From: Faecalibacterium longum CLA-AA-H243
Lineage (GTDB): Bacteria > Bacillota > Clostridia > Oscillospirales > Ruminococcaceae
DNA: 64,000 nucleotides
NCBI RefSeq assembly: GCF_020687245.1
Contig: NZ_JAJEQG010000012.1
Span: 1 to 64,000, forward strand
Direction: 5' to 3'
The notes below the pieces were generated by a model that saw nothing but the letters and a program-made list of their open reading frames with translations, was not told the origin of the DNA and searched no databases. The position numbers were made by a program, and so were the translations under genes. Within the stretch, counting starts at the first letter, position 1. Every line of letters begins with the position of its first letter. Shown here piece after piece: positions 1 through 64,000 of this stretch.

Positions 1-269
1 TTGCATCTGAGCGATGGTGCAGTGGACGTATTAAGAAATGGAAGATTCAATGCAGACGGAGAGGTTTCGCCCACGGCAGCGTCGAAGCCAGACAGAAAAA
101 TGATAAATACCAAAAATTACCATATGACAAGTCGAAACATTTTCTGACGAAGAGACATGGATTTTCCCCCTTCGACAGGGCGAATCGGTTACAATAGCCG
201 CAGACGCGGCATTGGGATCGGCCGCGCGCGGAGAGGAGGGAAAACGAGAGAAAAAAGGAGGGACACAGG
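1..269. other. Upstream region of the dGTPase-like gene
   Basis: No gene with a start codon is supported here. Frame 1 is open from the window edge to a stop at 145-147 and could be the tail of a gene lying outside, but its 48 codons show no recognisable motif. A TACAAT -10-like hexamer at 190-195 lacks a good -35 partner. A strong AAGGAGG ribosome binding site sits at 256-262. Confidence 0.3.
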
Positions 270-1268
270 ATGGATGTGCGCACACGCACCGAAGAGATCG
301 AGCGGCTGACGCTGGCCCCGTGGGCGACGTTCAGCGATGCAAGCCGGGGCAGGCAGAGGCCGGAGGAACAGGACCCCATCCGCCCTGTGTTCCAGCGGGA
401 CCGTGACCGGGTGCTCCACTGCAAGGCGTTCCGGCGGCTCAAGCAGAAAACGCAGGTCTTCCTCTCGCCGGAGGGCGACCTCTACCGCACCCGCCTGACC
501 CACACGCTGGAAGTCTCCCAGATCGCCCGCACCATCGCCCGGGCGCTGCGGCTCAATGAGGACCTGACCGAGGCCATCAGCCTCGCCCACGACCTTGGCC
601 ACACTCCCTTCGGCCACGCCGGAGAGCGGGCGCTGGATAAGCTCACGCCCGGCGGCTTCAAGCACTATATGCAGAGCCTGCGGGTGGTGGACAAGCTCGA
701 GAAGGACGGGCAGGGCCTCAACCTGACCTGGGAGGTGCGCAACGGCATCGTCACTCACACAAAAGGCATTTGGGCCGCGACGCCCGAGGGCCGCATCGTG
801 CGGATGGCCGACCAGATCGCCTACGTCAACCACGACATCGAGGACGCCGTCCGGGCCGGTGTGCTGGACCCGGCCACCCTGCCGAAGGACTGCACTGCCG
901 TGCTGGGCCAGACGAAGTCCGCTCGCATCACCACCATGATAAACAGCATCCTCGCCCACAGCGATGGGGATGTGGGGGTCGGCGCGGAGGAGAATGAAGC
1001 CTTCCTCGCCCTGCGGGACTTCATGTATGCCACCGTGTATGTGGACAAGACCGCTAAGGCCGAGGAGCAGAAGGTGGACAAGGTCATCGGGGAGCTGTAC
1101 GAGTATTATCTGGCCCATGTGGACCAGATGTCCAACTTCTACGTCCAGCTGGCCTATCAGGACAACCCCGAGCGGGCCGTCACCGACTATATCAGCGGCA
1201 TGAGCGACGAATTTGCCATCCGGACCTTTGAGGACGTCTTTGTGCCGCGCAAGTGGCACGTTTTGTAA
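270..1268 (+). CDS. dgt: dGTPase-like HD-domain phosphohydrolase
   Basis: Predicted deoxyguanosinetriphosphate triphosphohydrolase-like protein of 332 residues, a cytoplasmic enzyme that would remove the triphosphate from dNTPs. The HD metal site is visible: His78 in HTLEVSQ, the His107-Asp108 pair in SLAHDLGHTPFGH, and later conserved histidines and aspartates in the first two thirds. The length fits the shorter Firmicute form rather than the 500-residue enterobacterial Dgt. The ATG at 270 lies 7 bases after AAGGAGG. It precedes dnaG by 21 bases, so a dgt-dnaG-rpoD operon supplying and using nucleotides for replication is likely. Its exact nucleotide preference cannot be read from sequence. 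Confidence 0.9.
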   Translation: MDVRTRTEEIERLTLAPWATFSDASRGRQRPEEQDPIRPVFQRDRDRVLHCKAFRRLKQKTQVFLSPEGDLYRTRLTHTLEVSQIARTIARALRLNEDLTEAISLAHDLGHTPFGHAGERALDKLTPGGFKHYMQSLRVVDKLEKDGQGLNLTWEVRNGIVTHTKGIWAATPEGRIVRMADQIAYVNHDIEDAVRAGVLDPATLPKDCTAVLGQTKSARITTMINSILAHSDGDVGVGAEENEAFLALRDFMYATVYVDKTAKAEEQKVDKVIGELYEYYLAHVDQMSNFYVQLAYQDNPERAVTDYISGMSDEFAIRTFEDVFVPRKWHVL

Positions 1269-1289
1269 AAAGGAGCGCCGAACATCTTT

Positions 1290-3068
1290 ATGATCCCACA
1301 CGAATATATTGAAGAGCTGACCCGCCGCACCGACATCGTGGAGCTGGTGGGCGGCTATGTCCAGCTCAAGCGGAAGGGCCGGCTCTACGGCGGTCTGTGT
1401 CCCTTCCACAGCGAGAAGACCCCCTCGTTCTACGTCTATCCGGACACCCAGAGCTTCTATTGCTTTGGCTGCGGTGCAGGCGGCGATGCAGTGACCTTTA
1501 CCAAAAAGATAAACAGCATCGACTACGTGGAGGCCGTCAAGCTGCTGGCCCAGCGGGCCGGTATGCCCGAGCCCACCGAGGACGACAAGACGGGCCGTCT
1601 GCGCAGCCGCATCCTCACCATGAACAAGGACGCGGCCCGCTTCTTCCACGCCTGCCTCAACTCCACCGTGGAGGAGGCCCGGCAGGCCCGTGCCTACTGG
1701 CGTCGGCGAGGCCTCGACGACAAGACCATCAACCGCTTCGGGCTGGGCTACGCCCCCGACGACGGGCAGGCGCTCTACCAGCATCTCCGGGACAAGGGCT
1801 ACAACCAGCAGGAGCTGGACGCCAGCGGCCTGTTCAAGCGCAGCCAGTCGGGCCGCATCTACTGCCTGTTCTGGCGGCGGGTCATGACCCCCATCTTCGA
1901 TCTGCGGGGCAACATCATCGCCTTCGGTGGCCGTGTGCTGGACGACTCCAAGCCCAAGTACGTCAACAGCCCCGAAACGCTGGTCTACCACAAGTCGGAC
2001 ACGGTGTTCGCGCTCCAAATCGCAAAGCGGAGCGCTTCCCATCGGTACGTCCTCTGCGAGGGCTACATGGATGTCATCTCTATGCATCAGGCGGGCATCG
2101 ACACCGCTGTCTGCGCCTGCGGCACGGCCCTGACGCCCGACCAGGTCAAGCTCATCAGCCAGTATGCCGATGAGGTCATCCTCAGCTACGACTCCGACGA
2201 GGCGGGCCAGAAAGCCACCCTCCGCTCGCTGGAACTGTTCCGTAACAGCCCGGTGCGGGTGGGCGTGCTGCAGATCCCGGGCGCGAAAGACCCGGACGAG
2301 TACATCAAGAAATACGGTGCCGACCGCTTCAAAGCCCTGCTGGACGGCGTGGGCAATGCGCTGGACTTCCGGCTGGGCCGTCTGCGCAGTCAGTACGACC
2401 TCAAACAGGATGCTCAGCGTCTCGAGTACGTCAAGGAAGCGGTGGAGATGCTGGCGCAGCGCTCCAACCCCACCGAGCAGGAGGTCTACGCCGGGCGTCT
2501 GGCCGAGGAGACGAACATCTCCAAGACTGCCATCATGGCCCAGCTGGCCGACGCCGTGAAGAAAGCGGGCAGCAGGCGCCGCCGGGAGCAGAACCGCGCC
2601 CGCCTGAAAGAGGGCGAAATGGACCGGATCAAAGTCCCCTACGGCGCAGGCCGGGGCGCACTGGGCATGGCCAGCGCAGAGCAGCGGCTTCTTGCCGCCA
2701 TGCTGCGGGAGCCGGGCTATATCGATAAGGTGAGCGCCCAGCTCAGGCCGGAACAGTTTTTGCAGCCCCAGCAGAAGGAGCTGTACGAAGCCATGCTCCG
2801 CTGCAAGGAGCAGGGGGTGGAGGTGAGCCTCGCCACCCTGCGGGCCTTTGTCAGCGAGGAAGCTCTGAATGAATTGAGCCGTCTTGCGGCACAATACAGC
2901 GATGTGAACTGTACGCCGGAGGACATCAAGCTCTATCTGGAACGCATTGCCCGGGGGACTCCCGTGGCCAGCCGCGCCGCCAGTATGTCAACCAACGATA
3001 TTGAACAGTATCTCCAGTCGATGCGGGAACAAAAGCAGGGAACTGCTGACGCAGAAGATTCGGTCTGA
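1290..3068 (+). CDS. dnaG: DNA primase DnaG
   Basis: Makes the RNA primers for lagging-strand synthesis at the replication fork. The 592 residues hold the three classical parts: an N-terminal CHC2 zinc finger (Cys37, His40, Cys58, Cys61), a central catalytic core with the TOPRIM motifs LCEGYMDVIS near residue 255 and SYDSDEAG near residue 300, and a C-terminal helicase-binding region. Length is normal for Firmicutes. The ATG at 1290 follows an AAGGAG at about 1270 with a rather long spacer. It stands between the dgt-like gene and rpoD, the usual macromolecular-synthesis arrangement. Confidence 0.97.
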   Translation: MIPHEYIEELTRRTDIVELVGGYVQLKRKGRLYGGLCPFHSEKTPSFYVYPDTQSFYCFGCGAGGDAVTFTKKINSIDYVEAVKLLAQRAGMPEPTEDDKTGRLRSRILTMNKDAARFFHACLNSTVEEARQARAYWRRRGLDDKTINRFGLGYAPDDGQALYQHLRDKGYNQQELDASGLFKRSQSGRIYCLFWRRVMTPIFDLRGNIIAFGGRVLDDSKPKYVNSPETLVYHKSDTVFALQIAKRSASHRYVLCEGYMDVISMHQAGIDTAVCACGTALTPDQVKLISQYADEVILSYDSDEAGQKATLRSLELFRNSPVRVGVLQIPGAKDPDEYIKKYGADRFKALLDGVGNALDFRLGRLRSQYDLKQDAQRLEYVKEAVEMLAQRSNPTEQEVYAGRLAEETNISKTAIMAQLADAVKKAGSRRRREQNRARLKEGEMDRIKVPYGAGRGALGMASAEQRLLAAMLREPGYIDKVSAQLRPEQFLQPQQKELYEAMLRCKEQGVEVSLATLRAFVSEEALNELSRLAAQYSDVNCTPEDIKLYLERIARGTPVASRAASMSTNDIEQYLQSMREQKQGTADAEDSV

Positions 3069-3104
3069 TCTCTCCACCGGCTGGGGCCGGAAGGAGAAGC
3101 ACAG

Positions 3105-4184
3105 ATGCAGAAAATGTCACAGACGGAAGAAATGGCGAAGATGCTGGCGGGACGCGCCCGCCGCCATGTCCTGACGCCCGAGCAGGTGAGTCGTGCCATG
3201 GAAGAGCAGGACTTCGACCCGGCGGGGCTGGACGAACTGTATGCCGCACTGGAGATGCGGGGCGTGCAGGTGGCCGAGGAAGAGACAGAGCTGCCGCTTC
3301 TGGACGAAGAGCAGATCGGAAAGCTCGAGCATGAGCTGTCTGCCGAAGGCGTGGCGCTGGACGACCCGGTGAAGACCTATCTGAAAGAGATCGGCCGGGT
3401 ACCGCTGCTCTCGGCGGAAGAGGAAGCCGCCCTTGCCCGTGCTGCGCAGGCAGGGGACGAGGACGCCCGCCGCCGTCTCAGCGAAGCGAACCTCCGCCTC
3501 GTCGTCTCGGTGGCAAAGCGGTATGCCGGGCGGGGCCTGCCCTTCCTCGATTTGATCCAGGAAGGCAACCTCGGCCTGATGAAGGCGGCGGAGAAGTTCG
3601 AGCCGGACCGGGGCTTCAAGTTCTCGACCTACGCCACCTGGTGGATACGCCAGTCCATCACCCGGGCCATCGCCGACCAGGGCCGCACCATCCGCATCCC
3701 GGTGCATCTGGTGGAGAGCATCAACCGGGTGAAGAAGACGGCAGGAGAGCTGCTGCGCCGCACAGGCCGGGAGCCCACCGCCGAGGAGATCGCCGCCCAG
3801 CTGGACATGGAGCCCGCCCGGGTGCGGGAGCTGATACAGCTGGCTCAGGACCCCATCAGCCTCGAGACGCCGGTGGGGGAGGAAGAGGACGCCCACCTCG
3901 AGGACTTCATCCAGGACGATGAGGCAGGCGTCCCCGCCGACGAGGCCGGGCGGCAGCTGCTCCGCCGGGAGCTGATGAATGTGCTCAAGAGCCTGACGCC
4001 CCGGGAAGAGCGGGTCATCGCCCTCCGCTTCGGTTTGGAGGATGGCCGCGCCCGGACGCTGGAAGAGCTGGGCCGGGAGTTCAACGTCACCCGGGAGCGG
4101 GTGCGCCAGATAGAGGCCAAAGCCCTGCGCAAGCTCCGCCACCCCAGCCGGGCCAAGCGCCTGCGGGATTATCTGGATGAATAA
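3105..4184 (+). CDS. rpoD: RNA polymerase primary sigma factor (sigma-A/RpoD)
   Basis: Housekeeping sigma factor of 359 residues that directs RNA polymerase to -35/-10 promoters. Seen in order: a short region 1.1-like N terminus, region 1.2 ([13 protein letters not shown]), region 2 with [15 protein letters not shown] and the -10-binding [10 protein letters not shown], region 3, and region 4 with the helix-turn-helix [27 protein letters not shown] site precedes the ATG. The gap from dnaG is 36 bases, so it is probably cotranscribed. The TTGACA/TATAAT-like promoters elsewhere in the window fit such a factor. Confidence 0.97.
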
Positions 4185-4349
4185 ACTGCATTGCAAGAGT
4201 AAATGGTGACAAAATGCACAAGGGTGTTTTTGTCTGGAACGTAAAAAACAAAAAAATCAACCCCAAAATCACGCAAAGCATACACGTTTCCGGGTGTCCG
4301 ATAAAAGAGGGCGTCCGGGAATTTTTTTGCATCAAAACGGAAAAATGGC

Positions 4350-4378
4350 TTGACAACAGGGGTTTTAGGGTGTATACT
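4350..4378 (+). promoter_or_regulatory. Sigma-A promoter of rpoBC
   Basis: TTGACA at 4350-4355, a 17-base spacer and TATACT at 4373-4378. It lies in the 390-base gap between rpoD and rpoB and would give a leader of about 190 bases. The leader contains a GC-rich inverted repeat (TGCGC near 4407 with GCGCA near 4425) but no family of structured leader that I recognise. Confidence 0.85.
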
Positions 4379-4573
4379 GCATTAGTATCACATAATGGCC
4401 TAGTGCGCCAAAAAGGGAGTTTGCGCAGCATGAGCGGAACGGGTTCCACCGAAAAGTTTGTGCAAAACGCCGGACTTCTGCGCGCGGTGCAGGCCGAATT
4501 ATGTGTGTCTGCTCAAATTCGACCTGCATTTTGCAACATCCGTAGAGTATAAAAGTAAGGAGTGGTTGATTTT

Positions 4574-8401
<3,828 letters not shown>

Positions 8402-8428
8402 TAAGGCCCCTTTGAGAAAGCTGTGTTT

Positions 8429-8460
8429 CCCTGCGCGGTGCGCGTGCTGCCGCCGCAGGG
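8429..8460 (+). other. Intercistronic hairpin rpoB-rpoC
   Basis: CCCTGCG at 8429-8435 pairs with CGCAGGG at 8454-8460, with further CGG/CCG pairing inside. No T run follows, so it is more likely an RNA processing or stability element than a terminator. Confidence 0.45.
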
Positions 8461-8534
8461 CAGGGGAGGGCAGCGGGTCTTCCAACGTCAACTGTTATCA
8501 TCGAGACTATAAAGATTAAGAAAGGGTTCGTTTC

Positions 8535-12110
<3,576 letters not shown>

Positions 12111-12144
12111 GCTTCCCGTCACAGTTCTCTTAGAGTAAATATGA

Positions 12145-12187
12145 GAGCCGCTTTTGTGGAGAGTATCCGTGAAGGCGGCTCTTTTTA
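12145..12187 (+). terminator. Terminator after rpoC
   Basis: GAGCCGC at 12145-12151 pairs with GCGGCTC at 12175-12181, followed by TTTTT. It separates rpoBC from the str operon. Confidence 0.8.
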
Positions 12188-12303
12188 TGGAAGCAGGAAC
12201 GAAAGGCTCTCCCTTTGGAAGAGGCTTGAGAGAACGATTTTTTGCCCTAAAGGACAGCAAAAAACCTTTCGGCGAATAAAACAAAAAAATATTGGAAAAA
12301 CTG

Positions 12304-12332
12304 TTGACATTCCTGATGAAAACGGGTATTAT
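12304..12332 (+). promoter_or_regulatory. Sigma-A promoter of the rpsL operon
   Basis: TTGACA at 12304-12309, a 17-base spacer and TATTAT at 12327-12332. An AT-rich upstream stretch at 12240-12300 could act as an UP element, as expected for a ribosomal protein operon. Confidence 0.85.
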
Positions 12333-12418
12333 ATAACTGTTGCGCGTCCCACACAGGGATAGTGCGGCAAAAAAGTCGGAAAACATCCGATGTTCATCAT
12401 TAAGAAAGGAGAAAACCA

Positions 12419-12847
12419 ATGCCTACTTTTAACCAGCTTGTACGCAAAGGCCGTCAGGTCCTGGCTACGAAGAGCACTGCTCCCGCACTGCTGAAGACTT
12501 ACAACTCTCAGAAGAAACAGTATTCTGATCTGAACAGCCCCCAGAAGCGCGGTGTCTGCACTGCAGTCCGTACCATGACCCCCAAGAAGCCTAACTCTGC
12601 TCTGCGTAAGGTCGCCCGTGTCCGCCTCACGAATGGTATCGAGGTCACCTCTTACATTCCCGGTATCGGCCATAACCTGCAGGAGCACTCCGTCGTGCTG
12701 ATCCGTGGTGGTCGTGTTAAGGACCTCCCCGGTGTGCGTTACCACATCATCCGTGGTACTCTGGATACCCAGGGTGTTGCAGGCCGTAATCAGGCCCGCT
12801 CCAAGTACGGCGCAAAGCGTCCTAAGGCCGGTGCTGCAAAGAAGTAA
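12419..12847 (+). CDS. rpsL: 30S ribosomal protein S12
   Basis: S12 of 142 residues, part of the decoding centre of the small subunit. The conserved [17 protein letters not shown] and [12 protein letters not shown] blocks are present, and both lysines at which streptomycin-resistance substitutions usually occur are unchanged. The ATG follows AAGGAG. The first gene of a classical str operon, rpsL-rpsG-fusA, then tuf. Confidence 0.98.
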
Positions 12848-13010
12848 TTGAGGAACGAACCGCCATAAACGGCTTTCCATTATATAAATAACAAGTCCGC
12901 AGAAACGTGCGGAGGGCAACAGTTTATGTAAGGTCAGCTCTTTGTGACACAACGGGAGTTTTATTACTTTCGAGTACCGATGATATCATTCTGTGAAGGA
13001 GGGAAGAAAG

Positions 13011-13481
13011 ATGCCTAGAAGAGGTAACATTGCTAAGCGCGATGTCTTAGCTGATCCTATTTACAATTCCAAGATGGTCACCCGTCTGGTCAACAGCGTC
13101 ATGCTGGACGGCAAGAAGGGCGTCGCTCAGAAGATCGTTTACGAGGCTTTCTCCATGATTCAGGAGAAGACTGGCAACGATCCTCTCGAGACTTTCGAGA
13201 AGGCGATGGAGAACATCATGCCCAGCCTCGAGTGCAAGACCCGCCGTGTTGGCGGCGCTAACTACCAGGTCCCCCTGGAGGTCAGCCCCGCTCGCCGCGA
13301 GACTCTGGGCCTGCGCTGGCTGACTGCTTACAGCCGCAGCCGTGGTGAGAAGACCATGGCCCAGCGCCTGGCTGCTGAGATCATGGATGCTGCCAACAAC
13401 ACCGGCAACGCCGTGAAGAAGCGCGAGGATACCCACAAGATGGCCGAGGCCAACAAGGCTTTCGCTCATTTCCGTTATTGA
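13011..13481 (+). CDS. rpsG: 30S ribosomal protein S7
   Basis: S7 of 156 residues, which nucleates assembly of the 30S head and contacts the E site. The start is ATG 13011 ([10 protein letters not shown]), 7 bases after GAAGGAGGG at 12995-13003; a longer reading from 12993 would swallow the ribosome binding site. The 163-base gap from rpsL contains a short GTCCGC/GTGCGG hairpin that might be a translational control site, which is only an inference. Confidence 0.97.
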
Positions 13482-13505
13482 TCTGTTCTGTAGGAGGTTA
13501 ATTTC

Positions 13506-15632
13506 ATGGCTACTCCCAGAGAAGTTTCTCTTCAGATGACGAGAAATATCGGCATTATGGCCCACATCGATGCTGGTAAGACCACCACTACCGAGCGTAT
13601 TCTGTACTACACCGGCATCAACCACAAGATCGGCGAGGTTCACGACGGCGGCGCTACCATGGACTGGATGGTTCAGGAGCAGGAGCGTGGTATCACCATC
13701 ACCTCCGCAGCTACCACTTGCTACTGGAGCCACTCTGAGACTCAGAAGGACCCTGTTGCATTCAAGAAGAATCGTCACCGCATCAATATCATCGACACCC
13801 CGGGCCACGTTGACTTCACTGTTGAGGTCCAGCGTTCTCTGCGCGTCCTGGACGGTTCTGTGACCGTTCTGGCTGCTAAGGGCGGTGTCGAGCCTCAGTC
13901 TGAGACCGTCTGGCGTCAGGCTGATGAGTACAAAGTCCCCCGTATGGTGTACGTCAACAAGATGGACACCATGGGTGCTGACTTCTTCCGCTGCATCAAG
14001 ATGCTGCACGATCGTCTGCACGCCAACGGCGTGGCCATTCAGCTGCCCATCGGTCAGGAGGATACCTTCCGTGGTATCGTTGACCTGGTCGATATGAACG
14101 CTGAGGTCTACTACGACGATATGGGCAACGATATGCGCACCGAGCCTATCCCCGAGGATATGCGTGAGCAGGCTGAGGAGTATCGCAACATCCTCGTTGA
14201 GGCTGTTGCCGAGAACGACGAAGAGCTCATGGAGAAGTACCTCGAGGGTGAGGAGATCACCCGTGAGGAACTGAAGGCTGCTATCCGCAAAGAGACTATT
14301 GCGAACACTCTGGTCCCCGTTGTCTGTGGTTCTTCCTACAAGAACCGCGGCGTGCAGAAGCTGCTGGACGCTATCGTTGACTATATGCCCGCACCTACCG
14401 ATGTCGAGGACATCAAGGGTGTGAATCCTGAGACCGAAGAGCAGGAGACCCGTCCGTCTTCCGACGACGCTCCCTTCGCAGCTCTGGCCTTCAAGATCGC
14501 TACCGACCCCTTCGTTGGTAAGCTGGCATACTTCCGTGTCTACTCCGGTAAGGTCGAGGCAGGTACTACTGTCTACAACTCCGTGAAGGACAGCAAGGAG
14601 CGTATGGGCCGCATCCTGCAGATGCACTCCAACCACCGCAAGGATATCGACTGCTGCTACGCAGGTGATATTGCTGCTGTCGTTGGTCTGAAGAACACCA
14701 CCACTGGTGATACTCTGTGTGATGAGAATCATCCCATCATTCTGGAGTCCATGAAGTTCCCCGAGCCCGTTATCCGCGTCGCCATCGAGCCTAAGACCAA
14801 GGCCGGCAACGAGAAGATGGGCATCGCGCTGGCAAAGCTGGCCGAAGAGGATCCTACCTTCAAGACCTACACCGACGAAGAGACTGGTCAGACCATCATC
14901 GCCGGCATGGGCGAGCTCCATCTGGAGATTATCGTCGACCGTCTGCTCCGTGAGTTCAAGGTCGAGGCTAATGTCGGCGCACCTCAGGTCGCTTACCGTG
15001 AGACCATCCGCAAGGAGGCCAACCAGGAGACCAAGTACGCTCGTCAGTCTGGTGGTAAGGGCCAGTACGGTCACGTCAAGATCAAGATCGAGCCCAACGA
15101 GCCCGGTAAGGGTTATGAGTTCGTCAACGCCATCGTTGGCGGCGCTATCCCGAAGGAATACATCCCGGCTATCGACAACGGTATCCAGGGTGCTATGAAG
15201 TCCGGCGTTCTGGCAGGCTATCCTGTTGTTGACGTCAAGGTCACCCTGTGGGATGGTTCTTATCATGAGGTCGACTCCTCTGAGATGGCCTTCTCCATTG
15301 CAGGTTCTATGGCCTTCAAGGATGCTATGCGCAAGGCTGATCCTATCATCACCGAGCCCATCATGAAGGTCGCTGTCATCGTTCCCGATGAGTATCTGGG
15401 CGATGTCATCGGCGATCTGAATGCTCGCCGTGGTCAGATCCAGGGCATGGAGGCAATGGCTGGCACCCAGCGTGTCAACGCATTCGTTCCTCTGGCTCAG
15501 ATGTTCGGCTACGCCACCGACCTGCGTTCCAAGACCCAGGGCCGTGGCCAGTATGTCATGGAGCCGTCTCACTACGAGCCGGTGCCTAAGAACATCGCTG
15601 ATCAGATCATCGCAGGCCGCACTAAGGGCTGA
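13506..15632 (+). CDS. fusA: Elongation factor G
   Basis: Translocation GTPase of 708 residues. GTPase motifs are intact: [14 protein letters not shown] (G1), DTPGHVDFT (G3) and NKMD (G4). Domains II to V follow at normal length, ending in the domain V region around residue 690. It begins 24 bases after rpsG with a TAGGAGG site, so it belongs to the rpsL-rpsG unit. Transcription probably ends at the hairpins directly behind it. Confidence 0.98.
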
Positions 15633-15652
15633 TCGTTGAAAAACGGATAAAG

Positions 15653-15711
15653 ATTTTGCCGGGGTAGTGTAGCTCCGGCAAAATTTCCTGTAAAACACTT
15701 GATTTTACAGG
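15653..15711 (+). terminator. Two hairpins after fusA
   Basis: ATTTTGCCGG at 15653-15662 pairs with CCGGCAAAAT at 15675-15684, and CCTGTAAAA at 15687-15695 pairs with TTTTACAGG at 15703-15711. The first is the better terminator. The second overlaps the -35 of the tuf promoter, so it could instead be regulatory. Confidence 0.6.
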
Positions 15712-15727
15712 TGGAATCTAGTAGAAT
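15699..15727 (+). promoter_or_regulatory. Promoter of tuf
   Basis: TTGATT at 15699-15704, a 17-base spacer and TAGAAT at 15722-15727, giving tuf its own start independent of the str operon. Confidence 0.75.
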
Positions 15728-15803
15728 AGTTTTGCAATGCAATTCTGTATTAGCAGGACTGTTGTAACCAATATCAAAACCTAATTTAAGGGAGGATATT
15801 CCA

Positions 15804-17009
15804 ATGGCTGAAAAGGCAAAGTTCGACCGTTCTAAGCCGCATGTTAACATCGGCACCATCGGTCACGTTGACCACGGCAAGACCACTCTGACCGCTGCTA
15901 TCACCAAGTACTTGGCTCTGAAGGGTGACGCAGACTTCATGGACTACGCCAACATCGATAAGGCTCCTGAGGAGCGTGCTCGTGGTATCACGATCAACTC
16001 CGCTCACGTTGAGTATCAGACCGACGCTCGTCACTATGCTCACGTTGACTGCCCGGGCCATGCTGACTACGTCAAGAACATGATCACTGGTGCTGCTCAG
16101 ATGGACGGCGCTATCCTGGTCGTTGCTGCTACCGACGGTCCCATGCCCCAGACCCGTGAGCACATCCTGCTGGCTCGTCAGGTCGGCGTGCCCTATATCG
16201 TTGTCTTCATGAACAAGTGCGATATGGTCGATGACGAAGAGCTGCTGGATCTGGTCGAGATGGAGATCCGTGAGCTGCTGTCCGAGTACGACTTCCCGGG
16301 CGACGACACCCCGATCATTCGTGGTTCCGCTCTGAAGGCTCTGGAGTCTGACTCTAAGGATCCCGATGCTCCCGAGTATGCTTGCATCAAGGAGCTGATG
16401 GACGCTGTCGATACCTATATCCCCAACCCCGATCGTGAGGAGGACAAGCCCTTCCTGATGCCCATCGAGGATGTCATGACCATCTCTGGCCGTGGTACTG
16501 TTGCTACCGGTCGTGTTGAGCGTGGTATGGCCAAGGTTGGCGATGCAATGGAGATCGTCGGCATCAAGCCCGATCGTCTGAGCACCACCATCACCGGTCT
16601 GGAAATGTTCCGTAAGTCTCTGGACTTCGCTGAGGCTGGCGATAACATCGGCGCTCTGCTGCGTGGTGTTGACCGTACCCAGATCGAGCGTGGCCAGGTT
16701 CTGGCTAAGCCCGGTTCTGTCCATCCCCACAAGGTCTTCGAGTCCCAGGTCTACGTTCTGACCAAGGACGAAGGCGGCCGTCACACCCCGTTCTTCTCCA
16801 ACTATCGTCCTCAGTTCTACTTCCGTACCACCGACGTGACCGGCATCATCACCCTGCCGGAAGGCACCGAGATGTGCATGCCTGGCGATAACGTCATGAT
16901 GCACGTTGAGCTGCTGACCCCCGTCGCTATGGAAGAGGGCCTGCGTTTCGCTATCCGTGAGGGTGGCCGTACCGTTGGTTCCGGCGTCGTCGGCAAGATC
17001 ATTGAGTGA
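15804..17009 (+). CDS. tuf: Elongation factor Tu
   Basis: Delivers aminoacyl-tRNA to the ribosome as the EF-Tu-GTP complex. 401 residues with G1 [16 protein letters not shown]3 DCPGHADY and G4 NKCD. Domains II and III are complete. The ATG lies behind AAGGGAGG. Its own promoter and two tandem terminators make it a single-gene unit. Codon use is strongly biased, as expected for a highly expressed gene. Confidence 0.98.
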
Positions 17010-17052
17010 TTTTGTCCTTGAACGTCAGTTCTAAGGCGAACTAAGCACTTAT

Positions 17053-17091
17053 AAAGACCTTCCCATTCCGGAGAGTGGGAAGGTCTTTTTT
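17053..17091 (+). terminator. Terminator 1 after tuf
   Basis: AAAGACCTTCCCA at 17053-17065 pairs with TGGGAAGGTCTTT at 17076-17088, with a T run to 17091. Confidence 0.9.
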
Positions 17092-17097
17092 GTTTGC

Positions 17098-17128
17098 ATC
17101 CTCTGCCTTTCCAGACAGAGGATTTTTT
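17098..17128 (+). terminator. Terminator 2 after tuf
   Basis: ATCCTCTG at 17098-17105 pairs with CAGAGGAT at 17116-17123, followed by five T. A back-up terminator for a strongly transcribed gene. Confidence 0.75.
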
Positions 17129-17152
17129 GCGGCGCATAGCACAACTTTATGG

Positions 17153-17181
17153 TTTACAAAGATTGGTTGTCGTGGTATACT
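17153..17181 (+). promoter_or_regulatory. Promoter of the GyrI-like gene
   Basis: TTTACA at 17153-17158, a 17-base spacer and TATACT at 17176-17181. Confidence 0.7.
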
Positions 17182-17284
17182 GGCGCTGAAAGAACAAGCA
17201 GCATTGGAACTTGGTTTGGACCGACGTGAGCTGTCGGACACACTGACGAAGGAGCTGCTGGACAGGCAGAGGAGGTCAGCGACG

Positions 17285-17902
17285 ATGGCGTTTGATTATA
17301 AGAAGGAATATAAGGCACTCTACCAACCACCTCGTGAGCCGCAGTTTGTCACCGTGCCAGCCATGACCTTTGCCGCAGTGCGAGGGCAGGGCGACCCCAA
17401 CGACCCTACAGGCGAGTACAAAGCAGCCATCGAGCTGCTGTATGGCCTGCTCTACACCATCAAGATGAGCAAGAAGGGCAGTCACCGGGTGGACGGTTAC
17501 TTTGACTTCGTAGTGCCTCCGCTGGAAGGGCTGTGGGAACAGACGGGAACCGGGAAGGAAAGCTTCCACTGGACATCCATGCTCCGCCTACCGGAGTTCG
17601 TGACCCGGGAAGAGTTCGACTGGGCGGTCCGGGAAGCGACAGCCAAAAAGAAAAAGGATTTCTCCAAGGTCGAGTTCTTCACCTACGATGAGGGCCTCTG
17701 TGTCCAGTGTATGCACCTCGGCTCTTACGACGACGAGCCGGAGACGCTGGCCCGGATGAATGCCTTTGCGGCAGAGCAGGGCTATGCGGTGGACTTCTCT
17801 GAGACGCGCTTTCACCACGAGCTCTATCTCTCCGACCCCAACCGCACCGCGCCGGAAAAGCGGAAGACCATCCTGCGACACCCGCTCAAATCAAGCTTGT
17901 AA
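17285..17902 (+). CDS. GyrI-like small-molecule-binding domain protein
   Basis: A 205-residue protein made almost entirely of a GyrI-like (SHS2-fold) ligand-binding domain, as found at the C terminus of AraC/MerR-type multidrug sensors, but with no DNA-binding domain attached. The opening MAFDYKKEYKALY and the EYKAAIELLYGLLYTIKM segment are typical of stand-alone members. Start chosen at ATG 17285, 8 bases after AGGAGG at 17271-17276; the frame is open further upstream to 17075, but that part runs through the promoter and is not coding. Ligand and partner are unknown. Confidence 0.85.
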   Translation: MAFDYKKEYKALYQPPREPQFVTVPAMTFAAVRGQGDPNDPTGEYKAAIELLYGLLYTIKMSKKGSHRVDGYFDFVVPPLEGLWEQTGTGKESFHWTSMLRLPEFVTREEFDWAVREATAKKKKDFSKVEFFTYDEGLCVQCMHLGSYDDEPETLARMNAFAAEQGYAVDFSETRFHHELYLSDPNRTAPEKRKTILRHPLKSSL

Positions 17903-17924
17903 TCCAGCCCCAGGCCGCTATAAT
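17897..17924 (+). promoter_or_regulatory. Promoter of the cupin gene
   Basis: TTGTAA at 17897-17902, a 16-base spacer and TATAAT at 17919-17924. The -35 overlaps the stop codon of the GyrI-like gene. Confidence 0.6.
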
Positions 17925-17973
17925 AGAAGAAAGAAAAAAGCCGCTGTCTGGCGGCGGAAAACGAGGAATGGAT

Positions 17974-18318
17974 ATGAAGCTTCCCGAGAAGAAACAGCGC
18001 TGGGTCTATCATGCAGAGGCTCTGCCGCAGACGGCAGGCGAGGGCGTCACCCGCCGGGTGCTGGCCTACACCGACGGCCTGATGTGTGTGGAGAACACCT
18101 TCGAAAAGGGGGCCGTGGGCGCACTGCATCACCACCCCCACACCCAGATCACCTATGTGGTGTCGGGTGCGTTCGATTTCACGGTGGACGGTGTGACCCG
18201 CACGGTGCGAACCGGCGATACCATCTTGAAAGAGGACGGCGTGGAGCACGGCTGCGTCTGCACCGAGGCCGGCATCCTGCTGGACATCTTCACCCCCATG
18301 CGGGAGGATTTTGTCTAA
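17974..18318 (+). CDS. Small cupin-domain protein
   Basis: A single-domain cupin of 114 residues. The metal-binding cupin motif 1 is seen as GALHHHPHTQITYVVSG and motif 2 as GDTILKEDGVEHG, so a mononuclear metal centre in a beta barrel is expected. Two in-frame ATGs exist at 17968 and 17974; 17974 (MKLPEKKQ) has the better distance from the AACGAGGA at about 17958-17966. It has its own promoter and a strong terminator. Small cupins of this kind are sugar or organic acid binding proteins or isomerases; the substrate cannot be told. Confidence 0.85.
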   Translation: MKLPEKKQRWVYHAEALPQTAGEGVTRRVLAYTDGLMCVENTFEKGAVGALHHHPHTQITYVVSGAFDFTVDGVTRTVRTGDTILKEDGVEHGCVCTEAGILLDIFTPMREDFV

Positions 18319-18326
18319 AATAAAAT

Positions 18327-18370
18327 GAGCCGCAGCCCATCCCACCGGGGAAAGGCTGCGGCTCGTTTTT
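18327..18370. terminator. Bidirectional terminator
   Basis: GAGCCGCAGCC at 18327-18337 pairs with GGCTGCGGCTC at 18354-18364, with T runs on the plus side and A-rich sequence on the other. It lies between the cupin gene and the convergent lipoprotein gene. Confidence 0.85.
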
Positions 18371-18382
18371 ATGCACTGAAAC

Positions 18383-18664
18383 TTAGGCGGCAGTGGAAGA
18401 AGCGGCCTCGGAGGAAGCGGCCTCAGAAGATGCAGCCTCGCTGGAGACCTCGGAAGCGGCCTCGGAAGATGCAGCCTCGCTTGCAGCCTCGGAGGAAGCG
18501 CTGTTCTCCTCGGCCACGGCAGAGGTGGAAGCAGCCTCAGACTGAGCGGCAGCAGAAGCAGCCTCGGAGGTAGAAGCAGCAGTAGAAGAAGAGCTGCCGC
18601 AGGCAGTCATGCTGACAGCCAGGACCAGAGCAGCAACGGTAACACAAACATTCTTGAGTTTCAT
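18383..18664 (-). CDS. Low-complexity Ala/Ser/Glu-rich lipoprotein
   Basis: A 93-residue predicted lipoprotein. After a signal segment (MKLKNVCVTVAALVLAVSM) comes the lipobox cysteine in TACGSSSS. The rest is almost only Ala, Ser, Glu and Thr in repeats of the type SSEAASEAAS, encoded by short direct DNA repeats. There is no folded domain, so it may be a surface spacer or a decayed lipoprotein. Start chosen at 18664, behind AAGGAG; the frame extends upstream but without a ribosome binding site. A minus-strand promoter is visible at 18739-18766. Confidence 0.7.
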   Translation of the reverse strand: MKLKNVCVTVAALVLAVSMTACGSSSSTAASTSEAASAAAQSEAASTSAVAEENSASSEAASEAASSEAASEVSSEAASSEAASSEAASSTAA

Positions 18665-18738
18665 ATCGAAAATCTCCTTGCTTTTGAAAAAATAGTTTCG
18701 CGGAAGGCTGTACAGGTGAAACCTTTCCGCAAAAAGAT

Positions 18739-18766
18739 ATTCTAGTCCGTTTTCGAAAAAAATCAA
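18739..18766 (-). promoter_or_regulatory. Promoter of the low-complexity lipoprotein
   Basis: On the minus strand TTGATT (18761-18766), a 16-base spacer and TAGAAT (18739-18744). Confidence 0.6.
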
Positions 18767-18894
18767 GCCCTTTTTTGACAAAGATTCTATTTACCGAAGA
18801 GATTCTACACTTTTGTTATAACTTATCGCCAAAAGTCAAAGATTTTTGACGTGCAAAAATGAAACACTCCGGGCTTTTCCGGGAGAGAAAAACA

Positions 18895-18903
18895 TGGTAT
18901 AAT
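18895..18903 (+). promoter_or_regulatory. Extended -10 promoter of the ketopantoate reductase-like gene
   Basis: TGGTATAAT at 18895-18903 is a perfect extended -10. No strong -35 stands in front, as is common for extended -10 promoters. Confidence 0.65.
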
Positions 18904-18995
18904 GGAACCTATAAAAGAGAACGATGGCAGGTCTGGTTACAAAGCTGCAGAAATGAATCCCGCAAATCATGCGGACGATATTGAGGTGGAACGAT

Positions 18996-19955
18996 ATGGA
19001 CATCAAAAAAGTTGCAGTTCTGGGAGCCGGTGCGGTCGGCTCTTATGTTATCTGGGGGCTTTCGGCCCGCAGGAACATTGAGCTTGGCGTGGTGGCCGAT
19101 GGCCCGCGCGGCGAGCGCCTGAAGAAGGATGGCTGTGCCATCAACGGCAAAATCTACCGTCCGGCGGTCTGGACGCCGCAGGAGGCGCATGACGCTGACC
19201 TTCTCATCGTCTGCCTGAAATACGGCGCACTGCCCGGCGCACTGGACAGCATCAAAGCCGTCACCGGCCCCCATACCACCATTATGAGCCTGATGAACGG
19301 CGTGGACAGCGAGGACATCATTGCCTCTGCCGTGGGTGGGGAGCATCTGCTTTACTCCCTCATCAAAGTGGCGTCTCACAAGGAGGCGGACGGCTTCCAT
19401 TTTGACCCGGCGACCACCGTTGGCATCATCTTCGGCGAGAAGGAGCCGCCCTGCGACAGCCCCCGCGTCAAGGCCGTGGAGGCTCTGTTCGGCGGCACAG
19501 AGCTGCACTTCCGGGCCACCGACTGCATCCAGGAAGAGATGTGGAGCAAGTTCCGCCTCAACGTCTGCAACAACCTGCCCCAGGCCATCCTCGGCGCAGG
19601 CGTAGGCTGCTACCGTGACAGCGTCCATATGAAGGCTGTCAGCGACGGTCTCCGCCGTGAGCTGGAAGCCATTGCCGCAGCCAAAGGCATTGACATGCAG
19701 AAGGTGGATGCCGTGTCCGGCAAGGGCTGCGCCGTCAAGCCCTCGGCCCGCTACTCGACGCTGCAAGACCTCGACGCCGGACGCCATACCGAAATCGATA
19801 TGTTCTCGGGTGCGCTCATCCGGATGGGCAAAGAGCTGGGCATCCCGACGCCCTACAATGAGTTTGCTTATCACATGATAAAAGCGCTGGAAGAGAAGAA
19901 CGACGGTAAGTTTGATTATACCGGCCCGAATCAGGAAATGACATGGGCAAGATAA
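18996..19955 (+). CDS. 2-dehydropantoate 2-reductase family protein
   Basis: ApbA/PanE-like NADPH-dependent reductase of 319 residues; the family reduces ketopantoate to pantoate for coenzyme A synthesis. The N-terminal Rossmann motif VAVLGAGAVGSYV starts at residue 6 and the C-terminal helical domain carries KPSARYSTLQDLDAGRHTEID, the usual substrate-side block. Start chosen at ATG 18996 behind TGAGGTGG; an upstream ATG at 18969 lacks a ribosome binding site. Other pan genes are absent from the neighbourhood, so the substrate might differ. The next gene starts 14 bases further on. Confidence 0.85.
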   Translation: MDIKKVAVLGAGAVGSYVIWGLSARRNIELGVVADGPRGERLKKDGCAINGKIYRPAVWTPQEAHDADLLIVCLKYGALPGALDSIKAVTGPHTTIMSLMNGVDSEDIIASAVGGEHLLYSLIKVASHKEADGFHFDPATTVGIIFGEKEPPCDSPRVKAVEALFGGTELHFRATDCIQEEMWSKFRLNVCNNLPQAILGAGVGCYRDSVHMKAVSDGLRRELEAIAAAKGIDMQKVDAVSGKGCAVKPSARYSTLQDLDAGRHTEIDMFSGALIRMGKELGIPTPYNEFAYHMIKALEEKNDGKFDYTGPNQEMTWAR

Positions 19956-19969
19956 CGGAGGAAATGCCG

Positions 19970-20506
19970 ATGAATATTACGGTCTATCTGGGGGCCAACG
20001 AGGGCAGCGACCCGGCCCTGAAACAGGCGGTGGAGGAACTGGGCCGCTGGATCGGCGAGAGCGGGAACGCGCTGGTCTACGGTGGCTCCCGCAGCGGCCT
20101 GATGGGGCGTCTTGCCCACAGCGTTCTGACGGCGGGCGGCGAAGTGACCGGCGTCGAGCCCCAGTTCTTCATCGACTCCGAGGTGCAGTATGACGGCCTG
20201 ACCAGGCTCATCGTCACGCAGGACATGACCGAGCGCAAGACCAGGATGATAGAGCTGGGCGACGCCTTTATCGCCTTCCCCGGCGGCACCGGTACGCTGG
20301 AAGAGATCGCCGAGGTGATGTCCAAGGTCTCGCTGGGCCATCTGGACGCGCCCTGCATCCTCTATGACCTCGATGGCTACTACGCCGGCCTGAAAGCTCT
20401 GCTGGCCCACATGGTCGAGATGGGGCTGTCCAGCCCCGAGCGGCAGAGCGGCATTTATTTTGTAAAGAATCTGGACGAGATAAAGAGCATCCTGAAACGG
20501 GCATAA
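19970..20506 (+). CDS. LOG-family Rossmann-fold nucleotide hydrolase
   Basis: TIGR00730-type protein of 178 residues, a family that includes cytokinin riboside 5'-monophosphate phosphoribohydrolases and bacterial nucleotide 5'-monophosphate nucleosidases. The hallmark PGGTGTLEEI (about residue 104) and the N-terminal VYGGSRSGLMGRLA are present; the second glycine-rich loop is complete. Start chosen at ATG 19970 behind GGAGG, 14 bases after the reductase gene, so the two are probably cotranscribed. Its cellular role in bacteria is poorly defined. Confidence 0.88.
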   Translation: MNITVYLGANEGSDPALKQAVEELGRWIGESGNALVYGGSRSGLMGRLAHSVLTAGGEVTGVEPQFFIDSEVQYDGLTRLIVTQDMTERKTRMIELGDAFIAFPGGTGTLEEIAEVMSKVSLGHLDAPCILYDLDGYYAGLKALLAHMVEMGLSSPERQSGIYFVKNLDEIKSILKRA

Positions 20507-20507
20507 G

Positions 20508-20547
20508 AAAAGCGCTGGAAGCGGTGTAAAGGCTTCCAGCGCTTTTT
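20508..20547. terminator. Bidirectional terminator
   Basis: AAAGCGCTGGAAGC at 20509-20522 pairs with GCTTCCAGCGCTTT at 20532-20545. It separates the LOG gene from the convergent transporter gene. Confidence 0.9.
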
Positions 20548-20556
20548 ATTATCTGC

Positions 20557-21927
20557 TTACATGGAGATGATGCCCAGCGCGTTTGCCACCGAGCTGATGA
20601 GGATGATGGCCGCGAAGATGGGGCAGAGGTACTTTATCATAAAGTTGAAGATGCGCTTGCGGCGGAAGGGCTTGCCTTCCAGCGTGACCTCTTCCTCGAT
20701 TTTCTCCACACCGATGACCCGGGACACCAGCAGGCAGGTGGTGATGGCTGCAATGGGCATCATAACGGAGTTGGTGAGAAAATCGAAGAAGTCGAGGAAC
20801 TGCATCCCGAAGACCGTGAACTGGGCCAGAGGGCCGTAGCCCAGAGCCGACAGACTGCCCAGTACCAGCATGATGATGCCGATGAGGACGGTGGCCTGCT
20901 TACGCTCCCAGCCCAGCTCGTCCTCGAAGGTGGAGACAGCGCTTTCCGTCAGGGCGATGGAGCTGGTGACAGCGGCAAACAGCACCAGCGTGAAGAAGAG
21001 GATGCCCACCACGGTGCCGAGGCCCATGCTCTCAAAGACCTTCGGGATGGTGATGAACATGAGGGCCGGGCCGGCCTGCAGGGTGTCCGGGTCGCCGCCC
21101 GAGAAGGAAAAGACTGCCGGAATGATCATCAGGCCCGCCATGATGGCAATGGCCGTGTCGAAGATCTCCACGTTCTCGGTGGACTCCTCGATGGAGACAT
21201 CCTTCTTCATGTAGGAGCCGAAGGTGACGAGGATGCCCATTGCGATGGAGAGGGAGTAGAACATCTGCCCCATGGCAGTCACGACGGTCATCCAGGAGAA
21301 GTTGGAGAGATTCGGCACGAGGAAATACTTCACGCCCTCCAGCGCACCCGGGCGGGTGACGGAGTAGCCCGCGATGATGACGGACAGCACAACGAGGATG
21401 GGCATCATCACCTTGGAGACCCGCTCTACGCCGTTGCGCACGCCTGCAAAGATGATGGCGAGGGTGAAGATGGTAAAGATGACAAAGCATATCTCCGCCG
21501 AAGCGCCGCTGGAAATGAAGGCCGAGAAGTAGCCGTCTGCGGCCAGCTCACTGCCGTGGCCGCTGATGTAGTCGGCCAGATACCGGATGACCCAGCCGCC
21601 GATGACCGAGTAATAAGGCACGATGAGGATGGGGATGATGGCGTTTATCCAGCCGCCGAAGGAGCGCCCGCCCTTGCGGACGGCGGCAAATGCGCCCACC
21701 GGGCTTTTCCTGGTCATCCGGCCCAGCGCCGTCTCGGCCACGATCATGGTGTAGCCGAAGGTGAAGGCGAGGATGATGTAGATGAGCAGGAAAATGCCGC
21801 CGCCGTACTTTGCTGCGAGATAGGGGAAACGCCAGATATTGCCGAGGCCTACCGAAGCGCCTGCCGCCGAGAGGACAAAGCCGATCTTGCCCGAAAAGGC
21901 GCTTCGCTTGTGTTGATTTTGGTTCAT
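20557..21927 (-). CDS. NSS-family sodium-dependent symporter
   Basis: A 456-residue neurotransmitter:sodium symporter family protein, expected to import an amino acid or related amine with sodium through 11 or so membrane helices. The first helix carries the family signature SAAGASVGLGNIWRFPYL, which forms part of the sodium and substrate sites; later hydrophobic segments are regularly spaced. The length is that of the bacterial 11-helix type (MhsT/TnaT-like). Start ATG 21927 lies behind AGAGGAG with a promoter at 21963-21991. Substrate is not deducible. Confidence 0.92.
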   Translation of the reverse strand: MNQNQHKRSAFSGKIGFVLSAAGASVGLGNIWRFPYLAAKYGGGIFLLIYIILAFTFGYTMIVAETALGRMTRKSPVGAFAAVRKGGRSFGGWINAIIPILIVPYYSVIGGWVIRYLADYISGHGSELAADGYFSAFISSGASAEICFVIFTIFTLAIIFAGVRNGVERVSKVMMPILVVLSVIIAGYSVTRPGALEGVKYFLVPNLSNFSWMTVVTAMGQMFYSLSIAMGILVTFGSYMKKDVSIEESTENVEIFDTAIAIMAGLMIIPAVFSFSGGDPDTLQAGPALMFITIPKVFESMGLGTVVGILFFTLVLFAAVTSSIALTESAVSTFEDELGWERKQATVLIGIIMLVLGSLSALGYGPLAQFTVFGMQFLDFFDFLTNSVMMPIAAITTCLLVSRVIGVEKIEEEVTLEGKPFRRKRIFNFMIKYLCPIFAAIILISSVANALGIISM

Positions 21928-21962
21928 TAGATTCTCCTCTTTTCACAAATTTGAATAAATCC

Positions 21963-21991
21963 AGTGTAACACTGCCACAGGTGGGATTCAA
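21963..21991 (-). promoter_or_regulatory. Promoter of the NSS transporter
   Basis: Minus strand TTGAAT (21986-21991), a 17-base spacer and TACACT (21963-21968). Confidence 0.65.
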
Positions 21992-22044
21992 CAGATTTTC
22001 CGATAAAAACCGCGAAATGCATCGAAAGAATCGAACGGCAGCAT

Positions 22045-22080
22045 TAAAAAATAAGCACAGAGGCCCAGAGACCTCTGCGC
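22045..22080 (-). terminator. Terminator of the dnaD-dnaI-pfkB unit
   Basis: CAGAGG at 22058-22063 pairs with CCTCTG at 22072-22077, and the minus-strand transcript then runs into a U tract from the A run at 22045-22052. Confidence 0.6.
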
Positions 22081-22094
22081 ATGAAGATACAGAT

Positions 22095-23027
22095 TCAGTC
22101 CACTACCGGCACATCCAGCCCGAATTCCAGCGGGCGGAAACGGGGGCAGACGTTCTCCGTGATGCAGATGACCGACGCGGCCAGGCGGCTGCCGATCTCA
22201 CAGGACTGAGCCAGATTCTTGCCGTAGGTCAGGCCGATGACCGTACCGGCAAAGAAGGCGTCGCCTGCGCCGGTGGTGTCGATGACGTCCACCTTCTTGG
22301 CGGGTACGACGCCGCACTCGCCGGTGTGCTTGGCGTACACGGCACCCTGACCGCCCATGGTCACCACCATGCTGGTCATGTTGGCGCTGTGGACGTTCTG
22401 GGCCAGTACCTGAGCCATCTGGCTGGGGGCGAGATGCTCGTAGTCGTCCGAGAAGAGCAGACCGGCCTCCTGCTGGTTGCAGACGAAGCAGTCGATCTGC
22501 TGCAGATAGTCGCGGCGCTCCATGGCGATGCTCATGTTGGAGACTGCGGCAAAGACCTTTTTGTTGTATTTCCTGGCATAGCGGAGCACCTGCTTGACCG
22601 TGTCTTTCTCCAGATCCAGCTCGATGGCGATGGCGTCGCAGTCCTTGAAGATCTCGTCGCCCTTCTCCTTCAGCAGGGTGGTCAGCGGGGTGGTGTCAGG
22701 GCGCTTGGAGATGGCGGCGTGGACGTCGCCGTCGTTGTCAAAGATGGCCAGCCATGTCCCCATGCCATCGGGGACCTTCTGGATGTACCTGGTGTTGACC
22801 TTGTGGTTGTCCAGTTTATCGATGACGTCCTGGCCCATGCCGGTGTCGTCCACCAGACCCACGAAGGTGGGGCGCAGCTCCACATTGGCGATGTCCTCCG
22901 CCACGTTTCGGCTCACACCGCCATGCACCTGTTCAATGCGGCCGGCGTTCCGTCCGCCGGGGATGTAGGTGGAGAGGGGATAGCCCTTGATGTCTACGAA
23001 AACTGCGCCGATGACTACGATTCCCAT
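22095..23027 (-). CDS. PfkB-family carbohydrate or nucleoside kinase
   Basis: A 310-residue ribokinase-fold kinase. The second PfkB signature DTTGAGDAFFAG, with the catalytic aspartate, is at about residue 252, and the N-terminal GGVSRNVAEDIANV replaces the first signature. NVAEN/NVAED blocks of this type are common in pseudouridine kinase-like members, but ribose, fructose or adenosine kinases cannot be excluded. It is the last gene of a minus-strand run behind the dnaI-like gene, 49 bases away, with a GGAAAGGAA-type site before ATG 23027. Confidence 0.88.
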   Translation of the reverse strand: MGIVVIGAVFVDIKGYPLSTYIPGGRNAGRIEQVHGGVSRNVAEDIANVELRPTFVGLVDDTGMGQDVIDKLDNHKVNTRYIQKVPDGMGTWLAIFDNDGDVHAAISKRPDTTPLTTLLKEKGDEIFKDCDAIAIELDLEKDTVKQVLRYARKYNKKVFAAVSNMSIAMERRDYLQQIDCFVCNQQEAGLLFSDDYEHLAPSQMAQVLAQNVHSANMTSMVVTMGGQGAVYAKHTGECGVVPAKKVDVIDTTGAGDAFFAGTVIGLTYGKNLAQSCEIGSRLAASVICITENVCPRFRPLEFGLDVPVVD

Positions 23028-23076
23028 ATTTGAAATTCCTTTCCTGAATAAGAACTCTCTTTGACTTCTATCCTAT

Positions 23077-24057
23077 TTACGCTTCTTCTGCCTTTTGCGC
23101 CCGAATATCGTCGCCCATAAAGAGGAAGGGGACAAAAGAGGAGAGGCGGCTGGAGATTTTTTCGGTGTAGAGCTTTTCCAGCAGAGCGCCGTCGGTGATG
23201 TTGGTGGTGACGATGGTGGGCAGCTTCGCGCCCAGACGGTTGTTCAGCAGGCTGTAAAGGGTGCTGATGAGGAAGCTGGAGTTGAACTCGGAACCCAGGT
23301 CGTCGAGGATGAGCAGGTCAGCCCCGGCGGCGGTGCGCAGGAGCATCTCTTCCTCCCCGGCGGGGTCGGAGCCGAAGTGCAGGGCCTCGAGCTTCGAGAA
23401 GAAGTCGGGGCTGGACACATAGATGACGTCGAAGCCTTTTTCCAGCACCTTTCCGGCAATGGCCAGAGCGGCATGGGTCTTGCCCAGACCGGCGTTGCCG
23501 AGGAGCATCAGGCTCTCGCTGGTGGTATCGAATTCGTCGGCGTAGCCGCGCAGGTCGTCCAGAAGGGTGGACATATAACTCCGTATCGGCTCGCCGAGGG
23601 AGGCGTCCATCCGGGCGGGGTAGTAGCGCAGCTCCATGGTATCGAAGCTGGAAATGGAGAGGCTGGACAGAGCCTCAATCTCCGACCGGCGGAGCTGCTG
23701 CATCACCTTGTGGACGCAGCTGCAGGTGCGTCCGTCCACAATGCCGGTGTCTTCGCAGAGCCTGCAGGTGAAGTGCGGCTCCAGTGCGTCGGCGGGACGG
23801 CCGCTGGAGGCCAGCAGGTTGGCCAGCTTTTTGCGGGCATTGGTGAGAGCCGCAGCGGCATCGGTGCGGTCCTTGCCCGCCGCACCGGCCAGTGCGCAGC
23901 GGATGCCCCGTACCCGCACCTCTTCTTCGGCGTGGCGCAGCCCGGGGACAGCAGCCTCGGCCTCAGCGCGGGCGTCCTCCGCCTTGGCCCGTGCGGTCTG
24001 ACGGCGGCGGGCGACGGTGCGCAGGGCTTCCTGATACAGTTCGTTTTTGGTACGCAT
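23077..24057 (-). CDS. dnaI: DnaI/DnaC-like helicase loader
   Basis: AAA+ ATPase of 326 residues, predicted to load the replicative helicase at origins. A long charged N-terminal helix region precedes a four-cysteine zinc site (CRLCEDTG and CSC near residues 97-115). The ATPase core carries Walker A GNAGLGKTH near residue 193, Walker B LLILDDLG near 255 and an SRLSS arginine-finger region near 303. It starts 22 bases after the dnaD-like gene, the standard Firmicute pairing for primosome assembly. The symbol is by homology class, not by a close match. Confidence 0.9.
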   Translation of the reverse strand: MRTKNELYQEALRTVARRRQTARAKAEDARAEAEAAVPGLRHAEEEVRVRGIRCALAGAAGKDRTDAAAALTNARKKLANLLASSGRPADALEPHFTCRLCEDTGIVDGRTCSCVHKVMQQLRRSEIEALSSLSISSFDTMELRYYPARMDASLGEPIRSYMSTLLDDLRGYADEFDTTSESLMLLGNAGLGKTHAALAIAGKVLEKGFDVIYVSSPDFFSKLEALHFGSDPAGEEEMLLRTAAGADLLILDDLGSEFNSSFLISTLYSLLNNRLGAKLPTIVTTNITDGALLEKLYTEKISSRLSSFVPFLFMGDDIRAQKAEEA

Positions 24058-24078
24058 AGTGTCTCCTTATGCCGGGGG

Positions 24079-24993
24079 TCACTCGGACTTTTTCTTGAGG
24101 GTGCGGCGGCGGGCAGCGTTCTTGAGGAAGTCGTTGCCGCTGGGAGTCTCGCGGTCTACCCGGATGTTCCGGCTGGCGCCGGCAGCGGCCACCGGAGTGC
24201 GCACATCGTGGATATTGCGCAGACCCTTGGCGTTCCAGGTCTTGAGGATGCTGTTCCAGTACCACAGGTCACGCTTCGGCCCGGCCTGCACAGCGGCCTC
24301 CTGCACCATGGCGTCATCGTAGCCGTAGACCTCATACCACCGGGCGATGGCTTTCCGCCCGCCGAGGGTGAGCTCGCTGTCCGGGATGCCCAGCAGGGAA
24401 GCAACATACTGTTCCCGGGTCTGGCGGAGGGCCAGCAGCTTGAGGTGGGCGTCAGCCTGTTCGCCGGTCTCCACGCCCTCGGCCCGCCAGACTTTCAGCT
24501 CGTGGAGGACGGCGGCCATCGTCCGCTTGCCCCGGCTGGCCACATAGGCCACGCAGAGCATGACGGTCTCGGGGGCAAAGCCCTCCTGTACGTAGAGGTT
24601 GACCAGCTTTTCCATCTCGCTGTGGGTCAGCGGGCGGGCAAAGCCGGTCTGAGCGCAGTCGATGAGGCTCGAGATCATGGGGTCGGTGCGGCTTGCGGCG
24701 GCGATCTCCGCCCAGGTCATGGGGGCAGGAGCAGAGGGCTCTGCTCCCGGCGCGGCGTTCTCGTCGTAGCGCTCGAGAAGCCCCGCACCGGCCCAGAAGG
24801 AGAGGGCGCTTTCGGCAGAGATGCGGCTGCGCAGTTTAAGGTCGGCACAAATTTTTTCGGGGTCGGTGACGCCGGTAGCCAGCACATACAGCGCTACCCG
24901 GACGTTGTATTCCTCGGCGATGCCCAGCTTGGAAAAGATGAGCTGCGGCACCGGGATGGTGTCGCCCTTGAGCTCTTTGAGACGGTATATCAT
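24079..24993 (-). CDS. DnaD/DnaB-type replication initiation protein
   Basis: A 304-residue protein with an N-terminal winged-helix-like part and a C-terminal DnaD-domain segment ending in RDLWYWNSILKTWNAKGL, the typical YxxxIxxxW pattern that binds single-stranded DNA. It would remodel origin DNA and recruit the helicase loader encoded next. The start ATGA at 24993 overlaps the stop of the upstream small gene by 4 bases, indicating translational coupling. Confidence 0.88.
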   Translation of the reverse strand: MIYRLKELKGDTIPVPQLIFSKLGIAEEYNVRVALYVLATGVTDPEKICADLKLRSRISAESALSFWAGAGLLERYDENAAPGAEPSAPAPMTWAEIAAASRTDPMISSLIDCAQTGFARPLTHSEMEKLVNLYVQEGFAPETVMLCVAYVASRGKRTMAAVLHELKVWRAEGVETGEQADAHLKLLALRQTREQYVASLLGIPDSELTLGGRKAIARWYEVYGYDDAMVQEAAVQAGPKRDLWYWNSILKTWNAKGLRNIHDVRTPVAAAGASRNIRVDRETPSGNDFLKNAARRRTLKKKSE

Positions 24994-25370
24994 TTGCTTT
25001 CCCCGCTTTCTGCGTCCTCGTCCTTCGGCGGCGGTGACCAGGGCTCACAGTCCAGGATGGAGGGCCGCTGCTTCCAGAGCGCCAGGTCAGCGCTGTAGGC
25101 AGAGGACAGATACTCTGCCGCTGCGGCCCGGCCCTCGTCCGTCAGCGGAAAGACCATCTGCCGGCGCAGGGAGGGGTCGGTGCGGTCCAGCGCCCAGGGG
25201 TCGGGCCAGATGTCCACCGTGAGGATGGCTTCCTCTTTCTGTGCGCCCTCGCCGCCGTCCGGGTCAGGCACGCTGCGCTTGCCGGGCGAGAGCAGATAGC
25301 GCATCCCGTCTTCGTTGCCGCTGTATTGATTCTTGCACTTGAAATAGTGCAGAAGGGGTACAAAAATCAT
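24990..25370 (-). CDS. Unknown 126-residue protein upstream of dnaD
   Basis: I do not recognise a family. The protein is soluble and acidic in its C-terminal half, with prolines and tryptophans (WPDPWALDRTDPSLRRQMVFPL). Evidence that it is real: a GAGAGGG ribosome binding site before ATG 25370, good codon use, and a 4-base stop/start overlap with the dnaD-like gene. It might be a small primosome accessory factor, which is only a context inference. Confidence 0.6.
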   Translation of the reverse strand: MIFVPLLHYFKCKNQYSGNEDGMRYLLSPGKRSVPDPDGGEGAQKEEAILTVDIWPDPWALDRTDPSLRRQMVFPLTDEGRAAAAEYLSSAYSADLALWKQRPSILDCEPWSPPPKDEDAESGESK

Positions 25371-25404
25371 GACGTCCCTCTCAGTTTTAGACTTGCTGAA
25401 ATGA

Positions 25405-25436
25405 TAAAAGCGCCAATTCTTGACGAATCAGCGCTC
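25405..25436 (-). terminator. Terminator after tRNA-Gly
   Basis: Ten-base stem (25410-25419 with 25425-25434, two G-U pairs) followed on the minus strand by UUUU. Confidence 0.7.
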
Positions 25437-25442
25437 TTTTTG

Positions 25443-25518
25443 TGGAGCAGGATACGGGACTCGAACCCGCCGCCTACTGCTTGGGAAGCAGTCGCTCTAC
25501 CGGATGAGCTAACCCTGC
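25443..25518 (-). tRNA. tRNA-Gly(CCC)
   Basis: Minus-strand cloverleaf: acceptor GCAGGGT/ATCCTGC, D stem GCTC/GAGC, anticodon stem ACTGC/GCAGT with loop TTCCCAA giving anticodon CCC, and a T arm with GGGTTCGAGTCCC. The 3' CCA is encoded. It reads GGG codons, a plausible need in a GC-rich genome. Promoter and terminator are both visible. Confidence 0.95.
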
Positions 25519-25530
25519 GTTTACTCATTT

Positions 25531-25559
25531 ATTGTAGCAAAGGACACGGGTTTTGTCAA
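25531..25559 (-). promoter_or_regulatory. Promoter of tRNA-Gly
   Basis: Minus strand TTGACA (25554-25559), a 17-base spacer and TACAAT (25531-25536). Confidence 0.88.
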
Positions 25560-25682
25560 CCGCTTTTTGTCTCGATTTTGGTCGGTAGCAATTCAACTTT
25601 TTAATGCAACAGCAACAGCGTTGAATTGCATATCGCAAATATGCCGTTTCGATAGGCACTATTTTTGAAAATTGCGATAAAC

Positions 25683-25735
25683 AAAAAGACCACCGTTCTG
25701 CCCGCAGGAAATAAGGGCAGGACGGTGGTCTTTTG
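25683..25735 (-). terminator. Terminator after the TSCPD gene
   Basis: A long stem, AAAGACCACCGT near 25685 with ACGGTGGTCTTT near 25722, plus inner CTGCCC/GGGCAG pairs. The minus-strand transcript ends in a U tract. The 120 bases between it and the tRNA promoter hold nothing I recognise. Confidence 0.85.
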
Positions 25736-25748
25736 AACGGACTGTGAA

Positions 25749-26009
25749 TTACAGCTCAGCCAGAGCGCGCTTGAGGTTCTGTGCGATCTGGTCAGGGCAG
25801 CTGGTGGGGCGGGGGCCGCAGGTGGTGCCTTCCATGCGGGCGATGGCGTCCTCAGCCTTCATGCCCTTGAGCAGGCGGCTGATGCCCTTCAGGTTGCCGT
25901 TGCAGCCGCCGATGACCTCGATGGACTCGATGGTGTGGTCATCGTTCAGCACGATGTGGGTCTCCTTGGAGCAGGTACCCTTGTTGGGGTAGCTGAAAGA
26001 CTTGCTCAT
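25749..26009 (-). CDS. TSCPD-domain (TIGR03905-type) protein
   Basis: An 86-residue protein of the TSCPD family, named after the C-terminal motif seen here as RPTSCPDQIAQ. Conserved cysteines (GTCSKE, GGCNGN, TTCGPRPTSCPD) suggest a metal or redox site; the same domain is found at the end of some ribonucleotide reductases. Start chosen at ATG 26009 with GAGGAAG 8 bases upstream; a TTG at 26015 is also in frame. Single-gene unit with its own promoter and terminator. Confidence 0.85.
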   Translation of the reverse strand: MSKSFSYPNKGTCSKETHIVLNDDHTIESIEVIGGCNGNLKGISRLLKGMKAEDAIARMEGTTCGPRPTSCPDQIAQNLKRALAEL

Positions 26010-26068
26010 ATTCAAACTTCCTCTCTTTATATCCGACTGACAGGCGAGCGGACTCGCATAGCATTTTT

Positions 26069-26097
26069 ATTATATACTTGTCAGACGAGGAAGTCAA
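26069..26097 (-). promoter_or_regulatory. Promoter of the TSCPD gene
   Basis: Minus strand TTGACT (26092-26097), a 17-base spacer and TATAAT (26069-26074). Confidence 0.85.
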
Positions 26098-26107
26098 TGT
26101 GACCCGG

Positions 26108-26965
26108 TCACAGAGCGCCGCCCCGGCGCTTGCGGGCCAGTGCCTCGATGCGCGCGATCTGGTCGTCCTCGGTGACGCAGGCACCCACCGGGTGGGGTTT
26201 GCCGTGGTTCGCGCCGTGGAAGTCGCTGCCGCCGGTGACGATGAGGTCATGCTTCTTGCAGAGCTCAGCGCACTCGGCCATATCCTCGGGGCTGTTGCGG
26301 GGATGATGCACCTCGATGCCGTCGATGGCCCCTTCAGCCACCAGCTCCCGCAGCAGAGGCATACTCTTGTACACCGTCGGGTGGGCGAACACCACCACGG
26401 CCCCAGCGGCCTTTGCCGTGGCCAGCACCTCCCGCACCGGAGGGTAAGTGGGGGAGTGGAGGCACTTGCCCCGCGGCTCCCAGCCGAACAACTCGTGATA
26501 AAGCCCGGTGTAGATGCCGTCGCACAGACCCAGCTGCTGCAGCGCCTGCATGATGCCGCTCTTAAAGAGGACGCCGCTGTCCTGCGCATATTCCAGTGCC
26601 TGCTCGGTGCGGAACTGGGGGTATAGCGCCTCGATCTCCCGGCAGCTCTGCAGAGCGCACTCGTTGCGGCGCTGGCGCATGATGTCGCAGTGCCGGCGCA
26701 GGGCAGGGCAGTCGAGGTCGGGCCAGAAGGTCAGCAGATGGACGCGGTGGCTGCGCTCGAAGTCGTAGCCGGTGAGCTCGGCGGCGGGGATGAGCCGCAC
26801 GCCGTCCTGCACCGGGTGGTCGTAGGCGTACTGGGCGCTGAGGGTGGTGTCGTGGTCAGAAAGAGCCAGAGCGCTCAGCCCCAGCCGCGCTGCCATCAGG
26901 GGCAGGCGGTGGATGGGAACAGAGCCGTCAGAACAGGTGGAATGAGTATGAAGGTCGCCAGCCAT
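26108..26965 (-). CDS. PHP-domain phosphoesterase
   Basis: A 285-residue PHP protein, likely a nucleoside 3',5'-bisphosphate phosphatase or oligoribonuclease-type enzyme. The metal-binding motifs are visible in order: DLHTHSTCSDG at the N terminus, SDHDTT near residue 38, FAHPTVY in the middle and GSDFHG near the end. Length and motif order match the RNase AM/YciV-like group. A TACACT -10 with TGG extension precedes it near 27005. Confidence 0.88.
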   Translation of the reverse strand: MAGDLHTHSTCSDGSVPIHRLPLMAARLGLSALALSDHDTTLSAQYAYDHPVQDGVRLIPAAELTGYDFERSHRVHLLTFWPDLDCPALRRHCDIMRQRRNECALQSCREIEALYPQFRTEQALEYAQDSGVLFKSGIMQALQQLGLCDGIYTGLYHELFGWEPRGKCLHSPTYPPVREVLATAKAAGAVVVFAHPTVYKSMPLLRELVAEGAIDGIEVHHPRNSPEDMAECAELCKKHDLIVTGGSDFHGANHGKPHPVGACVTEDDQIARIEALARKRRGGAL

Positions 26966-27039
26966 AAGTTACTTTCCCTCGATTTTTACAGATTTCTGTG
27001 CCTAGTGTACCACAAAAATCATCGGGGAACAAGGGAGCC

Positions 27040-28935
27040 TTACACGGCTTTGCCGCCCACCGTGAGCGTGGAAGAACGGATGTGGTGGGTGAGAACGACT
27101 TCGGTATCCTCGCCGCCCATGGCCAGCAGCTTATCCACCGAGAGGGTGGTGGAGCAGAGGATGGTCTGGAAGGTGATGGTGTCGATGCCCTCAGCCCGCA
27201 GCTGACGCAGGGTGGCCAGCGAGGCCCGGAGGGAGGCCGTGAACCGCCCGACGCGGATAGAGAGGACGTTGTTGCCCCGGATGCTCGTGTAGGAGATGCG
27301 CTGGCCGTCCTTGTCGGTGACGACGAGGCCCGGGAAGACCGACTCCTGCACAGAGGCGTCCGCAGAGCTGCCGCCGGAAGAGGAGGGAACCGCAGGGACA
27401 GGGTCGGTGGGGAGGGTGATGTCGTTGCCCTCAGGGTCGTAGCGGGTGATGGAGCTGCCCTCAGCAAGGCCGGAGAACTCCTGCTCGATGCCGTTAGCGC
27501 CGATGGCCACGTTGTCTTTTCCGGCGGTGGCCGTAATGGTCACTTTGCCCTCGAGGGTGATGTCGGCATCTGCATTGCTTTCGCAGCCAGCACCGATGCC
27601 GGCGCCGCCAATAACGATTTTTTCCCCTTCATCTGTACCGCCGCCGACCGCATTGATGGTGGGACTGCCGTTCTCATTGCTCTTGATGGTGATTTGATTG
27701 CCATTGTTATCGCTGTTGTTTTCAGCGCCAGCACCGCCGCCTATGGCCGCGCCGCCTGCGCCTCCGGTAGCGTTGACCTTGGTGTTGCCCTCGATGGTCA
27801 CATTGCTGAGACCATAAATACCACCGCCGATGCCTGCGCCATAAGCGCCGCCCTGCACATTGTCGATTTTGGCATTATCCTTGATGACCACGTTGCCGTT
27901 GCCGATTTTATCGGGGGAACTAAATGCGCCGCCGCCGATGCCTGCCGCACCGTAGCCGCCGGTCGCATTCTCGATTTTTGCATTGCCGGAGATGGTCACA
28001 TTGCCATCGCTGCCATTGCCGCCGCCAATGCCTGCACCGTACTTCGTGCTAGATGCATTTTTAATAACAGCGTCGCCGGTTATCGTAACGGTCGCACCGT
28101 TATAATAACCACCGCCGATGCCCGCAGCGCCATCACTGCCTGCGGCAGTGATGGTGCCGCCGCTGATGGTCACATTGCCGCTGCCGTTGCAGCCGCCGCC
28201 GATGCCAGCGCCTAAATAACCGCCGGTTGCATTGATCTCGCCGCCGGTGATCTCTACCGTGCCGGTGCCGTAGGAACCACTGCCAATGCCTGCGCCCCAA
28301 TCGTCACTGGTGGCCGTGATATTGCCGCCAGTGATTTTCACCTGAGCGTCATTGCTGCCAGCGCTGCCGATGCCAGCGCCTTTGAATCCACCGGCAGCCT
28401 CCAGACTGCCGTTATTATCTTTGTCCTGAATGGTCAGTTCGCCGCTGGTGTCAGTCTTGTTGTGCTCCAACCCGGCATGGCCAGCGCCGCTCTTCAGCTC
28501 GTTGTCGCCATCCAGCTCAATGGTGGTGTCACCTTTGCCGGTAACACTCACAGCGGCTTCGCTCCCGCTGCTGGCGTCGATGTTCACATCCTTGAGTGTG
28601 ACCTCAACCTTATCGTCCTTATCTTTGGCGTCGATGGTCACGGTGTGGGAAGAAGCGCCTTCCTCACGATTTGTGATGATGGTGTCCGGGTCATTTTTGG
28701 TGGTATTCTCGTTCTGGGTGACATTGTTGCCGCTCTCGCCCGCCGAAATCGTAATGTCACCATCTTCGATGTACCATGTCCCTGCAAAGGCCGGGGCGGT
28801 AAGGGTGGTGAGCATTGCGGCGGTCAGGACAAGCGCCGCTGCCCGCTGAGAGGCCGGACGGGGTGAATTGTTACCCCCCCCCGTATTAAGAGGCCGACCC
28901 AGAACACGCATGGCAAGCTTACGATAAGAGAGCAT
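27040..28935 (-). CDS. Secreted protein with GAGIGGG repeats (adhesin-like)
   Basis: A 631-residue secreted protein. A signal peptide ends near the AFA-GTWYIEDGDI cleavage region. The middle, about residues 150-480, is built of 20 or so repeats of the form GNVTISGG...A...G(A)AGIGGG, which should stack as a parallel beta helix or a carbohydrate-binding solenoid. The last 100 residues (VTDKDGQRISYTS onward) form a separate C-terminal domain. No LPXTG or membrane anchor is seen. Start chosen at 28935, behind AAGGAGG. A run of nine G in the coding strand (28874-28882) lies just before the signal-peptide hydrophobic core. Confidence 0.8.
   Translation of the reverse strand: MLSYRKLAMRVLGRPLNTGGGNNSPRPASQRAAALVLTAAMLTTLTAPAFAGTWYIEDGDITISAGESGNNVTQNENTTKNDPDTIITNREEGASSHTVTIDAKDKDDKVEVTLKDVNIDASSGSEAAVSVTGKGDTTIELDGDNELKSGAGHAGLEHNKTDTSGELTIQDKDNNGSLEAAGGFKGAGIGSAGSNDAQVKITGGNITATSDDWGAGIGSGSYGTGTVEITGGEINATGGYLGAGIGGGCNGSGNVTISGGTITAAGSDGAAGIGGGYYNGATVTITGDAVIKNASSTKYGAGIGGGNGSDGNVTISGNAKIENATGGYGAAGIGGGAFSSPDKIGNGNVVIKDNAKIDNVQGGAYGAGIGGGIYGLSNVTIEGNTKVNATGGAGGAAIGGGAGAENNSDNNGNQITIKSNENGSPTINAVGGGTDEGEKIVIGGAGIGAGCESNADADITLEGKVTITATAGKDNVAIGANGIEQEFSGLAEGSSITRYDPEGNDITLPTDPVPAVPSSSGGSSADASVQESVFPGLVVTDKDGQRISYTSIRGNNVLSIRVGRFTASLRASLATLRQLRAEGIDTITFQTILCSTTLSVDKLLAMGGEDTEVVLTHHIRSSTLTVGGKAV
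28874..28882. repeat. C9/G9 homopolymer inside the signal region
   Basis: Nine consecutive C on the plus strand (G in the gene) within codons 18-21 of the adhesin-like gene. Slippage by one base would shift the frame before the mature protein, so this may switch expression. Confidence 0.6.
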
Positions 28936-28985
28936 ACAAAAACCTCCTTTGGATGTTGAAAAAATATGGACTTTCGATTGATACA

Positions 28986-29013
28986 ATTATAGCACTTCTG
29001 GGGAAGTGAGCAA
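28986..29013 (-). promoter_or_regulatory. Promoter of the GAGIGGG-repeat gene
   Basis: Minus strand TTGCTC (29008-29013), a 16-base spacer and TATAAT (28986-28991). Confidence 0.5.
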
Positions 29014-29078
29014 GCAAACCTGCGTGAAATGCTGCTTTTCGTGCGTGAATGACAAAAAAACTATGAAAAACGCCGGGT

Positions 29079-29108
29079 TTTGCTTTTCTGCACATGGCAT
29101 GGTATACT
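29079..29108 (+). promoter_or_regulatory. Promoter of the dehydrogenase pair
   Basis: Extended -10 TGGTATACT ending at 29108, with TTGCTT at 29079-29084 as a weak -35. Confidence 0.55.
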
Positions 29109-29156
29109 GGAAAAGAAAAATCCGCCAACCCGGCGGGAAAAAGGAGAAACGGAAAC

Positions 29157-29957
29157 ATGAAAACGAAATTTGGCATCGTGGGCTGTGGTTTCCTCGGCAA
29201 TATCGTGGCCGATGCGTGGAAGAAGGGCCTGCTGGAAGACTACGAGCTGGTGGGTGTCACCAGCCGCACCTTCGCTTCGGCAGAGAAGACGGCGGCAAGC
29301 GTGGGTTGTGCGGCCTGCGCGGACGTGGACGCTCTGCTGGCGCTGGAGCCGGAGTACATCGTGGAAGCCGCTTCGGTGGAAGCGGTGCGCGCAATGGCCG
29401 TTCCGGTGCTGCGCAGGGGCGTGAACCTCGTGGTGCTGTCCATCGGTGCATTCGCCGACCTCGCGTTTTATGAAGAGGTCAAGCAGGCGGCCCTGGAGGG
29501 CGGCGCAAAGGTGCATCTTGCCAGCGGCGCCATCGGCGGCTTCGATGTGCTGCAGACCGTCACCCTCATGGCTGAGGCCCTGAAGCTGGACGAGAAGGCC
29601 GGCATCGAGACCCACACCGGTGCGAAGGGCTTCCGCAACACCCCTGTCTGGGCCGATCATCTGCTGACCGACACCGAGAAGACTACCGTCTTCACCGGCA
29701 GCGCCAAGGAAGCCATCGCAACCTTCCCGCGCCGGGTCAACGTCGCTGTGGCCACCTCGCTGGCCACCACCGGCCCCGACATCACCGGCGTGACCATGCA
29801 CTCCGTACCCGGTTGGGTGGGCGACGACCACTGCATCACTGCCGAGATCGAGGGCGTGAAGGCCGTGGTAGACATCTGCTCGTCCACCAGCGCCATCGCC
29901 GGTTGGAGCGCCGTGGCGCTTCTGCGCAACCTCGCCTCGCCGGTCTGCTTCTATTAA
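29157..29957 (+). CDS. Aspartate dehydrogenase-like oxidoreductase
   Basis: A 266-residue NAD(P)-binding protein of the aspartate dehydrogenase (DUF108/NadX) type, which interconverts L-aspartate with iminoaspartate or oxaloacetate plus ammonia. The Rossmann motif KFGIVGCGFLGN is at residue 4; SGAIGGFDVLQ and KGFRNTPVW are family blocks in the catalytic half. ATG 29157 follows AAAGGAG. It is followed after 15 bases by a D-2-hydroxyacid dehydrogenase gene. No other NAD-biosynthesis gene is near, so a role in amino acid degradation is as likely as one in NAD synthesis. Confidence 0.8.
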   Translation: MKTKFGIVGCGFLGNIVADAWKKGLLEDYELVGVTSRTFASAEKTAASVGCAACADVDALLALEPEYIVEAASVEAVRAMAVPVLRRGVNLVVLSIGAFADLAFYEEVKQAALEGGAKVHLASGAIGGFDVLQTVTLMAEALKLDEKAGIETHTGAKGFRNTPVWADHLLTDTEKTTVFTGSAKEAIATFPRRVNVAVATSLATTGPDITGVTMHSVPGWVGDDHCITAEIEGVKAVVDICSSTSAIAGWSAVALLRNLASPVCFY

Positions 29958-29972
29958 AAAGGAGGGAGTCTC

Positions 29973-30869
29973 ATGTTCAAGAAACTGGTAGCCATCGAGC
30001 CGGTCAGCCTCATCCCCACAGCAGAGGAAGCGCTGCATCAGTACGCCGAACAGGTCGAGCTTTACCGCGATATTCCTGCCGACGACGAAGAGATCGTTCG
30101 CCGCATCGGAGACGCTGACGCGGCGCTGTTGAGCTATACCTCCCGCATGGGCAAAAACGTCATCGAGCGCTGCCCGAACCTGCGCTACATCGGGATGTGC
30201 TGCAGCCTCTACTCGGAGGAAAGCGCCAATGTGGACATCGCCTTTGCCCGGGAAAAGGGCATCAAGGTGCTGGGCATCCGGGACTACGGCGACCGCGGCG
30301 TGGTGGAGTACGTCCTCCACGAGCTGACCGGCCTGCTCCACGGCTTCGGGATGCCGATGCTCCGCGACGAGCCCGTGGAAATTTACGGCCTCAAGGTGGG
30401 TATCGTGGGTCTGGGCGTTTCGGGCCGGATGATCGCCGATGCACTGACCTTCCTCGGCGCGGACATCTCCTACTACAGCCGCAGCCATAAGCCTGACGCC
30501 GAGGCCGCAGGCATGAAGTATAAGCCGTTGGACGCTCTGCTCCGGGAGAGCGAAGTGGTCTTTACCTGTTTGAACAAGAATGTTCTACTCCTGGGCGAGC
30601 CGGAGTTTGAGGCGCTGGGGGAGGGAAAAGTCCTTTTCAATACCTCCATCGGCCCCGGCTTTGACTCCGCCGCGCTGGAAAAGTGGCTGGATAAGCCCGG
30701 CACCCACTTCTTCTGTGATACCTACGCCGCCGCAGGCCCCGTCAGTGAGGGCTTTTTCCAGCGGCCCAATGTCCACAGCCCGGGTGTCTCGGCAGGCCGC
30801 ACCAGGCAGGCTTTCGTTCTACTGAGCAAGAAGGTGCTGGCAAACATCGAGACGGCGCTGGGAGAATAA
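29973..30869 (+). CDS. D-isomer-specific 2-hydroxyacid dehydrogenase family protein
   Basis: A 298-residue NAD-dependent dehydrogenase. The cofactor motif VGIVGLGVSGRMIADAL lies near residue 138 and the catalytic-domain region GEGKVLFNTSIGPGFD near 215. The usual active-site histidine motif near the end reads GRTRQAF rather than a clear HxAG, so catalytic competence is uncertain. It forms a unit with the aspartate dehydrogenase-like gene (15-base gap, AAGGAGG site), suggesting linked steps on an amino/keto/hydroxy acid. Substrate unknown. Confidence 0.8.
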   Translation: MFKKLVAIEPVSLIPTAEEALHQYAEQVELYRDIPADDEEIVRRIGDADAALLSYTSRMGKNVIERCPNLRYIGMCCSLYSEESANVDIAFAREKGIKVLGIRDYGDRGVVEYVLHELTGLLHGFGMPMLRDEPVEIYGLKVGIVGLGVSGRMIADALTFLGADISYYSRSHKPDAEAAGMKYKPLDALLRESEVVFTCLNKNVLLLGEPEFEALGEGKVLFNTSIGPGFDSAALEKWLDKPGTHFFCDTYAAAGPVSEGFFQRPNVHSPGVSAGRTRQAFVLLSKKVLANIETALGE

Positions 30870-31157
30870 GCTATAACTTTTGAAAAGCCGCTGCATGGGA
30901 GACTGTGCGGCGGCAGACGACAACCCTATGAAGCTCATGAGCATTGCCATGAAGCCCCTGTGCTCTCCGCCGTTCCCTCTGGACTATATTGAGGAAATGA
31001 CCGCCTTGATGGGCGGCGATGGACGGATGCGGTAAGCCGCAGCCAAAAACGAAAAGGTCGCTGTGCCGGAGAAGTGCTCTGCGGCACAGATGGAAAACTG
31101 GAAGAAACTGTGCCGGAGAAGGTATGAAAAAGTACAAAGATAGGGGAGAGTGCTTCG
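30870..31157 (+). other. Gap with a possible gene remnant
   Basis: 288 bases without a convincing gene. A short frame at 30895-31035 (46 residues, MGDCAAADDNPMKLM at its start) reads like coding sequence in composition but has no ribosome binding site and matches nothing I know; it may be the tail of a deleted gene. A GGTATGAAAAAG segment near 31120 precedes the next gene. Confidence 0.3.
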
Positions 31158-31898
31158 ATGGACTATATCAGAGTTACCAAAGAAAACATCGACAGGGAAC
31201 ACATCTGTTGTGCCATGTCCGGCAAACAGAGCCTTGCCAAAAAAGAATGGCTCAAGCAGCGCTTTGAGGAGGGACTTGTTTTTTACCGCAGTGCAGAGCG
31301 CGGCAAATGCTTTATCGAGTACATCCCGGCAGAAAACGCATGGGTACCCATTGATGCCGCAGGCTGGCTTTATATCAACTGTCTGTGGGTCTCCGGTTCT
31401 TTGAAAGGTCACGGCTATTCCAGCGATCTGCTGGAAGAATGCCTTCGGGATGCCAAGGCGCAGGGCAAAAACGGCGTTTGCATTCTGTGTGCCGAGGGAC
31501 GCAAACGGGAATTTCTCGCCGACTCCAAGTTTTTGACCCATAAGGGATTCAAGGTCTCAGACATCTCCGATTGCGGCATCAACCTCATGTATCTGCCCCT
31601 TGCAGAGAATGCCCCGCCGCCAAAATTCAAGGACTGTGCCAAGCATCCCAAGGTGGAGGAAAACGGCTTTGTCCTCTACTATACCGACCAGTGCCCCTAC
31701 ACCTATTATTGGGTGCCAAAGGTGCAGGAGACTGCAAAGGAACATGGGATCCCGTTCAAAGCCGTTCACATCACCGAAAAAGAGACGGCCCAGAATGTGC
31801 CTGCACCTGTCACAACATACGCGCTGTTCCGGGATGGGAAGTTTGTGACCCAGAGCATCCAGTCGGACAAGAAATTTTTGAAATTAGCGGCAGAATAA
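31158..31898 (+). CDS. GNAT-type N-acetyltransferase with YoaP domain
   Basis: A 246-residue protein. The first 150 residues form a GNAT fold with the acetyl-CoA loop region VSGSLKGHGYSSDLLEE (about residues 79-95). The C-terminal 90 residues (GFVLYYTDQCPYTYYWVPK onward) are the YoaP domain, a thioredoxin-like extension with CPY in place of a CxxC pair. The family acetylates small molecules or peptides, but no substrate is established for this arrangement. Less GC-rich than its left neighbours. Confidence 0.8.
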   Translation: MDYIRVTKENIDREHICCAMSGKQSLAKKEWLKQRFEEGLVFYRSAERGKCFIEYIPAENAWVPIDAAGWLYINCLWVSGSLKGHGYSSDLLEECLRDAKAQGKNGVCILCAEGRKREFLADSKFLTHKGFKVSDISDCGINLMYLPLAENAPPPKFKDCAKHPKVEENGFVLYYTDQCPYTYYWVPKVQETAKEHGIPFKAVHITEKETAQNVPAPVTTYALFRDGKFVTQSIQSDKKFLKLAAE

Positions 31899-31980
31899 TT
31901 GAATCAGGCCAGACGTCAGACGCTCAGACGCAGTGAAGCCCATAGAATTGGGGTGCGCTGCGTTTTTTGGAGGATTTTAT

Positions 31981-32679
31981 ATGGAAGAAATTGTTGTATA
32001 TGTTCACGGAAAGGGCGGTTCGGCACAAGAGGCCGAGCATTATAAAGCCCTATTCCCTAATTGTGAGGTAATTGGTTTCGACTACCACGCACAATCTCCA
32101 TGGGAAGCCACGGAGGAATTTTCCGGATTTTTTACGGCAGTGCGGAAACACTGCAGGAAGCTCACACTGGTGGCAAATAGCATTGGTGCGTTTTTATCTT
32201 TGTCCTCGTTGAATGAGAAATTGGTGGATGCCGCTTATTTTATTTCTCCAGTAGTCGATATGGAGCAACTGATTTGCAACATGATGCAATGGGCTGACGT
32301 CTCCGAAGCAGAACTTGCAGAGAAACTGGAAATTTCCACAACATTTGGAGAAACGCTGTCGTGGAAATATCTCTGCTATGTCCGAGAGCATCCGGTTTCA
32401 TGGAAAATCCCTACCCGCATCTTGTATGGGGAAAAGGATGCTCTGACCTCCATGGAAACCATAAAAGCCTTTGCGGAAAAGAACAACGCAGAGCTGACCG
32501 TTATGCCGGGCGGAGAGCATTGGTTTCATACGAAAGAGCAGATGCAATTTTTAGATAACTGGATAAAGAATAGGAGACCCTGCAATGAAACAGAAAATAA
32601 GGACGGCTTCGCTTCTCCTGCTTATAGTTCTGGGAACCGGGCTGGTGCTGATGGCTTGCAGCACCAAAAGTCTTGCTGA
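31981..32679 (+). CDS. Alpha/beta hydrolase
   Basis: A 232-residue serine hydrolase of the alpha/beta fold. The oxyanion region VYVHGKGGSAQE is near residue 7, the nucleophile Ser is in VANSIGAF near residue 70 (a relaxed form of GxSxG), Asp in YGEKDALT near 165 and His in GGEHWFHT near 185. The start at 31981 lies 8 bases behind GGAGG. The last 35 or so residues after DNWIKNRR overlap the next gene and are of low quality, so the native protein may have been shorter and its stop lost. Substrate unknown. Confidence 0.7.
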   Translation: MEEIVVYVHGKGGSAQEAEHYKALFPNCEVIGFDYHAQSPWEATEEFSGFFTAVRKHCRKLTLVANSIGAFLSLSSLNEKLVDAAYFISPVVDMEQLICNMMQWADVSEAELAEKLEISTTFGETLSWKYLCYVREHPVSWKIPTRILYGEKDALTSMETIKAFAEKNNAELTVMPGGEHWFHTKEQMQFLDNWIKNRRPCNETENKDGFASPAYSSGNRAGADGLQHQKSC

Positions 32680-32839
32680 CAGCAGCACAGGAGGCTCGGA
32701 TCCTTACGGACTGAATGTTGAAAGCATGACAGGAACAGACAGCTGCCAGATGGAACTGCAGGAGAGTGAAGTGCTGCTATCCGTGCCCATCTACCTGTGG
32801 CTGCGAAAGCAAGGCGTTGCCCGTTTTTCGGCTTTGTAA
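32585..32839 (+). pseudogene. Truncated lipoprotein
   Basis: 84 residues starting with a good lipoprotein signal (MKQKIRTASLLLLIVLGTG, lipobox VLMAC near residue 25) and an AGGAGA site inside the hydrolase gene. The sequence collapses after about residue 65, where it joins recombinase-like debris. I read it as the N terminus of a lipoprotein cut off by a rearrangement. Confidence 0.55.
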
Positions 32840-32856
32840 TGGCAGCATTATAGGAG

Positions 32857-32975
32857 CTCCGATGTGCGATATTGCGCCAGCTTCCCATTATGGGAGGCTG
32901 GTATTTTTGCGCTTTTGCTGTATCAACCTACGATGGTGCAGAAATTTCCACTCAAAAGGGGCATAAAAGCGATGC
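32857..32975 (+). repeat. Recombinase-associated repeat, copy 1
   Basis: The segment GATGTGCGATATTGCGCCAG (from about 32861) with an 11-base hairpin (CCAGCTTCCCA/TGGGAGGCTGG) recurs near 55940, and the following CCTACGATGGTGCAGAAATT to GGGGCATAAAAGCGATG part recurs at 56498-56553 at the end of a serine-recombinase fragment. Copy 1 is shortened and holds no open frame. Confidence 0.75.
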
Positions 32976-33259
32976 GCTTGCCCTGCTTGCTACAATGGTG
33001 TTGGTTCTGAGAAGTTCACAGACAGTGAGCTATACAGATGCCCAAACCTAAGCTACAATTGAGATGTGCAGAGAGAACGATGCATTGCTTGAGCTGAACG
33101 CTCGTACGCGCAAACTGTTCTCCGCCATCTCCATTGCAGCGTTCGATTGACGCAGGTTGAGTTATCGGCAGATAAAAATGTTGCCGTACATTCGTGTCAC
33201 AAAGCAAGCTGAATCGGTAATGGGCATAGGCGGAACCGGCATTAAAGGAGGTCAGAAAA
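32976..33259 (+). other. Left flank of the IS110 transposase remnant
   Basis: No coding frame. IS110-family elements carry their guide (bridge) RNA in a non-coding end next to the transposase gene, so this 280-base AT/GC-mixed stretch could be the former left end. The only clear signal is TAAAGGAGG at about 33244-33252 before the transposase ATG. Confidence 0.35.
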
Positions 33260-33766
33260 ATGGAAGCTGCTGTTATTACCGCCGTCGGTATCGATGTGTC
33301 TAAGAGCAAAAGCACAGTTGCGGTACGGAGACCCGGAGGCGAAATCGTACTTCGGCCTTTCGAGGTCCACCACACGAACAGTGACTTGAAAAAGCTGGCA
33401 TCCACACTCAAAAAACTGGGAGGCGATATCCGTATTGTAATGGAACATACCAGTACGTACTGGAGACCGATCGCACTGACATTGAAGGAAGCGGGCTTTT
33501 TTGTTTCCGTTGTCAATGCGATGCTGATCCACGATTTTAGTGATAATACGATTCGAAAGCTAAAGACGGATCGAGCGGATGCTCTTAAAATCGCAAACTA
33601 TGCGCTCACCTTTTGGGATACACTACCCCCGTTCAACAATGAAGAAGAAACCAGGCTGCTTCTTAAAATGCAATCCAGAGCAAATGAGCGAATCACTGCG
33701 ACTGCAACAGCGTTGCGGAACGGTCTGATTGCACTGGCTGACCAAACATTTCCCGGGGTAGCGTAG
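33260..33766 (+). pseudogene. IS110-family transposase, N-terminal part
   Basis: 168 residues of the RuvC-like DEDD domain of an IS110-family transposase: VGIDVSKSKSTVAV at the start (first Asp), VMEHTSTYWRP (Glu) and KTDRADALKIA (DxxD). Full-length members have about 400 residues and a C-terminal Tnp20 domain with the catalytic serine, which is missing here after a TAG at 33764-33766. Not expected to transpose alone. A second, shorter copy of part of the gene lies at 36683-36772. Confidence 0.9.
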
Positions 33767-33952
33767 CCTATAAAACGTTCAATGCGGGATTTATCGATCG
33801 TAAAAATCTGTTCCAGAAGAATCATGGACGGTTCTTCAAAAGCCGGGTTGGAATCCACCAGCACATGGGTGGGCTGTTTTTTCTTCTTTGAAATACCAAA
33901 CGAACATTGCCGGCATATCCAAGATACGTTTTACCCGCCCTGCAAATTCCCT
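33767..33952. other. Junction debris downstream of the transposase remnant
   Basis: A minus-strand frame from about 33905 down to 33777 reads THVLVDSNPAFEEPSMI and continues as plausible protein, but it has no start signal and runs into the transposase fragment. It looks like the stump of a gene cut by the insertion; family not recognised. Confidence 0.3.
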
Positions 33953-33958
33953 TATAAT
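33930..33958 (+). promoter_or_regulatory. Promoter of the ThrE-type exporter
   Basis: TTTACC at 33930-33935, a 17-base spacer and a perfect TATAAT at 33953-33958. Confidence 0.65.
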
Positions 33959-34016
33959 AGCACCGCAGTCTTGAAACGGCTGCAACATTCCCATATCACA
34001 AAGGAGGCTTTCCGGT

Positions 34017-35351
34017 ATGGGACAACGGCAAAGTGAGATCATCAAAAATCACATGGAAGTCTACTGGCACGACTATGCGTCGGCCAGCAAGGGCGTCCCC
34101 ATTACCGAGGCGGGGCTTGTGGAAAAAGCTTCCGTCATTGGACGCACCGGGCTGATGCTGCTGGAATGCGGCACCGGCGCATGGCGTGTCCGAAGCTCCA
34201 TGAACACCCTTTCGCGGGAGCTGGGAGTCACAACAACAGCGGACATCGGCCTGTTGTCCATTGAGTTCACCTGCTTTGACGGTGACCAGTGTTATACCCA
34301 GTCACTCTGTCTGACAAATACGGGCGTGAATACCTCCCGACTGAACCGACTGGAGCATTTCGTCAACGACTTCGACCGGGAAGGAAAATTTATGACCGGC
34401 GAAGAACTGCACAGCCACCTCGATGAGATCGAGCGCATCCACGGCTTGTATTCGCCCATCGCACTGGGCTTTGCAGCTGCACTGGCCTGCGGCTGCTTCA
34501 CCTTTCTGCTGGGCGGCGGCATTGTAGAAATGCTGTGTGCCTTCTGCGGTGCAGGCATCGGCAACTTTGTACGGTGCAAGCTGACAAAACACCATTTCAC
34601 CCTGTTTCTGGGCATTACGGCGTCGGTCTGTTCAGCAAGCCTCGTGTATGCCATCCTGCTGAAGCTGGCAGAGGTGCTGTTTGCCGTATCGGCGCAGCAC
34701 GAGGCGGGGTATATCTGCTCCATGCTCTTCATCATTCCGGGCTTTCCGTTCATTACCAGCGGCATCGACCTTGCCAAGCTGGATATGCGCTCCGGGCTGG
34801 AACGTCTGGCCTACGCCGTCCTCATCATTCTGGTGGCAACCATGACGGCTTGGATCATGGCACTGCTGCTGCATTTGCAGCCGGTGCAGTTCCCTGCCCT
34901 GAGCCTGACACTCCCGGAAGAGATCGTGTTCCGGCTGCTGGCAAGTTTTGGCGGTGTGTTCGGCTTTTCGCTCATGTTCAACAGTCCCCGGAACCTGGCA
35001 GTCTGCGCCGCCCTTATCGGTGCGGTAACGAACACGTTCCGGCTGGAGCTGGTGAGCCTTGCGGGCTTTCCGCCCGCTGTTGCAGCGTTTCTGGGCGCAC
35101 TGCTGTCCGGGCTGCTGGCCTCCTGCCTGAAGAGCGCCGCCGGTTATCCCCGCATCTCCGTCACCGTGCCGTCCATCGTTATCATGGTACCGGGACTGTA
35201 TTTCTACCGTGCCATCTATAATCTGGGCATCCTGTCTTTGATGGACTCCGCCACATGGTTTGCAGATGCCATTCTCATCATCGTGGCACTGCCGTTAGGG
35301 TTGATCTTCGCCCGTATTGTCACTGACAAGACTTTCCGTTATTGCACCTGA
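34017..35351 (+). CDS. Threonine/serine exporter family protein (ThrE-type, fused)
   Basis: A 444-residue inner membrane protein of the ThrE family. About 130 residues of soluble N-terminal domain precede ten or so hydrophobic helices (from SPIALGFAAALACGCF onward). In many Firmicutes this exporter is split into two genes, here both halves are in one chain. It would export threonine, serine or similar small molecules driven by the proton gradient. ATG 34017 follows AAGGAGG. It sits between two IS110 fragments, so it may be cargo of an old insertion event. Its own promoter and terminator are clear. Confidence 0.88.
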   Translation: MGQRQSEIIKNHMEVYWHDYASASKGVPITEAGLVEKASVIGRTGLMLLECGTGAWRVRSSMNTLSRELGVTTTADIGLLSIEFTCFDGDQCYTQSLCLTNTGVNTSRLNRLEHFVNDFDREGKFMTGEELHSHLDEIERIHGLYSPIALGFAAALACGCFTFLLGGGIVEMLCAFCGAGIGNFVRCKLTKHHFTLFLGITASVCSASLVYAILLKLAEVLFAVSAQHEAGYICSMLFIIPGFPFITSGIDLAKLDMRSGLERLAYAVLIILVATMTAWIMALLLHLQPVQFPALSLTLPEEIVFRLLASFGGVFGFSLMFNSPRNLAVCAALIGAVTNTFRLELVSLAGFPPAVAAFLGALLSGLLASCLKSAAGYPRISVTVPSIVIMVPGLYFYRAIYNLGILSLMDSATWFADAILIIVALPLGLIFARIVTDKTFRYCT

Positions 35352-35381
35352 TGTGCAGCATTTCCATTCTCCCATATAAGG

Positions 35382-35424
35382 CAAAACGCAGCGAATCTTT
35401 TAACGGTTCGCTGCGTTTTGTTTT
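35382..35424 (+). terminator. Terminator of the ThrE-type gene
   Basis: AAAACGCAGCGAA at 35383-35395 pairs with TTCGCTGCGTTTT at 35407-35419. Confidence 0.85.
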
Positions 35425-35464
35425 GCTGTGATGCACTTATAATGGGAGTTCGTTTACAGGGCGT

Positions 35465-36217
35465 TTACTCGCCGTAAACGATCTTGGTAGCAGTTTCCAC
35501 ATGGCGTTCCAGCCGGTCGGCAAAGTGTTCCAGCGGCAGAAAAACGCCAAGTTCATCGTAGCGGGTTCCGCCGTCCTTGAGCGTATCCTGTCCATAGTAG
35601 ACCACGGAACGGGGCAGTGCGTGCTGCAGCTTCATCTGGATATCCCAGACGGTGGAGTAGGCCTCCGCTTCCGTTACCTTCTGCTTCACGGTGTCCGGCA
35701 GTTCGTAGATCAGCAGCAGCCCCAAATGCTGGTTGTAGTGGTACTCCACCACATCCATCGAGCCCTCGTCGTAGCCGTGATACTTGCAGTAGCCGCTGGC
35801 AAGGTACATTTTTACCTTTTCCTGCTTCTGGAACACCCGGATGAACCGGTCGTATACTTTGCTGCTCACGGCAAATTTGTTGTTCGGCAAAAGAACGCCG
35901 GCATCATCCGTCAGAATCACCGGGTTCGGCTGACCATCGGCGTTGAATTTGAACGGGATCAGGGCAGCGTTCCGTAGCAGGTCAAACATACTGTGCTGGC
36001 AGATCGCCATCAGAAAGGCAGACAGATCCTTGTTCTCGTAGGCATTGAACAGCGCTGCGGCAAACTGCTGTGCACTCATGGTCGGCGCATCCAGTACGTC
36101 TGCCATGTCCAGCGAGTCGTTGAAGGTATCCATCAGGCGGCGGCAGGCTTCTGGATTTTTCAGAATCTCCCCGAACAGTGCCTCTGCCTTTTCTTCTCTT
36201 GGAAATATCGTTGCCAT
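35465..36217 (-). CDS. Unknown 250-residue soluble protein
   Basis: No family recognised. The protein is soluble, rich in charged and aromatic residues, and has an alpha-helical N-terminal half (EEKAEALFGEILKNPEAC) and a mixed C-terminal half (YYGQDTLKDGGTRYDELGVF). Start chosen at ATG 36217 behind AGAGGG; an earlier frame start at 36247 lies over the ribosome binding site. A minus-strand promoter (TTTCAC, 18 bases, TATAAT) is at 36253-36282. It lies in the segment bracketed by IS110 fragments. Confidence 0.65.
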   Translation of the reverse strand: MATIFPREEKAEALFGEILKNPEACRRLMDTFNDSLDMADVLDAPTMSAQQFAAALFNAYENKDLSAFLMAICQHSMFDLLRNAALIPFKFNADGQPNPVILTDDAGVLLPNNKFAVSSKVYDRFIRVFQKQEKVKMYLASGYCKYHGYDEGSMDVVEYHYNQHLGLLLIYELPDTVKQKVTEAEAYSTVWDIQMKLQHALPRSVVYYGQDTLKDGGTRYDELGVFLPLEHFADRLERHVETATKIVYGE

Positions 36218-36252
36218 CAAAAAGACCCTCTTTCTGTTTATTTCCAACTACT

Positions 36253-36282
36253 ATTATAGGTTCATAATGCCCCGCTGTGAAA
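36253..36282 (-). promoter_or_regulatory. Promoter of the unknown 250-residue gene
   Basis: Minus strand TTTCAC (36277-36282), an 18-base spacer and TATAAT (36253-36258). Confidence 0.55.
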
Positions 36283-36319
36283 TACTGCTTTCATATTGCT
36301 GCTATATGCAGAACACTTT

Positions 36320-36347
36320 TTGCACATTTTCCAAGTGCCCGTATAAT
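36320..36347 (+). promoter_or_regulatory. Promoter overlapping the argG remnant start
   Basis: TTGCAC at 36320-36325, a 16-base spacer and TATAAT at 36342-36347. The -10 overlaps the first ATG (36346), so transcription would begin inside the fragment. Confidence 0.5.
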
Positions 36348-36654
36348 GAACACTGCAATCATGAAATTGCACGAGGGAAATGATGGCCAGTGGTTCAGCC
36401 CGCTGCGCAAAGCTCTGAGTGCCTTTGTCACCTCCACACAGGAGCATGTCACCGGAAAGGTGCGTCTGGAACTGTACAAGGGCAACCTCATCAATGCAGG
36501 GGTCTGGTCGCCGTTCTCTCTGTATCGTGAAGACATCGCCACCTTTGCCGCAGGCGGCGACTACAAGCAGAGCGATGCCACCGGTTTCATCAGCATCTAT
36601 GGTCTGCCCACCAAGGTGCAGGCTATCGTAAGCAGCGAAAAAGAAGGGGAATGA
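36346..36654 (+). pseudogene. argG: C-terminal fragment of argininosuccinate synthase
   Basis: 102 residues. From about residue 16 on the sequence [20 protein letters not shown], then [38 protein letters not shown] follows the end of ArgG, which normally has about 400 residues. The nucleotide-binding and citrulline-binding parts are absent, so it cannot work as an enzyme. The join to non-argG sequence is at about 36360-36390, close to an apparent promoter. Probably debris from the same rearrangements that left the IS110 fragments. Confidence 0.85.
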
Positions 36655-36682
36655 AGTAGTTTATAGCAGTTTGTGTTTTTTA

Positions 36683-36772
36683 ATACCAGTACGTACTGGA
36701 GACCGATCACACTGACATTGAAGGAAGCGGGCTTTTTTGTTTCCGTTGTCAATGCGATGCTGATTCACAATT
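36683..36772 (+). repeat. IS110 transposase fragment, copy 2
   Basis: Direct repeat of 33447-33536 at a distance of 3236 bases with only a few mismatches; encodes the TSTYWRPITLTLKEAG part of the transposase, then diverges. It marks the right side of the segment that carries the exporter, the unknown gene and the argG fragment. Confidence 0.88.
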
Positions 36773-36853
36773 TGATATTGACAATATCATTTCGTAAGAG
36801 ATCAGCTTACTGTTTGTGTTGTAGTTGGTTCATTGCAGTTTCAGCTTACAACA

Positions 36854-36901
36854 AAAAATGAGATAGACAACCCCTCTCGGGGAAGTCTATCTCATTTTTT
36901 T
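36854..36901. terminator. Strong terminator before the LuxR-type gene end
   Basis: A perfect 15-base stem (36854-36868 with 36885-36899) with an inner CCCC/GGGG helix, flanked by A and T runs, so it can act in both directions. On the minus strand it ends the solute-binding/LuxR unit. The rest of the gap 36773-36976 holds nothing else I recognise. Confidence 0.85.
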
Positions 36902-36976
36902 CGTTGGGGCTATTTTGCAATGGCCCCTTCATTTTTGCTTGTTTCCGGTGAAAGCTGCGGCGCGGGAATGTTCCAT

Positions 36977-38527
36977 TCAGCGGGCCTTCTTGGGGCCGCT
37001 TTCGTCCGGGGCGCTGCCGCTGCCGGAGTTCAGGATCGCCACGAACTGCTGCAGCTGCTTGAGGGAGCTGACACCCAGTTTGTCGTAGATGTTCTTGTTG
37101 TGGAAGCGCAGGGTGCTGTCCTTGATGTCCAGCTGCTGCGCGATCTCCCGGGTGCGCAGCCCGGCGGCGTAGCCGTCAAAGATGCGGCGTTCGGTCTTGG
37201 TCAGGGTGGGGATGCCCGCAACAAAGGTCTGGAAGGCATCGGGCACCGACTCGTTGCGGCACACGTCCGCCAGCCGGGACAGCTCAGTCTGCATCTGCTG
37301 GCGTTCCAGCTGCAGCTCGTCCATCCGCCGCCGGGACTCCCGCCGGTCCTCCTCGAACTGCCGGAACGCCGGCGAGAGGATGCGCCGGTGGAAGTTCATG
37401 CAGCAGAACACCACGAAAAAGGCGATGAACAGGCCGATGAGCAGCATCTGCAGATTGCCGGAAAAGACCAGTCTCCGGTAGTCTGCCATGGGGATGCACA
37501 CCGCCAGCCGGTAGGACTGGCTCTCGCTCAGGCGGCACAGCTGGGAGATGCCCGCATAGTCACTGTCGGGGCCGGTCAACTGGGTCAGCCCGCCGCCCAT
37601 GCTGCGCAGCATCAGTGTGTTCCGGGGGGCATGGTAGTAGCCGCCGGTGGTGCCGCTGCTGAGGGCGGCATCGGCGGCAAGGCCGTCCCCCGCCGGGGCC
37701 AGCAGGCAGCTCAGCCGGTCAAAGCCGGTGGGCTGGGCAAAGTTCTGCTTGAAGTAGCTCTCGCTGATCTCAAAGCCGCACAGCCCGTACATCGTGCCGT
37801 CCCGCCCCCGCAGGGGCAGCAAAAACAACTGCACCTCCTCCGAGGTGCCGGGCAGCTCGAACCGCTCGGTCAGCGTGTAAGACTGGTACAGCGGGGCGCT
37901 GCCGGGGGTCATCCAGCGGTCGTAGTCCGGGAACTGGTCGGTCTGGAACTCCATGCGCCACTTGCGGTGGGGCATTACGCTGTGGTCCTTGCCCACCTCC
38001 GCACTGCCCCGGTACAGCAGCAGGGGCACGGTGGGGGTGTCGGCACCGCTTTTCTGCACATACAGCCCGGCGCGGGAATGCTCTGCTCCTTCCATGCGGG
38101 TGTTGACGGTGGCATCCAGCAGCACAAAAGCACCGGAACAGCCGGTCTGGCGCAGACGGCGGCACAGCGGCTCGATCATTTTCTCCTCCAGCGCATTCAG
38201 CACCTCGGGGGAGTCGTTCAGCTGGGCAAAGGACATCTGCCGCAGAGCAAGCTCCTTGTCCACCTCTGCGCTCATGTCCTCGGACAGGTTCACGCCCATG
38301 ACCGCCAGCTGGTCAAAATAGCGCTCCATATCGTTCTGGAACACCGAAAACTGGATCTGCAGACTGCGGCTGATGTCCTTTTTGGTGTTGTGCAGGCTGG
38401 CAAACAGGAACAGTGCCGCACCAAAGGTCAACACCAGCAGCACCACCAGCAGCAGGCAGGCCCACAGCAGCCGGCTGCTCATGGGGCTCTGGCGGATCTT
38501 TTCACGGTGCCGGTCAACAAAGTGCAT
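36977..38527 (-). CDS. Membrane-anchored LuxR-type regulator with extracellular sensor
   Basis: A 516-residue protein in three parts: a first membrane helix at about residues 18-45 (LLWACLLLVVLLVLTFGA), an extracellular sensor of roughly 290 residues, a second helix near 345-365 (LQMLLIGLFIAFFVVFCC), a coiled-coil linker rich in Glu, Arg and Gln, and a C-terminal LuxR-type helix-turn-helix (TKTERRIFDGYAAGLRTREI, DKLGVSSLKQLQ). It would bind DNA while tethered to the membrane. ATG 38527 follows AAAGGAGGG. It is the second gene of a unit with the solute-binding protein (32-base gap), and that protein is the obvious candidate for passing a ligand to its sensor. Confidence 0.82.
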   Translation of the reverse strand: MHFVDRHREKIRQSPMSSRLLWACLLLVVLLVLTFGAALFLFASLHNTKKDISRSLQIQFSVFQNDMERYFDQLAVMGVNLSEDMSAEVDKELALRQMSFAQLNDSPEVLNALEEKMIEPLCRRLRQTGCSGAFVLLDATVNTRMEGAEHSRAGLYVQKSGADTPTVPLLLYRGSAEVGKDHSVMPHRKWRMEFQTDQFPDYDRWMTPGSAPLYQSYTLTERFELPGTSEEVQLFLLPLRGRDGTMYGLCGFEISESYFKQNFAQPTGFDRLSCLLAPAGDGLAADAALSSGTTGGYYHAPRNTLMLRSMGGGLTQLTGPDSDYAGISQLCRLSESQSYRLAVCIPMADYRRLVFSGNLQMLLIGLFIAFFVVFCCMNFHRRILSPAFRQFEEDRRESRRRMDELQLERQQMQTELSRLADVCRNESVPDAFQTFVAGIPTLTKTERRIFDGYAAGLRTREIAQQLDIKDSTLRFHNKNIYDKLGVSSLKQLQQFVAILNSGSGSAPDESGPKKAR

Positions 38528-38559
38528 CAAAGTCCCTCCTTTCCGGCTGAGCGGCAGGC

Positions 38560-39891
38560 TCAGGCATTGTCACACAGCAGCTGCCATGTTTCCTCGGCAA
38601 GGGCTTCCAGCGTTTCGCCGCCCGCAAGGCGCTGGGGGTAGTCCTTCTGGCGCTGGCGCAGGCTGTCGTACAAGGTTTTGGCCTTGGCGTGGTACCCCAC
38701 GATGCCCGGTTCGGACAAGGGGGTGTTCTGGATGCGCATTTCGTTGTAGACGTCGTACAGCCGCTGATAGCTCTGCTGCTCAAAGGGATAGTCCGCAATG
38801 GCGTCAAAGGCGGCGCTGGACACCGGCATGTAGCCGGTATCGGCGGCAAATTCCAGATTGCGCTGCTGTTCGGTGAACCAGCGCAGGAACACGGCGGCGG
38901 CTTCGGCTTTCTGGTCGGTGGTCTTAAAGGCGCACAGGCCCACACCGGCCTGCGGCATCAGGGGCGTGGTGGTGCCTGCGGCGTGGGGCAGGGGAGCCAG
39001 CAGCAGGTCGGTGGGCTCGGTGGTGTTGTCCGGGTAGGTGACGAAATCATTGTAATAAAGGATGGCCGCAGAGCTGCCAAGGCCCGCCAGCGTCTCGCCG
39101 GTCATCACCTGCGTGTTGGAGTACAGGTCCGAGATCAGAATATCGCCCTGCACCAGCGCCCGGGCAAACTCCATCCACGAAGCGCGGAAGGTCTCGTTGG
39201 TCAGATCGTACCAGCTGCCCTTGTACAGCTCGCCGCTGCCCTGCTCCAGCGCGTTCAGCTCCACCAGACGCAGGGGATAGTCCAGCGCACAGAAGGGCTT
39301 GCCCTGCGACCACTGCCGGTAGGCACCCGCCATTTCAAAAAAGCCGTCCCATGTGGCAAGGGTGGAAAGCTGCGCCCCGGTGTCCGCCGCAAACCGGGCG
39401 TACTGGGAGCCGTTCAAAAAGATGAGCTGGGTGGATTTGGACACCGGGAACACCACCTGCTTCCCGTCAATGATGCCGTCCTGCACAAAGCCGGGCACAT
39501 AGGCCGCCATGTCCTCGGCGGTGAACCAGTCGTTCCAGTCCACAAGGTTCTCGATGCCCAGAGCGCTGGCGTCCGCGGAGTGGGCCGAGAACAAGTCCGG
39601 CAGGTCCAGCGCGCCGGGCTTGCCGGCCTTGGCGTCCTGCAGCTGGCCGCCGATGGCGGCACTGTTGGTCATGTTGGTCACGTTGAGCAGGATGCCCTTC
39701 TCTCTGCCCACCGTGTCGTTGAACTCGGTCAGCAGGCGGTTCATGGGCGAGTCGGCCTGTTCGCCGTACACATGCCAGATGCTGAGCATGGTGGGGTCCT
39801 TGGGCGAGAGCAGGGTCTTGCTGCCGCCGCAGCCCGCAAGCGCCAGACCGGGGACGAGCGCCGCAAGCTTCAAAAATGTCCTTCGTTCCAT
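38560..39891 (-). CDS. ABC-type extracellular solute-binding lipoprotein
   Basis: A 443-residue family 1 solute-binding protein with a lipoprotein signal (MERRTFLKLAALVPG, lipobox LALAGC at Cys21). The LSIWHVYGEQADSP start of the mature fold and the YPVS/FPVSKSTQLIFLNGS region are typical of sugar-binding members. No permease or ATPase gene is near, so it is an orphan. Together with the downstream membrane-bound regulator it probably serves as a sensor, not a transporter part. The 400-base upstream region has unusual G/C runs. Confidence 0.85.
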   Translation of the reverse strand: MERRTFLKLAALVPGLALAGCGGSKTLLSPKDPTMLSIWHVYGEQADSPMNRLLTEFNDTVGREKGILLNVTNMTNSAAIGGQLQDAKAGKPGALDLPDLFSAHSADASALGIENLVDWNDWFTAEDMAAYVPGFVQDGIIDGKQVVFPVSKSTQLIFLNGSQYARFAADTGAQLSTLATWDGFFEMAGAYRQWSQGKPFCALDYPLRLVELNALEQGSGELYKGSWYDLTNETFRASWMEFARALVQGDILISDLYSNTQVMTGETLAGLGSSAAILYYNDFVTYPDNTTEPTDLLLAPLPHAAGTTTPLMPQAGVGLCAFKTTDQKAEAAAVFLRWFTEQQRNLEFAADTGYMPVSSAAFDAIADYPFEQQSYQRLYDVYNEMRIQNTPLSEPGIVGYHAKAKTLYDSLRQRQKDYPQRLAGGETLEALAEETWQLLCDNA

Positions 39892-39984
39892 TTTTCATGA
39901 TTCCTTTCCACACATTGCAGCCAGAGGGGGAAAACCGGCACAGGCAGGGCTGCAGCTGCCTGTTTTGGTGGGAAACTCCCCCAA

Positions 39985-40021
39985 AATCCCCCCAATTTTG
40001 GGCTTTTTGGGGGGATTTTTT
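39985..40021 (+). terminator. G/C-run hairpin 1
   Basis: Stem 39985-39993 with 40009-40017, followed by T. It stands upstream of a plus-strand gene, so its role as a terminator or as an attenuator is open. Confidence 0.45.
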
Positions 40022-40057
40022 GAGGGGGAAGCCCCAAAACCCCAAAAATTTTTTTGG

Positions 40058-40099
40058 AATTGCCCCCCAAAAACGGCTTTTCTGAGGGGGCAATTTTTT
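40058..40099 (+). terminator. G/C-run hairpin 2
   Basis: Stem 40058-40067 with 40086-40095, followed by T to 40099. Confidence 0.5.
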
Positions 40100-40297
40100 C
40101 CCGGGTATGGTACAGTACAACCAGAAAAAGTCCTGCGCCGGTGCAGAAAGCCTGTCGCTGTGCACAAAACGTGTCAACGGGCAACTGCGGATTCTATTCA
40201 TAAGGATAGCATAAGATGGAGCGGTCTGCAAGTGCAGAGAATACCAAAACCAGAGCCCCTTAAAAAGCAGAGGGGGACAAACAGAAAGGAGCACCCC

Positions 40298-40843
40298 ATG
40301 AAAAAGATGAATCGACGCGAATTCCTCACCCTTACCGGCGCAGCCGTTGTGGCGCTCTCGCTGGCAGGCTGCGGCGGCGGGTCCTCCGCACCCGCCGCCC
40401 CCGCTACACCCAAAGACGCTAAAGTGCTGGAAGCACTCAACCTCTACCGTGGAAAGCTGTCCCCGCTTACGCTGGATAGCGGCCTGAATAAAGCAGCAGA
40501 AGAAGTGGCGAAGATCATTCTGTCGAACAAACCACTCGGTGAAAGCGAGGATGCATTTGCTGAAGCTCACAAGGCAATACTTGGCTACAAAAATGCGGAA
40601 CTGTACCAGCCGATCGGCCTGTCTATGAACGAGGTGAGCGAGGGCACATATAAGGCTGCCCCGAGATACGTATGCCAGGACGATGCAAAGCTGATGGGAG
40701 AACAGCTGATGGCCCAAACGGGCGATCCTGCTCTGGAACAGCTGAAATCGCCTTTGGTCACGCTGGTGGGCATCCATGTGTTCGAGTACGGCAGTGCAAC
40801 CTACTGGGTCGCAGTCGTTGCCGAGGGAGGGAAGACCGCCTGA
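40298..40843 (+). CDS. CAP/SCP-like lipoprotein
   Basis: A 181-residue lipoprotein: signal with twin basic residues (MKKMNRREFLTLTGA), lipobox SLAGC with Cys23, a short Ala/Pro linker, then a domain beginning LEALNLYRGKLSPLTLDSGLN and ending FEYGSATYWVAVVAEGG. This order resembles a CAP (SCP/allergen V5) fold, with the N-terminal helix and the final strand recognisable but no clear His/Glu site. First gene of a 15-kb plus-strand run. The ribosome binding site context from 40281 is identical to that before the truncated gene at 55538. Confidence 0.7.
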   Translation: MKKMNRREFLTLTGAAVVALSLAGCGGGSSAPAAPATPKDAKVLEALNLYRGKLSPLTLDSGLNKAAEEVAKIILSNKPLGESEDAFAEAHKAILGYKNAELYQPIGLSMNEVSEGTYKAAPRYVCQDDAKLMGEQLMAQTGDPALEQLKSPLVTLVGIHVFEYGSATYWVAVVAEGGKTA

Positions 40844-40878
40844 GCACAGCGGCCCCGCTGATACGGACACCCCCTTTT

Positions 40879-40913
40879 GCCCCGGGCACACTCCCCCTGT
40901 GCCCGGGGCTTTA
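40879..40913 (+). terminator. Hairpin/attenuator between the first two lipoprotein genes
   Basis: Perfect 12-base GC stem (GCCCCGGGCACA 40879-40890, TGTGCCCGGGGC 40898-40909) followed by TTTA only. It may set a lower transcript level for the downstream genes. Confidence 0.65.
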
Positions 40914-40930
40914 TCGAAAGGAGCACCCCC

Positions 40931-42487
40931 ATGAAACACAAATGTTTTGCTGCTGTGGTTCTGGCGGCGGCTCTCTGGCTGACCGGCTGCGGCGGCGCAG
41001 CTGCCCCCGCGGCCCCCACAGGCCCCAGCGCCGCTGCCGACCAAAGCTCCGGCGCAGCTTCCCAAAGCGCCGCAGCCGCAGCGGTGCAGACGGCCCAGAA
41101 GGAGCGCATCACCGACCAGTACACGCTGGAAAAGAACGTTTCGGGCGTGTGGGGAGAGGACACGGTGCAGTACATTTCCGTCCATGTGCCCAAGCTGGAA
41201 TGCGACAGCCCGGACGCCGCCTCCATCAACGAGGAGCTGAACGCCATCTATGCAGCGGATTTCCGGGAGTTCGAGGCCTACGAGGAGGCCGGGCAGCCGG
41301 ACGGCGATGCCCCGCTGATCGGCGTGGGCTGGGATGACTGGTGGTACGGCGACTGCGTCAGCCTGGTGGTGCGCAGCCGCTATGGCGGCACCGCCCCGTG
41401 GTTTTACAACGGCTGGTGCTTCGATTTTGCCACCGGCAGGCAGCTCACTGTGGCCGAGATGCTGCAGCGGATGGGTCTGGACCCGGACACCGTGCAGCAG
41501 CAGATGCAGCGGCAGGCCATGCAGACCTTTGACCGGGAGATGGCGCAGGGCGCATATTACGAGAGTTGGCGTCTCGACGGAGAACTGTCGCAAATGCGGA
41601 TGGACACGCTGGAATACAATGAACTGGAAAACCTTTGCCTGCTTTTGCCGGAGCAAAATCAGCTGGTGATTCGGGGCAGATACAGCTCCGCGTCCGAAGA
41701 GAGATGGCAGCAGCTGGATATGGAGATCCCGCTGCAGACCGCTGCCCAGCCGCAGGCGCAGCCGGTGCTGACTGACACCTTCGACGGCGTGCAGGTGCAG
41801 CTGAAGGGAATGCAGGCCACCATCACCGTGAGCCCTGCACCCAAGACCGCCACCTGGAACACCGAGCTCAACCTCCGGCTGGAGCAGGCGCGCACCTACC
41901 CGATCCTTGGCTCTTACAATGAATATGTGGACGTGTGCATCGGTCAGCAGACCGACTCGGTCTTCCACCCGGTGGTCTATCTGCTGACCAAAGACGGCGT
42001 GGTGGAGTATGTAGATGTGCTGCGCTGCCTTCTGTTCGGAAACGCCATGATCTGTCAGGACCCCATCTACATTGCCAACAACGGCGTGTCGCTGGAGCGC
42101 AGCGGCAATAGCAAGGTGAACCTGCGCCGGAAGGATGGCTCTGTGTTGGAGCTGGCTGACCTGTCGTCAGAGTGGAGCGTGCAGGATATCCCTTATTCCA
42201 TCACCGGCTCCTTCAACTGCACCAACGGAAACTGGCTGGAGCTTAGCAGCGACGGCAGCGTTCAGCTGGGCGTGCAGAACAACAGCCGCATCGATCAGGG
42301 CGACGCAGCGTATCTGGGCGTGGTGCCGGAGGGCATGGTGCTGGCCATCTTTACCGACACGGGGCTCGACTTTGTGGCGGCGTTCAAGATGGACCTGTAC
42401 GACAACCTGACCATGACCATGATCGACGGGCAGAACCCCTTTGCCGAGGGCGAGACCCAGCTGCAAATGACCCGCAGCTACGACTGA
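40931..42487 (+). CDS. DUF3298/RsiV-like lipoprotein, paralog 1
   Basis: A 518-residue lipoprotein (MKHKCFAAVVLAAALWLTGC, Cys20). After an Ala/Ser linker comes a domain beginning YTLEKNV...ISVHVPKLECDSPDA, with WWYGDCVSLVVRSRYGG and WCFDFATGRQLTVAEML, the pattern of the DUF4163/DUF3298 proteins such as RsiV and PdaC ectodomains, which in RsiV bind lysozyme. The C-terminal 200 residues carry YVDVCIG...FHPVVYLLTKDGVVEYVD and a beta-rich tail. Start chosen at ATG 40931 behind AAAGGAG. Two paralogs follow in tandem. Ligand unknown. Confidence 0.8.
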   Translation: MKHKCFAAVVLAAALWLTGCGGAAAPAAPTGPSAAADQSSGAASQSAAAAAVQTAQKERITDQYTLEKNVSGVWGEDTVQYISVHVPKLECDSPDAASINEELNAIYAADFREFEAYEEAGQPDGDAPLIGVGWDDWWYGDCVSLVVRSRYGGTAPWFYNGWCFDFATGRQLTVAEMLQRMGLDPDTVQQQMQRQAMQTFDREMAQGAYYESWRLDGELSQMRMDTLEYNELENLCLLLPEQNQLVIRGRYSSASEERWQQLDMEIPLQTAAQPQAQPVLTDTFDGVQVQLKGMQATITVSPAPKTATWNTELNLRLEQARTYPILGSYNEYVDVCIGQQTDSVFHPVVYLLTKDGVVEYVDVLRCLLFGNAMICQDPIYIANNGVSLERSGNSKVNLRRKDGSVLELADLSSEWSVQDIPYSITGSFNCTNGNWLELSSDGSVQLGVQNNSRIDQGDAAYLGVVPEGMVLAIFTDTGLDFVAAFKMDLYDNLTMTMIDGQNPFAEGETQLQMTRSYD

Positions 42488-42505
42488 GAATACAGGAGAA
42501 CGACC

Positions 42506-44056
42506 ATGAAACACAAACGCCTTACCGCGCTGGTGCTGGCTGCCGCGCTGGTGCTGGCCGGGTGCGGCGGCACAAAAAGCAGCTCCGGCTCTGCTGCCGC
42601 CAGCCAGAGCACCGGCAGCAGCCAGAATGCCCCGGCGATTGCCGTTCAAAAGGAACGTATCATGGAGCAATTCACGCTGGAAAAAACCGTCCGGGACGAG
42701 TACGGCATCACCCAGAAGCTGACCATCCATGTGCCGCAGCTTGTGTGCGACAGCCCGGATGCTGAATATATCAATAATGAGCTTGCCGCCATGTATGCGG
42801 CGGAATATCGGGATTATGAAAGCTACCCGCAGGCTGAGGTGTCGCAGGACGAATGGTGCCCGCAGACCTACATCGATTGGGACGCCTACTGGTACGGCGA
42901 CTGCGTAAGCCTTGTGGTGAGAAGCTACTACGGCGGTACAGACCCCATCTATTCTCAGGGCTGGTGCTTCGATTTTGCCGCCGGGCATAAGCTTTCGGTC
43001 ACCGAGCTGCTCATGCGCATGGGACTGGACCCGGACGAGACGCAGCTTGCAGTGTACCGCGCCGCCATACAGACCTTTGACCGCAAGATGGTGCAGCAGG
43101 AATATTACGATTCCCTGCGGGAAAGCGGCATGCTTTCCGGGATGCGCGCCGATACCCTGCGGGACAACGGGCTGGAAAACCTGACCGTGCTGCTGAAAAA
43201 CGAAAATACCGTCACCCTTGTTGCCGGATACCACACTACCGCCGGCAGCGGCTGGCGGCCGCTGGAGGTGGAGCTTCCGCTGACCCCCGCCGCCCCTGCC
43301 AAAACGCCGGTGCTTACCGATACCTACGGAAGCGTTTCGGTGCTGCTGGACGGCGACATCCGCACCGTTACCATCAAACACACCCCCGAGATCATCGCAT
43401 GGGCAGAGGATTATGATATCCGTCTGGACGGCGATGTCACTCTGCCCATCCGCAACGCCTATAATAATTATGTAGATGTGTGCATCGGTGAGCTGGGCGC
43501 GTCCTTCCATCCCGTAGTCTACCTGCTTACCGAGGACGGTTTTGTGGAGTACGTGGATGTGCTGCGCTGCCTGCTGTATGGGCAGATTCTGCTCTGTGCC
43601 GACCCCATCTATATTGCCAACAACGGCACTGCGCTGGCGCTGCGGGACGCCGAGGTCAGCCTGCTGTGTGCAGACGGTACGGAAACAGAGCTTGCCCCCC
43701 TGACCGCTGAGTGGAACAGCCCGCAGCAGGTAGATTCCACCGGCAGCTTCAGCCTTGGGGAAGGGGAGAACTGGTGCTGGCTGGACCTGAATTCAGGCGG
43801 CGGCTGCCAGCTGGCTACCCACAACAACCGCTATTTCTATCAGGGTGCTGTCACCTATCTGGGCGCTACCCCGGACGGCACCGCGCTGGGCTTCTCTCTT
43901 ATCCGCGACACCGAAAACGGCCCGGAATGGGTTGCGTTCAGCGCTGCATTGAAGCTTGATTATCGCATTGATTGCCTGATCCTTACCCCCCTGAGCGGGC
44001 AGAACCCCTTGACGAACGAAACGGTCCCGCTGGTGCTGACCCACAGCTACGGCTGA
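42506..44056 (+). CDS. DUF3298/RsiV-like lipoprotein, paralog 2
   Basis: A 516-residue lipoprotein (signal MKHKRLTALVLAAALVLAGC, Cys20), colinear with paralog 1 over its whole length: FTLEKTV, WYGDCVSLVVRSYYGG, WCFDFAAGHKLSVTELL, and later VDVCIGELGASFHPVVYLLT and IYIANNGTALA. It starts 18 bases after paralog 1 and is probably translated from the same mRNA. The beta-rich C-terminal half differs more than the N-terminal half, as expected if the distal part determines specificity. Confidence 0.8.
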   Translation: MKHKRLTALVLAAALVLAGCGGTKSSSGSAAASQSTGSSQNAPAIAVQKERIMEQFTLEKTVRDEYGITQKLTIHVPQLVCDSPDAEYINNELAAMYAAEYRDYESYPQAEVSQDEWCPQTYIDWDAYWYGDCVSLVVRSYYGGTDPIYSQGWCFDFAAGHKLSVTELLMRMGLDPDETQLAVYRAAIQTFDRKMVQQEYYDSLRESGMLSGMRADTLRDNGLENLTVLLKNENTVTLVAGYHTTAGSGWRPLEVELPLTPAAPAKTPVLTDTYGSVSVLLDGDIRTVTIKHTPEIIAWAEDYDIRLDGDVTLPIRNAYNNYVDVCIGELGASFHPVVYLLTEDGFVEYVDVLRCLLYGQILLCADPIYIANNGTALALRDAEVSLLCADGTETELAPLTAEWNSPQQVDSTGSFSLGEGENWCWLDLNSGGGCQLATHNNRYFYQGAVTYLGATPDGTALGFSLIRDTENGPEWVAFSAALKLDYRIDCLILTPLSGQNPLTNETVPLVLTHSYG

Positions 44057-44077
44057 TAAACGAGCAGGAGGTGCAAG

Positions 44078-45634
44078 ATGAAACACCTGGCACTGTGCGG
44101 CGCGCTGGCGGCTTTGCTGGCGGCGCTGCTGGCGGGCTGCGGGGCAAAGACCGCAGCCTCTGCCCGCCCGGCTGGCCGCCGGGAGCTGAAATCGCCCCCG
44201 CCTGATTCCATGCACGCCACCGCGGCGATCGCCGAGCAGTACACCCTTGAAAAGGTGGTGCAGGCAGAAAACGGCGGCAAGGTCCGACTGAACATCCATC
44301 TGCCCCGGCTGGAAAGCGACAGCGCCGATGCTGCCCGCATCAACGCCGAGGTCGCCCGGTACTACGAATACGATGTGCAGGAGTACGTAGGCTGCCCGGC
44401 GGCGGCCGACCCGGCCGTGTGGGATTTCAGCATTGAAATGAACTGGGAAGCAAGCTGGTATGACGATTGTGTCAGCCTTGTGGTCAGCAGCTGCTACGGC
44501 GGTACGGATGCGCCCTTCCACAATGGCTGGTGCTTCGACTTTGAAAGTGGAAACCAGCTGACCGTCACCCAGATGCTGCAGCGCATGGGGGCAGACCCCG
44601 CTGCGCTGGAAGAGTCGCTTTACCGCGACGTGAAGCGCCGGGATGAGCTGGACCGTCAAGCCGCCATTGAGAGAGGACTGCTGCCCACCGGCAGTCTGAA
44701 AGAGGGAAACACCGCATGGTGGACTTCGCTGGACGAGCTGCCCTTTTCGCTGGACGAATCGGGGAACATTTCCTTCGTGGTCCACAGGTTCAGCGCGTCC
44801 GGGGAAGAGTATGTGAGCGATGTCCCGGTCATCCCACTGGCCGCGCAGCCGCTGCCGCAGGACTGGGAGCAGCAGGTGCTGGCCGAGTGGATGGCAGTCA
44901 CGGCGGTGACGCAGGGTGAAAGCTATGCCCCCGCCGACCGCAACGAAAGCTGCACCCTGCGGCTGGAAAAGGCCGAGATCACCGGCACGGTGACCGTCTC
45001 CTTCATCCGGGAAACATACGTCAGCCCGCAGATCCAGTCCGCTGCCGAGACCCGCACCGGAGAGCTGAATGCCGGCGCTGTGACCGGCTGGGACGGGGAA
45101 AAAAGTCAGGGCTGGAACCTGACATGCCTCAGCGAGGACGGCAGAAGCCGCTGGATCATCTCGATGATGGAGGACGGTTCGCTGCGGATGCAGTCCACCG
45201 GCCTCAAAAAGGGCAGTGAGGTCTGGTACGTTTTTCAACGCACCGAGGCATGGGACGACATCGGCTACACCGCCATTCCCCGCAGGCTGTGGGGAACATA
45301 CCGCGCCGGAGACGAGTCCGCAAAGGGTATCCGCTGGATGACCTTCCTGCCGGACGGCAGCTGCTGTATGAGCGTGGAATGGGACGGGTGGAGCGGCATT
45401 CTGACCGGCACCGCAGAGGGAACACAGGGCCGCACCGAGGACGGCACCGAGCTGCATTTTACATTGACCGATCAGAACGGCAAGCCGTGCGAGTTCTGGG
45501 CCATTCTGCTGAACGATGACGGCAGCCCCAGCGGCTGCAGCCTGAAATACCGCGCCGGAGAAGTGCTGTTTGACCGGGATACGCGTCCCATTTACTGGAA
45601 AAACGACTCTCCGAATCTAACCCCTGTACCGTGA
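44078..45634 (+). CDS. DUF3298/RsiV-like lipoprotein, paralog 3 with a different C-terminal domain
   Basis: A 518-residue lipoprotein (MKHLALCGALAALLAALLAGC, Cys21). The N-terminal part matches the other two (YTLEKVV, WYDDCVSLVVSSCYGG, WCFDFESGNQLTVTQML). From about residue 290 the match ends: the last 200 residues (RLWGTYRAGD, WMTFLPDGSC, YRAGEVLFDRD) form a lipocalin-like beta domain instead of the VYLLT/IYIANNG part. So the run contains the same head on two kinds of tail. It starts 22 bases after paralog 2. Confidence 0.78.
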   Translation: MKHLALCGALAALLAALLAGCGAKTAASARPAGRRELKSPPPDSMHATAAIAEQYTLEKVVQAENGGKVRLNIHLPRLESDSADAARINAEVARYYEYDVQEYVGCPAAADPAVWDFSIEMNWEASWYDDCVSLVVSSCYGGTDAPFHNGWCFDFESGNQLTVTQMLQRMGADPAALEESLYRDVKRRDELDRQAAIERGLLPTGSLKEGNTAWWTSLDELPFSLDESGNISFVVHRFSASGEEYVSDVPVIPLAAQPLPQDWEQQVLAEWMAVTAVTQGESYAPADRNESCTLRLEKAEITGTVTVSFIRETYVSPQIQSAAETRTGELNAGAVTGWDGEKSQGWNLTCLSEDGRSRWIISMMEDGSLRMQSTGLKKGSEVWYVFQRTEAWDDIGYTAIPRRLWGTYRAGDESAKGIRWMTFLPDGSCCMSVEWDGWSGILTGTAEGTQGRTEDGTELHFTLTDQNGKPCEFWAILLNDDGSPSGCSLKYRAGEVLFDRDTRPIYWKNDSPNLTPVP

Positions 45635-45704
45635 TCGAAACCGAACGCAATGCGATGACAAAGCGTTGTCGCTTACACCAAACAAATAACAGGAGGAAAT
45701 TACT

Positions 45705-47141
45705 ATGGGTCTTATCAAAGCAGGTATGGGCGCACTGGGCGGAACCCTTGCAGACCAGTGGAAGGAATTTTTCTACTGCGATTCTCTGGACAAGGATGTG
45801 CTGATGGTCAAGGGCCAGAAGCGCACCTCCCGCCGCAGCTCCAACAACGGCGAGGACAACATCATCACCAACGGCAGCGGCATCGCCGTGGCAGACGGAC
45901 AGTGCATGCTCATCGCGGAGCAGGGCCGCGTGGTGGAGGTGTGCGCTGAGCCGGGCGAGTTCACCTTCGATGCTTCTACCGAGCCAAGCGTTTTTACCGG
46001 CAACTTCGGCGACAGTCTGGCGGAAACATTCCAGACCGTGGCTAAGCGCTTTACTTACGGCGGCGACACCGGCAAGGATCAGCGCGTGTACTACATCAAC
46101 ACCAAGGAGCTGGGCGAGATCCTGTACGGCACCGCCACCCCCATCCCCTTCCGGGTGGTGGTCAGCGAGGAGCGGGGCTACAAGCTCTCGGTGAACCTGC
46201 GGTGCAACGGCAGCTTCACCTGCCGCATCTGCGACCCGCTGCTGTTCTACACCAACGTGTGCAGCAACGTCTCCACCCAGTATGACGCATCCGAGATCGC
46301 ACCCCGGCTGAAGAGCGAGCTGATGAACGCCCTGCAGCCCGCTCTGGCCACCCTTTCGGCCAACAAGGTGCAGTATTACGAGATTCCCGCCCACACGCTG
46401 GAGATCTCCGAGGCGCTCAACGAGCAGCTGTCCAGCGTCTGGCGCAAAAAGCGCGGCATTGAAGTGTTCTCCTTCAACATCAACTCCCTGTCCATCCCGG
46501 AGGAGCAGCAGAAGAAGATCACCGAGTGGGAAGAGAATGCCATGACCACCGATCCCACCACCGCTGCCGCCCGTCTGGTGGGTGGTCAGATCGACGCCAT
46601 GAAGACCGCCGCCGGCAACACCGCCGGTGCCATGACCGGCTTTATGGGCATGGGCATGGCAGCCGGTGCAGGCGGCATGGGCGGCATGAGCGCCCAGAAC
46701 CTGTTCGCTATGGGCCAGCAGGCGCGTCCGGACAGCGTGGACGCGCCCCAGCAGGTCAGCCGTCCCGCACCCGCCCCGGCGGACAGCTGGCAGTGCAGCT
46801 GCGGCGCTACCGTTACCGGCAAATTCTGCCCGGAATGCGGCAGCAAAAAGCCGGAGCCGAAGCCCGCTGCGGACAGCTGGACCTGCAGCTGCGGTGCCAC
46901 CGTCACCGGCAAGTTCTGCCCGGAGTGCAGCAAGCCCCGCCCGGCGGCAGCAGAAGGCTGGAAGTGCAGCTGCGGCGCAGTGAACAAGGGTCGCTTCTGC
47001 TCCGAGTGCGGCAAACCAAAGCCCGCCGGTACGCCCAAGTATAAGTGCGACAAGTGCGGCTGGGAGCCGGAAGACCCTGCTCACCCGCCCAAGTTCTGCC
47101 CGGAGTGCGGCGACCCCTTTGACGACAGCGACCGGACCTGA
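45705..47141 (+). CDS. SPFH-domain protein with four C-terminal zinc ribbons
   Basis: A 478-residue cytoplasmic-face membrane-associated protein. Residues 1-300 form an SPFH/Band 7 domain of the YdjI ('virion core protein'-like) type: MGLIKAGMGALGGTLADQW, then VMVKG, ITNGSGIAVADGQCML and, at the end, a glycine/methionine-rich GAMTGFMGMGMAAGAGG helix region. Residues about 365-470 hold four zinc ribbons, three with CSCG...FCPEC or FCSEC spacing and the last CDKCGW...FCPECG. The first two ribbons are nearly identical and look like an internal duplication. In Bacillus the YdjI relatives work with YdjG and YdjH at the membrane. AGGAGG before ATG. Confidence 0.85.
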   Translation: MGLIKAGMGALGGTLADQWKEFFYCDSLDKDVLMVKGQKRTSRRSSNNGEDNIITNGSGIAVADGQCMLIAEQGRVVEVCAEPGEFTFDASTEPSVFTGNFGDSLAETFQTVAKRFTYGGDTGKDQRVYYINTKELGEILYGTATPIPFRVVVSEERGYKLSVNLRCNGSFTCRICDPLLFYTNVCSNVSTQYDASEIAPRLKSELMNALQPALATLSANKVQYYEIPAHTLEISEALNEQLSSVWRKKRGIEVFSFNINSLSIPEEQQKKITEWEENAMTTDPTTAAARLVGGQIDAMKTAAGNTAGAMTGFMGMGMAAGAGGMGGMSAQNLFAMGQQARPDSVDAPQQVSRPAPAPADSWQCSCGATVTGKFCPECGSKKPEPKPAADSWTCSCGATVTGKFCPECSKPRPAAAEGWKCSCGAVNKGRFCSECGKPKPAGTPKYKCDKCGWEPEDPAHPPKFCPECGDPFDDSDRT

Positions 47142-47170
47142 TAAACAGCAAACATGGAAAGGAGCATACC

Positions 47171-48037
47171 ATGATGGGATTCTTCTCCAATTTATTCGCA
47201 AAACAGAACTGTGCGGTCTGCGGCAAGGAGTGCGGCACCCTGCACCGCTCCAAGCTCCGGGACGGACAGTTCCTCTGCGACGACTGTGGCAACAAGTGCT
47301 CCAAATATATCCGGCTCAGTGAGCTGACGCTGGACGAAGCAAAGGAGCACATGGAGTACATGGCCCGGATGAAGCGGGTATTCGACGAGGTGTTCGACAA
47401 GACCGGGTTCCGGGTCAACGCATACCCCTCCACCCCAACGCAAATGGGGCTGGTGTTCTGCGATGAGCTTGGAATGCTGTACATCGACGACCGCACCGGC
47501 GGCCGGGGCAAGATGCCGGAGCTGATCCGCTACGACCAGATCGCCAGCTATGAGGAGTATCTGGACGAGACCCCCGCCAAGGAGCCGGGCCAGAAACCCA
47601 CCCTCAACGGCGGCGGCCTGAAGCTGAAGCTGGTGCAGCCCCGCGGCATTACCGAGGCAGAGACCAGACGGGGTCTGCATCCCCACCCCTACATCAAGCA
47701 GGAACTGGTGATCTGCTTCAGCAAGCGGGACCGGCGGGAAATCGGCTATGCCCACATCGCACGGCAGCATCTGGACCACATCTTCGGGGTCCACGACAAT
47801 GAGACCAGCATGTTCGGCCGCCGGATGTCCAAGGCCGAGGAACGGGAGCTGAAGGGCCAGATGGGCATGATCGGTGCCATGGGTGCCGTGGCATCTGCCG
47901 CCATGAAGGGCGGGCAGCTCTCTGAGCAGGAAAAGGCCCGGTTCGTGGAGAACATCAATCTGGCAAACGACGCCCAGACCGGCGGCATGGCATTGTACAG
48001 CCGCCGTGCTGACGAAGCCTTTGCAAAAGTGCAGTGA
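47171..48037 (+). CDS. DUF4428-domain protein
   Basis: A 288-residue soluble protein. The N-terminal 50 residues are a DUF4428 zinc-binding module (CAVCGKECGTLHRSKLRDG, CDDCGNKCSKY). The remainder has a helical segment and a beta-rich part (GLVFCDELGMLYIDDRTGG) common to such proteins in Firmicutes. Its C terminus is a methionine/alanine-rich helix (GMIGAMGAVASAAMKGG), like that of the upstream SPFH protein, hinting that the two may contact each other. It starts 30 bases after the SPFH gene behind GAAAGGAG. Function unknown. Confidence 0.75.
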   Translation: MMGFFSNLFAKQNCAVCGKECGTLHRSKLRDGQFLCDDCGNKCSKYIRLSELTLDEAKEHMEYMARMKRVFDEVFDKTGFRVNAYPSTPTQMGLVFCDELGMLYIDDRTGGRGKMPELIRYDQIASYEEYLDETPAKEPGQKPTLNGGGLKLKLVQPRGITEAETRRGLHPHPYIKQELVICFSKRDRREIGYAHIARQHLDHIFGVHDNETSMFGRRMSKAEERELKGQMGMIGAMGAVASAAMKGGQLSEQEKARFVENINLANDAQTGGMALYSRRADEAFAKVQ

Positions 48038-48057
48038 CCCCAAAAGGAGGAACGGAT

Positions 48058-49149
48058 ATGAGAAAGATCCAGCGCAGAGATTTCCTCAAGGCCATGGGCC
48101 TTGCCACCGCCGCCCTCGGGCTGACCGCCTGCGGCGGCTCCGGTGCCGCCAGCGCTTCCAGCGTTTCCAGCGCACCGGCTTCCGGCAGCAGTGCCCCGTC
48201 CGCTTCGGCACAGCCGGAATCAGCAGAGGACAAAGCCGCCCCTGCAGGGCCCCCTGTGACCCAGTTCCAGACCGGGGAACTGAAGATCGGCGATTACACC
48301 TTCAAGGCGCAGTACATCCCCTTTGACGTCCGCCGGGAACTGGACGGAGCGCATCACTGCATCCATGCGGACAGCTACCGGGGCAATTACTTCTTCAGCT
48401 TCTACAACGAGGACGATGAAGAGCAGTCTGCCAAGATTTTCGAGTATGCCATCAAGGACGACCGGCTGACCCCGGTGGCAGAGTACAACATTGACGGCAG
48501 AAACGCCCTCAGCATCGACCGCAATGGCATCCTCTATGCCATGGACACCTTTGACGTCTACTGCTACGATCTGAACGGCAGTGACCCGGAGGAGCCCAGC
48601 GACGCGCTGGACTACATGGGCAGCTGCTATTCCTCCAAGGACCGGGACCTGACCGTGATCTACTGGACCGACTCCGCACCGGTGCTGGTGCAGGACGGCG
48701 AGTACACCGAGCTGACGCTGGAGGGCGATAACGAGATCGGCCCCTTCTGCAGCATGCCCTCCCTGAACCTCAGCGGGGACGAGCTGCTGACGGTGGGCGA
48801 GCTGGATTCCGGCGGCGATTACTACCTTGCCGCCTTTGATCTGGACGGCAATGAGCTGGCCCGCAGCACGCAGCCGGTGGGCAATTTTGACGCCGTGATG
48901 ATGAAGCGCCCCAACGGCTATCTGCTGGACACGGGCTATGTATGGGAGCTGTACGCGCCGGACGGCACATTTTTGGAAAAGTCCCTCCCCGTGGGCGAGC
49001 GCGAGACCCTGTGCCAGCTGTGCGGAGAGTTCTGCACCTTTGATGTCTTCCTGCCGCTGGAGGAAAACGCTTTCCTGGCAGTGGGTCACTACGGCAAAGC
49101 CACCGAGCCGGACGAGCCGGTGGTGTTCCGCATCACCACGGACTTCTGA
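48058..49149 (+). CDS. Tat-type lipoprotein with a beta-propeller-like body
   Basis: A 363-residue lipoprotein. The signal has a twin-arginine-like start (MRKIQRRDFLKAMG) and the lipobox TAC at about Cys25. An Ala/Ser linker precedes a beta-rich body with repeated blade-like units such as DGRNALSIDRNGILYAMDTF, YYLAAFDLDGNEL and WELYAPDGTF. No catalytic motif is seen. It could be an envelope-side scaffold or ligand-binding protein. ATG 48058 lies behind AAAAGGAGG. Confidence 0.72.
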   Translation: MRKIQRRDFLKAMGLATAALGLTACGGSGAASASSVSSAPASGSSAPSASAQPESAEDKAAPAGPPVTQFQTGELKIGDYTFKAQYIPFDVRRELDGAHHCIHADSYRGNYFFSFYNEDDEEQSAKIFEYAIKDDRLTPVAEYNIDGRNALSIDRNGILYAMDTFDVYCYDLNGSDPEEPSDALDYMGSCYSSKDRDLTVIYWTDSAPVLVQDGEYTELTLEGDNEIGPFCSMPSLNLSGDELLTVGELDSGGDYYLAAFDLDGNELARSTQPVGNFDAVMMKRPNGYLLDTGYVWELYAPDGTFLEKSLPVGERETLCQLCGEFCTFDVFLPLEENAFLAVGHYGKATEPDEPVVFRITTDF

Positions 49150-49238
49150 GCCGACCGCTTCGGCGGGGAGACCAACACAAAAACAGCGGGGCCGGGGAAG
49201 AGCCCCCGGCTCCCTTTGAAACAACAGGAGGAAACGCT

Positions 49239-50330
49239 ATGGCAGGAATGCTGGAATACAAGTGCCCCTGCTGCGATGGCGCCATCCAGTTTGACAGCGC
49301 CACCCAGAAGATGAAATGCCCCTACTGCGACACCGAGTTTGACGTGGATACCCTCAAGGGCTACGACGAGGAGCTGAAGGACGAAAAGCCCAGCGAGATG
49401 GAGTGGGCCACCCCCGGCGGCAGCTGGGCAGAAGGGGAGACCGCCGGTCTGCATACTTACAGCTGCAAGAGTTGCGGCGGCGAGATCGTGGGCGATGACA
49501 CCATGGCCGCGTCCGCCTGCCCCTTCTGCGGCAACCCCATCGTCCTCACCGGACAGTTTGCCGGGACGCTGCGGCCCGACCTCATCATCCCCTTTAAGCT
49601 GGACAAAAAGGCCGCCAAGGCAAAGCTGCAGGAGCATCTCAAGGGCAAGACCCTGCTGCCCCGGGTGTTCCGCAGCCAGAACCACATCGACGAGATCAAG
49701 GGCGTGTATGTGCCCTTCTGGCTCTTCGACAGCGACGCCGATGCTCAGCTGCGGTTCACCGCCACCCGGACCCGCTGCTGGTCGGACAGCAAATACGACT
49801 ATACCGAGACCAACTACTACTCCGTCCGGCGGGACGGCACACTGGGTTTTGACGCAGTGCCGGTGGACGGCTCGTCCAAGATCGAGGACGACCTGATGGA
49901 ATCCATCGAGCCCTTCGCCATGCAGGACGCCATCCCGTTCCAGACCGCCTATCTGGCCGGCTATGTGGCAGACAAATACGATGTGAGCGCCGAGGACAGC
50001 ATCGAGCGGGCCAACAAGCGCATCCGCCGCTCCACCGAGGAGACGTTCCAGCAGACCGTTACCGGCTACGACTCGGTCAAGGTGGAAAGCAGCAGTATCC
50101 AGTTGCACGGCGGCAAGGCAAAGTACGCCCTGTTCCCGGTCTGGCTGCTGAGCACCAGCTGGCGGGGCGAAAACTACCTGTTTGCCATGAATGGTCAGAC
50201 CGGCAGATTCGTGGGTGACCTGCCCGTGGACAAGGGCGCTGCCCGCAAGTGGATGCTGGGTCTTACGGCTGCCCTTTCCGCCGCGTCCTACGGCGTGATG
50301 TGGCTGCTGTGGCTGGCACGGATCCTGTAA
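49239..50330 (+). CDS. Zinc-ribbon membrane protein (YdjG-like)
   Basis: A 363-residue protein. Two zinc ribbons are at the N terminus: CPCCDG...CPYCDTEF near residues 10-30 and CKSCGG...CPFCGNP near 75-100. The middle (LIIPFKLDKKAAKAKLQEHL, VPFWLFDSDADAQL) is the conserved domain of TFIIB-type zinc-ribbon proteins that are often misnamed as PriA. One membrane helix at the very end (LTAALSAASYGVMWLLWLAR) anchors it. It resembles YdjG of Bacillus and is followed after 14 bases by a TPM protein, as ydjG is by ydjH. Confidence 0.8.
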   Translation: MAGMLEYKCPCCDGAIQFDSATQKMKCPYCDTEFDVDTLKGYDEELKDEKPSEMEWATPGGSWAEGETAGLHTYSCKSCGGEIVGDDTMAASACPFCGNPIVLTGQFAGTLRPDLIIPFKLDKKAAKAKLQEHLKGKTLLPRVFRSQNHIDEIKGVYVPFWLFDSDADAQLRFTATRTRCWSDSKYDYTETNYYSVRRDGTLGFDAVPVDGSSKIEDDLMESIEPFAMQDAIPFQTAYLAGYVADKYDVSAEDSIERANKRIRRSTEETFQQTVTGYDSVKVESSSIQLHGGKAKYALFPVWLLSTSWRGENYLFAMNGQTGRFVGDLPVDKGAARKWMLGLTAALSAASYGVMWLLWLARIL

Positions 50331-50344
50331 AGGAGGGACGAACG

Positions 50345-51193
50345 ATGAAAAAGACTTCCAACCGACTGCACTCCCTCTTTGCGGCGCTGGCAGCACTGGT
50401 CCTTGCGGCGGCGCTGGCTGTTCCGGCCTTTGCGGTAGAGGGCGGCTTTGCCGACCTGTACTACCGCATGTTCGACGACGCTGAGGTGCTGACCGAGGAC
50501 GAGGACAACGAGCTGGAGGACGCACTGGAAGAGCTGAGCCTGCGCCAGAGCTTCGATGTGACCATTGCCACCATCGAGTCGATGGAAAGCGTTGGTGCCG
50601 ACAGCATGGAGCAGTTTGCCGATGATCTGTATGACTACTGCCAGTACGGCTACGGCCCCGATATGGACGGCGTGCTTCTGCTGGTGAGCGTGGGCGACCG
50701 CAAGTGGCACATCTCCACCTGCGGCTACGGTATCACCGCCTTTACGGATGCCGGCATCCAGTACCTTGGCCAGCAGATGACCCCCTTCATGGCCGATGGA
50801 GATTACGCCGGTGCATTCCGCACCTTTGTCCAGTGGTCGGATACCTACATCGACGCTGCCCGGGAGGGCCACCCCTATGACGTGAATAACCTGCCCCGGG
50901 AGCCGCTGTCTCTCATGTACCTGTTCCTTGCGCTGGGCATCGGCCTTGTGCTGGCATGGGTCGTCGTCAGCGTAATGAAAAGCCAGCTGCGCAGCGTGGC
51001 GTTCCAGGAGAACGCCGCCAGCTATGTGCGGGAGGGCAGCATGAATCTGACCAACAGCCGGGAGCTGTTCCTGTACCGGGATGTGCAGCGCACGGAGCAT
51101 GTGGAGGAAAAGGACTCCGACAGCTCCGGCGGCAGCTCCACCCACACCTCCTCCAGCGGCACGACCCACGGCGGCGGAGGCGGTTCGTTCTGA
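50345..51193 (+). CDS. TPM-domain membrane protein (YdjH-like)
   Basis: A 282-residue protein. Signal peptide (LFAALAALVLAAALAVPAFA) and an extracytoplasmic TPM domain (DDAEVLTEDEDNELEDALEE, then DGVLLLVSVGDRKWHIST), a membrane helix near residue 190 (YLFLALGIGLVLAWVVVSV) and a Ser/Gly-rich tail ending GGGGGSF, which is the usual ending of this family. In Bacillus the TPM protein YdjH is encoded beside YdjG and YdjI and connects the membrane to PspA-type proteins. No pspA homologue is in this run. Confidence 0.85.
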   Translation: MKKTSNRLHSLFAALAALVLAAALAVPAFAVEGGFADLYYRMFDDAEVLTEDEDNELEDALEELSLRQSFDVTIATIESMESVGADSMEQFADDLYDYCQYGYGPDMDGVLLLVSVGDRKWHISTCGYGITAFTDAGIQYLGQQMTPFMADGDYAGAFRTFVQWSDTYIDAAREGHPYDVNNLPREPLSLMYLFLALGIGLVLAWVVVSVMKSQLRSVAFQENAASYVREGSMNLTNSRELFLYRDVQRTEHVEEKDSDSSGGSSTHTSSSGTTHGGGGGSF

Positions 51194-51206
51194 AAGGAGC
51201 ATGTTT

Positions 51207-51638
51207 ATGAACCCTTATCTTTCGGAAAAAGCCCGCGGCGAGATCCCCCGTTTCCTCAAATGGCTGCGGAACGCAGGGCTTGCCTTCTGCGTGTTCTGCT
51301 CTGTCGGCGGGCTGTATACCCTTTGCCTGAGTTTGCAGGATAAGGACTATTCCCACATCGGAGGCTATGTGTTCTGGATCGTGGTGGGCGCTGTGCCCCT
51401 CGCGCTGTTTGCCCGCGGGGAGGCCCGCCGCTACCATGCAAGAACCATCGCCCGCAGGGTGGAGAGCTACTCCGGGGCAGAAGTACCCCTGCGGTGGCTG
51501 TGCAACAGCGTTGGTATGGACACAAAGGACATTGCATGGTATTTTGAAAACGGCTATTTTGCAAACCTCAGTCTGGATCTGAACCAGAAGATCGTCCGCA
51601 GGCGGACCGTGCCCCGCCATGACCCGAACCGGAGCTGA
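51207..51638 (+). CDS. Small membrane protein, possibly XpaC/PCI-like
   Basis: A 143-residue protein with two membrane helices (LAFCVFCSVGGLYTLCLS and YVFWIVVGAVPLALFA) and a cytoplasmic C-terminal domain (SVGMDTKDIAWYFENGYFAN) resembling the short winged-helix-like tail of XpaC/PCI-type proteins. ATG 51207 has the right distance from AAAGGAG at 51193-51199; ATG 51201 is too close. It starts 14 bases after the TPM gene. Function unknown. Confidence 0.65.
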   Translation: MNPYLSEKARGEIPRFLKWLRNAGLAFCVFCSVGGLYTLCLSLQDKDYSHIGGYVFWIVVGAVPLALFARGEARRYHARTIARRVESYSGAEVPLRWLCNSVGMDTKDIAWYFENGYFANLSLDLNQKIVRRRTVPRHDPNRS

Positions 51639-51672
51639 ACCCTTTACGGCTGAAACAGAAAGGAGTATTTTC

Positions 51673-52218
51673 ATGGGACTTTTTGATAAGATGAAGCAGG
51701 CCACGGCTGCCACCGGCGGCAACCAGACCGTCACCTTTACCTTTCAGGCTCTGCCGGAAAGCCTTGCCCAGATGCAGGCGCTGCCGGAAGCAAGCCTTGA
51801 CACCCCCTTCAAGACTGCAGCCCTCACCGTCTGTGCGCTGTGCGCCTACGGTGCCGACAAGAACATCGGAAAGGAAATGCTCAACTGGCTGCGCGGCCCC
51901 CGTCCGCTGAACGGGCAGGATATCTCCTTTTTGAACGACCGCTTCCGGGACGGCAAGAGCTACATCCCCTTCTCCTACTTTGTGGGTGCATCGCCGGAAA
52001 ATGGCTATACCCCCCGCCAGCCCTTCACCCTGCTGGTGGGCAGTGACCACACCTCCAACACCGAGGAGGGCTACTGCAAACTGTTCATCCCCTGCGGCGG
52101 TGCCGATGACCCCCGCCCCATCAAGCTGCGCCGCAAGGGCAACGGGCAGTGGTTTCTGTGGGAGCAGTACCTGATGACCGGTATCCGCATCCCGACATCG
52201 GCCGACCCGTGGGCGTAA
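51673..52218 (+). CDS. DUF6935-like protein
   Basis: A 181-residue soluble protein beginning MGLFDKMKQATAATGGN, matching a small family (DUF6935) of unknown function found near SPFH and zinc-ribbon genes. It contains FTFQALPESLAQMQALPEAS at residues 22-41 and a beta-rich C-terminal half with PFTLLVGSDHTSNTEEGY and a WFLWEQYL end. Start chosen at 51673 behind AAAGGAG. The family label is from memory of the pattern and not certain. Confidence 0.6.
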   Translation: MGLFDKMKQATAATGGNQTVTFTFQALPESLAQMQALPEASLDTPFKTAALTVCALCAYGADKNIGKEMLNWLRGPRPLNGQDISFLNDRFRDGKSYIPFSYFVGASPENGYTPRQPFTLLVGSDHTSNTEEGYCKLFIPCGGADDPRPIKLRRKGNGQWFLWEQYLMTGIRIPTSADPWA

Positions 52219-52234
52219 GATGAAGGGCGTGACC

Positions 52235-52840
52235 ATGAAGCTGTTTGCCGCCGCGCTGGCGTTGACACTGGGGCTTGCGGGCTGCGGACCGGTGGACGGC
52301 GACCCCATCCGCTCCGGCGCGTCCGCCCCGGACAGCGTCCCCCGGCAGGACGCTGTGACCGTGGCGCAGCTGCGGCAGCAGGCAGAGCAGAACGGCAGCC
52401 TTGCCGTGGTGCTCTATCTGGGCAGTGTCCCGGAGCGCACCACCGATGTGGACGCTGCGCTGGACAGCTTACCGGAACAGCCGTGGCAGTTTGTTACGGA
52501 CATCCCGGCAGACCGCTGGGTCACAGCGCCGGGCGGCGGGCGCGAGCTGTACTGCATCTTTGCCGTGCGCAGGGAGGATACGCTTTTTGTCTATGAGAAA
52601 CAGGACCCCGCGTATCCCGCGCAGCTGGGGAAAGAACTTTACGGCAGGCAGGGTGGCCAGCCCATTCTGCTGCTGTGCAACGGCACCCCTGACACCCCCG
52701 ATATCACGGCGGTGGTCTACTGCACCACCGGCCGCACGCTGGACTGGTCGCCCCAGTTTTCCGCCGAGACCGACAGCCCTGTGCCGGTGGAGGGCGTGGA
52801 CGTTTTTTCCAACCACCCAACGCCCGGCGCTGCCCTCTGA
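52235..52840 (+). CDS. Lipoprotein, short member of a paralog pair
   Basis: A 201-residue lipoprotein (MKLFAAALALTLGLAGC, Cys17). The body (VVLYLGSVPERTTDVDAALD, GRELYCIFAVRRED, GGQPILLLCN) matches the N-terminal half of the next gene. It lacks the 150-residue C-terminal extension of that paralog. Start is either ATG 52220 or ATG 52235; the latter gives a cleaner signal sequence, with GAAGGG at 52221-52226. Function unknown. Confidence 0.7.
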   Translation: MKLFAAALALTLGLAGCGPVDGDPIRSGASAPDSVPRQDAVTVAQLRQQAEQNGSLAVVLYLGSVPERTTDVDAALDSLPEQPWQFVTDIPADRWVTAPGGGRELYCIFAVRREDTLFVYEKQDPAYPAQLGKELYGRQGGQPILLLCNGTPDTPDITAVVYCTTGRTLDWSPQFSAETDSPVPVEGVDVFSNHPTPGAAL

Positions 52841-52875
52841 GGTGCGCCCCGGCAGGGCATGAGAAAGGAGAACTT

Positions 52876-53940
52876 ATGAAACGACTGAAACTTCTGGCAG
52901 CCCTGCTGGCGCTGACCATCGGTCTGGCGGGCTGCGGCAAAGGCAGCAGCGCGTCCAGCTCCAAGCCCGAAAAAATGCTGGACGGAGACAACATGATCGC
53001 ATCGCCCTCCGCCAAACAGGAGTACACCGAGCCGGAGGACGTGACCTACATGCGCCTTCTGGCAGGGGAGGACGAATACCGCGCCTGCGTGCTGTATCTG
53101 GGCGGCTCCTACGAGATCACCACCGATGTGCAGCAGGTGCTGGACAGCCAGACCGACCTGCGGGAGCTGTGGGGCTTCGTCTACGACATCCCGCAGGATC
53201 ACTGGGTCGTGGCACCGGATGGCGGGTGCGACCTGTACTGCATCTTCCCGCAGGAGGCGCAGGCCACCCTGTCCGTCTACGAGACGAGCCTGACAGACGA
53301 TGCCGAAAAACCGCTCCAGCGCGGTAAACAGCTCTATTACAGTGAGGACGGTCAGCCCATCCTGCTGCTGTGCAACATCAGCGATATCGTCCCCAACACC
53401 GAGGTGGAGCTGTACCCCAGCACCGGCGAAGAGCTGGTATTCAGCCCCTTCCTTTCCGGCGAGAACGGCCATGTGGTGCAGGCAGACGGCGTGTGCGACT
53501 TTACCATCTACCCGGAAGGGGACGACTGGGAGACCGATACCAGCCCCTGGTCGTTAGAGGGCAACTGGCTGGAGATCTACCGCGACACCGACGAGGGCGT
53601 TTTTGACACTGACCCCGCAGACGCCGACCGGATGTGCTTTTTGCCCACCGACGCCGACACCGAAGGCAGCCAGCTGCCCTTCACCGCCAGCTACATCACC
53701 CCCTACCCGGAGCTGAACGTGGAGGAAGCCGACCTGTTCTATCAGGAAGGCACCCCGGAGGTGCCCTTCCAGTCTAATCAGGAGTGGTACGCTACCTTTA
53801 CCGGGGAGGACGGCTCCCGCTACGCCGTCACCCTGGAGGACGAGAACACCCTTGCCCTGAAGTTCTATCTGGACGGCGAAGAGAGCTACATGAGCCTTGT
53901 CAATACGGTCTACTTTGCGCGGCAGGAGGCCATGGGCTGA
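52876..53940 (+). CDS. Lipoprotein, long member of a paralog pair
   Basis: A 354-residue lipoprotein (MKRLKLLAALLALTIGLAGC, Cys20). The first 190 residues match the preceding gene (CVLYLGGSYEITTDVQQVLD, CDLYCIFPQEAQAT, GQPILLLCN). The C-terminal part (GNWLEIYRDTDEG, ASYITPYPELNVEEADLFYQ, ATFTGEDGSRYAVTLEDEN) is a lipocalin-like beta domain, comparable in layout to the tail of DUF3298 paralog 3. AAAGGAGA before ATG 52876. The last residues sit 32 bases before the nucleotidase gene. Confidence 0.72.
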   Translation: MKRLKLLAALLALTIGLAGCGKGSSASSSKPEKMLDGDNMIASPSAKQEYTEPEDVTYMRLLAGEDEYRACVLYLGGSYEITTDVQQVLDSQTDLRELWGFVYDIPQDHWVVAPDGGCDLYCIFPQEAQATLSVYETSLTDDAEKPLQRGKQLYYSEDGQPILLLCNISDIVPNTEVELYPSTGEELVFSPFLSGENGHVVQADGVCDFTIYPEGDDWETDTSPWSLEGNWLEIYRDTDEGVFDTDPADADRMCFLPTDADTEGSQLPFTASYITPYPELNVEEADLFYQEGTPEVPFQSNQEWYATFTGEDGSRYAVTLEDENTLALKFYLDGEESYMSLVNTVYFARQEAMG

Positions 53941-53972
53941 CCGCTGCCGACCCACACCGGGAGGAATGCACC

Positions 53973-55460
53973 ATGAAACACACCAAAAAGATCACCATCC
54001 TCCACTCCAATGATCTGCACGGAGACTTTCTGGCAGAGCAGGTGGACGAAAAACTGGTGGGCGGCGTTTCCATGCTGTCCGGCTACATCGAAAAGGTGAG
54101 GGCAGAGGAGCCCAACACCATCTACGCCATTGCAGGTGATATGTTCCGGGGCTCGGTCATTGATTCCGAATACAAAGGGCTTTCCACCATCGAGATCATG
54201 AACGCCCTTGCCCCGGACGTGGTTACCATCGGCAACCACGAGGTGGATTACGGCATCGCGCATCTGCTGTTCATCGAAAAATGCGCGCGCTTTCCCATCA
54301 TCAACGCCAACCTCTACATCAAAAACACCCCCACCCGGCTGTTTACTCCCTACAAGATCCTGCGGGTGGACGGCATGAACATCCTCTTCATCGGCATCAT
54401 CACCCAGGACGTCATCAACCAGACCAAGTCCGAATCTCTGGTGGGGTCCTTTGTGGACACCGCCGCAGCTGCCGCCGAGGTGGGCAAGATCTGCAACGCC
54501 CACAACAGCATCGACATCGATTTTACCGTGCTGCTGACCCACATCGGCTTTGAGGAGGACCGCCATCTGGCCCGCCAGCTGGACCCGGCCTGGGGGGTGG
54601 ACCTGATCATCGGCGGGCACAGCCACACCCTGCCAGAGCACGCGGTGGAGGAAAACGGCGTGGTCATTGCGCAGGCGGGCACCGGCACCGACCAGATCGG
54701 CCGCTTTGACATCATTGTGGACACGGACAACAACTGCATCGATTCCTACACATGGCACACGGTGCCCATCACCGCCGAGACTTGCCCCCGCAACCCCGCC
54801 ATGGAGCAGGTGCTACACCGCTTCACCAGTCAGGTGGACGAAAAGTACAGCCACATCGTGGCGCGCTTCCGCCGGGAGCTGACCCACCCGGAGCGCACCC
54901 GGGAGACTGAGCTTGGCAACCTGTTTGCGGACATCTTCACCCGCAGCCTTGGCATCGATATTATGCTCATCGGCTCCGGCAGCATCCGGGCCGAAAAGCT
55001 GGGCCCCATTGTCACCTACGGCGACCTCATCGAGGGTTTCCCCTACGACGACGGCGTGTTTATGTTCAAGGTGACAGGCCGGCAGCTGCGCCAGATGCTC
55101 CACTACATGCTGCGAGAGGAGGCCTACACCGGCCACACCGAGTTCTACCAGCTGCCCTCCACCCTGCGGCTGCACTACGACCGCGCCAAGGGCGACTTTG
55201 ATTACTTTACCTACTGCGGCAAGGAGGTGGGCAAGGAGATCGGCGACGATGCCTTGTTCACCGTGGGGCTGCAGAACTACCACTTCAAAAACATCGAGAG
55301 CTTTTTCAACATCTCCTACGATACCATCTGCAAGCTCCAGAAGCCCCGCAGCGTGGCAACCTCCTGTCAGGATGTCCTGATGGAGTATTTCCGGGAGCAC
55401 GAGATGGTGGACGCCGCCGTAGACGGCAGAATGACCATTCTGCCCCCTGCCGGGCAATGA
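53973..55460 (+). CDS. 5'-nucleotidase/metallophosphatase without signal peptide
   Basis: A 495-residue calcineurin-like phosphatase plus 5'-nucleotidase C-terminal domain. Metal motifs are complete: LHSNDLHGD near residue 11, GDMFRGS near 57, GNHEVDYG near 88, HIGFEEDRHLA near 190 and GGHSHT near 215. The C-terminal domain carries ADIFTRSLGID and FPYDDGVFMFKVTG. Unlike UshA relatives there is no signal peptide or membrane helix, so it should act in the cytoplasm, on nucleotides or cyclic nucleotides. Start at ATG 53973 (MKHTKKITIL) behind GGGAGGA; a longer frame to 53784 overlaps the lipoprotein gene and is unlikely. Confidence 0.85.
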   Translation: MKHTKKITILHSNDLHGDFLAEQVDEKLVGGVSMLSGYIEKVRAEEPNTIYAIAGDMFRGSVIDSEYKGLSTIEIMNALAPDVVTIGNHEVDYGIAHLLFIEKCARFPIINANLYIKNTPTRLFTPYKILRVDGMNILFIGIITQDVINQTKSESLVGSFVDTAAAAAEVGKICNAHNSIDIDFTVLLTHIGFEEDRHLARQLDPAWGVDLIIGGHSHTLPEHAVEENGVVIAQAGTGTDQIGRFDIIVDTDNNCIDSYTWHTVPITAETCPRNPAMEQVLHRFTSQVDEKYSHIVARFRRELTHPERTRETELGNLFADIFTRSLGIDIMLIGSGSIRAEKLGPIVTYGDLIEGFPYDDGVFMFKVTGRQLRQMLHYMLREEAYTGHTEFYQLPSTLRLHYDRAKGDFDYFTYCGKEVGKEIGDDALFTVGLQNYHFKNIESFFNISYDTICKLQKPRSVATSCQDVLMEYFREHEMVDAAVDGRMTILPPAGQ

Positions 55461-55470
55461 CCACTTTTTT

Positions 55471-55494
55471 CGGGGGAAGCTGACGCTTCTCCCG
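55471..55494 (+). other. Hairpin after the nucleotidase gene
   Basis: Ten-base stem (55471-55480 with 55485-55494, one G-U pair) without a following T run. It may be an mRNA 3' stabiliser or a weak terminator. Confidence 0.4.
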
Positions 55495-55537
55495 AATGGG
55501 GCCCTGAAAAAAAATTTACCACAGAAAGGAGCACCCC

Positions 55538-55642
55538 ATGAAACAACGATTCTCAAAACGAACACGCCTTGTCAGTGCCCTTTTGACGCTGGCTATGGTA
55601 TTCACCTTTTTGCCCTTCAGCGCCTTTGCGGCAGGGGGGTGA
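55538..55642 (+). pseudogene. Secreted protein truncated after its signal peptide
   Basis: 34 codons encode a complete signal peptide (MKQRFSKRTRLVSALLTLAM then VFTFLPFSAFA) and AGG, then TGA. A G6 run lies just before the stop. The ribosome binding site region 55521-55543 is identical over 23 bases to that of the lipoprotein gene at 40298. Sequence beyond belongs to the mobile region, so the gene was cut off there, or the G run is out of phase; either reading is possible. Confidence 0.7.
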
Positions 55643-55678
55643 CGGGTGGTTATAGCATCACCTCAATAGTATTGTATC

Positions 55679-55843
55679 GTTCTTACAGAAAGAACAGTAC
55701 AACATCATCGTTCGGGTGATTTTGTCCTATTGTGCTGATTTATGCCTTTTCCCGGTCGAGTTATAAAAAACGGTAACTCGTCCGGGCGATTTCATGCGCT
55801 ATCCGATCACAGTTGCTGTTTGTGGAGGTAACTGTGATTTTTT
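55679..55843 (+). other. Cluster of hairpins next to the truncated gene
   Basis: Three stems in succession: GTTCTT/AAGAAC near 55680-55696, a 12-pair stem CCCGG-t-CGAGTTA with TAACTCG-t-CCGGG (55751-55786), and ATCACAGTT/AACTGTGAT with six T (55806-55843). There is no coding frame. This may be the end of a mobile element or a structured RNA. Confidence 0.5.
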
Positions 55844-55937
55844 ATTGGGGTAACGCATCAAAAAAAGCCTGTCTGCTGCCGTAGACCAGACTGCAAACAA
55901 ACCGGCACAATTGTTCCGCTTCACCACCCATAATCAT

Positions 55938-55998
55938 GCCGATGTGCAATATTGCGCCAGCTTTCCACTGTGGGAGGCTGGCGTTTTTACGCTTTTAA
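55938..55998 (+). repeat. Recombinase-associated repeat, copy 2
   Basis: Second copy of the 32861-32907 segment with the same hairpin (CCAGCTTTCCA/TGGGAGGCTGG). The stem is kept although several bases differ. It stands upstream of the serine-recombinase fragment. Confidence 0.7.
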
Positions 55999-56018
55999 GG
56001 GCAAGGTGTCGTGCGCCA

Positions 56019-56289
56019 CCACGATCCTTTTTGTCCGAATGCTCACATTCTGTAAAATAACTGGAGGATTATTGATAATGAAATCGACCTATTTGCTGCC
56101 GTGGTTCAAGATGACCACATGGTACTTCCGACTGTCTCGATTGCTGAAAGTTTCCAACATCAAAAGGCGCACCAAAAATCATGGTGCTGTTGCCAACCGT
56201 ATTTTCATGTTGGTGAAAAATCATGTGCTGGCCGTATCCGGCATGGGGGATGAAGCTCCGCCCTCTCATGGCGGAAGAAACGGAGGGTG
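56019..56289 (+). other. Degraded region inside the mobile block
   Basis: A frame at 56078-56302 starts behind GGAGG but gives a basic, low-quality peptide. An overlapping frame reads NEIDLFAAVVQDDHMVLPTV and looks more like protein, yet lacks a start and is interrupted. I take it as decayed coding sequence of unknown family. Confidence 0.3.
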
Positions 56290-56546
56290 TGATGTATTAT
56301 GATCCTGCTGCAACGGGTGAACGAATCTGCAACGAGCTGTTTACATGGGCGGATGTGTACGACACTGCCAACCACGATGAACGCCGCGCCATTTTGCAGC
56401 AGTTCATCAAGGAGATTCGCGTCCGAAAAGACTATGAGATCTCAATCACCCTGAACGCCAGCTTCAATCAAGTGGAGCAGCTCAAGGCTGTATCGACCTA
56501 CGATGGTGCGGAGATTTTTGAAGGGATTTCCGAGAAGGGGGCATAA
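56290..56546 (+). pseudogene. Serine recombinase, C-terminal fragment
   Basis: The last 85 residues of a large serine recombinase: FTWADVYDTANHDERRAILQ, then IKEIRVRKDYEISITLNASF and LKAVSTYDGAEIFEG. The N-terminal catalytic and zinc-ribbon parts are missing. Such recombinases run integrative elements and transposons of gut Firmicutes. The end of the gene recurs in shortened form near 32925-32975. Confidence 0.8.
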
Positions 56547-56694
56547 AAGCGATGTGCTTGCCCGCAGAACTCTGCAAAATGCAAAGAAAGAAGCGTGAAA
56601 CCGATGGATTTTCAAAAAGTACATTGATGACCCCGCCCGGTTCGCATCCGACTTCAGGGTTCGGAGCCTGGCACGGTCTGCCAAAGTTTTTTAG

Positions 56695-56730
56695 GCATAA
56701 AAAACGCCGCATCGTACAAAACGATGCGGC
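56695..56730 (-). terminator. Terminator of the tRNA-Ala fragment
   Basis: GCCGCATCGT at 56706-56715 pairs with ACGATGCGGC at 56721-56730. The minus-strand transcript then enters a U tract from the A run at 56698-56704. It is the natural terminator of the tRNA whose 3' part remains. Confidence 0.85.
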
Positions 56731-56734
56731 AAAT

Positions 56735-56796
56735 TGGTGGACCTAGAGGGATTCGAACCCTTGACCTCTCGGATGCGAACCGAACGCTCTCCCAAC
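56735..56796 (-). other. 3' fragment of tRNA-Ala(CGC), candidate attachment site
   Basis: On the minus strand the sequence contains the second half of the D arm (GTTGGGAGAGC), an anticodon arm with loop TTCGCAT (anticodon CGC), a T arm GGGTTCGAATCCC and the acceptor TAGGTCC-A-CCA. U70 in the acceptor fits the G3-U70 pair of alanine tRNAs. The 5' acceptor half GGxxCTA and the first D-arm strand are missing, and the sequence changes abruptly at 56797. This is the form left when an element integrates into the 3' part of a tRNA gene. The element would lie to the right. Confidence 0.75.
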
Positions 56797-57147
56797 AGTC
56801 TCGCTTTTGTGCACACCTTATACACTGCGAGAAAAGAAAAATCAACGTATATTCGTCCATATAAAATATTCTGCCAGCCAAACGGTCTTTTAGGGCCGCA
56901 AGTATGGTCTCCAAGCCGCTGATTTTCAAGATGATGCAGTTTGGGGCGTAGTATGGTTGGCGGACAAGTGAGCTACAGGCCCTTGAGATGTAACTCACAT
57001 GGGGTTCAGATGTATCACATCCCAATTTACAATAAAATACGATATAACGTAAAAGCGTGGCTTCTATTTTGAATGAAAGCTGCGCTTTTATTTCATATTA
57101 AATGTAGATTAAGAACAAGACAAGTTCCAAGAGACAGTAATCCAGGA
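56797..57147. other. Non-coding AT-rich lead-in of the island
   Basis: No gene supported. AT content rises sharply compared with the left. A hairpin at 57050-57092 is described separately. Confidence 0.5.
57050..57092 (+). repeat. Hairpin repeat, left copy
   Basis: TAAAAGCG at 57050-57057 pairs with CGCTTTTA at 57083-57090; an inner GCTT/AAGC helix follows. The sequence resembles the terminator at 60689-60736 on the other side of the ATPase-protease pair. Confidence 0.65.
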
Positions 57148-57176
57148 TTGACAGACATACTTATATTGAGTAAAAT
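57148..57176 (+). promoter_or_regulatory. Promoter of the ATPase-protease pair
   Basis: TTGACA at 57148-57153, a 17-base spacer and TAAAAT at 57171-57176. Confidence 0.8.
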
Positions 57177-57217
57177 AAAAATGAGTAATTATATTCTAGT
57201 GGAAGGGCGGTGATCTC

Positions 57218-58180
57218 TTGGCAACGGCTGATCAGGTTAAAAGTCTAATTAAGGCACATATTGAACAGGATGATGAGAGGTTTAAAACAATCACCCTTCA
57301 AATTGCAGCTAACGAAGCTAGGCATGGACATGATACTTTTGCTCGTGAGCTTAAGCAGTATGCAGAAAAAATTGGTAAAGGAAAAAAGAACCTAATCCGA
57401 TTGAATAACAACGGGAATGAAATGTTCCTTGTCACCCATCCTTCTGAACGACTTTCGGATTTGGTTGTTTCCACGGAAATCCAAGAACGGATAGAACGAT
57501 TGCTCATAGAGTACCGAAATCGAAACAAGCTACAAAAGTATGGATTGAGCAATCGACGTAAAATTCTAATTGAAGGGCGTCCGGGAACAGGAAAAACATT
57601 TACGGCATCTGTGATTGCAGCAGAGTTGGACTTACCCCTTTATACAATTCAGATGGACAAAGTCGTTACCAAGTTCATGGGTGAAACAAGTACCAAACTG
57701 CGTCAGATTTTCGATAATATTTCAACTTCAACGGGAGTGTATTTTTTTGACGAATTTGATGCCATCGGTGCCGATAGAAGTTTGGACAATGAAGTTGGCG
57801 AGGCAAGAAGAATCCTAAACTCCTTTTTACAATTTATTGAGCAGGATACTTCGGACAGTATCATCATTGCAGCGACTAATAATCAAAAATTATTGGATCA
57901 AGCACTTTTTAGACGTTTTGATGATGTTCTACATTATGCGATGCCAACAAGTGATGAAGTCAGAAGACTATTTGAAATTAGATTGGGGACGTTTGATAGT
58001 TCTTTTAAAGTATCTGATGAGGCCGTTTGCATGGCCAGCAAATTGAGCCATGCAGAAATCATTCGGGTGTGTGACGATGCTATTAAGAATTCTATTTTAA
58101 TGAATACAAAGATAGATAATGTGTATCTTTTAAAAATGCTTAAAGATCGTATAAATGCATATATAGCGAAGGAGGCATGA
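57218..58180 (+). CDS. ietA: AAA+ ATPase of an IetAS-type pair
   Basis: A 320-residue AAA+ ATPase. Walker A GRPGTGKT is at residues 120-127, Walker B FFDEFD with Asp178-Glu179, sensor 1 IIAATNNQ near 213, and an arginine finger in LFRRFDDV near 230. The N-terminal 100 residues are helical and charged. In the IetAS system described from Agrobacterium plasmids and later shown to act against phage, an ATPase of this size is paired with a subtilisin-like protease, as here. Start is TTG 57218 behind AAGGGCGGTGA. Codon use and AT content differ from the flanking chromosome, indicating transfer. The symbol is by architecture. Confidence 0.82.
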   Translation: MATADQVKSLIKAHIEQDDERFKTITLQIAANEARHGHDTFARELKQYAEKIGKGKKNLIRLNNNGNEMFLVTHPSERLSDLVVSTEIQERIERLLIEYRNRNKLQKYGLSNRRKILIEGRPGTGKTFTASVIAAELDLPLYTIQMDKVVTKFMGETSTKLRQIFDNISTSTGVYFFDEFDAIGADRSLDNEVGEARRILNSFLQFIEQDTSDSIIIAATNNQKLLDQALFRRFDDVLHYAMPTSDEVRRLFEIRLGTFDSSFKVSDEAVCMASKLSHAEIIRVCDDAIKNSILMNTKIDNVYLLKMLKDRINAYIAKEA

Positions 58181-58184
58181 TCTC

Positions 58185-60677
58185 GTGCCTGTAGAGAAAC
58201 GCAATATTTTCCTTCATGAAACGCAGCATGCCTTACCGTATATTTCAAAACGCAAAAGATCGGGTGCATCGTTTCCTTGCCGCGAAAATCCAAAGGCGCA
58301 CGCCGCTTTTATTCTTCAAAAACTTGAGGCCTGCAGACAGCAAGATTATGATCAGAAACAAGTAGCGGCTTTTAGGCATAAAGAAGGAATCTATCTTGAA
58401 TTTTCAGGTGCAGCAGGATACGATTTGCTTACAAAATCCTTTGACAATTATTCTTCAGGTATACGTCTGCTTAATGTACGCGAAGATGGGCAAGACGATG
58501 AAAAAATTGTTAGGGCCACTGTTTATGTTCCTGCAGAGAAAACAACATATTTCCTTGATAAAATCCAATCGTATTCAGAGTCGCTAGACACGTTAGAAGC
58601 CGGACAAAATCCAAAAAACGACAGTTTAGTTCGGAGTATTGAAGATGTAAAACTTGCTTTGCTCGAGGCGTTTTGGGTAGGAAAAGTAGAGGATATACCT
58701 TCTGATGTTCCAGCGTGGTGTGAAATATGGCTCCGATATGAAAAATCCGATCATGCAGCAGCGGAGCAAGATCTTTCTACATGCTGTGAAGAATTCGGAA
58801 TAGAACTCAATTCAAAGTGTATTGTTTTTCCAGAACGAGTAGTTCGACTCGTCCGAGGTACGCGTACACAATTATCGATGCTGCTTGAGGGGTGCAATTA
58901 TTTAGCTGAAATTCGTAGAGCACAAGAACCAACAAGTTTTTTTGATGAGTTAACTGGTTCTGAACAAAAAGAATGGGTAAACGATTTGTTATCAAGAACA
59001 GAATTTCATCCTTCAAGTGCTTCGGTATGCATTCTTGATACAGGTATAATGTATTCACATCCACTTCTTCAACCAGCGATTGATGAGAACAACGTACAAG
59101 CGGTTAACGACCAATGGGGAAAAAATGACCATAACGGACATGGAACCGAAATGGCTGGCGTTGCATTGTACTATGATCTCAAGGACAAATTAAGTACTTC
59201 TGACACAGTTGATGTGTATCACCATCTGGAATCTGTAAAAATTTTGCCTCCTCACGGAGAGAATGATCCAGACTTGTATGGTGCGGTGACCGGGCAAGCT
59301 GTATCTTTGGCGGAAATTTCCAATCCGAATGCAAATCGTAGCATTTGTATGGCAGTAACATCATCACAATATAATACTAACGATGGAAGTCCAACATCGT
59401 GGTCTGCTGCTGTAGACAACATTTCATCCGGTGTGGGTGAAGAAGATGCAAAGCGGTTATTTTTCATTAGTGCTGGAAATGTTGATCCTTCTGAAATGCA
59501 CGATTCAGGTTACCCCAATGCCAATGAAGTACATGTCGTTGAGAGTCCCGGCCAAGCATGGAATGCTTTAACTGTTGGAGCATACACGAAAGATGTCTGT
59601 GTTGATGATGAGAACTACAGAGGTTTTACTCCTGTTGCAGATAATGGACAGCTTTCGCCGTATAGTGCTACTTCTTTGATGTTCTCTAAAAAATGGCCAA
59701 TTAAGCCAGAGATACTTCTCAATGGCGGCAATATGGTGACAAACGGTACCGATTATGATTCGTGTGCAGATTTATCATTGCTGACTACAGGAAAAAATCA
59801 TTTGGTAAGGCCCTTTTCAACAATTTGGGCTACTAGTGCTGCTACTGCTCAGGCGGCATATATGGCTGCTCAGATATTTGCTGAGTATCCCGATGCTTGG
59901 CCGGAAACGGTACGCGCACTATTAGTGCATTCAGCTCGCTGGACACCGCAAATGGAGCAGCAATTTTGTACAGACACAAGGAAATCCAGTGGTCGAAGAC
60001 ACCTGCTTCGCACATGTGGATATGGGGTTCCTGATCTTGAACGAGCAATTCAATGTGTAGACAATTCTGTGAATTTAATTATTCAAGAAGAAATGCAGCC
60101 ATATGAAAAAGCGAATGGAGTACCTCAAATGAAAGAGATGCATTTGCATCAAATTCCATGGCCTTCAGAGGTACTTCAATCACTTGGAACAGTTGAAGTT
60201 GAGATGCGCGTTACTCTGTCGTACTTTGTTGAACCCGGCCCCGGAGAAAAAGGCTGGAAAGATCGTTACCGTTATCCTTCTTGTGGACTTCGTTTTGATG
60301 TCATCAATAGCAATGAGACAATAGAAGATTTCAAGAAAAGAGTTAACGTAAAGATGCGTGGAGATGATAAGGCTGACAGCGGTGACGGTAGTAGCGGTAG
60401 TGAGCGTTGGTTTCTTGGTTCGGACAATCGAGATGTCGGCTCCATTCATTCAGACTTTATTAAAGCAACTGCAGCAGAACTAAGCCAAGCAAAGTATTTG
60501 GCCGTCTATCCTGTAGTTGGATGGTGGAGAGAACGAAGCTACTTAGGAAAAGTTGAAAGTAAAATCAGATATTCCTTAATCGTATCTATTTCTACTCCGG
60601 ATGTATCTGTGGATCTGTACACCCCAATTGTTGCACAGATTAATAATCCAATCGAAGTGGAAATCCCAACAGAATAA
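58185..60677 (+). CDS. ietS: Subtilisin-like serine protease of an IetAS-type pair
   Basis: An 830-residue S8-family protease without a signal peptide, so it acts in the cytoplasm. The catalytic triad is complete: Asp285 in CILDTGIMYSHP, His319 in NDHNGHGTEMAG and Ser551 in WATSAATAQA. About 280 residues precede the catalytic domain and 200 follow it; the N-terminal part may recognise a target or the ATPase. It begins with GTG 58185, 9 bases after GAAGGAGG and 4 bases after the ATPase stop, so the two are translationally coupled. Very AT-rich for this window. What it cleaves is not known. Confidence 0.85.
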   Translation: MPVEKRNIFLHETQHALPYISKRKRSGASFPCRENPKAHAAFILQKLEACRQQDYDQKQVAAFRHKEGIYLEFSGAAGYDLLTKSFDNYSSGIRLLNVREDGQDDEKIVRATVYVPAEKTTYFLDKIQSYSESLDTLEAGQNPKNDSLVRSIEDVKLALLEAFWVGKVEDIPSDVPAWCEIWLRYEKSDHAAAEQDLSTCCEEFGIELNSKCIVFPERVVRLVRGTRTQLSMLLEGCNYLAEIRRAQEPTSFFDELTGSEQKEWVNDLLSRTEFHPSSASVCILDTGIMYSHPLLQPAIDENNVQAVNDQWGKNDHNGHGTEMAGVALYYDLKDKLSTSDTVDVYHHLESVKILPPHGENDPDLYGAVTGQAVSLAEISNPNANRSICMAVTSSQYNTNDGSPTSWSAAVDNISSGVGEEDAKRLFFISAGNVDPSEMHDSGYPNANEVHVVESPGQAWNALTVGAYTKDVCVDDENYRGFTPVADNGQLSPYSATSLMFSKKWPIKPEILLNGGNMVTNGTDYDSCADLSLLTTGKNHLVRPFSTIWATSAATAQAAYMAAQIFAEYPDAWPETVRALLVHSARWTPQMEQQFCTDTRKSSGRRHLLRTCGYGVPDLERAIQCVDNSVNLIIQEEMQPYEKANGVPQMKEMHLHQIPWPSEVLQSLGTVEVEMRVTLSYFVEPGPGEKGWKDRYRYPSCGLRFDVINSNETIEDFKKRVNVKMRGDDKADSGDGSSGSERWFLGSDNRDVGSIHSDFIKATAAELSQAKYLAVYPVVGWWRERSYLGKVESKIRYSLIVSISTPDVSVDLYTPIVAQINNPIEVEIPTE

Positions 60678-60688
60678 CACCCTTATAT

Positions 60689-60736
60689 AAAAGCGCAACT
60701 TCTACTCTGAACGAATGGAAGTTGCGCTTTTATTTT
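60689..60736. terminator. Bidirectional terminator, right hairpin copy
   Basis: A perfect 14-base stem (60689-60702 with 60718-60731) with T and A runs on both sides. It ends the protease gene and the convergent membrane-protein gene. Confidence 0.9.
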
Positions 60737-60770
60737 ATCAACATTTTGGAGGATTATCTTCACCTGAATC

Positions 60771-61622
60771 TTAATTTTTGTATAAACGCGAGAAATAGTT
60801 GAGATTCTCATGGATCATTAACAAGCCCATTAAATCTACTCTTTTACGTTGTCTTATGTCATTTTCATCTGTTGTAATAGTATAGTTGAAGTCGCTGTTT
60901 AGCTCTAGCAGAGAATCAAGTTTTTTCAAACGCGTTCGGATGTCGTCAACGGTGTAGATGGAATATGTTTCCAGAATAGTTGTAGAGGAATCTTGTGCTA
61001 ACATTTCAGCACTTAGTAGTATTTTGTATAAATCCTCCATTTCATCAGGAATATTTTGTTGAAGCAACAACTGACGTAATGCGTTGTCACATTGTTCGAA
61101 TAAAGAATTGTTGATTATTTCGTTGTATGCATCCCGGATGCGCTTTATAATGGACTTCAATTCTTCTTTGTTTGCCGACATCACAAAACCAGAGGTATCT
61201 TTATAATATATTGTAGTTATATCTACACCTAAAATTGTTCCATCGTCAGGTGAATTTCTCTTTGTAAATGTTTCCCATGCAAACAAAAACATATTTGTTT
61301 GATTTATCAAGTTACGCGCAGGAATATCAATGCTTGTTAGGGCTTTCTGAGTTTTCTTATACTCTAAATAGTACACCTGTATGATGTAGAATATATAAGC
61401 TGCAAAATAGCTTATTGCAATATTATATAGTGTCTTGTCACTAGATTCAGGGGAATAAAACAAAAAGCGAAGAATGTCATTGTCAAAAATGAGTGGCGCA
61501 GTAGAACCTCTGATGATAAAGAAAAGCGCAATAAGGTTTAGCAATGTTAGCAAAAGCCACAGACGTTCAAACTCATAAAACCATATATGTCGTTTTGTAT
61601 GGCTTTTTTTGCTTTGTTTCAT
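60771..61622 (-). CDS. Unknown two-helix membrane protein next to the IetAS-type pair
   Basis: A 283-residue AT-rich gene product with two membrane helices in its first 100 residues (LWLLLTLLNLIALFFIIRG, and AISYFAAYIFYIIQVYYL) and a 180-residue cytoplasmic domain rich in helices (EELKSIIKRIRDAYNEIINN). No family recognised. Start ATG 61622 is behind AGGAGG. It is convergent with the protease gene. As a membrane protein next to a defence-type pair it may be part of the same island, for example as a separate defence gene, but nothing proves this. Confidence 0.65.
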   Translation of the reverse strand: MKQSKKSHTKRHIWFYEFERLWLLLTLLNLIALFFIIRGSTAPLIFDNDILRFLFYSPESSDKTLYNIAISYFAAYIFYIIQVYYLEYKKTQKALTSIDIPARNLINQTNMFLFAWETFTKRNSPDDGTILGVDITTIYYKDTSGFVMSANKEELKSIIKRIRDAYNEIINNSLFEQCDNALRQLLLQQNIPDEMEDLYKILLSAEMLAQDSSTTILETYSIYTVDDIRTRLKKLDSLLELNSDFNYTITTDENDIRQRKRVDLMGLLMIHENLNYFSRLYKN

Positions 61623-61657
61623 TCTAAAATCAACCTCCTAAAAATTTTTTATAATGC

Positions 61658-61675
61658 AATCGGTTTAAATCGATT
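61658..61675. promoter_or_regulatory. Palindrome upstream of the membrane-protein gene
   Basis: AATCGGTTTAAATCGATT is an 18-base near-perfect palindrome (one mismatched pair), 36 bases before the start of the membrane-protein gene; possibly an operator. Confidence 0.45.
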
Positions 61676-61779
61676 TCAAAATTTTCAATTTAGACAAGTA
61701 AAGTATATCATCTTGCGATTTTCATTTCAATAAGAATTGTTTGGAAATCAACAATAACGCATAAACAAGGAGGGTGTCT

Positions 61780-62034
61780 ATGGATAAAGACTTTATGCTG
61801 AACTATTTTAACAAAGCCGTACAGCCTGAATGGGAGGAGCTGCTGAAAACACCGCGCTACCAACCGGCAGCAAGTAAGCGTGACGCAATCGAACGGGAGT
61901 TCTTTCGGATGCTGAACGATGAGCAGAAACGCAAGTACCTTGATTTGGAATCCGCCGTCATATTGGCAGAATGTGACATCGCAGAAGCTATGTATATGAA
62001 AGGTGCCGCAGATCGTGAGTTGATGATCCGTTAA
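61780..62034 (+). CDS. Small conserved protein before repA
   Basis: 84 residues, helical and charged, with KRDAIEREFFRMLNDEQKRK and an acidic/aliphatic C-terminal helix. ATG 61780 follows AGGAGGG; an in-frame GTG at 61774 overlaps that site. It ends 4 bases before repA, so it belongs to the replication module. Small proteins of this pattern are common on elements of gut Firmicutes; function unknown. Confidence 0.65.
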   Translation: MDKDFMLNYFNKAVQPEWEELLKTPRYQPAASKRDAIEREFFRMLNDEQKRKYLDLESAVILAECDIAEAMYMKGAADRELMIR

Positions 62035-62038
62035 TACC

Positions 62039-62905
62039 ATGAGTTATGACTACTTCTATGGTCAGTCGGGCGAATTGTTCTCCTACTTCCGCATCCCGAA
62101 AGCGCTGTTCCAAGACAGCCGTTTCCGGCAGCTCTCCACCGACGCCCGGACACTGTACGGCATCCTGCTGGACCGCATGAGCCTGTCGGTCAAGAACGGC
62201 TGGCTGGACGAGCAGGGGCGAGTGTATATCATTTACACCGTCCGGGAAGTGCAGGAATCTCTCTGCTGTGCCGAACACAAAGCGGTCAAGCTGTTCCGGG
62301 AACTGGAGGGCATGGACCTCATCGAGCGCAAACGCCGTGGTCTGGGCAGACCCAGCCTGATCTACGTCATGGACTTTTCGTCTGGACCGCCAAAAGCGCA
62401 GGTACAGAATTGCCCAAACAGCAATTCAGGTGCTGCCGAAAGCGCAATTCTGGAGCAGTCAAAACCGCAAGCAAATAAGACTGATAAGAATAAAACAGAG
62501 TGGAACGATCCTGACCCTATCTATTCCGGGGGCATCCGGGAGCAGCTCGAAGATTATTTTTATCAGGCGTTAGAGGTAGACCTTTTGCTCCGGCTCTGCC
62601 CGGATGATGAGGACACCATCTATCAGATCGTAGACCTGCTTGTGGACACCTGTTTCACCAAACGCAAGATGTTGCGGATTGCGGGAGATGACAAGCCCAC
62701 CGAGGTGGTACGCAGTCGGCTGAAAAAGCTGAACGCCGACCACATCCGTTTTGTGCTGGATTCTCTGGCAGAAAACACCGCCCCGGTGCGGAACATGAAG
62801 CAGTATCTGCTGGCAATGCTCTACAATGCGCCCACCACCATGAACCTTTACTATCAGAACAAAACGAACCACGACTTTGCGCGCGGTTCACCGAAAGCGG
62901 GGTGA
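62039..62905 (+). CDS. repA: Replication initiator protein A (RepA_N type)
   Basis: A 288-residue plasmid-type initiator. The N-terminal RepA_N winged-helix domain covers about residues 1-115 (YFRIPKALFQDSRF, RTLYGILLDRMSLS, EHKAVKLFRELEGM). After a variable linker a C-terminal domain (LDSLAENTAPVRNMKQYLLA) of the DUF6017 kind follows. Its presence with parA-parB shows an integrated plasmid or a conjugative element that can replicate. It overlaps the parA frame by 29 bases if parA starts at TTG 62877. GC content is back to about chromosomal level. Confidence 0.88.
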   Translation: MSYDYFYGQSGELFSYFRIPKALFQDSRFRQLSTDARTLYGILLDRMSLSVKNGWLDEQGRVYIIYTVREVQESLCCAEHKAVKLFRELEGMDLIERKRRGLGRPSLIYVMDFSSGPPKAQVQNCPNSNSGAAESAILEQSKPQANKTDKNKTEWNDPDPIYSGGIREQLEDYFYQALEVDLLLRLCPDDEDTIYQIVDLLVDTCFTKRKMLRIAGDDKPTEVVRSRLKKLNADHIRFVLDSLAENTAPVRNMKQYLLAMLYNAPTTMNLYYQNKTNHDFARGSPKAG

Positions 62906-63737
62906 TGTTATCGCAAAGAAAGCTACGATTATCGCAGTCACCAATCAAAAAGGCGGTGTGGGAAAAAGCACCACCTGTGAAAATTTGGGCATCGGTCTAG
63001 CGATGGAGGGCAAGAAAGTCCTGTTGGTGGACACTGATCCACAGGGGTCATTGACCATCAGCATGGGCTGGCAGCAGCCCGATGAACTGCCCACCACCCT
63101 TTCCACCCTGATGCAGAAAGCCATGAACGACCAGCCCATCCAGCCCGGCGAGGGCATTCTGCACCACGCAGAGGGCGTTGACCTGATTCCGGCAAACATC
63201 GAACTGGCAGGGCTGGAAGTAGCCCTCGTGAACAGTATGAACCGGGAGAAGATGCTGAAGCAGGTGCTGAACAGTGCCAAGCGGGAGTACGATTTTATTC
63301 TGCTGGACTGTATGCCCTCGCTGGGGATGCTGACGATTAACGCATTGGCGGCGGCAGACGCTGCCTTGATTCCTGTGCAGGCGCAATACCTGTCCGCAAA
63401 AGGTCTGGAACAGCTTTTGCAGACCGTCCAAAAGGTCCGGCGGCAGATCAACCCGAAGCTGAAAATCGAGGGTATTCTGCTGACCATGACCGACAGCCGC
63501 ACCAACTACGGAAAACAGATCAGCAATCTGATCCGGCAGGCATACGGAAAGCACCTGAAGGTGTTTGAACAGACCATCCCACGCTCCGTCCGAGCAGCGG
63601 AAACCAGTGCGGCAGGCAAAAGCATCTTTGCCTATGACCCCAAGGGCAAGGTGGCAGAAGCCTACAAATCTCTTGCAAAGGAGGTGCTGGCGGATGCCGA
63701 TCGACAGCGGAAACTTAGCTCTGAAAGGGCTAGATGA
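62877..63737 (+). CDS. parA: ParA-type partition ATPase
   Basis: A 286-residue partition ATPase of the MinD/ParA class. The deviant Walker A NQKGGVGKSTTCENL is near residue 24, Walker A' LVDTDPQGS near 50 and Walker B LLDCMPSLG near 143. No ATG or GTG precedes the conserved KKATIIAVTNQK segment; the only usual start is TTG 62877 inside repA, and a non-standard start just before IAKKA is also possible. It overlaps the parB start by 44 bases. Confidence 0.9.
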   Translation: MRAVHRKRGDVIAKKATIIAVTNQKGGVGKSTTCENLGIGLAMEGKKVLLVDTDPQGSLTISMGWQQPDELPTTLSTLMQKAMNDQPIQPGEGILHHAEGVDLIPANIELAGLEVALVNSMNREKMLKQVLNSAKREYDFILLDCMPSLGMLTINALAAADAALIPVQAQYLSAKGLEQLLQTVQKVRRQINPKLKIEGILLTMTDSRTNYGKQISNLIRQAYGKHLKVFEQTIPRSVRAAETSAAGKSIFAYDPKGKVAEAYKSLAKEVLADADRQRKLSSERAR

Positions 63738-64000
63738 CCTGTTTTCCACCGAAGAAAACCGACAGGAGGAACAGCGGGAGCAGGTACAGCAGATTCCCAT
63801 TGACGAGTTGCACCCCTTCACCAACCACCCTTTCAAGGTGCTGGACGATGAAGCCATGACCCGGACGGTGGAGAGCATCGCACAGTACGGTGTGCTGGCT
63901 CCGCTGATTGCCCGCCCTCGCCCAGAGGGTGGCTACGAGATCATCTCCGGGCACCGCCGCCAGTATGCGGCTAAACTTGCCGGGCTGGACACCCTGCCGG
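63694..64000 (+). CDS. parB: ParB-type partition protein, partial at window end
   Basis: The first 102 residues of a ParB/Spo0J-type protein. The ParB N-terminal (sulfiredoxin-like CTPase) region is visible: IPIDELHPFTNHPF, VESIAQYGVLAPLI and EIISGHRRQYAAKLAGL. ATG 63694 has AAGGAGG at 63678-63684, 9 bases upstream, inside parA. The gene continues outside the window. Confidence 0.9.
   Translation, partial: MPIDSGNLALKGLDDLFSTEENRQEEQREQVQQIPIDELHPFTNHPFKVLDDEAMTRTVESIAQYGVLAPLIARPRPEGGYEIISGHRRQYAAKLAGLDTLP

Follow-up and report, generated by a model that had tools for sequence, protein, structure and literature searches.

A locus of Faecalibacterium longum that may encode a regulated, PspA-free envelope-protection system

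The window analysed is a 64,000 nt stretch of Faecalibacterium longum CLA-AA-H243 (assembly GCF_020687245.1, contig NZ_JAJEQG010000012.1, positions 1-64,000, forward strand). It contains a run of 14 genes, all on the plus strand, at 40298-55460. The relevant unit reaches left beyond this run, to 36977, and takes in a pair of minus-strand genes, here called SBP and REG. The pair sits just outside the coordinates of an earlier, sequence-only reading of the run and was missed there. The features are as follows.

36977..38530, minus strand: REG, two-transmembrane protein with an outside domain and a C-terminal LuxR/GerE helix-turn-helix (HTH), the proposed regulator (GerE 50.5 bits, cut-off 23.5)
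38560..39891, minus strand: SBP, SBP_bac_8 solute-binding lipoprotein, the proposed ligand receptor feeding REG (60.3 bits, cut-off 27)
39985..40017, no strand: GC-rich dyad 1, between the divergent genes SBP and g01, possible lineage operator (unchanged in five genomes)
40058..40095, no strand: GC-rich dyad 2, possible lineage operator (almost unchanged in five genomes)
40298..40843, plus strand: g01, lipoprotein with twin-arginine-like signal (lipobox; family alignment)
40931..42487, plus strand: g02, lipoprotein, paralogue of g03 (49% identity)
42506..44056, plus strand: g03, lipoprotein with RsiV/DUF3298-like predicted fold at residues 47-261 (structure matches)
44078..45634, plus strand: g04, lipoprotein, more distant paralogue (29% identity to g03)
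45705..47141, plus strand: g05, SPFH protein with C-terminal zinc ribbons, YdjI-like (Band_7_1 63.6 bits, above cut-off; six CxxC)
47171..48037, plus strand: g06, DUF4428 protein (45.2 bits, cut-off 27.8)
48058..49149, plus strand: g07, lipoprotein with twin-arginine-like signal (TAT_signal_seq above cut-off)
49239..50330, plus strand: g08, zinc-ribbon protein, YdjG-like (four CxxC; Pfam zinc-ribbon matches below cut-off)
50345..51193, plus strand: g09, TPM-domain membrane protein, YdjH-like (TPM 99.9 bits; two hydrophobic stretches)
51207..51638, plus strand: g10, small membrane protein (two hydrophobic stretches)
51673..52218, plus strand: g11, DUF6935 protein (204 bits, cut-off 27)
52235..52840 (alternative start 52220), plus strand: g12, lipoprotein with the g12/13-type domain (47% identity to g13)
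52876..53940, plus strand: g13, lipoprotein with the g12/13-type domain and a C-terminal part (domain also in other families)
53973..55460, plus strand: g14, 5'-nucleotidase family enzyme without a signal peptide (Metallophos and 5_nucleotid_C above cut-off)

The gaps from g01 to g14 are, in order, 87, 18, 21, 70, 29, 20, 89, 14, 13, 34, 16, 35 and 32 bp, in agreement with the tight same-strand run described earlier, and a good ribosome-binding site precedes most of the genes. A simple rule identifies a lipobox in seven proteins (g01-g04, g07, g12 and g13); with g09 and g10 this makes nine secreted, lipid-anchored or membrane proteins, so the class proposed in the sequence-only reading stands but its number, eight, does not. 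Simple scans of 39800-57500 return 12 sites resembling promoters, against 5.8 (sd 2.0) in shuffled sequence, and 20 resembling terminators, against 16.2 (sd 5.0); the plus-strand sites of either kind within the run are all intragenic. The sole match in an Rfam search is a tRNA. An IetA/IetS pair is located 1.8 kb downstream of the cluster.

The likeness of the SPFH and TPM proteins to YdjI and YdjH is confirmed by the Pfam matches of g05 and g09. For g08 as the YdjG counterpart the four CxxC motifs are favourable, but the Pfam zinc-ribbon matches are all sub-threshold. The C-terminal hydrophobic stretch of g08 falls under the 1.6 cut-off, a value that several relatives exceed. PspA had been declared missing, and indeed a search of the whole genome gives no PF04012 match, the same search being positive in 9 of 14 control genomes. 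Relatives of the SPFH protein are found in six plasmid records. Pfam likewise bears out the DUF4428 and DUF6935 members and, together with the lack of a signal peptide, the cytoplasmic nucleotidase g14, a homologue of which heads an operon divergent from SBP at locus L122. No Pfam match was found for g10.

The lipoproteins are more difficult to classify. There is no Pfam match to g01 (scanned from 40367), which is present in one copy here and in more copies in relatives; a suspected resemblance to CAP/SCP proteins was rejected, the best PDB profile match (E 0.12) being unrelated. The description of g02-g04 as DUF3298-like fails at the sequence level, with no match in Pfam, but is supported by the predicted fold of g03 residues 47-261, which matches RsiV and DUF3298 structures (5jen Z 11.5, 4e72 Z 9.3, 3s5t Z 8.4). 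A g02-g04 profile compared with PDB sequences aligned a signal-peptide stretch only, at E 0.0016, other matches being weaker. The link between g03 and a DUF3298 lipoprotein of locus L103 rests on fold and Pfam, since BLASTP between them is not significant (E 0.28). The g12/13-type domain has a well-predicted fold at about 50-213, for which the best PDB match (E 0.035) was judged meaningless. Similarity of g13 to L103:10948-11496 is weak by direct comparison (E 1e-4 over 58 residues), with a profile value of E 9e-9. The g12/13-type scores of L073, L050, L064 and L074 are circular because these loci helped build the profile, and L104, where the match covers mainly the signal peptide, was left out of the counts.

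How well is this assembly conserved? Of the 31 Faecalibacterium genomes, five have the whole set in the same gene order. Four close trio loci elsewhere within the genus (SPFH 90-92%, zinc-ribbon 87-90% and TPM 75% identical) do not carry the added lipoproteins, which suggests that these are an optional layer. A test set beforehand for the sequence-only reading was whether the lipoproteins are linked to the trio in relatives, and at the level of domain type they are. Locus L103 (genome G156) encodes in one run DUF6935, SPFH, g12/13-type, DUF3298 lipoprotein, g07-type lipoprotein, DUF4428, TPM and zinc-ribbon proteins, with two other genes interspersed. Relatives of g07 adjoin core genes in L099 as well as L103, and in 17 of 42 genomes a DUF6935 gene and an SPFH gene are at most 10 kb apart. 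The linkage of the trio, DUF4428, DUF6935, DUF3298-type and g12/13-type genes in other families of the order indicates that they belong together. We caution that the gene calls are crude, with several starts and some overlapping frames miscalled, and that the probability estimates rest on assumed chance rates of 2%, 5% and 10%.

Might these instead be envelope genes that have nothing to do with one another, loosely collected at a locus prone to change and only partly under REG control? Lipoprotein number and sequence vary among relatives, bare trios exist and the gaps of 70-89 bp could contain promoters. Nevertheless the gene order is identical in five genomes, the same component types recur in other families and, as described below, a putative operator is common to separate operons, so that we regard this explanation as improbable. 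Judged on sequence comparisons, the run is more than a chance grouping, given the order kept in the five genomes and the component types found together in other families.

The divergent pair offers a candidate for control. Hydrophobic stretches of REG are placed at residues 15-33 and 353-371, and all 12 members of REG alignment A8 match the GerE HTH. No recognised family was seen in the outside domain among the families displayed; the idea of a Cache domain was dropped, no Cache family being among the matches shown. SBP adjoins REG in 73 of 80 loci, which is every testable case (73/73), the other seven ending at a contig end. Among the 31 genomes of the genus full-length REG occurs in exactly the five with the cluster. 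Of 13 genomes across the order, nine have REG no more than 9 kb from an SPFH, DUF6935 or DUF4428 gene; in the remaining four it is unlinked. Among the 38 named loci that extend 8 kb or more upstream, 27 show a core gene in the available sequence and 11 do not. Butyricicoccus pullicaecorum DSM 23266, a culturable carrier like Faecalibacterium sp. I4-1-79, has two SBP-REG pairs and a match to the operator matrix described below. The trio is frequently found without REG, also within the genus Faecalibacterium.

A dyad with a TATAAT -10 box, a putative REG operator, precedes the divergent operon in 50 of 65 SBP upstream regions of relatives and is absent from 15. The 65 regions are what remains of the 80 REG loci after removal of seven without SBP (REG at a contig end) and eight whose upstream sequence did not exceed 200 bases; these 65, some of them near-identical and retained, also served to refine the matrix. 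A simpler seed motif, picked out visually in those regions, occurs in 19 of 65 (shuffle mean 0.14). A regular-expression scan, giving just five sites, was replaced by the matrix. Outside the training regions seven of nine further sites precede operons with DUF4428 plus SPFH or YdjG/H-like (zinc-ribbon/TPM) genes, and in G052, L122 and L135 the motif is common to two separate operons of the set. In relatives the dyad would be centred near -45, its right arm over the -35 position. The intergenic region of the window scores 1.6 bits at best, which is no match; dyad 1 in particular does not match the matrix, and dyad 2 folds strongly as a single strand.

On balance we favour the view that 36977-55460 holds one copy of a regulated system with which Clostridia would protect their envelope, and in which SBP and REG would sense an outside ligand and switch on a PspA-free membrane-protection complex and surface lipoproteins. 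SBP, a binding lipoprotein of the sugar type, and REG are encoded divergently from the SPFH, zinc-ribbon, TPM, DUF4428, DUF6935 and surface lipoprotein genes. Ligand-loaded SBP would dock onto the outside domain of REG and REG, still in the membrane, would bind the dyad to activate the operons. The SPFH, zinc-ribbon and TPM proteins could then build a YdjGHI-like inner-membrane platform without PspA, with the RsiV-fold and g12/13-type lipoproteins working outside, where they might bind wall material or proteins that attack the cell. The Faecalibacterium operator may have drifted to other GC-rich dyads. The adjacency of SBP and REG, the linkage of REG to core genes and the dyad-promoter on separate operons support this circuit; it is weakened by the window having no matrix match, by the exceptions (15/65 and 11/38), by REG being unlinked in 4 of 13 genomes and by the many trios without REG. 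The divergent SBP and transmembrane LuxR pair makes the lipoproteins likelier outputs than primary sensor, a role dropped for them as SBP-REG is better conserved across families. The membrane-surveillance complex of the sequence-only reading stays putative, and that reading overall is partly supported. Plausible, but put forward tentatively, is a widespread undescribed Clostridia regulon, where a lipid-anchored SBP gates a membrane-embedded LuxR-type factor that acts on DNA from the membrane, and one conserved dyad-promoter drives a PspA-independent SPFH-TPM-zinc-ribbon complex with surface lipoproteins, some having the RsiV fold.

In the PDB, SBP is related to proteins that bind ligands of the sugar and glycerol-3-phosphate type. 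This would suit a nutrient or surface-adaptation regulon, with SBP sensing a glycan or glycerophosphodiester as food or host cue, the operon remodelling the surface, and SPFH and TPM only helping to assemble surface proteins. Surface proteins carrying SLH, Ig or PLAT domains are encoded at locus L045, and an SBP-fed cellobiose sensor in a Clostridium, CuaD-CuaSR, provides a precedent (PMC10384115). Against this, the outputs that are conserved comprise SPFH, TPM and zinc-ribbon proteins, and inspection by eye of the families in at least five of the 80 REG loci picked out no conspicuous carbohydrate enzymes or importer permeases. We consider such a regulon unlikely.

A phage- or bacteriocin-defence module would be in keeping with the nearby IetA/IetS pair, with the patchy presence and remnants of the cluster and with the occurrence of DUF4428 as an N-terminal domain in some homologues of the SNIPE nuclease (PMC13190303). 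None of six cluster proteins submitted to PADLOC matched, however, and the IetAS neighbourhood is not common to G020, G022 and G026, where a long secreted-protein gene, of which the window has only the start, lies downstream of g14 instead. This explanation is very improbable.

To our knowledge little is known of how Faecalibacterium and other gut Clostridia guard their envelope, and discussions of YdjGHI-type genes usually include PspA. The PspA-free version appears to own a regulator, a ligand-binding protein and, in relatives, an operator. A list of DUF genes becomes a testable circuit of one SBP, one promoter and one gene set, which suggests where to seek roles for DUF4428 and DUF6935. On the predicted models, RsiV-fold lipoproteins would be placed where host lysozyme could be met.

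A literature search that covered few subscription papers and no preprints gave no report we recognised as joining SBP, LuxR and SPFH/TPM genes. PspA-free neighbourhoods of PSP partners (Toastrack, PspC, HAAS-PadR) similarly have envelope-stress partners next to regulators, but in the main text of PMC11237479, as far as available, no TPM/SPFH set with an SBP-LuxR pair was found described. In Ruminiclostridium cellulolyticum the three-component CuaD-CuaSR system, whose two-component CuaSR controls cellobiose import, also has a gene for a solute-binding protein next to those for membrane signalling (PMC10384115); in Faecalibacterium, however, sensor and HTH form one protein and the linked genes encode envelope proteins. 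The predicted fold of g03 47-261 resembles that of the RsiV lysozyme receptor (PMC5014341), although g03 is lipid-anchored, extends further at its C-terminus and showed no anti-sigma part. The reference system is the PspA-YdjGHI operon of Bacillus subtilis (PMC8581546; PMC11237479). An SPFH protein with C-terminal zinc ribbon and a TPM protein are encoded together in both, along with a zinc-ribbon membrane protein for which g08 is the candidate here, whereas the Faecalibacterium genome is without PspA, its order is SPFH, zinc-ribbon, TPM, and it adds the SBP-LuxR pair, a proposed operator, DUF4428, DUF6935 and the lipoproteins.

The sequence-only reading had described a close-packed run of 14 genes on the plus strand, and this is borne out: g01 to g14 span 40298-55460 with intergenic gaps of 13-89 bp. 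The products are:

g01-g04, g07, g12 and g13: lipoproteins
g05: SPFH protein (Band_7_1) with six CxxC
g06: DUF4428 protein
g08: candidate zinc-ribbon protein with four CxxC; zinc-ribbon matches sub-cut-off only
g09: TPM protein
g10: small membrane protein
g11: DUF6935 protein
g14: 5'-nucleotidase family enzyme without signal peptide

PspA had been called missing, and a search of the window's genome indeed gave no match to it. After g14, at 55530-56550, a gene for a long secreted protein begins but breaks off after about 35 codons. The same position in three genus genomes (G020, G022 and G026) carries a gene of at least 510 aa, and 56325-56794 of the window has a 95% match in the flanking DNA of G022. 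In G029 (locus L034) the full g14 (97% identical) is preceded by a 95-aa partial g14-like frame and by a 320-aa gene, which we take to resemble a nucleoside hydrolase. An AAA ATPase and S8 protease pair 1.8 kb downstream of the run (57218-60677; PADLOC models IetA, E 2e-69, and IetS, E 5e-38) is a candidate anti-phage pair.

The extended cluster, that is the SPFH, zinc-ribbon and TPM trio with DUF4428, DUF6935 and the lipoproteins, keeps the same order in five of the 31 genus genomes (the window's own, G000, with G020, G022, G026 and G029). The lipoprotein genes are linked to the trio in these five. At four other loci the trio occurs alone (one each in G003 and G005, and an additional locus in both G022 and G026; SPFH 90-92%, zinc-ribbon 87-90% and TPM 75% identical to the window's). 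Since such bare-trio loci exist, the extended one represents an elaborated second form. In the other four extended-cluster genomes the trio proteins are 87-99% identical to those of the window, the g02/g03-type lipoproteins only about 50-77% and varying in number; g01-type genes are also variable. Close homologues of g03, g06 and g13 within the genus are confined to the extended locus. G008 has a different DUF4428 protein, 29% identical, and a few weak g03 matches (E 6e-4 to 1e-3), mostly to the N-terminal part, occur in six genus genomes.

We propose that the region as first delimited left out its controller, a pair of genes to its left:

36977-38530, minus strand: REG, two-TM protein with a C-terminal GerE HTH
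38560-39891, minus strand: SBP, SBP_bac_8 lipoprotein

Full-length REG occurs within the genus in exactly the five extended-cluster genomes. Fragments of REG remain in G003, G005 and G025, and G005 also retains the SBP region (DNA 80% identical), which suggests loss. Among the best 80 of 271 REG relatives, taken in named genomes, SBP lies directly upstream of REG in 73, and in the remaining seven a contig end lies no more than about 500 bases from the start of REG. Within the locus sequence examined, a core gene is present at 36 of these 80 loci with the g12/13-type domain counted, and, with that domain excluded, at 27 of the 38 having at least 8 kb upstream. Some loci carry another membrane regulator at the position of REG: a HisKA_7TM-GerE protein at L049 (G056), and at L103 and L104 multi-TM proteins with ends matching the HTH of REG. 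In the PDB, SBP is related to binding proteins of the sugar and glycerol-3-phosphate type, which does not fix the ligand. The commonest divergent neighbour is a small zinc-ribbon family (L137:7943-8302 etc.; median 120 aa, Zn_Ribbon_1 over cut-off), with 58 genes at 32 of the best 80 of 271 loci and no member seen in the window's cluster; a 147-aa family with no Pfam hit (L172:7527-7970 etc.) is divergent to SBP at eight of the 80. SBP-REG pairs also occur in metagenome bins labelled Eggerthellales, Desulfovibrio, Eggerthellaceae, Treponema and Spirochaetaceae, possibly misassigned (L139, L148, L153, L179, L183 and L190).

A survey of 197 genomes of the order (E up to 1e-20 for SPFH and 1e-25 for REG) found SPFH of the g05 type in at least 111, DUF6935 in 42, DUF4428 in 28 (23 over cut-off) and REG in 13. 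In nine of its 13 genomes REG has an SPFH, DUF6935 or DUF4428 gene within 9 kb; the four without one are G096 (where the match is at the end of a contig), G099, G179 and G209. With coordinates read by eye, DUF6935 is within 10 kb of an SPFH gene in at least 17 of the 42 genomes (G000, G051 with an SPFH fragment, G052, G056, G079, G089, G105, G108, G116, G119, G135, G142, G145, G146, G149, G156 and G182); the other 25 have no SPFH gene within 10 kb among the matches listed. Frames of 1035-1272 aa hold four or five tandem DUF6935 copies (G043:C12, G068:C52, G087:C172 and G186:C90). At L103 (G156) two other genes are interspersed among those for DUF6935, SPFH, g12/13-type, DUF3298 lipoprotein (28.7 bits against Pfam DUF3298, cut-off 24.1), g07-type lipoprotein, DUF4428, TPM and zinc-ribbon proteins. 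At L074 (G043) PdaC and DUF3298 are joined to the g12/13-type domain within a single lipoprotein, with a DUF4428 gene in the same run. The g12/13-type profile also matches proteins outside its building set (L088, L089, L122, L135, L098, L099 and L103).

SBP upstream regions of the relatives have in common a dyad, the proposed operator, with TATAAT about 13 nt further on, in the orientation of the divergent operon: TTTTCCYACCYTTTT-N5/6-TTTGGGKGGGGACAAAA-N13-TATAAT. Fifty of 65 such regions score above 11.9 bits, a threshold exceeded by three of 650 shuffles (21.9, 14.1 and 12.9), the matrix having been refined on the same 65 regions. By arithmetic from the spacing the dyad is centred at about -45 with its right arm over the -35 position, and LuxR-type activators likewise have sites overlapping -35. 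In a scan of 2.56 Mb, 72 sites scored above 24 bits, some loci counted twice, and none did so in the control of one shuffled copy on one strand. Of nine distinct sites that are away from any SBP and outside the training set, seven lie ahead of operons combining DUF4428 with SPFH or zinc-ribbon/TPM genes (L049, L073, L122, L135, L137, L140 and L144) and two lie ahead of secreted-protein genes (L049 and L125). In G052 (L045, L073) and at L122 an SPFH and DUF6935 operon is separate from a zinc-ribbon, TPM and DUF4428 operon, and the operator is common to both; both operators also occur at L135, one of them preceding the zinc-ribbon, TPM and DUF4428 operon. In G056 the operator accompanies the 7TM-type regulator, and at L122 the SBP-divergent operon begins with a g14 homologue. 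The strict right half plus -10 pattern has 12 matches in nine of the 197 whole genomes, six at the operator loci; as a reversed control pattern gave nine, matches elsewhere are at background level.

The window's intergenic region has no match to the operator matrix (best 1.6 bits), nor has its genome to the strict pattern. The DNA evidence on regulation therefore comes from relatives, and regulation in Faecalibacterium would be an extrapolation from it. Two dyads in the window may be local operators, or something else:

39985-40017: GC-rich dyad 1, unchanged across the five genomes
40058-40095: GC-rich dyad 2, almost unchanged across the five genomes

The g03 model (mean pLDDT 59) is confident over residues 45-260 approximately, fair as far as about 350 and poor from there on. 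The predicted fold of residues 47-261 matches lysozyme-bound RsiV (5jen; Z 11.5, rmsd 6.3 over 188 residues), the uncharacterised 3cyg (Z 11.0) and the DUF3298 entries 4e72 (Z 9.3) and 3s5t (Z 8.4). Structure searches gave only generic-looking matches for residues 266-373 and no useful match for the g12/13-type domain.

According to a B. subtilis study, membrane localisation of YdjI depends on YdjG and YdjH, recruitment of PspA to the membrane requires YdjI, and YdjI deletion lowers membrane fluidity (PMC8581546). Ravi et al. propose that TPM and band-7 proteins serve membrane-linked complex assembly (PMC11237479). Applied here, these roles would make a PspA-free membrane-protection platform, with outward lipoproteins added, the likely output of the cluster. 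Within the literature searchable here we found no paper on the combination of SBP, REG, operator and SPFH/TPM, and the SBP-REG-operator circuit attached to the proposed complex seems, to that extent, undescribed. YdjGHI of B. subtilis works with PspA, whereas the window's genome lacks a PspA match; the complex itself would be a variant of an already known kind.
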